Positions 1 to 64,000 of a stretch of 64,000 nucleotides of DNA are shown here, in pieces. The notes beneath the pieces are model-generated. The model made no database searches and was not told the DNA's origin. It worked only from the letters and a program-made list of their open reading frames with translations. The stretch covers positions 124,001-188,000 of the forward strand of contig JAGGNK010006615.1 of the NCBI GenBank assembly GCA_017590115.1, written 5' to 3'. This stretch comes from Montifringilla adamsi (Eukaryota > Chordata > Aves > Passeriformes > Passeridae). Position numbers and translations under genes: made by a program. Each line of letters opens with the position of its first letter. The stretch's first letter is position 1.

Positions 1-3000
1 AGTGCAAGACCTCCGGGGCAGCATGAGAAAACCCCTAGCTCTGTATGACACCAGTGTCCACCTGCCCTGACCTGCCAGGAAAGTGGAAAAGCCCAAACCA
101 GGCAGAGCACAAGTCTGTGCAGCCCTCAGAGCAGTGCGCTCCCAGCAGAGAGAGGGACAGCAGGCAGCCCCTCCCAGCTGCCCAGGGAGCAGAAGGAGGG
201 CAGATTTCTGAACAGTGCAGGAAAGAGGAACCAATTCCCACTGCTGCCCAGAGCCGCCAGCAAAGGAGAGTGTCCCCAAGTGGGGGGGCAGCCCCAGGCA
301 CTTTGCAGAGGCTGATGCACCACCCAAGTCTCAAGTGGACAGTCTGAGAAGACAGAAAATGAGGTGGGATGGGCCAAAGGTTAGCAGCAAAGCCATCACA
401 CCCCCAGAGTCCACCTGGCTGGAGGCCTTGCATGATGTGAGGACTACATGGAAGCCTTCCCTTGGGCCACCACAGACTTCTGGCCAAGTGGTTCTGTGGT
501 CTCCTGTGAACCTGATACACCACGAACGGACAAGTTCTTTCCTGGCTGCAGTTTAATTAGACCTTTGTGTTACACAGAGGCTCTTCTCTAATAGGTATAA
601 TTACAACAGGAATGCAGAGAGTACAGTTTTAGTTTCATCAGATGCAGATAATTTCCGTATCCCACATTGTCTTGCAGCATATTATTTGTCTGACACATAA
701 GACATTTTCTTACAAGGGGAAGAACAGTCAGCAAAACACTTAGCAACAACAAATTAAGTGTCATTAAGTTGGACAATCACAGGGCTGTGACTTACTGCCC
801 CAATTTATCTACCTCTTCCTGCAGAAACACTTCTCAGTGCTATATCCACTCCTGTTGCTGAAAGACTCAAGAGAAGTGAAGATCTTTTGCATTTGATCTG
901 GATTGACATTCTTCCATCCAAAAAGCTCCACGTTTCACCTCCTATGAGGATGACACAGACAGGACTCTGCCAAGTCAAAGTTCATGCTACAAATTAAAGA
1001 AAAAAGACGATCTCCAGCTACCAAAGAAAAACTCTGCAAACGGTAGATTCTCCTTTCCTACGCAAGCCCAGCTAGACCAACCTTCTCCTTTGGCAGCAGC
1101 CCCTACAGGAAGGGTTAGAGTTTACATAAAGGAGCCAAAAGAAGAGCAACTTGGCAGTTTTTGGCTGAGAGAGGCAGGGAAGGACTCGATCAAGTACAAA
1201 TTGACCATGCACAGAGTGTACCAAACCAGTGTGAAGCAAACCAATGGGAAGGTAACATTGAATGAAGATGTTAATCACCAAAACTGTTGAAAGACCAGAG
1301 AAAAATGTGATAATTTAAAATATAAACATATATTTAATACATATGTGAGAGAAGAGGAAGCAGAAAAGCTTCACCTCACACCGAGTTTGGCCAGCGCGGG
1401 CAGAAAACACCAGGTGTTTATTACAAAACCCGAACAACTGCAAAGTCATCTGCACATGCTGCAGGGAAACCTGGGCCATTTATTATTAAACTGCAAAGCA
1501 GCCTCTTTCTCTAACTTTATCTTCTACAGACAGCAACAATCTGTCTGAGAAAAAAACCGGACATGGAAAGCCCCAGCAAAAAATCCAAGGAACTCACAGC
1601 ACAGTCTGGAGTCCCATGTTCCCTGTGATTCCTTGTGTTGCTCTCCTTGCTCTGGTGCCCATGGCAAGGCTAATGCCCAGAGACAGCCATGGGGCCCACA
1701 GAGTGCCCAGCCCTATGGAGACCCAGCCCCTGCCTCCTGCAGCAGGACCATGAGGGGATAATAGGATCAAAAGAGCAGTAACAAGCTCTGGGAACTTGTC
1801 AGGCAAATGTGTTTTTAACCAAATCCCAAATGAGCCGCTGAAGGGAAGCATTAGTGCTGTCACGTGGAGCACATGATTTTGGAATTCATTAAGCCTTTGA
1901 TGCAGTGTTAGCAGTGCTGTCCCCTGCCCCAGCCATTAGCCATCTGGCTGAAAAGCAGCCAGGTTTCCATCACCCCAGAACCAGAGGAATGGCCTGTGCT
2001 TGCAGCAGAGCACAGGAGCTACACACAGTTACAGCATGCATGCACTAGACAAGCTGATTGCACTGATCTTGAGGAAAATGGCACCTCTTCTTGGAGCCCT
2101 CAGCAAGAACATGCCTCTCCCCATGTCCGGTGATGCTTTCTCAAAGAAATCAGATGATTCCAGAGAATCTCCATTTCTTCTTTCACTAAGACAGGCTAGA
2201 GAGGAATGAAAAATTTAGTTAAGGAGAACTAGGATAGAGGTCCTGCATTTAGATACTGAGAACTAGAGCAGGCACACCCAAATTTGGATGAAATTAGAAG
2301 AGAACTGCAGGTGAAAGCAATAGGCAAATGTTGCTGCATGTTGTTGGCTACAGCACAGGGTTATGTTTTTCCAGCTCTATCTTGAATACAAAGTCCCCTC
2401 CGAAACTCCAACTCTCCCTTGTTTGAGGAGAGTTTGTAAATTAACCTTGCTGTGGATGTGAAGACACAGAGGTAGCTCCAGGCGGATGTGAGCAGTGTGG
2501 TGCAGAGCTGGCTTGGAGAGGGAGCAGCACCCATGGTAACAACCCCCTGCCCCAGCTCTGACATTAGAGAGCACAGTGGGCACCTCAAACCAGCTCTGAG
2601 GAAATGGCTTGTGTTAGGAATACTGAGCTGTGGATCAGCAGTGAAAATGCTGGACCCAGGCTGGTTTCTACAGAAGCATTTCTGGGTCTTGCACTGGCAA
2701 ATATTTTCCATTACCTAACTCGTCAGGATTGGAGTCCACTCCCCCTCAATCTTCATCCGGGATAACAGCAAACTTGTAACCATACAGAGACACAAGCTGT
2801 CTCTTATAGCCTTAAGATGGGGTGATAACTGCCTATTCCCATCTGGGATCTGCCTGAAGTCATGGCCTCAGTTCCTCCAGGGAAACCACCTCATTGTCCC
2901 TGGGCTATGCAGAGCTCCTGGAGTACCTGCCACCATCCCCCTGCTCTCCTCCCAGCACAGCCCACAGCGTGGTGAGGCTGGTGCACTCTCAGCTCAGCAG

Positions 3001-3637
3001 GCCCTCAGCTGTGCTGTTGCTGTCATTCCAGCCAATATTTGGTGAGACGATGCCTCTGGCAGGGACTGAGCAGCTGAGCTGACGCCTGCCAGACCAGCCA
3101 CAGCAGGGCTCAGTTGCTGGCAGACACCTCCAAAGCACAAAAGCAGCAGGAGAAACACTTTGAAACTCTCTTGCAGGTCTCCTGACAGTGTGGTGTTTCT
3201 TACTAATTTTCCAACATCCTAATTTGTCAAATGTTTTTGCTTGAGTGGAAGCCAAGCACAGCTTTGGGAACAAAACCTGTGGTACGCAGGGGGTTCCCCT
3301 GGCTGTCAGCTGCCAGGATCTGTGATACAAAGAGCTGAGGCCAGACATGGTAAGCAAACTCAATGCACAGACCAAAACACAACCTGAAAATCTTCTAGCC
3401 TGCCCTGCCCTGTCCAGAGCAGCTGTGAGCCTCAGATGCTCTGTGCTTCCTCCAGAGATTCTGCTGGAAACGTGCAGCATTCCCAATACGTGATGAGAGC
3501 AAAAAATGCCCAAAACCTCATGCAAGTGTGAATGTACCACAGGAGGGGCTGAAGAGTAACCAGAGCTTTGCTGCTGGACTCAGGTCCATGGTGCTGCATG
3601 GGGAATTAATTCTGCACCTTCTCTGCATGATTTGTAA

Positions 3638-3935
3638 AATCACAGAATGGTTTGGGTTGGAAGGGGCACTAAGACAATTTATTTCCCATCCCCTGCCATG
3701 GGCAGGGATGCTTTCCACTATCTCAGGTTGCTCAGAGCCCCATCCAGGTGGCCTTCAACACTGCCAAGGATGGAGCACCCACAGCTTCTCTGGCCACTTG
3801 TGCCAGTGCCTTGTCACCCTCACAGTAAAGAATTTCTTCCTAATATCCAATCTAAATGTATGCTCTTTTCTCTAAAGCCCATTTTCCTTAGTCCTATCTC
3901 TACGTGGCCTTGTGAATTGTCCTCCATGTTCTGTC
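3638..3935 (-). mobile_element. CR1 LINE 3' fragment
   Basis: The left edge reads cacagaatggtttgggttgg, followed by ccatgggcaggga and cttcctaatatccaatct. This is the reverse complement of an avian CR1 3' end; only the last few hundred bases are kept. Confidence 0.9.
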
Positions 3936-5384
3936 CTCCTCCAAAGTGGCTCTAAAAGAGTTCAGGATGAAGCTACTGAAATCTGAAGTGGTGTTTAAGG
4001 CTGGCAAAAGTGTGGCTGATAGGATTTTGTAATGGGTTTCCAGGAAACTCCAAATTCTGAGAAATTAAATTAGTATGTGAAAGAGAAAATAAGACATATA
4101 GGAAGAGACAACTCACCCTGTTGAGGATATTTCAACACCTTCAGCAATTCTCTGAAGAAGAGTAACCACAACAAATGAAATGGAAAACCATAACAGTCTG
4201 TTAGAGTGATAAGCTGAAAAACTAAATAAAACCCCCAAAATCCCAAACCACCAAACCATTACAAATGAGAGAAAAAACCCCAACGTTTTCACCCTGGAAG
4301 CTTGCCATAAATAGTATAACAGAGGTGTGAAAGACCATTCAGAGAAAGTAGAGGCCCAGCCAAAAGCAAAATGAGTAATCCTCACCAACAAGGAATGAAG
4401 GGAAATTTCCATCCTCCAATCTCCTTGTGGAGGGACAGAGGATTCAAGTGAAAGCAGTTAGCAGGATATGTTTAAAAACAAGTTGGTAACACAAACAGTA
4501 AACTATACAAACAGCATTTATCCAAGAGCTCTGGAGGAATTCCAAGAGAGTGCCATGAAATAGCATCCATGGGCACATAGGAAAATGGGATTAAAGGGGA
4601 AGAAAGAATCCCACTCTAGCAGAAGAAAGTCATGTCTCACTCTTTAAAGGAATGAGGAATCCAGTTTAATCAATGTGGCTGTACAGATGGATGTTACTGG
4701 ACGCCCAAAACATTTTCAGAAAGATCCCTCACCAAATGTCCTTAATTGCTCTCCTCCACAACATGCTTATTCCCATGGTTAACAGCAAGACGGAAGATAA
4801 TGAATGGAAAATGGTCAGTGTTTAAAATGGAACACACCAGTGTGTCCCACCAGGATCTATGCTAGGGCTTGTGTTTTTTGATGTGTTCATAAATGGTCTG
4901 TGTGTGGGCAGTGAGGGGGAAAACTTTGATGGTGAAGCTGAAAAATGCAGTGTAGTGAAAATGAGCAACATCTCAGAATGAAAGCTGGGGGATAAAATGA
5001 CAAATTAAATAATAAAATAAAACGACAAATTAAAGTGTGGGTAGGTGTAATTTACAAGGAGAAGCTATAATTGTGCAAAGCTGTTCAGACCAGCTATCCC
5101 CAACTGAGAAAGTGGCCTGGGGATCAATTACAGGTTTTCTCCCTTCCTTCTCAGAGAAGGGACAGTGGAATTAAGAAAAAGTGGAAAAGGGGAAAGGAAA
5201 AATCAAGTGCATAGGACAAAGAAGACAGCCAAGGGAGACAAAATGGTGTGTCAAAAAACCATTTGCAGTGACTGAGATAATTTGGAAATGATTACTTTTT
5301 TGTTTTACAGTATAGGAACAAAAGCATATTAATTAAGAAATTACATAACAGGTTGAAGCAAATTTAAGTACTCTTTTACTATAC

Positions 5385-5530
5385 ATTGAGGAGTCTCCCT
5401 CACTGGAGATATTCAAGAACCATCTGGACTCAATCCTCTGCAAAGTTCTCTAGGATGACACTGCTTGAACAGGAAGGTTGGAACAAATGTAGTCCTTTCC
5501 AATCTTACCCACTCTGTGACTCAGTACGTC
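5385..5530 (+). mobile_element. CR1 LINE 3' fragment (old)
   Basis: Contains ctggagatattcaagaacc and ttggaacaaatgtagtcc, a diverged CR1 3' end in forward orientation. Confidence 0.7.
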
Positions 5531-7099
5531 TGGGGAATTAATTAACTAGGACTTCTGGGATGCAAAACAATGCAGAATGGATCAAAGGCAATCAGATTCT
5601 CTTATGGAAGAACAACCCAGCAAGGACCACTAGGCAAAATGATGCTTTGGTCAGAATAAGATTAAGCAGAGCTTAATCTTGATTAAAGATTGCTGAAAAC
5701 ATGTGGCTTTATATCTACACTGCTCCTCCATCTGCTCCAACCACACCCCACTGGCCACCTTCACAGCCATAATCTGGCACAGGTTTGTCCCCTAAATCTC
5801 ACAGTGGTTTCTGTGCTCTTGTGGTGCACCAGGAGGAGCAAGCTGATATGCAAAGCCCTTGCCAAGCAGCCAATCCTAAATGTTGTTGCACAGCAAAGTC
5901 ACACCATGCACGAACTTGGTATGGATAACAAAGTTAGCTGGAAGACAGGAAAAGACTGTATCTCAGAGAGGCTGTCACAACACTCCATGGTACTTGACAC
6001 AGGCTGGAGTGAGGCTAAAGGTAGTGTGGAGTAGCCCTTGTCTGGGATATAGACCAAGTCAGTCTTTAAGACACATTTGGGGAAGGAAACATGTCAACAT
6101 ATTCTATAAAGTTGTCCAGAAAGAAAGCAAACAACATGAAGGCTGCCTTCATGAAAAGAGTGTAAGTGCCATACCAGTGCTTGGGTTACAAGCATTCCTA
6201 AAACTCAAACGTACATCAGAGATGATGGCCAGACTGAGGAGAGGAGGAGAAATAACAGAACTGTGAAAAAGAACAGGAAATGTTGAGAATGGAAGGAGAG
6301 TGAAAATTTCTGTTTCAGCCAGCCTGGTGGAGAGTAGCTGGCCAGATACCTCAAGGGCCAAAGGCAAGACAGAGTTTTAGTCTGGACAGGACAAGACTAA
6401 CCTGTAGCTCTTAGTCCGGAGGTGATTGACCAAAATGTCTGCAGCCAAGATCATTCAAATGCAAAGGACAGAGTGAGGTAACAAAAGGAGCACAAAACCT
6501 TTCTGCAAAAACAATGAAGCAGGTTAGGGAAGTGCTCTAAAGGATGGTATGAAACACTAGATAGCAAGAAGGAGTGTAGGGGGATGACTATTAAGGCCCA
6601 GGTTATGAAATAAAATTCATCCCAAGCCTTCAGGCCCAGAGGAGCACTTCCAGTTCTTATTCCTGAAGATTGCAAATCCTTCTTGCTGCTCTTCCCATCT
6701 TCCTGTGTGTTGGCTCTTCCCAGCTTCCCACGCCTGTGTTTCTGTTGCTATCCTTCCTCTTAGAGCTCAGCTTAAGGCCCATGGGGAATGAAATGCAGTG
6801 CTCAGGGGATCCACAGGCTGCCTGACTCTCTTCTGCACAGGGTGCTGCCCTGCTCACTCAGCCCAGTAAAGGCTGGTATTTGCTGTCTCATAAATCCTAT
6901 ACATTTCATCACACGTTAGCTGAACATGTACATCATACACTAGCATGATGTATCGTGAAAGGTCTTCCCATCCTGGCTTACACAATTTATTCTTTGCTTT
7001 CTTCTGAGACATAGTTTTCCAAGTGCCATGAGGTAAAATGCTGCTGTAGGAAATGAGCTAGGGCTGCTCATGTATTGGCTCCTCTTCAATGGTTAATTG

Positions 7100-7515
7100 G
7101 ATCATAGAATCATAGAAAGGCTTGGGTTGGAAGGGACCATAAAAATCATCTTGTTCCAACTCCTTGCCATAGACTGGGACACATTCCACTAGACCAGGTT
7201 GCCCATCTAGTCTGGCCTTTAATACTTTCAGAGATAGGGCATCTACAGCCTCTCTGGGAAACCTGTTTCAGCGCCTCAACCACCCTCACAGAAAATTATT
7301 TCTTCCAGATATCTGATCTATCTCTGACTATCTCTGTCAGTTTGAAGACATTGCCTCTTGTCCTATCACTACAGCCTCTTGTAAAATGTCCTTCTCAAAC
7401 TCTCTTGTAGCTCCTTTAGGTATTGGAAGATGCTACAAGGTCTCCCAGATCCTCCTCTTTTCCAGGCTGAACAATCCTGACTCTCACAGCTTGTCTTCAT
7501 AGGACAGGTCATCTT
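7100..7515 (-). mobile_element. CR1 LINE 3' fragment
   Basis: Begins atcatagaatcatagaaagg, then gggttggaagggacc, and runs through agcttgtcttcataggacag. A typical reverse-oriented CR1 3' end of about 415 bases. Confidence 0.93.
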
Positions 7516-10500
7516 CAGTGAGAAGATGAAATTAATTCTTAGCTTTCACACAGTGCTGACTTTGGCCATCAGCTGAGGGCATGCAGGCAAAGACCACAGT
7601 AGAGATACCTAATCTGCACATTATTCTTCAGCAGCCTATTGTATTCCCAGCTCTTCCTCCAGTTTTTCCCAAATGCTGGCACACATTTGTGCTCATGACA
7701 GCCCAGCTCCAGCCACACTGCTCTCCAGAAGCTTGGCTAGACTTTGCGTGTAGGCAGGGCACTGGCTGTTTGCTAATGACTCTGCAAACCAGAGCCCTGC
7801 AGAAATTATGCCAATGTCATCTGTGTTGCATAACCTCCTCTGACCAGCAGCTTTGCACCCTCTCTTCCCTTGGTTCCCTCCTGCCTTGTCACAGAAAAAG
7901 CAGAAGTAACAGATGTGAGAGAGACTTGACCTGCCAACACAGGTGTGCTGCCTGGGTCTGTGCCAGGCTCCTGGCTGCACACACGGTGATTCAATCTGCA
8001 CCTATTGCAACAGAGGCAACAGAACTCTGTGATTGATCTGCTCTGCTTTGGGGAAGCTTGCCAGATGTGCCATGAAGACCTACCAGGGTATCGTCCTGAC
8101 CCCCACCATGTCATTCCTCTCACTGTCACTTGTGACCTGTGCCTGCAGCAGCACCCAGGAAGAACTGGAGGCACTGCTGGGGAAGAGCTCTTCACCACCC
8201 TGCTTGGCTCAGCAGGATCCATGCCAAGCTACAGGAGCTGTTCTGCAGCTGGATCTTAGCCCTGGGCGTGCACCATATTCTTGGCACAGGAACTAGGAAA
8301 GAGTTACTGAGGGACTTCATTACTGACATGCATTTCTCATACATGTCTCAGCCCTGTGCATGAGTTCCTAGAAAAGTTTTGACCACAAGAGGTTCTATAT
8401 GCTGCCCAGAAGGCAGGCTTCCCAGCAGCCCAATGGTGGAGGAAACTAAGGAGAACACTGGAAAAGAAGCCAAGGCTGCCCAGCTAAAACACCCTGGGCT
8501 CAGCCAGGAAGAATCTGCCAACAGCAGCCTTTGGCTGCCTGGACTAGTTCTCTCCTGAACAGCTTCGAAGCAGCTGCCAAAACCCAACATGAGGAAGACG
8601 AAAGGTGTGTTAACGCTGCAAGGCAGTGTTGGGAGAGCCAGGAACAGCCACTGCTTCCCTGTCTTGCAGCCAGCAGCGCTGCCTTGTGATCCAGCACAGC
8701 TCAGCACCAGAGCAGAGGGAGGGAGGAGAAACAGCCCCATGACTAAAGGCAGCGCTGAGACACTGCAACCCACACCCTGAATCACACTGATAACAGCACC
8801 AGCCTGGACACAGCCATGCCTCCCAGGGAGGGGGCAGGTGGGGTGGCAGCTTGGCTGTCCTTCAGAGCAGAGCCAGGGAGACAGAGCCACAGGGAAATGA
8901 GGCTGGCTGGGAGGAGAGGTGTTACAGGTGGAGTAAGGAGCACTCCAGAAGTACTTCAGGCATAAGTAAGCACAAGAGAAGTAGCTGTTACAGGTAGCAG
9001 TTGTATGCCAGGGTTAGTGCTCCACGTGCCTTCAGCTTCTCCACTGAGACACTCCACATGATCCCATGGTTACCCCCAGAGGTTTTAGCTGCTCTCTTTT
9101 ATTTGCCATTTGTGCCTGAACTGACTGCAGGTAACAACAACAAAGAAAATACTTAGCTTCTGCATACAGGCAAAAAAAGAGATTTATTTTAGAAGGTAGG
9201 AAAAACAGAACAAGTGATATGGTCCTTTACGTTCCAAGCCCTCTACCCACCCTCAATGTAAAGCAGCATGTTGTCCAGCCTGGACTTGTAGAGATTTCAG
9301 ACAGGATGAGTGAGAGGGTTTCAACAATGATTCCCTGACTTTAGCTCTGGTTAAGGACTGTGGAGCAGTGTGCCAGCACACTGAGGCAAGGGCAGTGAAT
9401 CCCCTTTACAAGAAAGATCTTCTTGACCTTGTCTTAGCTTCTGTTCAAGTGCTCCCACACTCAACAAAAGGACTTCAGTTTTGTTTTTTACTGCCCAAGC
9501 CCAACTCCCCTTGGCTCCCAGAGCAGCAGATACACAGGACCAAACCAGAGAATACTGAAAGAGAAAGAGGTAGGTAATCAGATATTTGTGACAGAACAGG
9601 TTGTTGGGAGATATCCAGTTTGTGACTATTCACAGTGCTAGGCAAGGAGTCTCCAGGAACACTGCAGTACTGACACACAGCCTGTCAGGCACTGTGGGTC
9701 TGTGCAGAGTGTGACTGTTCTCATCCTCTCCCCGCTGCCAGGATCAGACTGGTCCAGATACTGTAGTCACAATATGCTTCAGTGCTGAGGAAAGTGAACT
9801 TCTGCATCAGCCCTCTCTGAAAGCACAGGGCCAGGTGGTTGCAGCAAAGAAAAGTAAAAAAAAAAAAAAAAAAACCCAAAACTGCCGTATCTCTGGATGT
9901 GCTCACTGCTAGGCAAGGCCCAACAGCACTGGAAGAGGACAGGTCTGAGCCACTTGAACCTGGAAGACAGTCAAGAAACACAACTCAATGGAGGGCACAA
10001 AAAGATTCCAGTCAGGTATCCCTGTACAACAAGCTTGCACTTATCTATGCAGATCCCTGTGTTTTATCTTTCTTCTGCCTGACCTCTGACACAGGGAGCG
10101 TCCTCTGGGTACATCAATGAACAGGACACAGAGAAATGAAGCAATTAAGCCAAATACTTAATGGAGAGGATTTTTTCAGCTATTGAAGAGTTCCTGTCTT
10201 TCTCAGCTATGAAGAGAAAGACAAGACAGGCCTCAGCTAAAATGCTTGCTCCAGCATGGGAGCAGAACCACGCAGGAAACCTGGCAATCTTGGTGTGTAG
10301 CTGGAAGCCCTGCAGTGGGTCAGCAGCCAAAAGCATGGTCTTCTGATCCCTCTCCACGCTCAGCTGACACATACCAAGGTTCTTCCTAGGAGATGTACTA
10401 CAGCACCACTACAGCTCCCAGCTGCCTTCAGCAGCTGAGTGGGACAAGGGAGCTGCACATCCACCAGATACTTCAGACAAGGCAGAGTCAGTCAAGGCCT

Positions 10501-11236
10501 CCCCTGGCCCATGCCAGACCCCTGTCACCCACCCACTGTATCACAATCTCAGTCACTAGCTGTGTTTCCACTGCTGAGACTTTGTTGAAAGTCCTCTTTA
10601 CCCCAACAAAGTTCCTGCCTTATCCCCTGTTTTGAGCCTCGCCTTCAGCTTGCTGCCCCTGCCACCCTGCAGGGTCCCCAGCACCCCAGGGAGCCACTGG
10701 AGCTGGCTACTGTGGCATGCATTCTGGTAGCCCTTGTCCTTCCAGCCCCAGCCCTCCAACAAACTGTGAGCTCCCTCCAGCAGCCTGGCCATTGTACTGC
10801 AAGCACACCGTGCACCACAGCTGCTGGGATCCCAAACTTAGGCTGATTTTCCCGGGTTTCCCTGGTCTCTGTGTAGTCCTGGGATGGAAGCTGGCTGCTG
10901 CTCTCTGTTTTTCCTGCTCTATTTCTTATGTAGCTTTTGTGGCCAGAGATGCTACAGGTGGAACATGAAAGGAAGAGTTCCTTTGCTCCTCCATTTCCCA
11001 GGAAAGAGCAATCACACACTGCCTCCTCTTACCGTGTCAGCCAGGCTGTACATCCTCAGTGCAGTGAGCTCCTCTCTCTAGACTTGTTCCTGGGAGTGGA
11101 AGTGAACTGGTGGTGAGAAGCAGAGAAACAGCATTGGCAGGGGAGCACAGGCTGGCAAGGAATATTCCAAGGAATACAGTCTTAATCCCAAAACCACCAA
11201 ATAAAACCTATGACCCAGGAGCTAAGAAACCAAGTG

Positions 11237-11605
11237 CTACCTGTGGAAACTTCCTCTCTCCTGCCTCTGGGCAGGGAAATTCCATGTGTCCCAGAGGGAC
11301 TGTGGCTTAGCAGAGGATATGCCCCAGCTCACCTGCTGGATTTCCTGCATTACCAGCCGTATGGAAGAGCGGAGGCGAGGGACGGCTCGTTGGCTGCTCT
11401 CTCCAGAGATAGGCTTTGCTCTACTTTTGTCTGGGGTCTGCTGGTTTTGGAAATTCTTGGTCCTCCTGAACCACTGCAGAGCATGTGTGCCACTGGAAGG
11501 CATGGAGGGGCAGGACTGCTTCTCTGAAGGGGTCTCCTTCTTGTCTGCTGGTGAACTCAGCGTGAGATTCTCCAGATTTTTGTAATTCAAGCTCTCAGTA
11601 CTTTT
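11237..11605 (-). CDS. Myosin exon z: C-terminal tail (3' limit uncertain)
   Basis: Starts [20 protein letters not shown] and continues with a Ser/Pro/Lys/Arg-rich tail to [15 protein letters not shown]. The open frame then runs on to a stop at 11237-11239. However, a good donor (CAGCAG|GTGAGC) sits at 11333/11332 in phase 0, so the true exon may end there with one further exon unseen. The tyrosine in LNYKNL could itself be a phosphosite. AATAAA (minus strand) occurs at 9183-9188 and 9098-9103 as possible polyadenylation signals. Confidence 0.75.
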   Translation of the reverse strand, partial: KSTESLNYKNLENLTLSSPADKKETPSEKQSCPSMPSSGTHALQWFRRTKNFQNQQTPDKSRAKPISGESSQRAVPRLRSSIRLVMQEIQQVSWGISSAKPQSLWDTWNFPAQRQERGSFHR

Positions 11606-14600
11606 CTGGAGAAAGGAGGAGTGGATTCAGCAGTGGTTTGCAGACCCTTCACACACACTGAACATACCCAGCTGTGTCCACTGCTGACAGTCAGGGCACA
11701 GCAGGGTGTTATCATCTGCCAGTGCCTCTCCCCCATCCCAGGACTCCCCAGCTAGCAGCATTTCCCAGCGCCTGCAGAAGCAGCCAAGCTGCTTGGCCAA
11801 AATGAGACACGCCTCAGCAGGAACACAAAAGAGATGCTGCTGCAGCATCTCTAACCACTCACTCAAGGCACAGTCCATGCCCCATCCTCTTTTCCCACTG
11901 AAGATGCCGGGTCCTCACCTGCCCACAGGGGACAGTCAGTATTTCCATGAAGGGCTGGATGCCCACGCTCTGGTGATAGCGCACCAGCTCGGTGAGCGAG
12001 GCGTGGGCCCGGTCCTCCCCCAGGATGACGTAGCGTGCGTTGGGCTGCGCCTGGATCATGTAGTGTCTGCAGCGCCCTTCGCCCCTGGGGGGAGGGATGG
12101 ACAGAAACAGTCAGGACATGGGGGCCTCAGCGTGTCAGAATCAGAACCTGGCTCCTGCTTCCCCCATCCGTGGTCTCCAGAAGCCGGCTGTGATCAGGAT
12201 CCTCAGTAACAAGTACCACACAGAGGCAGGAGATGTGCTGGGCACTAACGTGCTCATAGGTGCTGCAATCTCCTTCCAACCTGGTTTGCCCTCTCAGCCA
12301 CAGAGTACAGCCTAAGCAGGACCTCTATCCTTGGAGACGCAGCACCCCACCCACATAAGGTCTATTTTTTCAGTAAGAGACAGATTCTGCAGTATCCCAT
12401 CTGCTACTACAATCTCTGAGGCACCCACTACAGGAGAGGCTGAACATGATCCTCCTCACTGGACTCCTCTGTGGAGCAGGTAATCTCCTCCAGTCAGAAT
12501 TCAATATAGAATCACAGAATTCAAGAATTCTATGACTGTAGAATTCCAGGATCACAGAATTTCATGCAGTGCTCAGTTTCACAGAATCAGTTAGGATGGA
12601 AAAGCCTTCAAGATACTCAAGTTCAACCCTTAACACAGCACTGCCAAATCCACCATTAAACCATGTCCCCAAGTGCCACATCTACACATTTTTTTAAATA
12701 CCTCCAGGGATGATGACTGTACCAGTGCCCTGGGCAGCCTGTTCCTGTGCTTGACATCCCTTTCTGTGAAGACATTCCTCCTGACATTCAGCCTGAACCT
12801 ACCCTGTCACAGCTTGAGGCTGTGTCTTCTTGTCCTGTTGTCAGCTGCCTGGAAGAAAAGGCTGACCCCCACCAAGCTACAGGCTCCTGCCAGGAGCTGT
12901 AGAGAGCAATAATGTCTCCCCTGAGCCTCCTCTGCCCATTACCTACCGGTATGTCAAGATGTAGCCTGGTTGGCTCTGGCTGATCCGAACGAGGAAGCAA
13001 CCCAAAGGCTTGTCACTCAGCAAGTTTTCAGCTTCCCTGGAATCAGGAAAGAGTTTTTCAGCAGAGAGCCAGCAGCTGCCTTGCCACACTGCTGGGATTC
13101 ACAGCCTATCTCATGTGCTAGCCCAGTAGTGTCCCAGGGAGCCCAGCATCTGCCCCATGTGTCCCTGGCTACAGAACAGGTCTCCTGACTCAGGCTGGTG
13201 GTGCAGGAGGCACTAACAGGCTGAGGAAGCATCATACTCTCAGCCAAAGCCTCTCCAAGCAGGGCTGTTCCAAATCTGCTCCAGCAGTCTGACTGTGCCA
13301 TAGCAACAGCTGCCTTCCAGCCCCAAGCATGTCACACAGCATCACTGAGATGAAGAACCTGTGCATGTGTGCACTTCCTATGGCCCAGGGATGAAAAAGT
13401 CAGGATGCTGTGGGGTACTGGGTAAGCCCAGCACCTTGGAAAAACACCGTCTTGGATTACACCACTCTGGCTTCCTAAACTTCCTGCAGGAAGAAGGTCT
13501 TCCCCTTCTCTGCCCAAGAGACAAAGCTCTGCTTTGTGCTTGTCATGTGCCTTGCTCCAGGCTAAAGGTGACTGCAAATCACCAGTGCAATTTGAGGTTG
13601 CTCTGGCTGCTGCATTTCATGAAGCTGAGCTTACACTGCTGTGTGAAAACTTAAGTCTCTGCTTAAGCACCAGTGTCTTTGGTGCTTTGGTGCCACGTCC
13701 TTCATTGTGCAGTGCTCATGGCTAGTCTATACTTGAATTTAGACTGTTTTGTCTTCCAGACACTAATTCCTCTCCTACATTCTTTCATCTGTGGACAAAA
13801 GCATTACTACAGGTTAGGGCCTCAATAACTATCTTGAAAAAATTAAAAAGAAATACAGTTACCAGGGAGCTGTGAGCTACTGTAGTGTCCTTTACCAAGT
13901 TAATGTGTTGTGTAATGTCTCTGAGTAAACGTTCACACTGACAGCCTGAAAAAATCCAAGAATGTAGATCTAATAAGGCTGAAGGAGAATTGCAGTTTCA
14001 ACAGGAAAAAAAGTTAGAAACTGAGCAAGATGATGACGGTGTTCAGACAGCAGCAACATTGACAAAGAAATTCCACAAATTACAGGATATTGGCAGTTAA
14101 CAAGTGTGGAGCACCACAGATCAATTTGCACACAGGTGAGACTATAATGACATCCTGCTCCTGCTTGATCACTGGCATAATCAGCACTTCTCTGATTACA
14201 CCACTGCTTAACTAAGAAAGCACTGCTTGACTCAGCCAAGAGAGAGAAGTGTGAGGCAGACCTGGCAGAAAAACTTCAAGCATTTAAACAAAGTCTTGCA
14301 AACAGCTCCATAAGAAAGAAGGGCTTAGTGAATATCTTTCCCAGACTAAGTAGAAGCAAATGCCAGCTATGCTGCACCCTCCTTAGACAGACAGAGGTGT
14401 CAACAAAAACACTTCCTTTTCCTTATCAGAGGGTTTTGGTGGAGTTTTGCCATTGACTACTCACTAAAGCCCCTCTTAATACTACTTAAAATAAAAGTAA
14501 GCTGAATTCCATATTCTCCTGCTGTAAACTGGGGTCTTCTCCTGACCTATACTGAAATACAAAAAACAGTCATAATGAATCAACCCAAAAATTCAACTTC

Positions 14601-17600
14601 ATGTCTCTGCAAATGGTCCAGAACAGGGAAAGTGCATGTGTATATTTCCTGTTTTTACAAGCCTCCCATCCCTACACAAGATCTATATTTAAGGACACAG
14701 TGGACTTACATACTATGAGTTTCCATTGTCTTTCCATGGATCTACATTAAATTTCAGCATTTACAGCCTGTACCTAAAGCTTGGGAGTCCCTGACAGGGA
14801 CTCCCAAGCTTTCCCCTAAGGGTTTGATGCTCACAGATTAAAACAGAAAAGTTATGCTGGTCACTCCCATTCCATTCCACTTCCTTCCTGGGCAATCCAA
14901 CCTACACAGTCCTAAGGACACATGGATTTCTACCTGTGGTCACTGTGTCCAGAGTACTCACCTTCGACTGATCATCCCATGCAGCCAGCTTGGAAAGGCC
15001 CCATCATCCTGCATGACCTTCTGGGCCTGTGTATCTGTGAACCAGCGGAGAGTTGCTCCTCTCTTGAGTTTCCTCATTTTTGCTTCTTCCCCAGTCTGTT
15101 CCTCAGTTTCCAGAACAGGAGGAGGCACAGCAGGGTTCAAGAAGTTATCAAAAGGAGTGGACTGAAAGCAAGAAGAGAGGGAAAGTCAGTACAAAAGCAA
15201 AGTCAAAGGCAGGGGACATTTGAAGAGATCAGATTGGCAGGCGACGCCATTCCTGAGTCCCTTAAGAGAAGATGAGTCACCAACTACTAAAAGTTGCTTT
15301 CAGTTCCTCAAAGGTCCTGACCCTGCTTTTTATCTAACCACAGTAGGAGAGGACTCACACTTCTCATAACAAGAATGACAACACTATCTTGCGACTGCAT
15401 GCAGGAGAACATGTGCGTGCAGAAGGTGGATGGAGCAGGGAACCAGCACACCTGGCTCAGGGCCCCCCAGCAGAGCCAGTATTGCTACCTCTGTTAGTTT
15501 GCTGCGTGGCCGTGGCACTGGTGGCTGCTGTGACTGACCAGAAGGATGAGGACTAGACTGAAGGTGCTTCTTTCGTGGCATGGGGACTGGAAGGGAGTTT
15601 CTTTCTGAAACAAGAAGAAATAAGTAGGTGAACTCAAGTATCCAAGATCCATGAGATCTATTCTTCACAGGCCTAGGATTGGGATGGGCTCTGCTGCATG
15701 GATTATGTGGTAAAACAACAGCCTGGCCCTCCTTCCAGCACAGCCAGGCAAATTACCTTAATTATGCTGCTTCTGCTCCCCACAGACAATGCCACACTTG
15801 CAAAGAGCAGAAACATCATTGGCTCCCTGCCCACCACACTAATGGAATTCCCATCCCAGGGCAGGCCATCATGACTGGGAGCTTACAGCACTTCAAGGTG
15901 ATCACCAAACCAGTGGACAAGCTCTGGGTCAGTGTGAGTGGGAACAACTCACCCTGGGCCTCTGCTGCCAGTGCCAGCTGCTGGGTTTTTTCTCTCTCTG
16001 CCTCCTCCTGTAGGCGCTGTGCTTGAGCTCTCAGCTCACCCAACTGTTTTAGGAAACTCTTCTTGCATCTGAATCCCCTAAAAACTGTTCAGATAAAAGC
16101 TGTGGTTAGAAAATAAATGCTGTTCATGCCTTTGTAATTCTCTTGGGGAAGAACACTGGGTGATAGTCCTTCATTCAGTACAAAGCCCTCAACACCTGAA
16201 TCGTGTCAATAAAGAGCAATGGAAGCTCTATTGTGAGCAGGCAGCCAAAACCCTGTGAGAACTATCTTCCACTCTCTAAGCTGCCAGATCACAGATTTAT
16301 AGAAACCAAATTAGAGATCTAAGCTCTCATCTCTAATGCCAGAGCACTGAATACCTAAAAAAAAAGCCACACAGAAGGGCCTGTTAACCATCCATCTCTC
16401 TGTCCTTCTAGACACCACGAAGGAGACAGGATTTCCTTGATGCCAGCCCACAGGAAAACCTTTCCCATAAGCAGCCATCGCAGGACTCACAGGAGCATTA
16501 GACATTGTGTGATCCCACCTACTTTACCAGATATTAGGACACATGAAGTGAAAGCTGCACCCTCTCATTTCCCACTACCCACACATCCTCCCCACAGATG
16601 ACAAGAGCACACAGCTTGTGACTGTCTGATGTTTGTCACACTGTATGGTGCACAGTTGGAAGTTGCTCAGACGCTCCAGCAGTGCAACAACCCATACAGA
16701 AGAGAAGTGTAACAGAGGGGAGCTAAGCAGGGAGCTAAGCTGGCTAAGCAGCCTCCTCCTCCTCCTCCTGGCTGCACAGTCCTCATGTAGCCTGTGCAAA
16801 GGGAAGTACCAATTTGCCCGCAGCCACTCTGAAGAGACTGGCTGCTAGAGCAGATGCATTGTGGAAAGAAAAAAACCAAACCAGACCAAAATTCCACCCT
16901 ATTCTGCCTGTCTCTGAAAGCAGCAATGAGATCTGCTTCACTCATTTCCCTCTCCCCACTTCAACACAACTCACAAATAATCTTTACTCCAGAGGACAGT
17001 GAGCCAGACTTCAGGATATAACCAAATCATGTGCGTGCCCTGCTCAGCCCAGCTCTCCTGCACACATTTTCCCTTTCCAAGGCTGGTACTGAGGACTCTC
17101 CCTGATTCAGGATGAGCACTGGGAAAATGGGCATTTGCAATAAACACTTTGACTTCATAGGGCCTTGACACAGAGATGGCACTTGCCCTACTCTTCTGTC
17201 CTCTGCAAAGGTGGAGCAGGGACTGCAGAAAAGGTTTTCCTTGCCCTAGTCTGAGATCAGCTCTTGTCCCAGTGCTCACCTTTCTGTATGATAACTGCTG
17301 CTCTTTCCAGACGCTCCACATACTTTGCCAGCTGTTCCTGATGCCAATATTTAAAGAAAAGTCGAGACTTTCTGTGAAGTTGGAAGAGAACGATAAAGTG
17401 AGAAACACTAAACTTTTATCCACCATCCTTTGAAAAACCCATTCCTACAACCACAGAATTCTCCCTAAAGAGAATCAGGTGACAGCTTACACATGTAAAA
17501 TCTTAGGATTCCCATTCCCAACAGCAGTGATCCACACCTACCCACAAATCCAGCCTTTCAGCGCTGTACTTTGCAGTATCTGCAAGCAGCTGAAAGAGAC

Positions 17601-20600
17601 AAAAAAAGTTAAATAAGTAATTTTCCACCCAAAGCGAACAACAATTTTTTTAGTTACATAAAGGGGCATAAAATGCCTCAGTAATTCCCAATAGTTAGTA
17701 AACTGGCTGTCAGTCTGTAATGCACCTTGAGGTACAGCTAGGATCACATTTGGGAAGAACATCCGCAAAGGGATTCCCAGAGGCAGATTTACTTCAACTC
17801 CCTGGGAGGCAATTCTGTAGAGCCCATTTTATTCTCAGAAGTGTTTTTCCTCATTCTGTTTCCAAGCCCTTTGGAGGACACAAGTTGCAAGGTCAGCACA
17901 GCAAGACTTCTGGGAGAAAGTCTGTTTTCCAATTCCAGTTTCATTTTGCAGACTCCAGTGATAAAATTTGGGTCACTCAGAAAGATTCCCTGACACTTGG
18001 AACTGAAAGCAGCTCTAGCTGCAACACACACACAGCTTCCTCTCTCTCCTGCTAATCCAGGCTGTGAAATCATAGTGGCACCTTTTGCTAATATCTCACA
18101 CAGGAAAGCAGAAATGTTTTTCCTTCTATCTTGGCCAGCTTCCACAGTGCCACAATCCACATCCACAGGATTTTTTTTTCTGAAATGCATCCCATGATTT
18201 TTGTGTCTCCAAACACACCACACTGCCTGTTCACAATAATCTCTCCCCCATCTATGAGACTCTCTTGTGACCTCAGTCGGGTTTGAAATTCTTACTATTC
18301 AGAAGCATCAGGAAGTTCAAGGAAGCACTGTGAAGGCAGGAGGAGCTACTGCCAGAAGAGAATTGTTCCAGGAGGTCATTCAAACCCTTTTCTTAAATGA
18401 CTAAAAAAACCCCTCAGCTGGCTTCTTTACATGATTCATTCTCACTATCAATCACAGTTGACACTGGCAGGAAGGAGAGGCTGGGAAAGTGGAGAAGAGG
18501 AGGTGGGGAACTGCTGCCCTAGATTAGGAGGGAAAATGCTGGCAAGGTAAAACCTTGCTTCTCTGCTGAGCTGGAAGGATGTTTATGTGTATAACAGTCG
18601 GGTTCTAAAAGCGCTGATGGTATATTTTGCCTGCACAGACACAAAATTCTTGGTTTAGAAACATCTTCTCTAGCCTGGGAGACATTCAGTGCTGGCTGCT
18701 TGTTCAGCATTGTCTGTATCTTCTTCTCCCATGTGGCCATCAGGAAAAAGCCTGGAGAGGACCCTGACAGCAGTACTTGAGTGCCTGCTGTGCTGAGTTC
18801 AGTGGACACCCCTGACCACTACTGTCACTCCCAAATTAGATACAAGGGTCGGTTTTCATTTCACAGCACAACAACACTTTACAGCAACTGAATCGAATTG
18901 CTACATAACAATTCAAGACTTAATTCATCATGGTACCAAATGCTTTTTAAACATTAAATGTCCTTGCCTGGGAATTGTGTTCCCCATCACCACAAAATCC
19001 CATCCTCTTTTTTCTGTTCCTTTTACTTGGTTTCCTACGCTACTGTCACTAAAAGCCTCTGAAAAACAAACCAGACTGCAGACAACAAAGTTAATGTTCC
19101 TACCTTTCTTTTGTGGGGGGGACACCAGGTTTAACTAGAAGAATTCCATATCTGTGGAAAACAAACCAATACAAACACATAAAAGCCACATCCTTGATGG
19201 GCTGAGCTGATCCCTATCACCCTGACAGCAAACAACAACAAATCACTATCTTTCCCACTCAGCCTCCCACAGCAAATAACCCCATGACCTCCGACCACGT
19301 GAACTTTGAAGAAACTCTTTTATTCATTGCCCATATCTGGTTATCAGGGTAATTTCCCAAATAATGTCTAACAAGGAATATTCAGAGGTTTTAAAGACCT
19401 TTCAGCAAATTCCTCAAAGGAGGGTCTCCAGGAGAAACCATCTCTTCGGATACGGATTGTCTCCAGCAGCCCATTGTACCGCATCTGAAGCAGCACCACA
19501 AAAAAGGATCAGAGAAACAAAGAGAAACAGGTCATTATGACATTGGTTTTGCCCCTTTGCAGGCAGAAATTACTTCATTCAGCCCTAAACTTCTCCAGTT
19601 CAAAATGAAAAAGTTTTTTTCTGAAAACGTTCCCTTGGTTAAGGACTAAAATTACCTCATCCTGTAACTCTGATGATTAACCACTCTGCGTTAGAAGTTG
19701 GAAACCATAAAACACAATGACTGAAATAACTTCACCTTCCAGCCATGGGTACTGCTTTGCTTCTGTCCCTTAGAGATAGCTTCATATTTCCAAATCTGGA
19801 CATAAAAGTACTCTGAGGCATGGATGAACTTCCTCTTAATCCTATCCTTTCTTATACAGATTGAAGAGGATGCTGAGCTTTCTGAACTCTTCCAGTCATT
19901 TTCAGTATTCTTTAAGGCATCTATACCTCAGACCTGTCATAATATCCAACTAAAATCACATCAGTGCATTTCAGATCCTATCAAAGCAATCCCATCTTGG
20001 TTTCTATTCAGAGTTGCCCTGGCTGATGGGTGAGAACAGCCTCCTCTGGGAAGCAATTTTTCTGGAGTACTGTCTGTACCAGTCCCATCCAGGGGAGACA
20101 CAAAGATGAATCCTAGCGCCTGACAAGCAGATCTCATTGTGTTCACGAAAAAGAAATGAGAGAGATCTAAGACTGCAAAATCTGGACCTAGCAGTCTGTG
20201 TCACAAAAACAGCCAAGTACTCAGAATCTTTACACTTATATAAAGTGTGGCCACTCTTTCTCTTGCAAGGGAAGACTCAGCCGAGTTACCTTTCGCAGCC
20301 TTTTGGTGGAAACTGCCCTCCCACTGAGATGTGGCAGAAGGGCCTGTAAAGGACACTGTTTTTGCTCACCTGCAGCAGCACCACCTGGTTGTCCAGCACA
20401 CCTGGCTCCTTCTGGCTGTTGGGCTTTATGCAGCGCACAAAGTGTGGGTTGGCAGAATACATCCTCTCCATGAGCACTATCAGGGAATGCTGGCAAGGGC
20501 AGAGGAAGATCAACAGTCCGTCGAGCCAAAGCACTGCCACATGTGCAATATCCTGCAGCAAGAACTGTTTTCTCACCCCACAGCAACTTCCTGGGTTCTG

Positions 20601-23600
20601 GCAACAGCTGGGCCCACCCCACCATGATCAGCCCTGCTTGGCAATCAGGAAAACCCCTGTCTACATAATGTCTGCTTTAACCATGCTTAGTACTCTGGAA
20701 GCAGTGCAGTGATATCAGCAGAGATAAAATTATCACTGCTTGCATCTCACGGGGCACCTCAGGGCAGCAGTACCGTACCCGGAACTGAGCTCCAGCAGAC
20801 TGCTTCCGTATGCTGTTGAACTTGTCATCTGCTCCTGGTGTGACCTGAAACCAGACCAAAACAAAGGATCAGCCACGGAAAGAAGTGCTTGATTGACAGC
20901 CAAAGAGCACTGCTGGAAGGCAGATGGCTAAAAACAAGGGAGAATGGATGTAACAGGAGGGAAGACAAGCTAAACGTATAAATGGCAGAAGCAAGAACAA
21001 AACATGGTAAAAAACAAACGAGAAACTGTTACAAGCTGATTGCTGTCTGCTCTTATTTTAAACCAACTTCTGCCTGCCCTTTTTCAGACAGTTTCTCAAA
21101 TAATAATTATCAGGTAATATTTATCAATTGCAATGTGGACTTGAAATGCAATACCTTGTCTTTCACATGAGGCATCAGGGTCCCTGTCCTGGAGATAGTG
21201 GCTGGAAGAACAGAGACAATTAGTTGATTTTGTACCTTTGCAATGCACTAGGGCTAAAAAAACCTCACTTAATGCACAAACCTCACTTAATGCACAAACC
21301 TCCTTACAAATACTGACTCACAGAGTGTTCGGTTTCACCATGTGGAACTACTGAATGAAGCACACAAGGCAAGCATTACTAATTTCTGCCACTGAGAAGA
21401 CATGACAATCAGGTTATTAAATAAACCTAAATGACTTTCAATAAAATTATCATCAATGGCCATCTAACAGTGCAGAAAAAATGGCACAGGCAGCAAATGG
21501 GGAGCTCACCTACAACACTCAGGAGGTTATTTAAAGTCAGACAGCTTGTAACTAATTCAGTGTCAGGATGAGAAAACCAGGGAAGTTTAATTTACTAAAG
21601 GATCTTGTGCACCCTTGTGTAATGGCTTCACATGAGTCATATAATCACAGAACGAGGTTAGCAGTGTCCTCTGGAGGTCATCTGGACCAAACCCTTTGTT
21701 CAGCACCTAAAGCCGTTGCCCAGATTGGACAACCAAACTGAGAACAGATTGCATCTGATATTTATAAACTTTACACGGTTGGCACTAAGCTAAGTAGCTT
21801 CAGTAACAGTGCAAAAATGGTAATGAAGAAAGATAGTCCTGAGAAGTAGCTGTAAAACACAGTGGAGAATAGAAATTAAATTAATCAGTTTCTTATAAAT
21901 CCCAGAAAGTGGTATGGACTGAATGGGACCAAAAAATTACAAAATTTCTATAACAGAAGCACTGTGTTCAGCCAGCCAATTTCCAAGGAAGTATCCACCT
22001 GATCTTTCTCTAAATTTTCAATTTAATTAGAAGCCTTGGGGGTTTATTGATAACTGAAAAAAGGGAGTGTAGTGGTAGGAGAAAAGTAATGCATGGCCTG
22101 AGAGTTTTTTAACAATTTGTGAAGCTCCATTTTTAGAATCTATGATCTTGACCAGCTTCATTTCTAGACAAGAACAGAATGTTTAGAAAGGACCAATGAA
22201 GACAGTCCTGCACTGGCCTTGGAGAAGATGGGAAGGCATCTGAGTGGTGGCTAGTTCTCTGGAATGGGATACACTCTGCCTTGCTTTTTTATGGCAGGGA
22301 ATAAATATGTTGCTCTGAGAGCTCCACTGCAGGCTGCAGCATTCCCAGAGTCCCCCTGGCGCTGCCAGCTGTGAAACAGCCTCTGTGAAACACACCAGCC
22401 TCACGCCCACACTTAACTCTTGCCAAGGTGGGCCCTGGCTCGTGATGGGTGTGCAGAGGACTTGCCTTTGAACAGCACACTGAGCAAGGGGGTGACACTG
22501 TTGATGAAGAGCCCACGGACGCTGGCTGGCACGGTGTCTCTGTTCTTCTCTAGAAAGCCCCTGGCAGCATATTGTACCTGGGGAAAGGGCAGCAGGTCAC
22601 TAAGGACATCAGTGCTCACAGGCTGGCTGTAAATGCCCCTTCCACAGCCTGCCAGGAGCGGAGCATGGGTTAAACTGACTGTACTCTGGCTTGCACATGA
22701 ATTCTTTAAACACACATGCACCCCATTCAGATGCCAGCCCTGAGGAACCAAACCACGCACATGCCAGAGGCATCAGAACCACGGGGGTGCAGCATAACAC
22801 TGAGACATCTGCCTTTTAAATGTTAAATGTTAATTTTTGTACTAACAATGTCACAAATAATAACTTAGTCAACAATGCTGAGATTAGATTGCTAAACTGC
22901 AAGTTACAATGACCTAAATTGTCATATCTGCTCCTGTTCCGAAAATTATCTCCAATCAATTCAACTTAATGTGGACCAATGCTTTTAATACTGGTGGCAG
23001 TAAAGTTACATGCAATAATGCTAAATCTCAAGCTGCTTAGAAACCAGTGAATGTGTAAATAACTGCCTCCACTTTCAAAACATTAATTACCCTGCTGTTT
23101 ACACAGTGTTCCCAGGTGTTTGCAAAAAAATAGTCACTGCTATGCTCTGGAACCCATTAGATAAAGAAAAATCCTTTAGCCTGTCCTTTGGTGCTGCACA
23201 GTGGACACAGTACTTTAATTTATAAAGTACTACTTTAGGACTAGAGTCCTAATAGAATGGTGATTAGAAGAATAGCTGATACTTGTAATGCCCTACACTT
23301 CTGAGAGGTAGCCGACATTACTCAGGGGTCTTCTCTTCCTTTTACATAAATCCCAGGGAATTCCAGGAGGCAATCCAGTGGAACACATCACTTCTGTTAG
23401 TGTCATCCTCAGACCACACATTCCTTGATATCAAAGCCTTATTTGTCAGGCAACACTCCCACCCCCCCCAAGATACAGTACAACAGCATTCTTCCTGCAA
23501 ACAGTACATACTTTCCCAGCATAGTGAATGATGCTGAAGCCCAAAACATGGCCTCGGGCTGGCTGGAAGTGTAAATTCCCCTTAAAGCTGCTGTTTAGTT

Positions 23601-26600
23601 TATCCACAAATGTCTTATCAGTTGCCTGCAAGAGAGCAGATTTCATAAGCTGCAACAGAGGCCTGATGAGGACACACAGAACCAAAACAAAATGCTGGAA
23701 GTATCCTTGGCTGTGCAATAGTCTTCTGCTGTACCTTCTCTCTGGCTCTTCTCAGGGATGCCAGTGTCACTAGACTGCCTCTGATCTGGATGTCCTAAGT
23801 CACACATGGGGACATCTCTGTTCATCCTGCGCTCCAGCCCAAGAGCTTTCTTTGTAGCCCAGATATACATTGATATATTAGCCCCCAGAATATTTTCTCT
23901 GCCTCCTCTCTCATGCATACCTGAGGGAATGCACTCTGCTCATCCAGAAGAGATAGCAGCCCAAGTGGCTTGGCCAGTAGCAGATTCTGCAGGAAAGAAG
24001 ATGCATGGCACATAGGTAAAGCAGTGAGGACATCCCCTCTCACCCTTACCACCCTTTGCAGAGGCTCCTCCCTGGTGCATCTCCTCCACATAGTAGGAAG
24101 AGCAAGACTTTTCTCTTGGCTGGATGGACCAATTATATTCTGTCAGTCCTCTCACTCACCAGAATAGGTTCATTATTGTTGAATGTGATGGTCTCCCAAG
24201 GCAGCCCTTCTTCCTTATAGGCAGCCTGCTCCAGCTGGAAAATGTGCTGAAATAAAGAAAAAAGAGGTTGAAGCACCGAGCAGACTTAGCTAAACAAACA
24301 CTGAGCATCTTCCTTCCTGCCCTGAACAAGAGGACAGGGGTGTGGCACTCTCAGCCTCAGCATGACAGGTCCAAGATGTAGCGGCTGCTCTCCATGGTGC
24401 TCTGTAACCCTGGCACTCACTGGTGCATAAAGCAGGAACACTTGTCAGAGTGTAAGTATCCCTGCTATTACGACTTTGATTACTGCTTGATCCTTCTACC
24501 TCTTCCTTTCCTGTTCCAGTGGCTCCCCTACCCCAGCAGGGAAGATTGCTGCTCTCTATCTTGCTTCACTATTCACTATTTCTGTCCTTACAGGAAATAG
24601 ATATGTTTTTCCCCAAGCTCTCCTGCATGTGCCAGGTAGAGCAGTGTTCTGTTTTCACTGCGACACAAGGTGAGGTCACCCCCAGCAGACTTACATGGTT
24701 GAAGAAATGCTGCAGCTGCTCATTGGCCAAGTTTATGCAAAGCTGTTCAAAACGATTCACTGCAAAGTTTTCAAACCCAAAAATATCCAAGATGCCTAAA
24801 AAAAGGGAAGAAGAGCAAATTGTGGAGTCTGCAGACCATCCTTGCAGATTACTGTGTACACCAACACACAACTAAATCTCTTATCACACAGCTCTTGTGG
24901 CACAGAGAAAATGCATTCAAGAGAGACACCAGTGGCAGCTCTTCCACAGCTTGAAGAGTTAGTTAAGAGAAGACCCACTCCAGCTTGGCTTCTCTGCTAA
25001 GCCAGAGTGCCCCAGAACAGCCTCACAGCTGCTTCAGATCAACTGACTGCTCAGAGCTGAGCAAAGCCCTACAGCCTTCATGCTGCTGACTCTTACCTCT
25101 AGCAGGATCACTGTTTTGACAAGGCATCCCAGCGCGCAAGCTCTGTGAAACCTCATGCTGTGCCTTGTCCTTTGCTGTGGCTGAGGGATGCACATTTGAG
25201 AACAGAACAGGAGCAAGGCAGGCAGAACTCACCTATCTCCCTCAGTTCCACATCAGGATCCACGTTCTCAGCCAGCAGCTCATTGATCTTGCGAACAATC
25301 CAGCCAAACACTCGGCCGTAGGCCACCTTTGCAATGGAGTCCCGAGCATCTGCACAGAGGGAACAACGGCAGCTCACTGACAGGCTTCACAGGAGAGCAG
25401 GGCACACGACACAAGCTGGCTCAATACATCCACCTCTAGCAACAAGGGCTATATGAAGCCACTTTAAAGACCAAATAAACATTGGACTGTCCCCATCCTT
25501 TGCAAGTGGGAGCTGTAAAAACAGCTCTTTAATTTCAAAATCTTCACAATCTTTCTACAAGATCAGCCACGCCATACCACAGTGTTTTTGAGTCACACGA
25601 CTTTTTAGAATATCCAGAGACTTGCTTTTCCCTCTGAAGATACACTAAGTATGGATCCCCTCACTGCTAAACCAAGGGAGAAGCTCCAAATTTTACTTGG
25701 AAAATTGGATGCTTCTCTTCCTCCTAGGCCATAGTTGCTAAGTGTTTAAATGCTGTAGTGAAGAAAAGGACACAATTGATGGAAAGCTTACTGACATTCT
25801 AAGAAGGAGATCAAATTAACATGACTTATGATTAGAGATGTATATTTTATTGTCTAGAGAAATTTGTAAAACAGAACTAGCTAATCCCATTTCATTTAAT
25901 TTTCTTCTTTCATTTATTTGAAGCAATAACCTCTCTTTTTAATTATCTTTTAAAGTACTACAATTTAAATGAACCTTTTGGCACAGATTATTTTAGATTA
26001 TTTTCTTGTTTTATTGAAAGGGAAAATAACACCTTGTGCTTGCTATTTTACTCTTTTCACTCCATTCCTGACACTATGGCATCTCGTCGTTCTCGTGGTT
26101 GTTTCTCCACCTATTACCTCGAGCTCTGTACACTGCCAGCACTCTGCAACAGGAGCCTTCCCCTGTTTTGCACAAATACCCAGAGTTTCTTTCGGGGCTG
26201 GACTGAGGCAGAAAGCAAAGCTAATTCCTTGGTTTCTCATTTAATCTCTGCAGTCTCCTGGAGACCAAACAAAAGCAGCGTTCATGGCCCTCCATGTCAG
26301 TAAGCGACTAAACAGATAAACACTGACATACTTCCCTCTGTGTGAGAGGAATGAAGGGGCACAGAAGGACATCTTTGTTCCCAACAAGCTGCACATGTGT
26401 GGGGATACCCTTCCATCAAAACCCAGACTTTCCAGCCAGCACATCTGCAATTCATTGTGCTTCCTACCTTCTGCCTGCTGCTGGGTGTGAAAGCGCTGGA
26501 TCTGCTCGCCTCGGGTCACTGACATTGTACAAATCAGGCATTTTAACAGCTCATCTTCCTGGACTCCAAACTGACCCTGGGAAACAGGAAAGAGACAAGG

Positions 26601-29600
26601 ACAGTCAGTTGTAAACCTTTACTCTGCTCGTGGGGATTGTGTCTGTCTGTGTGTAATGGGGCTGCGATTCAGGCTCAGGCCTTTGAGCCCCACGGTAAGG
26701 AAGGTGCTGCTGCTGGCACCAGAGTCAGATGTGGACTCTGATCCGCTCTACCTCCACAGCGACCAGCCTCACACACCCGCTCTCAAACACTTTTTGTTTT
26801 GCTCTTCCAGTGCTGCCGCCTTTCACCTTCTTTGGGAGCCATGCCAGTCCCTGCTGAGTGGTTTAATGACTTATTGAACAGCACCACACGAAGGTGACTG
26901 TGCAGGTGCTGAAGCATCTGAGCTATAGAGTCACAGGAACCCACACGAGAAGCAGGAAACAAAGCTAACTCAGACACATGGAACCCCTCGGTGATTTAAC
27001 AGGAATTCCCCTCCTGTGGGCAAGAAATGAGGAGCAGGCTTTCAGAAGTAAGATAAAAAGAAGTTGGCTGCTGAACAGACATAGGTGGTTGTTTCAGGTA
27101 TGGTGTAGGAGGGAAACAAGCAAAGAGATGGGAGTGAAACCGAAGAGCAAGGGTGCTGGAATTTCAAACAGGTCAAAAAAAGAAAAAGAAAATAAAAGAA
27201 ATAGAAAGGGGAGGAGTATGTTACATTTTTCTGTCCTGTGTTGTTAACAAAGCAGGATAACTTCTCCATCCCATATAACAAAAATGGAACGGCTCTGGGA
27301 AATATATACTTCTTAATTTAATGCAAAATAATAGAAAGCTTAATTCAAGATAACCAACAAAAAATGACAGCACTTAGGGTGGTATCCTTGGACAAAATCT
27401 GATGAAAACACAGAACTAGTGGGCATATATTGCACACCTGAATTTCTCCAAGGCATCACCACACTCACTAACATGAAACATTTAGTTTTAAAAAGGTTGT
27501 GTTTTATGAAGTCAGCAAGGTATATATGCTGGCTATGTAAGATACTGGTTCTAGACACACAAGAAACAGAAGCTGAGACACATCTCTCTGGGTATGAATA
27601 GCAGTGAACACAAGTGCTGTCATGGGATCAAACTGTACATTTCCAAAAAAAACCTTGTTCTTTAGAAAACTTCACATTCTGAGGCAGAAACATCCTCTGG
27701 CAGGAACAGCTCCTGCAGTCACACAGCCAGTGGGGAAGAGCATAATACCCATAAAGTTTCATCAAAATTTCTTGTGACTCACCGCTGCAGCCTTCAGCCA
27801 TCCCTGGGAGGCCTCACTGACCTTCACAGGCCCATTGCTCTCCTCAGGCTCAAAGGCCACATTGCCCAGAGACAACACACCAGCCAAGATAGCCTGCATG
27901 TCCACTTGCTCCTAAAACACAAAAGAAACGTGACAGGAAAACTCACCAGCACGTAGCATGTACAACACAGATGACCCAGAAGTTGGAGACGTTAAGGGAA
28001 GAGGCACAGGCAACCTGTGGGAAAAAGCTCTCCACAAAGTCTGGCAGACTCATGTGGTCTGAAAGTAACATGGAAAATCTAGAGAAAGAAATAGGTCTGA
28101 GCTTCAAGAGAGCAGCTAGAAAGAAACCCTGTCCCTGCAGGAAGCACAGATGGAAATGAAACAGCCCCAGGACTAACCTGTTCTTGGAAGCCCACCATGT
28201 CAAGGGCATTGCAAACCTCTTGGTATTTGTGTTTCCAGTGTTCAGCTACTTCCTGCGTACCAAATCGTCCACTTATGTACCTGAGAAAGTGCATATCCCA
28301 TAAAAACTGTCACACAACTGGCACCGTATCTCAGCCGTCCCCGATGGGAACAAAGCAGATCACCAGAAGGGGAAAGAAACTTTTCCAAGGTAGTGCAGCA
28401 GAGACCCCCTGACTTCCCAGCTTCCATGATGGTCTGTATCTCCTCACGTAGCTCCATTCAGATCCCACCCCAGCTTCCACTCACCCACAGATAAAACCCC
28501 AGGGCAGAGGAAAAAACTCCATTATGCTGTTTTCCCTTTCACCACCCATCACAAAGACTAAACCAGAGTCTGCCTTTGACGAACCTGTAGAGCAAAGGAT
28601 CCAATAGCCCATACATCTCTTTCTGCTCTGAAGACAGTCCAGCAAACATGTAGTAGAAGATGTGGAAATTCCTCTCCCCAGTATCTTGTTGTACCACCCG
28701 TGACTTCTCTAGCAGGTACTCACTCAGCTTTGCACCTTGCACTGCACATAAAAAAGTAACAGGGTGGGAAACTTCACTCTGAGGAACATGAAGCTGCCTG
28801 GGTTGTCCCACGTCTCTTCTTTGGTGCCAGGAGCACAGAATTGTCTAAATTAACTTTCTTGTGTGCAAGACCCTCCAAGCTGCCCAACACTCTGGAAATG
28901 GGCTTCTCCATGCTGCCTGTGGTCTTAGAGATTGCTGTTCACCTCTTTCAGCAGAAACAAAGGCCTCTGGCATCACAGAGTATTACTGACACTTACCCTG
29001 CACTCTCACCCCCATATTCTTGCTGTACTCCCACTCCGCCCAAACCCAGGCCTAATCCCACCCAGGACCTATCCAACAGTGGTTGCTGTGAGATTTTACT
29101 TAATTGCACACCCTTCCTATAGGGAGGCACATGCCAAAATTTTACCCTCCACAAGTTCTGGTGCTCAGTCCACTCCCTCCAGTTCCTATCCACTTCCCAG
29201 CCTAGTAATTGCTCTAGACTTTACCTGTATTTTTCTGGAAACGCAGCTGTATGTACTTCCCAAAGCGGCTGCTGTTGTCATTCATCACTGTCTGGGCATT
29301 GCCAAAAGCTTCAAGCAATGGATTCACCTAAAACAAGTAAAGAAGCAGAACAACCATTCTTCAGATTAAGCGATCCAATCTAATTTGCTTGGAAAAATTT
29401 ATCTTTAGCATTTTCTACTCAGAGTTCAGCTGGAAAAGGAACCACTCTATGAATATGGATGAGCACCTATTTTATCTCTGCCTGGATAAAGAAATTCAAA
29501 GAGGCAAGCATCACAAAGACTAAGCACCATGAGATTAACGATGATCAGTACAATTGAACTGATGGGATCCCAGTAAGATCATTGAGTCATTTGTTAGAAG

Positions 29601-32600
29601 ATAAGATTGGTACCACCTATTTCCACACAGTACCTGCTGTCACTGGATAATTTGAGTGCTATACAACAGCAATAAACAAAGTAACCATGGCACTCAGCTA
29701 ATGTAAGTATGACAGCTGAGCTACTGAAATTTGTAGACATAAGGACAGTGTATTATAAAGAAATTAACAGAACAATCAGACCAGCTTGCTAAGCTGGATG
29801 CAAAGGTGGTGAAATGAGAGTTTTTCTGTATTTGAGTAGAGAATGCCTGTCAACTGGAAGAGCAATGCCTCAGTGTAGATGCTGGGAAGCCTGTTGAACA
29901 AAGCTTTAAGGTACGATGGTAATCCCCCAAAGGACTAACTTTAGTCCTTGGATGTATCTACAGGAACCAAATAAGATGCATATTATTTCTTCACTGTCAC
30001 CTCAAGACTTTCCAAGAGCAGCTCATCTGGGCTGAACTGAGTTATTTCCAGTGAAGGAACCGCAAGCGAGCTCTCAGCACTCTGCTGAGCAAACACAGCT
30101 CTCCTGCCTGTGGAACCTGCTCAGGTCAGAAGCAGCCTGGCAGTGTGGCCCAAGCCAGCTCTAAGCAGAGACAGCAGGTGTATCAATGCCACATTCCCAG
30201 AACTCAGCACAGGCAGGCACCTTGGATCCACCATGGATGATACCACACCAAATTAACACACCATTCCCGGGCCCAAAGCACAGCACAGGGCATTGGGTTT
30301 ATGTGTCAATATATTGGTTGCAGGAGGAGCTAAAGCTGGTTTCTGTGAGGAGATGCCAGACACTTTCCCCATGTCCAACAGAGCCAATGCCAGCCAACAG
30401 AGCCATACAGACCTGCCACTGGCCAAGGCTGAGCCCACCACTGGCAGTGGCAGTGCCTCTGGGATAAAAACTGCTGCACACCCACAGAAGGGAGAGAGGA
30501 GTGAGAATGTGTGAGAGGAACAGCTTTGCAGACACAGGGTCAGTGAAGGAGGAGGGGCAGGAGCTGCTCCAGGAGCCAGAGCAGAGATTCCCCGGCAGCC
30601 TGGGGTGCAGCCCTTGGTGAGGCAGCTGTGCCCCTGCAGCCCCTGGAGGCCCAGGGGGGAGCAGAGATCTCCTGCAGCCCTGGAGGAGCCCACACCGAGC
30701 AGGTGGATGTGCCTGAAGGAGGCTGCGACCCCATGGGAAGCCTGAGCTGGAGCAGGCTCCTGGCAGGACCTGTGGCCTGTGGAGAGCAGAGCAGCCCACA
30801 CTGGAGCAGGCCCCTGGCAGGACCTGTGGCCTGTGGAGAGCAGCCCACGCTGGAGCAGGTTTGCTGACAGAACCTGTGACCTGAGGGGGGCCCACACTGA
30901 AGCACCCTGCTCCTGAAGGTCTGTACCCCATAGAGAGGACACAGGATGGAGCAGTCTGGTCGAAAGAAGTACCCCAGGGAGGGTACTGACACTGGAGCAG
31001 CCTGCTCCTGAAGGAGTGCATCACGTCAAGACACCCACGCTGGAACAATCTGCTCCTGAAGGACTGTCTCCTGTGGGAGGGACCGCATGCTGGAGGAGGG
31101 GAAGAGCATGAGGAAGAAAACAGTAGCACAGATAAACTGTGTATGATGAACTGACCTCAACACCCATCCCCTATCTGCCTGTGCTGCTGGAGGGAAAAAG
31201 GTAGAGAAAGTGGGAGTCAATTTGCATCTAGGGAGAAGGGAGGAGTTGGGAAAGTTGTTTCAAGGTTTGTTCTCCATTCTCATCATCCTACTCTGACATT
31301 AACTGGCAAGAAATTAAACTAATTTTCCCTAAGATGAGCCTGTTTTGTCTGTGAAGGTAGTTGCTGAGTGATCTCACAGTCCTTATCTTAACTCATGAGT
31401 TTTTGTTATGTTTTTCTACTCTTGTCCACTTAAGGAGGGGGAGTAACAGAGTGGCTTGGTGGGCACTGGTTGAAGTTAACCAGAGAAAGACCTTTACATT
31501 TCTACAAGAAATCTGAAAAGACAGACTTTAAAATGAAGCAGTCCAACAACTTGCTGCTGTTAATCTATCACATGGAAGGTTTAAAGTATGATTTGTTTAA
31601 AAAACCTCACAGCTCCCTGGGGAGAAATTCAAGTGGAAATATTTCAGACCAAAGAGTCAAGTATGTTTCAAAATGAACTGGCAAAGATATATGAAAAGAG
31701 TAAGGATGGCAGTTAGCCAGCTAGCAGGTATTTGCCTGACAGTATAAATAGCCAAGGATGGGTTACTAAATGGTGTGTGAATTCTTCATCCCTCTGTACC
31801 ATTAAATCAAGGTCTCATTTTTCTAATGAAAGTGGCATGTTCCACCTTGTTCTACCTCAAACAGGAAATTATCTAGAAAAATGCCACCAATCTCTTGTAA
31901 AAGAGAACACGATAAATGATTGCAGTGGTTTTCTCTAATATAAGAATCATTTCCAACAAACAGAATTACTGACCTACTAACCCTTCTAATTTGTGGCAGC
32001 TATCTCACCATTCTTGTCCACTATTTTCTTATGTGTAGCCCCCTGATTTCCAGTGGTGATTCACCAGCAGGCTTCCTAAGCCTAAAGCAAGTTGTCTTGC
32101 AGCAGTGCTGCTTCTGCTCCTTCAAGCACCATCCTGCAGTGACCTACCTGAAGTATCTGCTGCTCCAGCTGTGAGTTGCCTTTGCATAGGTTCATTATGT
32201 GCTGCAACAACAACTTTGTACTCTCTGTTTTTCCAGCACCACTCTCTCCACTGCCAAGAAAAAGCAAAATAAATTCTATCAACCAAAAGTATAGTTGTTC
32301 TGCCCCTTACAGCTCAAGTGCTCCATCACTTGAGAGTGCTCTGCAGGAGTTTCACAATTTTTTCAGCCAAATCACTTGTGTGAGTAAAAACTCACATGCC
32401 ACAGCTTTGCACATTAACCATGAGGTTTTTCGTCACGGAACTTTTCCCCCTCTGCAAGGGAGTACAGATATACCCCATGCTGTCACTTCTGGATGGAATG
32501 TATCAGACAGACCATTTGCTCTGCTTCAAAAGCCATCTGGTACCTCAATTCCCTTGCATATGCTGGAGCCAACAACTTCCTCTTTTCTCCAGAGAGATTT

Positions 32601-35067
32601 GCCCAATGTACATCACATCCACACCTGGATACTGATCATGAGATGCTGTGGCAGTCTCAGATCTCAAGTGTTTCACACATCCATGTGCCAGAAGCTGGGA
32701 ATGCAGGTGCAGAGCTGCCCACACTCCCACAGTGCCAGCAGTGCACGTCACTGTGCTGTCACACATCCACAGCACCTCCGCCTCCAAGTCAAACAACCAG
32801 CACTTGGAAAGTGCAGTTTCCCCTGTCCAGGGAGAGGGAATGTACAATCAGTGAGACAACATGTCCTTAACTGACAACATCACACCAGCTGAGAACCTCA
32901 GCATGTGCATGGAAAAAAAATAAATACAGGAAATGCTGGAGGCACACTTGAGGGCAGGTCCCCATTTCCTCTGAGCCGACCTTTGAGCATGTGGTGTGGC
33001 TTTACTGCTTCGTAGCTGCCAGTGGCTCTGAGCTTGGTATCAAGTATGTGTCATAGGTGGCTAAAAACTTCAAGTACTACAGCAGGTCCCTGATCTCAAG
33101 CACAGGTCAGACCAGCACCATCCAAATACATATAAACAAAATAGGACCATTTTGCCAGTTGAGAACAAGCCATCCAGTGCCCCTGCTCAGTATGTCAGGT
33201 TTATTTTTATTTTTCAGTAACTTCCCTCCTCCACCAGAAAAAAAAAATCCAACACCACTTCCACTTAGACCCTCCAACAAGCACAACACCTTCACAAGGC
33301 CCTGCAAGCACAGCAGGTGTGTAACTGGCCTGAGCTCTGAAGAAATGCTAAGTCATCTGCAGGTGACCCAAGTGCTGCACTGCATCACATGCAGGCTATG
33401 ACTAATGTCCTTTGGGACTGGGAAGGCAAGAGGAACCAGTAGAATTTGTGGCTGAGGACAATTTGGTAGCAATGAAAACTTATGATCTGGCAGCAGCTGC
33501 TTCATCAAACATCACCTCTGAAGAATGTGATCCAGACCTCCCAGACTCAGTTGGAGACACCAAAGAGACCACCAGGGACAGCAGATCCTGGTGTGTTTCT
33601 GTGGTGTTGTGGTGAACTGTGGTCTAACAGGAGTGACCTCATCTTCCCTGTTCACACCAACTGTGCTCATGTAGGAAAACTTGTTAATTAGTGTTTCACC
33701 ACAAGAGGAAAACCACAAACTTCCTGTGACAGTAACACAAAGACCAGGTAAAAGGACAGGAGTATATCAGACCCATCTCTGAACTACTGGCAGAAAACAA
33801 CCAGACCACTGACCACTTCACAATTCTCACAGGTTACACTTTCTTGACTTCCACCTCCCAAGACAAATACAATGACTGTTCTCTGTCCCGCAAAGCCCCA
33901 CCAACAGTGCCTCTTGTACCTGCTGACCCCACAGCCACCACTTCCCGAGAGCACTTCATGTAAAGCACAGGCACCAATGGCAAGAAGGCTACAGAAATGA
34001 GTGGGGCTCAAGTGCCCCTCAAAGTCAGCTCCCAGGCCCACCAAAACACTCAGCAGTGATTCAGCAGTTGACTTGCACGCCATGCAGACCGAAAGTACTG
34101 ATAAAATGATCAGAAGGCAAATACAAAGGAGCATTAAATCTAACAAGTTGGCAAGTAGAATTTTAAGTGAGATGATATTTAAACTGCTCTCTACAGCACC
34201 CGGCTGTAGAGAAGCAGCAGTTAATGTTTCAAGACTTTCTCCTTGCTGTTTAATGCTTTCTTTGGTGTTGGTGCTGTTTAAAGCTTTCTCTGCTAAATGA
34301 TGCTACCTGCTGTGCTGCAGAGTTCCAGTAGAACAAGAGTGACAAAACGGAGTAAAATGTTTGTGATACTGGTAGGCTCTTTGGTTAAAAGAATCACTTT
34401 CCCCCGACTTCTAGAGCACAGAACTGCCCATGACTTTAAGATCCTCCCTGACCAGATTCCCAAAGGTCTTAAGAGCAGAAAAATTGTTTTAATACTTCCT
34501 GCTCTTCAGTTACACTTGGGAAGCTCCAGTTTGTGAAAACTGGCTCCTTCCGTTATCATCCTTCCAACTTTTACTACAGCTTTCACCACGGAAGTTGTGT
34601 TGCCAGAGCAGAGCACTCAATGGCTTTTCCCAGGGCTGGATTCCAGTGGCTGGTTCCCCACCAGAAGTGAACCTGGCATCTTTACTGTTATAAAAACTGC
34701 TGGCCGAGCTGCTCCAGGAAAGCCAGTTTTGTCTGCCCACACGTTCTCACGACATGCCCGCTCATCCGTCTCGAAAGCGGTCGTGATGAAGGATGTGCTG
34801 CCAGCACAGACGGATTTTGACTCACCAACAGAACCGGAGAAGCGCTTCACCTGAACCTTGGGCAGGGAGATCCCAGCGAGAGCTCGGGGGCCCTCCCCGG
34901 CCCCCGCCGGCCCCGGGACCCCCGGCCGCCGCTCACCTGATGAGGATGCACTGGTTGCGGGGTCCGCTGCCCCCGCGGCCCAGCATGGCGTGGTAGGCGC
35001 GGCTGCCCACGGCGAAGATGTGGGGCGGCAGCGCGTCGTTCTGGAGGCGCCGGTACCGCTCGGAGAC
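11237..35067 (-). CDS. Unconventional myosin with C-terminal SH2 domain (spliced gene, N-terminal exons not found)
   Basis: About 26 minus-strand exons join in phase to give roughly 1003 residues. Visible in order: P-loop [10 protein letters not shown], switch [12 protein letters not shown], switch [10 protein letters not shown], the relay helix region, an actin-binding segment ending [15 protein letters not shown], a converter ending GKSRLFFKY, one IQ motif ([16 protein letters not shown]), a short charged helix, a Pro/Arg-rich linker, a full SH2 domain with FLVRIS, and a basic tail. The motor should hydrolyse ATP and move on actin. The TEDS-rule position appears to be Glu (in RGEQI), so heavy-chain phosphorylation there is probably not needed. 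The lever arm is short (one IQ). The SH2 should bind phosphotyrosine proteins and so select cargo or location. The first recognised exon starts at the YxxR..PPHIF region, so about 100 or more N-terminal motor residues are missing. Class is uncertain: it is not MYO1, 5, 6, 7, 10 or 15 by tail. Evidence for a functional gene: every splice phase agrees and no frame is broken. Confidence 0.93.
11919..12084 (-). CDS. Myosin exon y: second half of SH2 domain
   Basis: Encodes [13 protein letters not shown], then [20 protein letters not shown] and [20 protein letters not shown] supplies the beta-D4 His of SH2 domains, and [10 protein letters not shown] is the alpha-B helix. The LT.PCGQ ending resembles the SH2D2A/HSH2D/SH2D7 group, from memory. 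Confidence 0.95.
12570..12936 (-). mobile_element. CR1 LINE 3' fragment next to the SH2 exon
   Basis: Reads from tcacagaatcagttaggatg through ttcctcctgacattcagcc to tctcccctgagcctcctct. Its right edge is about ten bases from the donor of the myosin SH2 exon at 12947. Confidence 0.88.
12947..13036 (-). CDS. Myosin exon x: SH2 core with phosphotyrosine-binding Arg
   Basis: Encodes [20 protein letters not shown] and ends [15 protein letters not shown] matches the FLVRES motif and keeps the invariant Arg beta-B5 that binds phosphotyrosine. The donor is CCG|GTAGGT in effect (CG|GTAGGT). CR1 sequence begins only about ten bases past it. Confidence 0.95.
14776..14812. repeat. Perfect 37-base palindrome in a myosin intron
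   Basis: Two 18-base arms (starting aaagcttgggagtccctg) are exact reverse complements separated by one base. It lies in the intron that divides the SH2 domain. Confidence 0.97.
14962..15161 (-). CDS. Myosin exon w: linker and start of SH2 domain
   Basis: Begins [17 protein letters not shown], then a charged helix ([20 protein letters not shown]), then the SH2 start [19 protein letters not shown] across the junction is the SH2 entry consensus (beta-A/alpha-A). Confidence 0.93.
15489..15604 (-). CDS. Myosin exon v: proline/arginine-rich linker
   Basis: Encodes [12 protein letters not shown] and [16 protein letters not shown]. It is a low-complexity, basic, proline-rich linker between the helix and the SH2 domain, and could serve as an SH3-domain ligand. 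Both splice sites are strong and phases agree. Confidence 0.88.
15953..16084 (-). CDS. Myosin exon u: IQ motif and charged helix
   Basis: Continues the IQ motif as [15 protein letters not shown], giving IQxxxRGxxxR across the junction; this is a calmodulin or light-chain site. It then runs [20 protein letters not shown], a charged helical segment likely to be a short coiled coil or single alpha-helix. The acceptor is GAACAG, six bases upstream of another AG at TTTTTAG that would put a stop in frame. Confidence 0.92.
17280..17371 (-). CDS. Myosin exon t: end of converter and start of lever arm
   Basis: Encodes [20 protein letters not shown] and ends [11 protein letters not shown]. The GK(S/T)..F(F/L)(K/R) motif marks the end of the motor; VIIQK opens the IQ motif. 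Confidence 0.95.
17542..17589 (-). CDS. Myosin exon s: converter
   Basis: A 48-base exon encoding [16 protein letters not shown] and two bases of Gly. It fits the C..IL......W..GK converter consensus once acceptor CTTTCAG is used. Confidence 0.9.
19104..19151 (-). CDS. Myosin exon r: converter
   Basis: A 48-base exon encoding [16 protein letters not shown], the R(Y)xxL segment after the F.EF..RY motif. Acceptor TTCCACAG, donor AAAG|GTAGGA; phases 2 and 2 match the neighbours. Confidence 0.9.
19399..19484 (-). CDS. Myosin exon q: SH helix/converter start
   Basis: Encodes [20 protein letters not shown] and ends PSFEEFAE. The LRY.G.LE.IRIRR.G...R..F..F consensus is exact for a myosin head. It ends in phase 2. 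Confidence 0.96.
20370..20489 (-). CDS. Myosin exon p: FVRCIKPN segment
   Basis: Encodes [20 protein letters not shown] then [29 protein letters not shown] is one of the strongest myosin signatures. It is 40 codons, with donor CAG|GTGAGC. Confidence 0.97.
20779..20844 (-). CDS. Myosin exon o: VGAQFR segment
   Basis: Encodes [22 protein letters not shown], with the V..QFR motif that leads into the strut and SH helices. It is 22 codons, phase 0 at both ends. Confidence 0.92.
21155..21201 (-). CDS. Myosin exon n: loop 2 region
   Basis: A 47-base exon encoding [16 protein letters not shown]. It corresponds to the loop 2 area, which contacts actin and varies between classes. Here it is short and only mildly basic. 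Acceptor CTTCCAG, donor AAG|GTATTG. Confidence 0.85.
21261..21296. repeat. 18-base direct repeat, two copies
   Basis: The unit aacctcacttaatgcaca occurs twice back to back in a myosin intron. It looks like a recent local duplication. Confidence 0.95.
21640..21760 (-). mobile_element. Degraded CR1 3' end
   Basis: Contains ataatcacagaacgaggtta and ctggaggtcatctggaccaa, a diverged CR1 3' end. Confidence 0.6.
22466..22577 (-). CDS. Myosin exon m: GFLEKNRDT segment, GC donor
   Basis: Encodes [20 protein letters not shown] and ends LLSVLFK. The only donor giving the correct phase is AAAG|GCAAGT, a GC-AG intron with an otherwise perfect donor match. The next exon completes the split Ala codon. Confidence 0.92.
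23512..23625 (-). CDS. Myosin exon l: lower 50K
   Basis: Encodes [20 protein letters not shown] and ends [10 protein letters not shown]. The TD..F...L and F.I.HYAG.V motifs are diagnostic of myosin. The donor AAA|GTATGT leaves phase 0. Confidence 0.96.
23921..23986 (-). CDS. Myosin exon k: [10 protein letters not shown] segment
   Basis: Encodes [22 protein letters not shown] (22 codons). The G.L..LDE...FP motif is universal in myosin heads; here the usual Cys/Glu-rich run is shortened. The donor is CAG|GTATGC. Confidence 0.93.
24160..24246 (-). CDS. Myosin exon j: relay helix
   Basis: Encodes [20 protein letters not shown] and ends NNNEPIL, matching the relay-helix consensus HxFxLEQEEY. It is 29 codons, phase 0 at both ends. 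Confidence 0.95.
24695..24795 (-). CDS. Myosin exon i: switch II
   Basis: Encodes [20 protein letters not shown] and [20 protein letters not shown] is the switch II element that closes on the gamma-phosphate; the [11 protein letters not shown] motif follows as expected. The donor is CAT|GTAAGT. Confidence 0.97.
25233..25349 (-). CDS. Myosin exon h: relay region lead-in
   Basis: Encodes [19 protein letters not shown] and [20 protein letters not shown]. This is the D.LAK..Y..LF.WIV..IN stretch found in all myosin heads just before switch II. Confidence 0.96.
26468..26576 (-). CDS. Myosin exon g: actin-contacting loop region (TEDS)
   Basis: Encodes [20 protein letters not shown] then [16 protein letters not shown]. 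Counting 16 residues back from the DSIAK of the next exon, the TEDS-rule site falls on Glu of GEQI. An acidic residue there usually means no heavy-chain phosphorylation is required for activity. Confidence 0.93.
27783..27911 (-). CDS. Myosin exon f: upper 50[13 protein letters not shown] segment
   Basis: Encodes [20 protein letters not shown], the conserved helix with the I.A.ILHLGN-type signature. It is 43 codons, phase 0 at both ends, with donor GCG|GTGAGT. Confidence 0.95.
28178..28280 (-). CDS. Myosin exon e: upper 50K
   Basis: Encodes [20 protein letters not shown] and ends [10 protein letters not shown], the usual F..L..AL..VGF region of myosin heads. The donor is CAG|GTTAGT. Confidence 0.93.
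28585..28741 (-). CDS. Myosin exon d: upper 50K, LLEKSRVV segment
   Basis: Encodes [17 protein letters not shown] and [14 protein letters not shown], both hallmarks of myosin heads after switch I. It starts in phase 1 and ends in phase 2 (TAC AG), matching both neighbours. Confidence 0.96.
29225..29327 (-). CDS. Myosin exon c: switch I
   Basis: Encodes [20 protein letters not shown] followed by [14 protein letters not shown]. It contains the switch I consensus NxxSSRFGK. The acceptor is GTTTTAG and the donor ACAG|GTAAAG; it ends in phase 1. Confidence 0.96.
30290..31490. mobile_element. LTR-like repeat resembling songbird ERVL-type elements, with internal tandem units
   Basis: A roughly 1.2 kb block in the intron between myosin exons b and c. 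Its centre (30740-31060) holds diverged tandem units around ggagcagg, ctgtggcctgtggagag and cccacactgga. The right part has ggagggggagtaacagagtg and ggcttggtgggcactggtt, which I associate from memory with songbird ERVL-like LTRs. No retroviral coding region is visible. The family assignment needs a repeat library. Confidence 0.55.
32148..32250 (-). CDS. Myosin exon b: P-loop
   Basis: Encodes [20 protein letters not shown], the Walker A nucleotide-binding loop of a myosin, ending LEQQILQ. Its first base completes the Ser codon split from the previous exon. The donor is CAG|GTAGGT. Confidence 0.96.
34937..35067 (-). CDS. Myosin exon a: motor, residues before the P-loop
   Basis: Frame reads [11 protein letters not shown] then [19 protein letters not shown] and ends NQCILI. 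This is the standard segment between the N-terminal subdomain and the P-loop. The acceptor is CCCCGCAG and the donor is AG|GTGAGC. It starts in phase 0 and ends with two bases of a Ser codon. It is the most 5' exon I can identify and lies in a GC-rich island. Confidence 0.9.
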
Positions 35068-35253
35068 CTGCGGGGAAGCGGCGACGGAGAGGGGTGAGCG
35101 GCCGGGGGGCGGCGGGGCGAGGTGGGGGCGCGGCGCTCACCTCTCTCACCGCCCGCCGGGGCGGGGCCGCCGTTTGAACGCGGGGCGGCGGCGGGACCGG
35201 CAGGTAACGGGCGGCGTGGGCGGCGTGGGCGGCGTGGGGCCGGAGCCGGAGCC

Positions 35254-35321
35254 AGAACTAGAACTAGAACTAGAACTAGAACTAGAACTAGAACTAGAAC
35301 TAGAACTAGAACTAGAACTAG
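35254..35321. repeat. (AGAACT)n hexanucleotide microsatellite
   Basis: About eleven near-perfect tandem copies of agaact, open in several frames and so producing spurious Glu-Leu, Arg-Thr, Leu-Val and Ser repeats. It lies about 190 bases upstream of the first recognised myosin exon. Confidence 0.97.
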
Positions 35322-36534
35322 ACCCAAACCAGGACCGCCACGGCCACAACCGTTGGTGTCCCGTCCCGTCCCGTCGCGATCTCCACCCGCGGAAAGGTCC
35401 TGAGCAGGACGAACCCCTGGGCAGCCCAGCCTGACTTTGGTGGTAGCCCCACTTTGAGCACAAGGCTCAACTGCATGACCCGTAAAAATCCCTTTGGCTA
35501 AATTAGTCCCTGATTCCACCAAGTATTTCCTGAATCCATGTTGCAGTCAGAGAAAAACATTTGGTTAAAGTTTAGTAAATGTTTTTTTAGTGTGCTCATG
35601 TGGTTTGGTTTTTTAAATTTATTTTTTACTGGAAACATTTATTTATTTAAAACATATTTCATTTGATTAAAAAAAAAACACCAAAAAAACAAAAAACCAA
35701 ACCCAACTAAACAGAACTCTGATAATGAGTAAAATGCTTCAGTTTTGGTCAAGAAAAGCTTTCTGTGCAATCTCGCAAGACTTTTAATGAATCTTTTCTC
35801 ATCTGCTGAAAAAATATAGTACCCTTGGTTTTGACTGATCCAAAATGCACTTTAGTACCCTGCAGCACATGCGAATTGAAGGAAGGCTAGGTGCGTGTTT
35901 TACTTTCAGTTTTAACTCCTGCAGTATTTACTCCTTTAGTCATCAGGGTGGCTGAGGACTGGATATGGGATCCAGAGTTTCTCCCTTTCCCTTCCCCTTT
36001 CTCTTACCTCACAGTGCGGGATCTGCGGCCATGTGTCACTTTGCGCTGACCCACCATGTGTTTACACTCCTGAGACACCAAGAGAGACTCTGCAATTAGA
36101 ACAGGAGATTTTTTGAGGGTACTCAAAAAATTTAGAAATGGGGAAGGGGATGCTGCTAATGGTGTACTATAAGGTAGTTAACAGTAATAGAGGGTATTCA
36201 GTGGTTTTTGAACACGAGCTGGGGAGAAGCAAGCTGGAGCAGTTCTGTCACTTGTGGGTGAAGTATTTTCTAGTGTATTTCCACAGGCTGCAGGAAGCTC
36301 TCACCCTACAGACCTCACACAAAATATATTATGCAATAATGGGAGTGCTAGAACTCATTTATGTGAGCAGTAGATGGTCAAACCTGATATAACTTGTTTT
36401 TTAAATATTCTGTGTTAAAAGAAATCGGTCTGCAAAATGAAAGCCTTGACTGCAGTCTACCTGGGCTAGAGGGGCTCTGCAAATGGCAGTGCTTTAGTCC
36501 ATTACTGGTGAGTACTTTGCAACTGCACTTGAAT

Positions 36535-36715
36535 AGAATCATGGAATGGTTTGGGTTGGAAAGGACCTTAAAGACCATCTCCTTCCAAGAGCCCTGCAAA
36601 GCCCTGGGACACCTTCCACAGACAGGGTGGGTCAGGGTCCCATCCAGCCTGGCCTTGAACACTTCTGGATTAATGCTAAGCTTAAGGTGGTGTTCCCTGC
36701 AGTGCTGCCTCTCCA
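36535..36715 (-). mobile_element. CR1 LINE 3' fragment
   Basis: Reads agaatcatggaatggtttgg, then gttggaaaggaccttaaaga. It lies between the myosin and ARHGEF39. Confidence 0.92.
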
Positions 36716-37825
36716 TCCACGCCAGGTCTGCCCTGTTTGACTAAGATGTCTTGACTACCCTTGTGGTTATGCTGTAAAGGAATATGAGGGCAAGCTCTGG
36801 AGAAGCTGCTGCTACTATAAAACACTGCACATGTCCCTCAGCTTTCTGGACTTTTGGCAACTCCTTAAGTGAGTCCTGGTACTCATTTGATGTGAAACTT
36901 TTATTTCAGACATTCAGGTTTATGTATCTGAAATATCTGTGGAAGATGGTGTTTGACAAATCTCCTTCTCTATGATGACACATCTTTCTGTATTAGTGTA
37001 TCTTGTCCATGTGGGAAACAGAAATTTTCAGAAGCAACTCAGGTTCCACAAAACTCCAGACTTGATGCTGGGGCAAGTGTACAACTGCCTGCACTGCCTT
37101 TTCATCAAAAGAACAGTATCTAACTGGTGTTCTGCTAAAACATGCCTCTTTCTCTTGAGTGTGATAAACAATGTTTTTCTGTGCAACAAAATCATGATAC
37201 TGTAGCAGAAGAGCAGAACAAACCATGATATCTGTGTGATTCCCAGCAGTTGCTCTCTCACCTCCAGGAGCACGAAGTTAGAAAATGACAAAGCAAACCA
37301 CTTGCTTCTTAGTAACCTCCATGGGAAAACAAGCAAGAGTGCTCTCTTCTCTTTCCCTGTGGTATGGGGGAAGTCCTGTTACAGTCCCCCCACACGACAA
37401 AACTTATGGTTATTTTCTACTCCTATCCACAGTACCTCTTCCACCCACAAACTTGCTAGAGTTTAACAAGAATTTCAAGCAAAGAATGGGGAGGGCAAGG
37501 CACAGGAAGCAGTGGTTTGCACGTGGGATTGTGCACTGAGATTTGCTTGCAGATGAATCATCATGTACCGCTATTGCTTTCACAGCCTGGTCTCTCTAAT
37601 GGCGTTCCTCTGTTTGATGCAGGGCCCCTGTGCCCACAGGACGGAATGCAGAAGGAAACTGTTAATAATGGTTGCTGGCAACTGACTGCCCTTATTTCCT
37701 AGGAAAGTGTTGAGTTTTTAGCTCAGAATCCTACCCTGCAACATAGGTTATTCTTGTGTTGTGTGCCCATCTTGCTTGGCCCTCCAGGATCCTTTACCTC
37801 CCTGTGCATCAACCCTGCCTCTGCC

Positions 37826-37972
37826 ATGAGTGCCTCGTCCCTGCCATTTGTGGTTGGAGCAAACACAGTGGAAGACCAGCGGGCTCGCTGGGAGAGAAAG
37901 CGCAGCAGGACAGCCAAGGAACTGCTGGAAACAGAACACAAATATCTTGAGCAGCTGGATTTGGTGCTCACA
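37826..37972 (+). CDS. ARHGEF39: ARHGEF39 coding exon 1: start of DH domain
   Basis: Encodes [20 protein letters not shown] and [20 protein letters not shown]. The donor ACA|GTGAGT leaves phase 0. A possible acceptor (CCCTCCAG at about 37780) suggests an upstream noncoding exon. Confidence 0.93.
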
Positions 37973-40900
37973 GTGAGTATTTCTGCCCCTTCTGGTATGT
38001 GGGTGCCTTCAGACAGCACATAGTTATTTGTGTTGCCATGGGGAAGGGTCAAGAGCAGGACTCTGGTACATCCCTAAAGCATGGGACAACAGCTGTGGCT
38101 GAAAGGTTTTTTTGTTGTTTTTCTTTTACCTCCTCTGTAATATTCATTAGCTCATGGGTTTGGCTTTTTGGCCTTGGTCTGTACACAGACATAAATCTTT
38201 TAAGTTTTGATTGAATAGGGTGCTCCCCAAAGATGCATGAGATACATGAACTGTAGGGACACAGACAAGAAAAAATTTATGAACAAGACAGTGAAAAATA
38301 TCTTGTTTTTCAGTAAAAACAAAAAGAGTCTATTTCAGTATCTTGAGGATACTGTGTTTACAGTTATGGTCATAGCTACAAGTAAGGCTTACATGTGGTA
38401 GTGCATATCTTAGGTAGACAGTCACAATACTTGATATCTTTCCAAGCTAAAGAGTGTTCAGGCTGCAACTTCTGGCTTCTGCTGTGTGCCACAAGTGGCC
38501 TTTGAGTGACCTCAGAGGTTAATAAACTTTGCAGCCTCCCAGTACTTGAAGGGGGCTTATAAAAAAGAGGGAGAGTCACTTTTTACATAGACACATAGTG
38601 ACAGGACAAGGAGGAATGGTTTTAAACTGGAAGACAGTAGGTTTAGATTAGATGTTAGGGAGAAATTATTTACTGTGAGGGTGGTGAGGCACTGAGACAC
38701 ATAGCGCAGAGAAGCTGTGGATGCCCCATCCCTGGAAGTGATCAGCCAATTTGGATGGGGCTTGGAAGATGTCTCTGACCAGCCTGGAACTAGAAGGTCT
38801 TAAAGATCCTTTCCAATCCAAACCATTGAGTGATTCTATGATGATTTGTGAATGCTACCTGTTTGAAATTATTTTTCTTTTTCCCTGCTTAGTACTTTGT
38901 GACAATCTTAAAAGCCAAAGGGACACTGAAGCCTGCTGTGTTGGAAACTATATTTGGGCCCCTGGAGTCCTTATATTCAGCCAGCCAGTAAGTGGACAGA
39001 GGATACAATTCCCCTAACTATATTGGGAGGACTCTATGTTGATGAGAAAGTAAGATTTGGGGAAATAAGCCTAACACCTTGTAAAACAGGCATTCACTTC
39101 TAGCACTGCTAGCCTTGGTGGCACTTGGAGGTGTTCCCTGGAAACTCCTGATCTGTATCACATATCTGGGTACCCAGTTACTGGACAGTGGTTTAAGCTC
39201 AGTAAGCCTGTTCCACAAGGTGGCTTACTGTCTGACCTCTAAGCACAAATTTGGTATAAAAACTGGATATGAGGTGGAGAATGGTAAAGGCAGGTGAGCA
39301 AAGGAAGGAATTAGAAGGAGCTGTGAAAATGCCATCAGTAACGTATCCCTCACAAGCTCTCTCTGCTCCTTGTGCACAGTGTTCTCTCACTTCACCTGGA
39401 GAAAGGAAATTTGGGATCAGGACTGGAAAATTTTTGTCAGAGTCTGGATCTTTATGGTCACTATGCTGAGAATTTGGAGCATGCAAATAAAACCTTGAAG
39501 GTAAATATTTACTTCAGTCTTCATATGCTTTCTCTTTTTCCATTCTGTGAAACTGCCACATCCTTCTATTTGTCTTCTGTTACTGGAGAGATCAGTGTTT
39601 TCACTTTTTCTGGATTGATGAAATTCTGGCTTTCTTCCACAATAAAGTGGTGAAAACTTCTCTACTTAGAGCTTCAAATTTTGGATGCCTTTTCAGGTGT
39701 TTGTGTATGTATGTGCATATGGTGAGCACTGCTTTCTCAAACAGTGTTTTGTATTTACTCCCACTCCTTCCTAACTGGTAAGTCTAGAGAGTTTCCAGGC
39801 TTTCACTATGATACAGTGATCTCTTTCTAGGAATTTTCAGGTCTCCTAGTCTTTCCCACTACCACCAACTGTATCCTAGAAGTGGGATTTCCTTTTCCTT
39901 CACTTTTTTTCCTATGTTGAAGACCATTTTTTCCTTACCATTTATGTCTTCAAATACAACCTGTTTTCAAGAAATTTCTGCAGAATATATATTTATTCCA
40001 AAGTCCTGAGAGTTGTATCTGGAATTTATACCACTCAACTCCCAGTTTTGTCCGTGCTTGTTCCCAGATGCAGAATGTACTGGGATGCTTCCCTCCTCTT
40101 GTCTTTGCATGCATGTATTCATGCTTTTGATTTTACAAGAGAAAAAGCCATTTTGGATACTTGTCTTAAGGTGATGGGAATGCAGATGGGCATTGATTTT
40201 TCTTGAAAGGCATGGCAAAAAGCCACAAGTGCATTCCTTGTTTTCCTAACTGGGTCAACCTTCTCTTTTTCTTTAATTTCACGTATGGAGGGGAGACATC
40301 ACTTCCATTACCCTCTGAAATGAACTATCAGGAGAGAGGAAATGGCTTGCCCACAGCCACAAAAGAAATTGATGCTTGTGGGACTGGAGTCCTAAACTCT
40401 GAGTTGAAGGGTTCCAACTTCTGGTACAGACTACGGCACATAGTTTTTTCTGTAGTCTCAAAGATATATTCTTTTTTCTGCACACAGGAGCAAGTGAGGA
40501 AAAATAAGTCATTCCGGCGGTTTAAGAAACTCCAGGAGACTCGACCTCAGTTTCAAGGGAGGGAGCTAGAGGATCTGCTTCCTTTGCCCCTGCAGAGGCT
40601 GCACCAGTAAGTAAGCAATTGTGAGTCTTCAAGAGATTAGCATAAGAAGGGAAAAAGGAATGTATCACTATTTTTGTTGCTATGAAAGGGAAAGTTCCCT
40701 ATTGTGTCTCAAAATCAGAGCATAGAGACAGCAATGAAACAGAACTAAGGTTGTGCCTGTAAAGTGGAATCAGTGTACATGGATGGGAGATGATGCAGGA
40801 AGGCAGTTATGTTTAGCCCTGGCTCCTTCCTCTAGCTCTTGGGTAGAATTGGAGGCTTTCTGCTGTCTCAGTAAGCTACTGAAGTCTGGCTCTGAATGAA

Positions 40901-43900
40901 AGCAAGCTGACTGAAATGCTGCAGAAGTGGTAGTCTCTGCCAGTGGTGATTTTGCTCCATTTTTATGCAGATTGCTGAGCTGGAGCATAATGACTATTGG
41001 AAATTGCTTTTTTTTTTTTTGAGAGATATGAGATTAATAGATAGGAGAGCTGCTCTTTCCTCTCTGGTTATCAGGGCTGTATGCTTTCCTCAGATATGAT
41101 GCCTATCACATTTGTCTGAGCCTGGACAGATCCACTCAGGGTCACTGCATCTCCCTCTTGAGGCAGCAAGCCTCCCAGTCTTCAAGAAATGTTTAGACAA
41201 CATCACTGGATGCATGTGATTTTTAGGGTTGTCTTAAAAATGCAGAGGCATGAATTGATGATCCCTGCGGATGCCTTCCAGCTCAGGATATTCTATGATC
41301 ATCTCCCCTTTGAAGAGGCAAACTGACTGCCTGAGGAGAGTGCTGCATGCACTCATGGGCACCCCTTTCTTGGGGAGGGTGTGTGGGTAATAAAGGTGGT
41401 TTTCTGGGAGCCGAGATTCTGCTGCTATAGATCCAGTAGCTGTTTTTCAACCATGATCTTATCTACACTAAAGCAAATATGAGAGACTGAGCACCTCTTT
41501 TCTTTGAAAATAACTAGGAGAGATCATACCACAGTCTTTCAGGTAACTTTATGTAATGTTTTTAATCAGCTTGGCAGAAGTAAACATTAAGCTGATTGGT
41601 TTTTATCATAATTCTTTGGATAATTCTTTTAAATTTGCAAAACAGCAGTATATTTATTGCTGTCCAACTATTTGGAAAAATGTGAGTATTTTGATAGAAA
41701 GTCTAATTTTTTTGTTAATCAGTTCTATCATGTTCAAATTTCTTTAAAACTCTGTTAACATATGCACTAGGTCATATGAGTTCTGTCAGCTTGTGAATCT
41801 GGTAAGTTCCTTCTGTTTGACTTTACTGGGAGAAAGCAGTTGCAGAGATCTTATCCTCTTCACTAAAGACTGGAAAGGAAAAAAGAAAAAGGAGGGTCCT
41901 AGTTCTTATAGAAATGCCTTTATTTTCTTGTGTGGGCAGGAAACATGGTATGAATACCACCATTCATATACTATTAAAAATAGATAGTTCAAAGAGAAAT
42001 TTGTTGCTTCTTGAAGGCAATAACAAAACATGTGAATTCTGAGAGAGCCTCATGATCTTAGGTGATTTGTGAGTCTGCTTCTATTGGATCCCCAGGAAAA
42101 GCCAAAGGTTTGCAGATGTGCCAAATACTTGGGTTATTTTAGCTGAGACATTTGATGACAAAATGAATGTAAATGAAGTGTGACCAAAACTGCCTGGTTA
42201 GGCTTGCTCTGTCTCCCAGCTGAGTGTTGCTCACTGTGCTGTTACTAACAGGCAGTGCTGCTGCTGTTCCTGCTATCTTGTTGTGAATTAAACCTGCTCT
42301 CTCCACCTCAGGTACAAGCATTTCTTCAGAGATCTGCTGGAGAACACCAGCCCAGACACGGCTGAGTACCAGAAACTTGCAAGTAAATGCTGGCACTTTG
42401 ATCAATGATATACTCCTTGCTAAGAATATTCTGACTCCCATCTACTGCCTGGTTCCAAAGGAAAAAAATCTTCCTCTCTCTCTGGGGTTCTAGTGGATTA
42501 TTATTTTCCTTCTCCATCTTGATCAATATGTCCGTGAGGACATGTTAAGAATAAAAATATAGAGTAACTGCCTGTGAAAATGGCCTAATATTCAGGTTGG
42601 AGAAATGGCAGCTGTTTTTTTTTTAAACTGCTTCTTGTGAGGCACTGGAACAGGTAGCTCAAGATATTTGTTGATGCCCCACTCCTGGAAGAGTTTAAGG
42701 CCAGGCTGGATATGGTCCTGAGCAATGTGATGTATTTGAAGGTGTACCTTCCCATGGCAGGCAGGTTAGAACAAGATGATATTTAAGGTCCCTTCCAACC
42801 CAAACTGTTCTCTGACTCTCTTGGTCACATGCCTCAATTTTCTAGGATAATTTCTAGGATAAATGCTATATCCAGTCACTAGAGATGTCCCCCAGGGCTC
42901 AGTATCAGGGTCAGTCCTGTTTAATATCTTCATTGATGATCTGGATGAGGGAATTGAAAGCACCCTCAGCCAGTTTGCAGATGGCACCAAGCTGGGTGTG
43001 AGTGCTGACCTGCTGGAGGGCAGGGGGCTCTGCAGTGGGATCTGCCCAGGCTGGATCCATGGTCCAGGGCCAGTTGTGTGAGGTTCAACCAGGCCAAGTG
43101 CTGGGTCCTGCTCCTGGGTCACAACAGCCCCAGGCAGTGCCCCAGGCTGGGACAGCGTGGCTGGAAAGTTGTTGGGAGGAAAAGGCCCTGGGGGTGCTGA
43201 TCCACAGCAGCTGAACATGGGACAGGGTGTGTCCAGGTGGCCAAGAAGGCCAAGGACATCCTGAATGTATCAGTATCAATGTGACCAGCAGGACCAGGGC
43301 AGTGATTGTTCCTCTGTGCTCAACCTGAGTGAGGCCACACCTCAAATCCTATGTCCAGTTTTGAGCCCCTCACTGCAGGAGAGACACTGAGGTGCTGGAG
43401 CGAGTCCAGAGAAGGGCACTGGAGATGGAGAAGGGTCTGGAGAACAAGTCTTGTGAAATGTGGCTGAGTGAGATTGGGGTGTTTAGTCTTGAGAAAAGGG
43501 GTGACCTGATCACTCTCTACAAGTACCTGAAAGGAGGTTGTGGCCTCTTCTCCCAGGTAACAAGCAACAGGACAAGAGGAAATGGCCTCAAGGTGTGCTA
43601 GGGGAAGTTCAGAATGAACATTGGGAGGGATTTCTTAATGGAAAATGTTGTTAAACACTTGAATGGACTGCCCAGGGAAGTGGTAGAGTCACCATCCCTG
43701 AAAATGTTCAAGAAATGACAGTCAGTGCCGTGGTCTACTTGACAAGGTGGTGTTCAATCCTAGGTTAATTCAGTTAACCATGAAAACAGTATCAGTGGTC
43801 TTTTCCAATCTAAATGATTCTGCAGTTTTTCCAAGCAGTTAACACCACTTGTAGGGCATTTTCCTGTTTTTGCTTCCAAATCCAGGAAATTATTCCTCTC

Positions 43901-46900
43901 TCTTGAAGAAGCATGTTTCCTGGGCTGTTGGGGTCCACTCCAGCTAGCTATAGACCCTTGCCCACACAATACTTCACAGACGAAGGTAAAAGATTAGAGA
44001 AGCGCTCTCCTCCATGTGGGAAACGTTGTTCCTTTATTCCAGGACACACACCGGGCGGACAACCCATGGGAGAAAAGAGAGCGTTCCCTGGCAGCAGGGA
44101 GCTTTTATACCCCCCGGGATGGGGACAGAGGGAGAGGTCCACAGCCAATGGGACACCAGTGAGGAGTGGCGAGGGGAGGGGTAACCCAGGGGAGAGACCA
44201 CCAGGGGGTACCGGGACAGCTGAGGGAAAGACCGTGTGATGGGGAAACGGGGTAACAAACCACGTGATATAACATGAGCTATACAGTGCAATACAAAACT
44301 ATTCTGTGCAAATTCCCAATCACCCAGTGCAGGAGAACAACTAAACTGGTGCACCACAACACTCTCTGATGTTTCATTGGCAAATGTTTTCTAGAACTGC
44401 AGAATTGTTAGCTGGAAAGAGGCCGCTGGAGGTGATCTAGCCCAATCTCTCACCGAAATTTCTGAATAAAGCTGTTGTTGATACTTGGTTTAAAACTTTT
44501 CTTCTTAATTTCATGCTGTCTTTTCTTAGCAAAGTGTATAAGGTGAAATACGTATTCATTTGTGATAACTTCAGAATATGCTGCTATAATTTCAGAGACT
44601 GTGAAATCTGTTTGTGAAGTATCTCACTGGGTCCAAGACATCTTTGATAAGAGAGAGAACTCCTTGCAGCTACTTCGGGTTCAGAAATTGCTCAAGGGAC
44701 AAAAGACTCAGGTTTTGACTCCAGGTGGGTCTTACTGACAACTCTCTTTTTCTTCTGCCATGCTGAGATACATGTATATATGTTCTCCTTCATCTCTGAC
44801 TCAACTCATATTAACCAGTTTTCTCCTTCTGCCCAAATTCCACAGATAGGTGGTAAAGGAGTATGACTACTTATTCAAGCACCTTTTTTTTTTTTTTAAT
44901 AAAGAATTTTTGAGTAAGGACAAGCAACTGCTTAATTGCCTGACATTCAGATAGGAGAAGATGATGACATGTGGTTAGAAACTTAGGAACCCAAGAAGAT
45001 CAGGAGTGTAAGTCCTGGATGGGAATGAAAGAGAGACACTAAATTCTTTTGGCAGTGTAAGCAGTGGCATTATCCCTACTCCACTGCAGAAACCACAGAT
45101 TCTTGAGTGTCAAGGACACAAGAACTGTGTTGTTGTTTACATTAAGCTACAAGATTAAGGTCACTCTGCTCTCACCCTTCAAATGAAGAGTTTTCTTTTA
45201 TCTGCATGGTTAAACTGAGACAGAAATCACTGTATTTGTGTTGATTGTTGAGACAGATAAAGCCACGGTCACTGGCACATAAGAACATTTCAATGGATAG
45301 GTCTCTTATGTGGCTGGGTACTATCCATGCCCAGACCACTCTCTGAGCTATGTAGGAAATATTGTGAGAAATGTGCCCAGTCTGGGCAATTATGAGATGG
45401 TCATTTGGGGCCTCACCTGTAGCCTCCCTCAACTCTGCTACTGCAGAGGTTATCCAGGCAGCTGGAGAGGAGTGTTAAAGTCACTGTGTGTGAGGGTTTC
45501 TAACGCAAGAACTTCCAGGTACTTGTGAATGTGGTTGTAATTAACTCGTGTGGATTTTTGGATGAAAAAAATCTTTCCCCGCTGGGATGGGAAAAAACTC
45601 AGAAGGGTAAAACTGACAAAGCTCATGGGCTGAGATAAAGACAGTTTAACAAGCTGTTCATACAAGCAACGCTATGCAAGGAATTCATCCATCACCTGCC
45701 ACGGGCAGCGGGTGTTCAACTATTCCAAGGAAAGGGCTCTGACCAGGGCTCTACCACAGATTGTGGTGACCTGGAAAGACAAGAGCCATCACTTTAAAAC
45801 TCCTCCCTTTCCTTCTTCTTTCCCCAGCATAACAGGCTGAACATGATGCCGTATGATATAGAATGTCCCTTTGGGGATTTCGGATCAGCTGTCCCAGCTG
45901 TGACCCTTCCCACATTCATGTGCATTCCACCCTCCTCACTTGTGGCTTGAGGAGCAGAAAAGACCTTGATGCTGAGCACTGCCTACACAGAAATAAACAA
46001 AAGATCCCTGTGTTGTCAATGGTGTTTTCAGTGCAAATCCAAACAAGCCACTATGGGAAAAATAACTCTAGCCTAGCCAAACCAGAATAGGTAGAACAAA
46101 GGTTACTTATCAGAGATTATTCTCAAAGATGCTCAGTCAATGGGCAAATTAATTTACAATTCTCTTTCCTGTCCTTAGAATATTTTGGTGCTGCCAGGTG
46201 AAAGGGAGCTAACACAGGTGTGCTCTGCTTATACTGAGCAGAAGCATGTGTGGGGGTGCCTGGGCACCCTTGGGGTAGTGTGTAAGTAAAAAGGTAAATC
46301 AGTTATCCTGACTAATGTTAGAACTAATAAGCTAAAACCATGAAAACAAACAAACACCTCAAAACAGTATAACTAGACCAGAAATGGCCAGTGTTGGAAA
46401 GTGTTTGGTCCACTGATTATTTTGGTCTCTGAAAAATCTGAGACATAGTAGGATGAGTGTTGAGGATCAGTAAAGGCATTTCCATCATCTAGGACAGAGA
46501 ATTCTTGTAGTCATGTTTTCCATTGGCTGGAGTTACATAGTTATCATTGGATATGAGAAGCACAAATGTAAGAGGCAGCTGGGGCTTGCTAGTTTTGGGC
46601 CAGCTTTCCAGAAACAAAATAGCTTTTGCAGGACAGTTAAGATTGTGTCCTGTTACCAGGAAGGAACAGGAGAGAAAACAAAATGCTGTAGATTCAGAAC
46701 AAAGGGACAGTGTTGGAGATGGGTATCTCACATTTGCCAGTGTCTCTGAGATGTCCTGCTCCCAGTGAGGAGACCCTGCTTTTCTTGCTGCCTTCCACAT
46801 TCTGGACAAATTCTGTATCAGCCAGAACTGTCTCCTTAACTGAGCAGAATGTTCTGTTATCCAGAGCTTCCCCTGGGATATTTTCTTGCCCTTCTTTAAC

Positions 46901-49626
46901 AACAATTTCCTAAAACTTGTACACCTGGGAATCTTGGACATGGATCTATATTCCAAGACTTCCAGTACAGTCTGGATCAGACTGTATGCCTGGGAGTCTG
47001 ATCAGAGCACAGTCTGAGGGAAACAGCTCCCAGGCCAGCCCCATGCTTCTGACACCTTCCTCCCGTTTGTTTTTTTAAACCTGGATTGATTCCTGCACCT
47101 CACCCTTCTCTTCCTCAGTTTCTTGTTCAGGTAAGAGGAGTGATTCCAGTGGAATAAGCAGAGCAGGAATTCACCCACTTCTTTGTTTTGTGACTGTAGC
47201 ATTCTAATAAGACACAATTCCCAATGAACACAACACTGTATTTTTATTCTAAAAGTTATTTATAGCTCACGCAGAAGCTAAGAGTGGCTGAAATTCCCTG
47301 GCAGATGTTTCCTAAACAAGATCAGGTGGCAATACCTTGCTATGGATTTACAGTTTTGTAAATAATCTTACTAGCAGGTATCCTCCTAATTCCCATGAGT
47401 TGATGGCTATCTTCCACAATAATCTTAGTAAGAAGTCCCGCTTTATTTTATTTATTTCATTATTATTTTTTTAAATAGCTGCTTACAGCTAGGCTTTTCA
47501 AATTGTTTTGATTATTTCCCTCCTGCTTTCTTTTCCTGTTGTTTTATCACAATTAATTTCACAGGTGGATGACACTGGGCTCTGTTCTGCAAGAGAGGTT
47601 GATAAGGTTGCCTATTCAGACCTTCCTCATTTTCTATCTCCTTTCATGCCTTCTCTTTAGAATAGTAATCTGCAACCTGTATTCTCTTGGCTACTGTAGG
47701 TCTGTACATAGTTAGATGACCTGTGAAATATGGTTTTGTTTTGTTTTGGGGAGGTTTTTTGAGCTTATTTATTTTATTAGCACATACAAACAAACAAAAC
47801 AAGGAAAAAATGAGAAGTTTTCAAACGTGAAGCTAGTTTGTGTTATAGGACTAATGACAAACAACTGGGCAACACAATTTGAGATAGTTCATGATGTGTT
47901 TTCTGAAGGCTTATGTTAATTTAAAGGTATGCATGCCGTTCTCAAACTGTGTTTTTGTTCTGATCACTTTAAACAGACTTGCATATGATAATTTACTCTT
48001 AGTTAAAATAGCAGATTTTAACAACTTCAGCTGCTCCTCATACAATAAACGTTTTGGGCTAGTTTCTGCTTCTGCACGGGTGCTATCCGCACTGGTGAGC
48101 CGGACCCAGCTGACATCCAGTGCCTTCTAGCGGCTGGAATTGATGTAGAGCTCGGCTACCTACAAGGGTGGCTCAGCCTGTATCCCTGTTTGTCTCATTA
48201 CATCCTTTACTTTCAATTCCTGCCTGTCCTCCCTCAGACCTCACAGCTGTCTCTGTTTCCCCGGCATGCCCAGGGCGCTGGTATATCCGGGAAGGCTGGC
48301 TCTTGGTGGTGCCTGCAAAGGGAGAAGAGCTGAAGCGCAGGATGTTCTTCCTGTTCTCTGACATCCTCATTGCAGCGAAGCCCTGCCACCCACTGCACCT
48401 GCTGAACTCCAACAAACTGTGCTGCCAGGCTGTCTACCCGCTCCACCAGTGCTCAGTGGATAAAGTGTTCGGCCACACGTGGAGCCAGGGAGGGCTCCTC
48501 AGTGTAAGTCTTCCCATCGGTGCCAGGCAGAAGTGCCAGTGGAGTCAGCCCTGTAAGCAGCTGTCTCAGCAGCAGAGGGACCAAGATGATGACAGTGGTG
48601 ACAAAATGCAGTGAGCAAGTCTGAGTTAGGGCAACCCTTCCCTTCTTGAGTGATGCAGGTACTTTTCCTTTCATGGAGTGGAGCCTCCTGCACACTGTGG
48701 GGTTACAGGCTGCAGGTTGCTTCACTTAGCTCAGGTGAGGAGGCTCCACCAGGACTCTGACATGCCCTCATCAGAGCCACAGGTTTGGGGGCAGCCCCAC
48801 ACTCGCATGACAATGAATTACATTGATTACAGACTGAACGCATAGAAAAATGGAGAATGAAAAAGATGTGGATGTTATTACAACAAATGTTGGCATCTAA
48901 CTCCCTGAGGGCTGCAGATTCCTTGACAGGGACCAGAGTCTTCAGCAGGGGTTTCAAGGTCAGCTCTTCCAAGGTTGCACCTGGGGCTCTTAGCTCTTTT
49001 ATTGTGAGCTATGACAAAGAACTTTTTGAGCAAGCTGTGACCTGTAGATGATGGTAGTGGAAGGACCCCTAGGGACATGGAATATGGTAGAAAACTGGAT
49101 GAGCTGCTGAGAATTCTAATTGCTCACCTTCAGACAAGTCAGAATGAGCTGTCGTTTGACTGGAAACAATGGACAAGACTGACACTTCTACTGTACTGTG
49201 CAGTCTCTGGCTTCACTCAATATTAAGACTAAATTTTTCTGTGGGGGAAGAAAGAGGGTAACAATCAACAGGGACTGAATTCAGTGGTGATGATTTTCCT
49301 TTTACTGGAGTTGCTGCCTTGGCAAGGAATGCCACAGATTCTGCTTGTGTTTCAGCTTTCCTTTCCACACAAGACACTGCTGTTGATGTCCAGCAACCAA
49401 CAAGAGATCAATGACTGGTACCGGAGTCTCACAGCTGCAGTCAGGTAGGCATCCAGGTTCCAGAGGTGGAAGAGGACAGAAGTGACCACTGGGACCTGTG
49501 TGTGGTTTTAAGGACGATGAAAGCAGCCTGATCCTGGCAGCCAGGACACAAGGGAATAATGACAGATTTCCCATATTAACTGTGAATTTCCCCTTTGTTT
49601 TCCTCTACAGGCAGCTGAAAGCCTGA
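37826..49626 (+). CDS. ARHGEF39: ARHGEF39, DH-PH Rho guanine nucleotide exchange factor (spliced, complete)
   Basis: Nine coding exons give 338 residues; human ARHGEF39 is about 335. Exons: 37826-37972, 38893-38987, 39380-39500, 40488-40606, 42312-42382, 44596-44724, 48274-48503, 49356-49444, 49611-49626. The DH domain (about residues 20-195) opens with [20 protein letters not shown], then [12 protein letters not shown], and contains [11 protein letters not shown], the CR3 helix. The PH domain (about 225-330) contains [28 protein letters not shown] and [12 protein letters not shown]. The family activates Rho GTPases by nucleotide exchange; in human cells the protein is linked to Rac/Rho activation and migration. 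The start is chosen at 37826 because it aligns with the human N-terminus; an in-frame ATG 72 bases upstream exists. All phases agree, so the gene looks intact. Introns hold CR1 copies and a solo LTR. Confidence 0.95.
38585..38842 (+). mobile_element. CR1 LINE 3' fragment
   Basis: Contains gacaggacaaggaggaatgg and ends aaccattgagtgattctatg, a forward CR1 3' end within ARHGEF39 intron 1. Confidence 0.92.
38893..38987 (+). CDS. ARHGEF39: ARHGEF39 coding exon 2: DH domain
   Basis: Encodes [20 protein letters not shown] and ends [10 protein letters not shown], matching human [12 protein letters not shown]. Acceptor TGCTTAG, donor CA|GTAAGT. Confidence 0.93.
39380..39500 (+). CDS. ARHGEF39: ARHGEF39 coding exon 3: DH domain
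   Basis: Encodes [20 protein letters not shown] and [20 protein letters not shown]. It ends AAG|GTAAAT in phase 0. Confidence 0.92.
40488..40606 (+). CDS. ARHGEF39: ARHGEF39 coding exon 4: DH domain
   Basis: Encodes [20 protein letters not shown] and [13 protein letters not shown], the conserved helix that contacts the GTPase. The donor is CA|GTAAGT. Confidence 0.95.
41110..41310 (+). mobile_element. CR1 LINE 3' fragment (old)
   Basis: Reads cagtcttcaagaaatgttta and ends ttccagctcaggatattcta, a diverged forward CR1 3' end in an ARHGEF39 intron. Confidence 0.75.
42312..42382 (+). CDS. ARHGEF39: ARHGEF39 coding exon 5: DH domain
   Basis: Encodes [23 protein letters not shown], the end of the CR3 helix and following loop. 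Acceptor CCACCTCAG, donor CAA|GTAAAT. Confidence 0.9.
42640..42825 (+). mobile_element. CR1 LINE 3' fragment
   Basis: Contains ggaagagtttaaggccaggc and gtcccttccaacccaaactg, a forward CR1 3' end. Confidence 0.85.
42850..43830 (+). mobile_element. CR1 LINE with reverse-transcriptase remnant
   Basis: About 980 bases, the longest CR1 here. A frame at 42863-43081 reads [20 protein letters not shown] and later FADGTKLG, the C-terminal reverse-transcriptase region in which CR1 normally has FADDTKL. Stops and frame changes show it is dead. The rest is the 3' end, finishing with ttttccaatctaaatgattc. Confidence 0.9.
43920..44368 (-). mobile_element. Solo LTR of an endogenous retrovirus
   Basis: On the minus strand the order is an inverted CCAAT box (44145-44149), TATAAAA (44103-44109) and AATAAA (44033-44038), the U3-R-U5 order of an LTR. 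The likely ends are TGTTG at 43926 and CAACA at 44361. The heptamer ATGTTTC sits just outside both sides (43913-43919, 44369-44375) and may be a target-site duplication or chance. No retroviral gene is attached. It lies in ARHGEF39 intron 5, antisense to that gene. Confidence 0.75.
44395..44465 (-). mobile_element. Short degraded CR1 3' end
   Basis: Contains ggaggtgatctagcccaatc, a short diverged reverse CR1 3' end right after the solo LTR. Confidence 0.5.
44596..44724 (+). CDS. ARHGEF39: ARHGEF39 coding exon 6: end of DH domain
   Basis: Encodes [20 protein letters not shown] and [18 protein letters not shown], linking the DH to the PH domain. It ends in phase 1. Confidence 0.9.
48274..48503 (+). 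CDS. ARHGEF39: ARHGEF39 coding exon 7: PH domain
   Basis: Encodes [40 protein letters not shown] and later [16 protein letters not shown]. This is most of the PH fold and closely matches the human protein. Confidence 0.95.
49356..49444 (+). CDS. ARHGEF39: ARHGEF39 coding exon 8: C-terminal PH helix
   Basis: Encodes [20 protein letters not shown] then WYRSLTAAV; the Trp is the invariant PH-domain Trp. The donor is CAG|GTAGGC. Confidence 0.95.
49611..49626 (+). CDS. ARHGEF39: ARHGEF39 coding exon 9: last four residues and stop
   Basis: Completes an Arg codon, then QLKA and TGA. The acceptor is TCCTCTACAG. Confidence 0.88.
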
Positions 49627-49931
49627 CCCACCAGACTGCCTGCCAGGACAACCACCCTCATGGCAGAAGCTTCCGCAATCTTATAAAATGTTCAGGGACA
49701 TACAGTAGCACTGAATTTAGGACTACACCCTATGTTTGTGAGATGGTGTATGCTTTGTTAGCTGCCGTAATGTTCATACAGATACTGCAAAAAAAAGCAT
49801 TTGTACACAAAAAAAAACATGTATCAAGGATTTTTCCCCAATTTAGCTTAGAAGCTTCTAGCTTTTTCGCACTTTAGTAAACTCAAGATAACTTAAGGTC
49901 AAGCAGATGGGAGTGTGACTTGTTTTCCCTC

Positions 49932-49937
49932 ATTAAA
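49932..49937 (+). terminator. Candidate polyadenylation signal of ARHGEF39
   Basis: ATTAAA lies about 306 bases past the stop codon in AT-rich sequence. It is the commonest variant of AATAAA. No transcript evidence is available, and further variants lie downstream. Confidence 0.35.
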
Positions 49938-50894
49938 TGTTTTTTTTTAAAGGAATTTTTGTATTTTGTTAAAGCCTCAGCATGGACTTTTAATCATGTG
50001 GAAGTTGTGCAGCAGTTTGGTTCAGAAAACATCTGTATCAATATGGTCAACTGCAAAGAGAACAACTTCAAGGTTATTAGAAACATAGATTAAAGTCTGT
50101 CTGACTGACCTTCTAACAGTTTGACTTTTTTCTTCTTCCTTAAGCAGTACCACCCATCTTTAATTTCTCACTGGCATTTACTAAAACAGAACTGGTACTG
50201 TGTGAGATAAGTGTCTCAAAGACAGAATATATAATGGAGGTTCTTTGTCTTTCCATACAATTAGCTTGCTACACAGGGCCACTTCTTTATATCTCTTAAG
50301 TTTGTGAAACTTGGGAAGAAGAAATGCAACAAAGTTTGGGAAGCCACACTAGTTCCACTGTGTTTTGCCATGAAAGGTTGGGCAGGTGTTCTTGAAGTCC
50401 TTTCCAACTGGGTATTCTATCCTGTGATTTTATGTTTGAGTTGGGTTTGGGGTTTTTTTTCCCCCTTCAAACTTACAGCTAGGACTTTCAAGTACTAGTT
50501 GGGCCTGAAATTAAAGACAAAACTAACAAATTAAGATTCTTATTGCTCAGTACCACTCTGAAAAAGTTCTGCTACTCCCCCTTTTTGTTCCAATAGAGAT
50601 GTCTATTGCAATCGTGCCTCTGAAGCTGGGGTCTGTCAAGCTCTTGCTAGATTACTATGACACATGCCTATGTTACCACCTTATAAGACAAGTTTCTTTT
50701 GCTGTCTCTTTATAGTACTTAGCTCAGTGTTACCATGCTATTTGCATTCAGTGCTTTTTAAACAGCAGAAGTATCTTATTTCTCACCAAACTTCCCACCC
50801 TGAAATGCTGAACACTGGCTCCTAGAACACACAGTTAACAAACCCATTTTTCTGGAATAAACTATTAACTTACAAGCACAGGAATTATGCTGAG

Positions 50895-51125
50895 TCATGG
50901 GAGGTTTATGTAGGACATTAAGAATTTCTTCACAGAAAGGGTGAATAGACACAAATGAGCTGCCTACAATGTGGTGGAGTCATGGTCCCAATTACACCTG
51001 GAGATGTTAAAATTAAGACTGGATATGGCACTTAGTGCCATGGTCTGGTTGACACGGTGGTGTTTAGTCACAGGCTGGATTTGATAACTTCAGAGGTCGT
51101 TTCTGCCCTAAATGATTCTCCAAAC
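50895..51125 (+). mobile_element. CR1 LINE 3' fragment
   Basis: Contains acattaagaatttcttcaca and ends tttctgccctaaatgattct. It lies between the ARHGEF39 and MRPL17 3' ends. Confidence 0.85.
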
Positions 51126-51163
51126 ACAACTCAAACACAACCAAACGGACTTTCTGAACAAAG

Positions 51164-51169
51164 TTTATT
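51164..51169 (-). terminator. Candidate polyadenylation signal of MRPL17
   Basis: AATAAA on the minus strand, about 155 bases past the MRPL17 stop, fitting a short housekeeping 3' UTR. Confidence 0.55.
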
Positions 51170-51323
51170 TACACAGAAAACATCAATCATCAGGGCTTCT
51201 AGCTTGATTTCCTTTTCCTGCTGAGTCTCCAAACCACTGGAAGCAGCCAATAAACTCAGCAACCCTCGCCATGGCAACTTCCATCACCCTCCAGCCCTCC
51301 TGCCACACCTTCCCTTCCCTTCC

Positions 51324-51587
51324 CTAGACGGGGGTGCCCCGGGACGCCGCCGCCCGCTGCGCGTCCTGCCGGTAGCCCTTGAGCAGCTGGTTCAGCAGCG
51401 TCTTGTCGGAGTCGCGGCGCGGGCGGACGAGCGGCGGGAGCGGGTTCCCCTTCAGCTCGATCACCGCCATCTTCGCGCGGTCCAGCCCGTCCCGGTTGGG
51501 GATCTGCAGCAGCCGCGTGTAGCTGCCGGAGTGCGGCTGGAAGCGGGGCGCAAGCACCTTGAACAGCTTGTGGATGAGGTCCTTCTC
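51324..51587 (-). CDS. MRPL17: MRPL17 exon 3
   Basis: Encodes the last 87 residues from [16 protein letters not shown] to the stop at 51324-51326. [16 protein letters not shown] matches the conserved C-terminal helix. Confidence 0.96.
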
Positions 51588-52026
51588 CTGCGGGGCGGCA
51601 CGCTCAGCCCCGGCTCCGCGGCGGGCCGGGACGGAGGTGGGGCTGGGGGGTACTTACGGTCAGCCAGAAATCCGCCATGCGCATGGCGCGCTCGTCCTTG
51701 TCCCCCCGCTTGGCGTAGTCGATGAGCTGTGGGGAGGAAGGAGGCGGCGAGTCAAGAAAGAGGCGGCGGGTGAGGAAGGAGGCGGTGGGTCAGGGTGGCT
51801 CGGCCGCCCCCCGGCCCGGCCCGGCCCGGCGCGGCGCGGTGCCGCCGCTCACCCGCTCGGCGTAGCCGCGCATCTCGTCGGCCCGCGCCCAGGGCGTCTC
51901 GATGCGCTCATGGCGCACCAGCGCTGTCACCAGGTTCCGCAGCAGGTCCAGGCGCGACCGTGGGCTGAGCCCCAGCCGCCGGTACACGCGGCCATGCGAG
52001 ATGGCGGCCGCCACCGACAGCCGCAT
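51324..52026 (-). CDS. MRPL17: MRPL17, mitochondrial ribosomal protein bL17m (spliced, complete)
   Basis: Three exons (51853-52026, 51658-51726, 51324-51587) give 168 residues; human MRPL17 is about 175. The N-terminus [20 protein letters not shown], then [20 protein letters not shown], matches the human protein almost residue for residue. Later parts are [20 protein letters not shown] and [20 protein letters not shown]. It belongs to the bL17 family, a protein of the large subunit of the mitochondrial ribosome near the exit tunnel; the protein works in the matrix. The differing C-terminus ([11 protein letters not shown]) is typical of the fast-evolving tail. Two exons lie within a CpG-rich block, as expected for a housekeeping gene. 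Confidence 0.97.
51658..51726 (-). CDS. MRPL17: MRPL17 exon 2
   Basis: Encodes 23 residues, [23 protein letters not shown]. Acceptor CCCCACAG, donor ACC|GTAAGT. Confidence 0.95.
51853..52026 (-). CDS. MRPL17: MRPL17 exon 1
   Basis: Encodes the first 58 residues, ending [12 protein letters not shown]. Donor CGG|GTGAGC, phase 0. Confidence 0.96.
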
Positions 52027-52097
52027 CCCGCCGACCGACCGACAGCCCGGCCGCCGCCGCCGCCTCCCGGCAGCGCCCGGGCGCCGCGCAGCGCGCC

Positions 52098-52109
52098 GGG
52101 AACTGTAGT
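52098..52109 (-). promoter_or_regulatory. ZNF143/Staf-type promoter motif of MRPL17
   Basis: On the minus strand the bases read ACTACAGTTCCC, a close match to the ACTACAATTCC core bound by ZNF143 in many vertebrate CpG promoters. It lies about 72 bases upstream of the MRPL17 start codon in GC-rich DNA, a normal place for this element. Confidence 0.6.
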
Positions 52110-52119
52110 CACAGCCGGG

Positions 52120-52585
52120 AACGGGTCAGGTTGGAAGGACTCCACGGCAGGTCCAGCCTCCGTGCTCGACCAGGGCCGTCCTGGAGCACACGGCACAGGA
52201 ACGCGTCCATGCAGTTCTTGAGTATCTCGGATAAGGGAGACTCCGCAGCCTCTCTGGGAAATCTGTTCCAGTGCTCGGTCACCTGAACCAGTAAAGAAGT
52301 TCTTCCTCCTGGCAAGTGGAACTTCCTGTGCACCAGTTTCGGCCCGTTTTCTCGTGTCTGCTGCTCGCCAGCGCCGAGCAGAGCCTGGTCCATCCCCTGA
52401 CCCCTCCCTGAGACACTGACACACACGGATGAGGTCTCCTCTCAGTCGTCTCCTCTGGAGGCTGAACATGCCCAGCTCTCTCAGCCTTTCTCATAAGAGA
52501 CACTCCAGCCCCTTAATTCCTTTTGCCACCCTCCGCTGGACCCGCTCCAGGAGCTCCACGTCTCAGGAGCCCAGAACAGGACACA
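52120..52585 (-). mobile_element. CR1 LINE 3' fragment beside the MRPL17 promoter
   Basis: Reads caggttggaaggactccacg through ctctgggaaatctgttccag to agctctctcagcctttctca. Its left edge is about 100 bases from the MRPL17 start codon, right behind the ZNF143-type motif. Confidence 0.9.
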
Positions 52586-52673
52586 GCGCTCCATGCTGAG
52601 TAGAGGGACACGTTCACCTCCCTCGCCCTGGTGGCACTGCCTTTGCTCACGGAGTGCAGCCCGCAGCCGCGGA

Positions 52674-52775
52674 CCGGGACAGGGAGCCGGGACAGGGAAC
52701 CGGGACAGGGAGTCGGGGCATGGAGCCGGGACAGGGAGCTGGGACAGGGAACCGGGTCAGGAAGCCGGGGCAGAC
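52674..52775. repeat. G-rich minisatellite, about 15-base unit
   Basis: About seven diverged copies of a unit like ccgggacagggagc. The plus strand is very G-rich with many GGG runs. Confidence 0.9.
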
Positions 52776-55700
52776 CCGGCGGAGCGGGGAGATGCTTGCG
52801 GGCGCGAAGGAGCAGCGCCGCGGCGATCCAGGGTCCCGGCGGTCCTCTGTTAGTTCTTTTTAAAACTATCGGATATAAGGTAATTAAAAAAGCAGATTTT
52901 AAAATGTCTGGCTTTAATACACTGCTGTGTGAATGGTTAAAAGGAAAAGGACTGCATCATGTCGTACGACTTCCATCTGGCTTTCCCCAAATGCACACGT
53001 CAAGTAACTGAGATCCTGCTTTCCATGAATTCTTGACAGTTCTGTTCTGTTATCCTCATACAGTCACGGAACAATACTACTAGCAGGATCCTCAGTACAA
53101 CCGGGAACTCCTTTGTCTACCTTTTCATTCCTAGATCTGCTAACCATAGGTTTTTGTCTTTAAAACTTTGCTTCCACTACCTACTTTCTAAAACCGAAGA
53201 CAGTTGTTACTATGACTATCCACTTTTTCTCACCGCCCCCGTTTCGTTTTACTTTGTTTACACATTTTCCCGCATATCGGGGGTCCTGGATCCTGGCGGT
53301 GGAGTGGGATCCTGCCAGGGATGGCAGCCCGTCCGGCGTGGTGCCAGCCCTGCGTCTGCCCTTGAGGCGCGGCGCGGGCAGCGTGGGCTCTGCAGGGGCG
53401 AGGGCGCAAGCAAGGTCAGCAAGGCTCCTCGCTGAGCTCGGCTGTCGGACACAGCCCGCAGGATGCTCCTGGGCCGAGCGGAGGGGCTCGGCTGGATGCG
53501 TGCGAGGGGCAGGCAAGGCCTGACGGAGCCTATGTGTTGTTCCCCCTTTTCCCCTTTTCCGGCGGGATGCCAGAGAGCTCCGGAGCCCCGCAGCGCATCC
53601 CCGGGCTGTGCAGAAGCTGCGCACACCCGCAGCGTGGCGTGGGGTGCTGCATCCTGCTGTGGCACAGGAGCCACCATCCTTCCACAGAGCAGAGGCGGCT
53701 GTGTGCTTTATTCCCACAAAGGCTGAAACCCACCCCAGCTTGCAAGAGCTCATGTCCCAGAGTCAAAGAACTACAAACAGTATTGTTCAGCTCCAAGAAA
53801 AATGCTAGAAGGCAGCGTAAGGAGATTTCCTGCCATCTGTTTCTTCCAGCCAGCATCAGTGTGCTTCAGAGAAAGGGCAACATGTAATAAAAAGCAGCTA
53901 CCAACAGTGTAAGAAAAAATATCTTTGTTATTATGAATACATCATAAAATCACAGTCATCTTATACACACTTTAGTATTTTATATATAAATAAAGTGAAC
54001 AGTATAGTTATTGGAATGTGTAAAAGGAACAAACATACAGATTCTTTAAAGTGTGAAATTAACAGAGAGTTGGACTCCACCCCCACCTGTTGTTGCTGCT
54101 CCGGGACTTGGTACATTAACTCTGAAATACTTCTAGGCAGAAGGCTATGCAAGCTGTGATGCTAACAGCAACTCCAGGCACCATCCTAATTCCATTTACA
54201 ATCAATTTTCCTCTCCTTTTCTTATTTAGCCTGACTATATAGTAATTCTTGTGTGTCAGAACTACAGCTTTGCAAGAAAGACTAAACCTTTATGTACTTG
54301 GCACAGTATTGGAAAGAAAATATTTTTCAAGAGTCATGATTTTGTTAAACCCATTAACAATCGGAATTTTCTTATCACTACACACTCTTGCAAATGTTCC
54401 CATTAAATATATTTCTAATATTAATAAAATAACAATTTTTTATTTTCCTTCTGCTTATAATTTGACGTCTTAACATCAAAATAATATTTCTTTCTAATAA
54501 AATTATACATACCATTTATATGAAACAAAGTTGTCATGTGCATAAGCCTGGTAATGACACTAGCCACGAGTGTAGAAGTTTCTACTTTCTTGTTTTGGAT
54601 TCTTGGGAGAGTTTGTTATTTTTGGAGCCGCAGAGTAATAAATAATTTGCAAGGTAATGACTTGAATGGATACCAGTAACAAAACTTAAGATTGGAATTG
54701 ATTCTTCTGCTCTGGCTTTATGAAACTTTTGGTATGCTGAAGAAAATGACACTTTTCTGAACCTTTAAGTGTTTACCCCAAAATCTGAATGAAATGTTGC
54801 TGATACAATGTTTTATGAGTTACCACACAGGTAATCAGAAATGAGAAAGTTCCATGCAAAGATCTCAGCTGGATATGGACTGAAGGCTGACCCTTCACAG
54901 CCAGCTGTGCTCAGAGGGACTCTCCCTGCTGCAGGAATTCCTGTGTCATGTCTGGTGGTCTTTGCCATAGTGTTCCCTCCTTGCTGCTGGGACTCAAACA
55001 GTTTTGAGACAGGAAATCTGGGCAGAGGAGGGTAACAACAAGGGCAGACCCAAGGAACACATTCTGTCAGCTTTCCTTTTTTAAATACTGTGAAAGCCAA
55101 TCATGCCAGGTCCAGAAAGGGAAGTCATTGAGGTTTCCATTCAGAAAGGCATGCAAACATGTGCTATGTTTATATTAATGAATCTGTAGGACAGCTTGCT
55201 GTACTTACAGCAAAATATGTATTTTATCTGCTTTTCTGGTCCATTCTCAGAATAGCTCTTCCCCAGGCACTTTTACACAGCAGGGCAGTTGTCACCTCTC
55301 CCTGAAATTTAATGGTCAAACTGTGGGAACTTCACATTTGGTGTGTGCCTCTATTCTGAAAAGCAGAACTTAGAACTAAAATAAGTGCCTTTTTTTTTTA
55401 ATACATCACCTTGTGGGCAGTAGGCAATAGTATTTAGTTTGTATGTAGGAAGTGGCTCATCTAACAGAAGTTAGATCATTCAGTATCTGATGGTCAAAAA
55501 CCTGCAGCTACTAATTCTCTAGTGGGAACCAGCCTGATCCAGCAGGGCACAGTGGTAAACATATGCAAGGGTTCCGTAATTTGCTAGACTTAAAAATACA
55601 TTTGACATTTAACAAACTTCATTAAAATTGCATATTCATAAATGACTTAATTTACACTCAGTTGCCTGCTTGAAATTAAGAAAATAAGACACTAATGCCT

Positions 55701-57008
55701 CAGTTCATGCTATCTTTGAGGTTTTTTCCAGCCTGCTGCATATAAGACCATCCCTATTTTGGACACAGGTACCTTCCTCAAGTCTCTCTTATTACGTGAT
55801 TCACAAGATTACTTGGATCTGCAGCTGCTGGCAGAGCTCCTCCCAGACAGAGGAGAAGCCCAAGGACCACAGGGTTAAATCACTATAATATTTTTTCAGC
55901 TATCCCCATGACTTAGGCATTGCTTTGTAAATACTGATACAGATATAACGTGAAAAGAACTACAGAACACTCATGTTATTAAAAGCTAATGCCCTGGCTT
56001 GTGGCTTAGTGGCAGTGAGATGTTGGAAAATGGCAACAGGAATGAACACATCCTCTTAAGACAATACACAGAAGTTATGGAAAAGTCTAGACAGCCAGCT
56101 GTTTATGCAGCGGACCTGTACTGATGCTGTCAGGATTACACCAACTGTCTTTTGGCCCAGGGAATATGGAATGGAATCCAAACCTTTACGTATTATCTGA
56201 AAAGGCCCTTCTTATATTTTTACCTGTATTTATTCTACTAGAACATGCAAGCCCTGAAAAACATGGCAAAGTAACAATTTTCTCTTTGCATTTGTGACAT
56301 GGACACTACCAAACACCAAACATACTGTGGAAGTAGCAGCTACACAGACACAACATTGAAATTTTGTGCTTAATATACTCCTTTATATTCTAAGCATGGC
56401 AAAGTCCTCAGCAGCTGTAGTAATCCAAAAGAAATGGCAACATACATCATCCATGAGGTATGGTATAACTTGTGCATCCAATTTTCCAGTGTAAATAAAG
56501 GGCACTCCCTTTTATCCCCATTCACAAGTATAAGATCCCATGTGCAGTACCTCACCTTAGCCATCCTCGTACCAGTTGAAATGTTTTGTCATGTGCACTC
56601 CTGCACCTACTCACACTCCTCATACACCCAGCCAAACACACTGCCACTCTGTGTTCCACTTTGGTGAAAGCCATTTAGGTTGGTCTCATGCAGCAGAGGA
56701 ACAAAACAGGTGGAAGCTCTTTGCAAACATGAGGCCTTTCTCTGGACTTGATTTCACTCAGACTTCAGAATTTCACCAAGGAAGACATGCACCTGCAGGA
56801 GGTCAGAACCTGACTCTTTCTGCAAGGCTGGGATATATTTTGTTCTTGCCAATAAGCCTGCTTGATTCACTTTTGATTTGGTTTCCTGCTTTAAACATCC
56901 CCTTTATCTTGATTATCTTTGTGTAATGTATGCAACACGAATCTTGTTGAGAAGTCTATCTGGCCTTCACACTGAGCAGTGGGACAATGGTAAAGAAAAA
57001 GTGGTGTT

Positions 57009-57042
57009 TGTGTGTGTCCTAAAGTAGTTTAGGACACACACA
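57009..57042. repeat. Perfect inverted repeat, 15-base arms
   Basis: Arms starting tgtgtgtgtcctaaa are separated by gtag and are exact reverse complements, able to form a hairpin. It may fall within the CCBE1 3' UTR. Confidence 0.95.
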
Positions 57043-57616
57043 TCTTCTGACTGTCTTTGAACAGTACTCTAGCAACACAAAGCCAAATAATTTACTGATT
57101 AAGCAGCAGCACCCTTGTATAACCCTTCAACGTTTTTTTGTTTTCCTTTTTCTGCCTTAATGAGGCGTAACAGAAGGCATGTCTCACTTACAGGTAGCCT
57201 CTGCCGTGAAACAGGGGTCCACTTCTCACACTCCTAAGCCTGGGGACAGTAGCTGGAGACTTGAGTTTAGTGGTATAATTCATATGCATTCATAAAGGAA
57301 CTGTGGACCAAGGCGTTCATTATCAACATAATTCAAGGATGATGTTCAGCTAACCCTTTGTCCCTGGCAAAATTTGTGTACTGGGTCATTTGGACATAGA
57401 ATGCAAAGTAGTCAGATGGAATGCTGTGGTCTGTGCTATTAGCTAGAGCATGCCTTAATCATATTATATGCTAAGAGGGTTTTTTTGGTGGTCTAGGTAC
57501 AAAGCACAGTGCAGGCTTGGCAGTATGGAATTTCTGCAAGGAGGCTACCATGAACCAGGAAAGCTACAGTACAGGCAGCATGGTTCAGGAAAAGCAGAAA
57601 GAAAAATGGAAAATAA

Positions 57617-57670
57617 TATATATATATATATACACACATACATATATATATATATATATGTATATATATT
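57617..57670. repeat. TA-rich dinucleotide microsatellite
   Basis: Alternating ta and ca/gt runs next to the end of CCBE1; a simple repeat. Confidence 0.95.
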
Positions 57671-57736
57671 ACATTGTCAGTGCATTTTTTTTATATTGAA
57701 GAATTCTAAAGAGGCTTTGTTTTTCAGGAGGAATAG

Positions 57737-57970
57737 CTAAGGATGGTCTGCCTTCCGTATCCTGGTGTTTCTGGATGTTGCCCGTGGTTTGTAGTCTTCT
57801 CCGGATCCAAAGTCTACTGTGTCGTGATAGTTTGTGAATTCCTGAGGTAATGGAAACTCTTCTGTTGATGAATGAGTCCTGTGTCCAAACACTCGCTCTT
57901 GCAGCTCAGCGATGTCGTTTCTGATGTCTGCCATCATCAGCAATAGGAAATCAAATGAACCCGGTGGGCC
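57737..57970 (-). CDS. CCBE1: CCBE1 last coding exon
   Basis: Encodes 77 residues and a stop. It begins [20 protein letters not shown] and ends [17 protein letters not shown] and EEFPLPQEF match human CCBE1 closely. Acceptor GTGACTGCAG. Confidence 0.96.
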
Positions 57971-60900
57971 CTGCAGTCACAAGGCACTGCCATTAATAAC
58001 AATCCACCTTGCTCTTACAGTTTTCAAACTGGCTGATAGAATTACTCCTGCAGGGGCTGTTCAGTAAAATTCTGCTTTGTATAGTTGCCAAAAGCTAATG
58101 GTCTGTTTTTTAACCACTTTTGATCAGGAAACAATTTTTGAAAGAATCAGATGTTTTTGCAGAGTTTACATTTACAAGATGGTCAGCCCTTTTGTCACTT
58201 AATTCCTTTGCATCATAAGAATATCTTTGGAACTCATGGGAATAGAGGAGATTAATCTTGGTTTCTTGTCTTCTTGCTTATTAAACTGAAGTACATTACA
58301 TTCTTAGAATGACCAATCAACAAATTATTTTAAGACTGCTATTATTTGTCAAGTGTCTTTTCAATACGGTAACCTTGCTGCTGTCCATCACTTACTAAAT
58401 ATATTGGTAATTACAATGCAGAGAGTATCTGATTTTAGAAAATCATTATTTCTTTTTATTAACAGTAAAATAAACTGTTAGTACTGAGCACACTCTCCAG
58501 GCACACTCTTAAAAATCAACTCCACCGATGAGAAAATACCATAAATAAATGGATAGAATCATAGAGTGATTTGGGTTGGAAGAGACCTTAAAGACCATGT
58601 AGTCACAGCACTTCTGCCATGGGCAGGGGCACTTTTCAATAGACCAGATTGCTCAGAGCCCCATCCGCTTGGCCTTAAGCACTTGAAGGGATGGGGCACC
58701 CACAGCTTCTCTTGGCAACCTGTGCCAGTGTCTCACCACCCTCACAGAAGATATCCTAATATCCTAATATCTAATTTAAACCTGCCTTCTTTCAGTTTGA
58801 AGCCATTCCTTTGTCCTGTCACTACATGCCCTTGTCCCTCTCCATCTTCTTTGTGGATTCCCTTCAGGTATGCCATTAAGTCACCCTGAAACCTTTTCTT
58901 TTCCAGGCTGAAAAATCACAGCTCTCTCAGCCTTTCCTTATAGGAGAGGTGCTCCAGCCCTCTAATCAACTTGGTGGCCTCCTCTGGACTTGCTTAAACA
59001 GGTCCATGTCCTTCCTGTGCTGGGGACCCCAGAGATTTTTTAATCAAGTCACCTGAAAACAGATTGCCAATATTCATTCCTTCTTCTGGAACTTAAAACC
59101 TCTAGTTTCCCAAATCTGAGAGAGGTGAGGGGCAGGATTTTAAAAGGTTGCAGGTATCAAATTCCTACTAGGAGCAGAGGTTGAACTGTACTAAGTAGTA
59201 CCCTGCATGGTTCTGCCTTCCAAAGGTGTCTCAGCACCACTGTAAGGCAGGGGTGCACCTACTGCCTTTGGTCACACACCCAGCAAGGGAAGAGATTTGT
59301 AGGCAAAAACATTTGAATGAAAACAAGTAATTACTTTTTTTCCAATATCATTTTCTGTGTATGTAAATGATCTGTTATCTTGGCACAGTAGTTTTTTTTT
59401 TCCTTTAACTTTCGTCTGACCTGTGGTTAGTAGTCAACATCACTCTGTTGTAGAAATTCCTCCTGTGTGGAATACTTACAGGTATCCCCTTTGGTCCTGG
59501 TGCTCCTCGCTCCCCCTGTAATCAATACCACCTCAGTTAGTTTGCTGTGACTAAAGCATATTAAAAAGTTTGCTTCTGCAGCCTCATTTACTGTCCCCAG
59601 ATCAAGAATCAGCAGCTTGTTTGGAAAAAGAAAAGGGAGTGAAGGAGAAATGCAAGGAAATTGCTGCTGATTCTAGTGGGAGCAGAGTGGGGCATTTCTG
59701 ATATTTCTCCTGAACAGTAACAAGTGAATAAATGAACAGGAAGAATTAACAATGAATGAAAAGGGCTAAAGCATCAACATTTCTTCATGGAAAAGCCGAA
59801 AGAGCTGAAGAGAAAGAAAATAATTCTGTGTGACAAATAGCCTGGCAGGACTATTTGCAAGACTTCAGGAATGGCAAACACAAAACAGCAGAAAGATGAC
59901 ATGAAGGAGTGGGACAACAGGATGATTTCATCTTAACAAAGGAAATGAGGTAGTAAAAGGGTGTGACTACAAGTGTGTAGAGTCTCTCTAGCAAGCCTGC
60001 ACTTCACATGTGCATGTGCCCATCTTATGGAAATTAGTACCTCTCCTCACCTTGCTACCATCTCTCCCTGGGGCGCCAGGTGGGCCCTGCAAGAGAAAAT
60101 AACGTATCAGAAGGGTGTGAGAAGCTGTGGAGCTGAGGGCACTTGTGCAGTGCACGGCAGGAGACAGGAATACTGACCACAGGGCCCCGTCTGCCCTGCT
60201 TAATGTGCGATATGTCTGGAGACGGGCCCATTGGTCCCATTGATCCACGAGGGCCTGGCTGTCCAGGAGGTCCAGGTGATCCAGGAGCTCCTTGACTCCC
60301 TTTAGGTCCTGGAGGCCCTGAAATCAAAAGCAAAAGTTACCTGCCAGGGAAAGCCTTCACAACACTTCATCAGTGCAAGAAGTGGGGAATGACTTTTTTT
60401 TAAAGAGCCAATGGGCTGGTTACTTAAACACACCCAAATCCACAACAACACAACCAATTTATCTGCACCTGCACATCAGCAGCCATCTGAGACATCATTA
60501 ACCCTTGTCACAGTTGCTGCAAGAGATGACCATCAAACAATTAAATTTTGTGTGTAACAAGAATTTGAGTCTGCCAGGTGCTTAGGGACACAGACTGGGA
60601 ATGAGAAGAAAAGCACAAATGCCTCATTTTCACACAAAGAAGAACAAATCACATTTAGGAGCATCTCATAAAAATAAAGCCTCAAAAAACTCATGGGAAT
60701 TTTGTGTCATGGGCACCTACATGACTGACACAAGAAAGTTCTTTCTAGTGGGGGGCTGCACCTCTCTTTTGCCCAGTGCAATTGCCAATGTGTTGGGGGG
60801 AAAAGGGGCTCTGTTCTTCCATTTTGTTTTATATGATTTTCAGCTTCTGCTGGTTCAGCAGAGCATGTGACTTTTTAGGAAGCACTCAGGCAACAAAACA

Positions 60901-62415
60901 TGTTTAGCTCAACAGAAACAGTAGGAAACATAAACCAGAAAATCAGGCACCTGAAACAGCATTTGCAGACAATAAAAACCATTAAAATGTCACTAACTGA
61001 AACACTCTGTGATTAGAGGGGGAAACACTTCTCTTCATACTGAGGGCACATGAAAAACATAGAGAATAAAAGGCAGAGAGTAAAAAGCATTCAGCAGGAC
61101 TGAATATGTACAGTGAGGATTTTCAAAAGGAGACAACTCAAGTTCAGTGATGACTCCCTGGGACTCTCCCTAGGGGAGGGCAGCAAAGGAAGTGAGCAAG
61201 GGTTTTAAGGGTTTTAAAGGTTTTTTAAGGGGTGGTTTTCAGATTTCTACAGTACCTCGGACAGCTCAGTCAAGGGGAAACCCAGTGGGTGGGAGACCTG
61301 CAGGGTCAGGCCTACCTTGGAGGAACTGCAAAGCAACACACTCCACCCTTCAGAGTCTGGTGTGGAACTTCTAAACATACTGTCCTAGCACTTGTGATGA
61401 ACTGAAGACTGAAGATACTCGTCCTCCAGGAAAATGAGATAATGACTCAGAAAACAAAGCAACATTGCAAAAGGGGTGTAAATGGGAAGGTGGGGTGCGG
61501 TTCAGGAGGGAGTAAGTCAATCCTCATGGGGAATATTTGCCAGTACTCTGTAAGAATCCTGCTGAAATCCAGCACAATGCTTGGATTTATTGCTGACCCT
61601 AAATTAGATTTGCATTCAACATGATTTGCAAAATTTTGAGTATTGATGGCCACCAGATGCGAGGTGTCTGGATTAAGTTTGGGCTTTAGGATTTCTCTGT
61701 TTTTCATGGTTTTTCAAATGATAACTTAGCAAAGAAGGTGTGAGTGGAGTTATACTTTTCAGATCCCTTTCAATCTGGGATACAACATAAAACCAACAGA
61801 TGAATCCTTGCAAATCAGACAACGAAAAATAAAAGAGTTGGCACAAACTCCTACAAACTGAAAGCATATTTTTCCTCTACTACTGGCTGTGAGCTAAAGC
61901 AATAGATATTCCTGAAATGAAATGGAGAGTGTTTTAAGACAGGATTGAATACAGGAAATGACAACAGAAGCAGGTGAGATATCCCAGGGAGAGGAAGAAA
62001 TTTAACACATACAGGACCAACACAGCTTGCACGCCAAGAAACACATGGAGTTACAATGGATGATGTCAGACAGTTGGCAGAGGCTGACCACAGCACCCAT
62101 AAAGTTTTCTTGTTTGGCTGGTTTTTTTAATTTAGCACAAATGCAAACATAATATATCAATCAAAATATGAAATATATGAAATCATATGATATGAAATGA
62201 AATATGAAATCGCACTGGCAGACTGAAGTTTACTTTTTTAGTCCTAAACATTCCTGTGCAACAGTCCTGCACGTTTCCACCCCTCTGGTATTACCTGGAG
62301 GGCCTGGTTGGCCAGGCTGGCCTGGGGGGCCAGGGATATATGCATTAGAGGCAAGCACTTTTTCACCAGTGATTTGCTTGCTAAGATCAGCAGCATTATT
62401 TGGCAGCAAAGCAAC
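57737..62415 (-). CDS. CCBE1: CCBE1, C-terminal collagen-like half (spliced, 5' part outside window)
   Basis: Five minus-strand exons join in phase: 62295-62415, 60178-60317, 60051-60086, 59480-59515, 57737-57970. They encode a linker, two Gly-X-Y collagen-like stretches split by [16 protein letters not shown], and the conserved C-terminus [20 protein letters not shown], then VFGHRTHSS and [13 protein letters not shown]1 is a secreted extracellular-matrix protein that promotes ADAMTS3 cleavage of VEGF-C and is required for lymphatic growth. The collagen-like part is known to matter for that activity. The signal peptide and EGF domains lie past the right edge. The closing residues differ from the human ending, as expected for bird and mammal. 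No frame is broken. Confidence 0.94.
58553..59045 (-). mobile_element. CR1 LINE 3' fragment
   Basis: Begins atagaatcatagagtgattt, then gggttggaagagacc, and ends ggtccatgtccttcctgtgc. About 490 bases of reverse CR1 3' end in a CCBE1 intron. Confidence 0.94.
59480..59515 (-). CDS. CCBE1: CCBE1 exon: 36-base collagen exon
   Basis: Encodes [12 protein letters not shown], four Gly-X-Y triplets. Acceptor GATTACAG, donor CCT|GTAAGT. Confidence 0.9.
60051..60086 (-). CDS. CCBE1: CCBE1 exon: 36-base collagen exon
   Basis: Encodes [12 protein letters not shown], four Gly-X-Y triplets. Acceptor CTCTTGCAG, donor AAG|GTGAGG. Confidence 0.92.
60178..60317 (-). CDS. CCBE1: CCBE1 exon: collagen-like repeats with interruption
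   Basis: Encodes [30 protein letters not shown], then the interruption [16 protein letters not shown], a conserved CCBE1 feature. Donor GTG|GTCAGT. Confidence 0.94.
62295..62415 (-). CDS. CCBE1: CCBE1 exon: linker and first Gly-X-Y repeats
   Basis: Encodes [20 protein letters not shown], then [13 protein letters not shown]. It ends in phase 1 with a split Gly codon that the next exon completes. The acceptor is TCTTGGCAG, directly next to a 37-base T run. Confidence 0.92.
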
Positions 62416-62424
62416 CTGCCAAGA

Positions 62425-62468
<44 letters not shown>

Positions 62469-62472
62469 AAGA

Positions 62473-62515
<43 letters not shown>

Positions 62516-64000
62516 ATGTAAGACCTTCATTGTTCAGCCAGGAAAATTACATTCTTATTTAAGCTTTCATGTGAACAAACAGCTATTTAAATATTTCAGG
62601 AAAATATAACGAATTTATTCATATCCTTGATTGATATAATCAGAAGAACATTCTTATTCTGTGAGTCATTCACTTTTCAAGTCACTTTGGAAATACTGCA
62701 AGCCAACAGAGGACAGAAGAAATTCAGGAGGGATACAGCAACAAATTTTGAAAAACTTGAGTCTCATTACTGCTTCTCAGGAAACCTGGTTTTCCTTATT
62801 TGAAGTTTCCTCTATTCATTTAATGCCTTTCTCAGGGCAATATTAGCTCAGATATTTAAGTCCTGAATTGCTGCACAAGCCACTAACTTTTCATGGGTTT
62901 AATGAGAACCCTAAATCCTTTGTGAATCTGGCTCTGGAAAGTGACCACACTGTTTAACCCATCAGATGTCTGGATTTGCTCTGCACAGAGACAAAGATAA
63001 AGTAAGTGAGAATGCAAGCAGAATTGCTCACTACAGTTTCAACTGCCATTATCCATTACCTGTTTAATTATCCATTATCTGTTTAATTATCCATGAAACC
63101 TTCATCTATCCAGTTGAACACATTTAATAATTAAGAAATAGTCTGCAAATGTTTAGTCTCTTAAGAGGCAGCTGAAGTGTGCCTGGAGGAGCCAGGAGGC
63201 TGGTATGCAGTGGGGAAAGAAGTTTATTAGTGGCAAGTGGCTGCATGTAGCCTTAGGGATCTTGCACTGCCAAATTGGAAAACTATTTCAGCAATAGCAG
63301 TGCAGACCTACCCCTGGGTGAACTTTGTTGCCTCTTGAATGAACTTGGCTCATTGGATAATTTGATGCTGAATTCTGCAGCCTTTGCCTGTGAGAGCTGC
63401 ATTGAATAATATAGATGATGACTCCTGCTAATTGACAAAGCTTTTCATCAGCTATCTGGAATTCTCTGAGCTGGGCTGTTCTTAAGACTCCTACCTATTT
63501 CTGTAATTATTTGACATACATTCTTCTGCTATTACTGGAAACCTAATGTTTGTAATGCACAGGAAAAAAACACAGTGTAATGCACCTGCAGTACCTACTT
63601 GAACTGGGAAAACTTCCTTTGGCAAACAAGCTATTGCTTAAGGATTACAATTTAAAGGCAGGCTGTGCTGCTTGTAGTTTGGGGTTGAATGCACAGAACA
63701 GCTCTGAAGAGAAAAAGAGGTCAGGAAAAAAAAAGCTGGAGATGCTGAGCTAGTTCTTGGTGGCATTTCCGAAACACCAGTTTGATTATGAGACTGGAAC
63801 TCAAAATGTGATAACAGAAACACAAGATTTATCAGCTATTTGTGAGTTAGGTTTTGGAGAGAACTGCAGTTCCAAAAACCAGATGACTGCACTATAGGCA
63901 AATTAAGAATCATGATGTAAGCTTAGCAAAAAATTGGTAGATTCACTCCACCCCTGCAGAAATCCATGGCAGGGTGAACTCATATTTTCACAGAAGTCCC
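62416..64000 (-). other. CCBE1 intron sequence to the window edge
   Basis: AT-rich, no exon recognised. A 19-base direct repeat (unit atccattacctgtttaatt, with one change) occupies 63051-63088. Confidence 0.7.
62426..62512. repeat. Two long poly-A tracts at a CCBE1 splice acceptor
   Basis: About 37 and 34 A residues separated by ttttacaagaactttt. On the gene's strand they are T runs, and the first forms the polypyrimidine tract of the exon that starts at 62415. Confidence 0.97.

Follow-up and report, generated by a model that had tools for sequence, protein, structure and literature searches.

A class XXVIII myosin, with an SH2 domain in its tail, is almost certainly encoded in the genome of Montifringilla adamsi, as judged from the identity and architecture of the predicted protein. 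Its gene is read from the minus strand of the 64,000-nucleotide stretch of DNA that was analysed (the window; all coordinates refer to it), and 27 exons join in frame from 35067 to 11056. The order of the model is myosin motor, one IQ motif, linker, SH2 domain and C-terminal tail, and a motor-IQ-SH2 series in frame is far beyond chance. The class is already known and little studied. The part worth following is the probable link between its tail and the adaptor HSH2D.

Gene structure

The exons were located by reading three frames and aligning the songbird orthologue P0001 (1052 aa); splice sites were ranked by reading frame and orthologue match and then joined (Table 1). The joined model has 2967 nt, encoding 988 aa followed by TGA, and is free of internal stops. 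In tblastn the ordered exons match residues 65-1052 of P0001. GT-AG borders are found at 25 of the 26 introns and GC-AG at the remaining one, which follows exon 13 (AAG/GCAAGT). The top-scoring donor of this intron is a GT 15 nt upstream; the GC donor was preferred because conserved residues otherwise drop out. At intron 14 the donor at 21155, which retains residues present in P0001, was preferred to the top-scoring one at 21167, 12 nt upstream.

The original prediction had read P-loop, switch I, switch II, IQ motif and a complete SH2 domain in phase within a span of 11919 to 35067. The series is borne out in the right order on the minus strand, and the start at 35067 stands, as it is where the earliest exon located begins, but the gene extends to 11056: position 11919 is only the end of exon 25, and the exons at 11605-11333 and 11106-11056 had been missed.

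Table 1. Exons of the SH2-tailed myosin gene of M. adamsi in window coordinates
Feature	Coordinates	Strand	Content	Basis
Exon 1 of model (second or later in real gene)	34937..35067	-	Motor; acceptor ccgcag, donor gtgagc	tblastn, splice scoring
Exon 2	32148..32250	-	P-loop GESGAGKT	Splice scoring, joined model
Exon 3	29225..29327	-	Switch I	Splice scoring, joined model
Exon 4	28585..28741	-	Motor	Splice scoring, joined model
Exon 5	28178..28280	-	Motor	Splice scoring, joined model
Exon 6	27783..27911	-	Motor	Splice scoring, joined model
Exon 7	26468..26576	-	Motor, including TEDS-rule position (Glu)	Splice scoring, joined model
Exon 8	25233..25349	-	Motor	Splice scoring, joined model
Exon 9	24695..24795	-	Switch II DIFGFE	Splice scoring, joined model
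Exon 10	24160..24246	-	Motor	tblastn, splice scoring, joined model
Exon 11	23921..23986	-	Motor	Splice scoring, joined model
Exon 12	23512..23625	-	Motor	Splice scoring, joined model
Exon 13	22466..22577	-	Motor	GC donor chosen over top-scoring GT
Exon 14	21155..21201	-	Motor, loop 2 region	Donor 21155 chosen over top-scoring 21167
Exon 15	20779..20844	-	Motor, loop 2 region	Splice scoring, joined model
Exon 16	20370..20489	-	Motor	Splice scoring, joined model
Exon 17	19399..19484	-	Motor, converter region	Splice scoring, joined model
Exon 18	19104..19151	-	Converter region	Splice scoring, joined model
Exon 19	17542..17589	-	Converter region	Splice scoring, joined model
Exon 20	17280..17371	-	Motor end and neck start	Splice scoring, joined model
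Exon 21	15953..16084	-	IQ motif and helical stretch	Splice scoring, Pfam
Exon 22	15489..15604	-	Linker; two PxxxPR motifs (model residues 696 and 719)	
Exon 23	14962..15161	-	TPFDN box, LRWFxxTQ helix, SH2 start (WLHGMISRR)	
Exon 24	12947..13036	-	SH2, including FLVR arginine	Joined model
Exon 25	11919..12084	-	Remainder of SH2	Joined model
Exon 26	11333..11605	-	C-terminal tail, conserved SIRLxMxEIQQ motif	tblastn, joined model
Exon 27	11056..11106	-	Final codons and TGA stop	tblastn, joined model

The window has other features besides this gene. A RhoGEF-like gene on the plus strand at 37703-48611 resembles, we presume, ARHGEF39; its frames 37703-38023 and 40197-40607 match Pfam RhoGEF below the cut-off (E 0.045 and 0.00013, respectively), and its frame 48144-48611 is PH-like in appearance. 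On the minus strand, 52125-51327 holds a gene for ribosomal protein L17, split into two or more pieces (Pfam Ribosomal_L17, E 3.8e-8 and 2.1e-11), which we take to be MRPL17. Collagen-like Gly-X-Y runs on the minus strand at 60318-60220 and 62526-62233 are perhaps collagen exons; neither run has a Pfam collagen match. Self-comparison gave nine dispersed repeat intervals, presumably CR1-like (3635-3856, 7104-7389, 12705-12862, 30747-30904, 36530-36626, 38596-38762, 42637-42819, 43543-43700 and 58550-58835). No Rfam match at gathering cut-offs was obtained in the 64-kb window.

Domains and conserved residues

In a Pfam search of the joined protein, the check that had been proposed with the prediction, motor, IQ motif and SH2 domain each score above the cut-off. 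Myosin_head (PF00063, 631.8 bits) covers model residues 3-623 and profile positions 54-679 of 679, IQ (PF00612, 22.4 bits against a cut-off of 20.3) a single stretch at residues 638-657, and SH2 (PF00017, 61.9 bits) residues 788-863 with profile positions 1-77 of 77. Comparison with 120 relatives reveals that the P-loop is invariant in the 114 having it, switch II is kept in all 120, and switch I differs by one substitution in a single row. The TEDS position, which we take to lie 16 residues before the aspartate of RDSIAK according to a counting rule, is Glu in 120/120. The FLVR arginine for phosphotyrosine in the SH2 domain is kept in all 116 relatives having the column. The C-terminal motif encoded by exon 26 is also conserved among relatives.

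The AlphaFold model of the orthologue P0001 (mean pLDDT 60.9, pTM 0.45) is confident mainly in the SH2 domain, and its motor is poorly modelled. It predicts a helix at 689-753 for the neck, disorder across the linker (752-817) and a short helix in the C-terminal part. Foldseek with this model returned myosin heads throughout the best 50 matches listed.

Class assignment and species range

The excerpted text of Odronitz and Kollmar 2007 (PMC2375034) describes class XXVIII as having an IQ motif, a short coiled coil and an SH2 domain, reports it in Gallus gallus, Xenopus tropicalis, some fishes and Nematostella, and gives it as lost in most Metazoa and in Acanthopterygii. The M. adamsi gene has the same motor, IQ motif and SH2 tail, with no difference in kind seen in that text; it differs as an orthologue from another bird, whose first exon was not found. 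The class XXVIII that the prediction had tentatively named is thus supported, by this description together with the identity to relatives, and orthology rests on that 2007 classification and on 64-94% identity to SH2-tailed relatives. The 18 compared include the songbird proteins P0001 of Ammospiza (93.6% over 988 residues; named 'myosin-IIIb-like', with 64 extra N-terminal residues of its own), P0006 (93.8%), P0002 (91.9%) and P0004 (90.1%), and also alligator (74.3%), coelacanth (65.5%) and shark (64.0%). The suspicion that the class was catalogued and hardly studied proved right: it was named in 2007, and the literature matches listed are classification papers, with no functional study of a class XXVIII myosin among them. 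The excerpts of two later papers report a class-28 myosin in Capsaspora (2017, PMC5583752) and, in choanoflagellates and filastereans, proteins called 'myosin III-like' that carry an SH2 tail (Sebe-Pedros et al. 2014, PMC3942036).

The 148 relatives listed consist of the best 120 of 7958 matches and 28 new ones among the best 120 of a second search, which used the coelacanth motor as query and whose best 120 were class XXVIII again. The named species among them are birds, turtles, alligator, salamanders, caecilian, frogs, coelacanth, numerous ray-finned fishes as far as pike, salmonids and smelt, and sharks, rays and chimaera. A search for the same motor-SH2 order in other vertebrates had been suggested, and the order is present from birds through sharks. 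Among the named species of the 148 there is no mammal, lizard, snake or spiny-rayed fish, and the class appears to be absent from these groups. For mammals this is supported by the consideration that a full-length orthologue would outrank fishes in the best 120 of 7958, and the species range agrees with the losses given in the excerpts of PMC2375034. The tail search further yielded P0180 of Batillaria, a partial gastropod protein with both domains, which adds a mollusc to the species named for SH2-tailed myosins.

Alternative readings of the gene

Class III myosins have an N-terminal kinase domain. This domain is absent among the precomputed domains of the best 120 relatives (PF00063, PF00017 and PF00612 only), and the tail of the M. 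adamsi protein is an SH2 tail, which the excerpts of PMC2375034 place in a class of its own with a bootstrap of 750/1000. A class III identity, close to MYO3A or MYO3B, is therefore very improbable, even though most orthologues share the name myosin-IIIb-like in the protein database and the excerpts of PMC3942036 group SH2-tailed holozoan forms as 'myosin III-like'. It is still harder to credit that a myosin gene and an adjoining gene for an independent SH2 adaptor have been read as one. The SH2 domain closely resembles those of the stand-alone adaptors HSH2D and SH2D2A, and automatic annotation labels some tail fragments SH2D7 or HSH2D; but PF00063 and PF00017 occur in one protein in 143 of the 148 listed relatives by precomputed domains (P0012, P0048, P0055, P0069 and P0254 have no SH2 entry), and in M. 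adamsi the exon phases are all compatible, the SH2 exons being in frame with the motor exons. Nine relatives, found only in the source 'lgn', presumably assembled sequencing reads, have both domains on contigs of 3174-4707 bases, a length that fits a spliced mRNA and is too short for a locus with the introns of M. adamsi. The relatives thereby contradict the two-gene outcome that had been named as a refutation, and support motor and SH2 domain as a single gene.

The model lacks the start codon and everything that corresponds to the ~64 N-terminal residues of P0001, among them the start of the motor. For these residues tblastn with the N-termini of P0001 and P0011 gave no convincing match in the window: the best listed matches, with E 0.014 and 0.051, are on the plus strand. 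A profile built from 59 N-termini and run against the 2663 stop-free frames that the window contains did not find them (best E 0.17, plus strand), nor did they turn up in three 10-kb flanks, 30 kb of contig in all (best E 0.48). The window has no runs of N. This absence is what a decaying or 5'-truncated copy would leave, in which the first exon is truly gone and no working motor is made. Such a copy is nevertheless improbable, given 988 open codons, splice sites of good quality and an identity to orthologues that reaches 94%. G+C is 74-86% at the first exon located and immediately upstream of it, and further out, at 35209-35322, lie a GC-rich array of 9-bp units and a tandem array with perfect repeats of 6 bp (AGAACT); GC-rich exons of this sort are often missing from bird assemblies. 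When the relatives were filtered for a long N-terminus, 59 of 120 passed; among three songbird entries inspected, two likewise begin within the motor. We think that the first exon is absent through assembly loss. The proposal of intact frames in a living gene is supported for 988 codons, which are without stop or frameshift, and not for the first exon, which was not found.

Linker motifs and candidate SH3 partners

The two motifs in the proline-rich linker encoded by exon 22 are of the PVPxPR type and are kept in 107/110 and 109/112 relatives with the linker stretch. By pattern they are candidate CIN85-type SH3 ligands. According to the excerpts of PMC3805583, PxxxPR is preferred by CIN85 SH3 domains, and those of PMC11560026 report for a viral protein that deleting one PxxxPR motif, of the PVPxPR type, lowered SH3KBP1/CIN85 binding, while no single PxxxPR deletion abolished it. 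CIN85/CD2AP is a guess with several competitors, because proline-arginine motifs are ligands of many SH3 domains, yet the conserved pair gives a concrete, testable partner lead. PVPxPR is absent in four gastropod rows, of which P0162 has PxxxPR after the SH2 domain. We also note that model residues 689-734 match the arterivirus Nsp2 family of Pfam below threshold (19.5 bits, cut-off 20.8), which probably reflects common proline-arginine motifs and not kinship.

Relation of the tail to HSH2D

In the tail search the best 120 of 133 matches are class XXVIII fragments first, then HSH2D (synonym ALX), SH2D2A and SH2D4A, and the closest solved SH2 structure is that of HSH2D (2cs0, E 2.8e-28). The HSH2D and SH2D2A adaptors share the WFxxTQ stretch and the SH2 domain with the class XXVIII tail, and HSH2D tails have further boxes after the SH2 domain in common with part of the class XXVIII tails; the adaptors are without a motor, whereas the SH2 exons of M. 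adamsi join motor exons in frame. The excerpts of a review (PMC9783222) list HSH2D as a pY-x-N binder, grouped with SH2D2A and SH2D7.

An RLYP-type box beyond the SH2 domain is found in 77/148 class XXVIII rows, 18/31 of the HSH2D group, 0/18 SH2D2A and 0/22 SH2D4A rows. The motif EYxxPPPxxPG occurs in 28/31 of the HSH2D group and in one of 148 class XXVIII rows, namely P0259, a protein of 1251 residues that is the first branch within vertebrate-type class XXVIII in a tree of SH2 domains. The 31 rows of the HSH2D group were picked by hand: P0155, P0159, P0160, P0171, P0194 and P0207 do not bear the name HSH2D, and P0187, which bears it and is without the C-terminal motif, was left out. The portion of HSH2D tails that follows the SH2 domain was made into a profile from 25 of 27 chosen tails and searched against 124 targets, of which 51 score better than the best of 1000 shuffles (0.024). 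P0259 matches with E 1.1e-7 and a large composition-bias term (20.3 bits), and carp-family tails match with E about 5e-6 and little bias; SH2D2A tails and the gastropod tails (P0168, E 0.37; P0162, E 19) do not score better than the shuffle best. Homology between HSH2D and the vertebrate class XXVIII tail probably extends past the SH2 domain.

The SH2 tree comprises 58 rows and 125 columns, hand-chosen from 268 proteins, with six chosen rows missed by the cutting pattern. One group (98/93) unites the vertebrate class XXVIII rows with two fragments, and the branching order of HSH2D, SH2D2A and gastropod tails is weakly supported. The AU test did not reject a single clade of all myosin tails (p 0.084), a single clade of HSH2D (p 0.24), or vertebrate tails with the adaptors and gastropods outside (p 0.24). 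P0192 (jgi source, 422 residues) has the same SH2 type and groups with gastropod tails (100/97).

Tentatively, and with somewhat more doubt than belief, we suggest that HSH2D may be the orphan tail of an SH2-myosin, left by an early-vertebrate duplication in which one copy lost its motor, and that at activated receptors the PVPxPR pair may link the myosin that kept its motor to CIN85/CD2AP. The direction from myosin to adaptor is drawn from SH2-tailed myosins in unicellular holozoans and Nematostella, as given in the excerpts cited above, and in a mollusc, whereas the named HSH2D rows among the best 120 of 133 are vertebrate. HSH2D rows branch first when the tree is rooted on SH2D4A, which counts against this direction, and the composition bias of P0259 and the result with gastropod tails weaken the orphan-tail reading.

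Proposed mechanism and implications

The head would act as an actin motor which, with Glu at the TEDS site, would need no head phosphorylation at this site. Docking of the SH2 domain on an activated receptor or scaffold is likely; the sites bound there may be of the pY-x-N kind listed for HSH2D. Recruitment of CIN85/CD2AP-type SH3 adaptors by the PxxxPR motifs is conceivable but falls short of an even chance, and it is rather doubtful that the motor holds or pulls tyrosine-phosphorylated receptor complexes along cortical actin. The steering by tyrosine-kinase signals that was originally proposed, with its cargo and biology, is something we infer. Tyrosine kinases could then switch the cargo choice of a motor conserved from sharks to birds. 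If the HSH2D link is right, it would give the origin of an SH2 adaptor family, and mammals, seemingly without an SH2-myosin, would still carry its tail as HSH2D.
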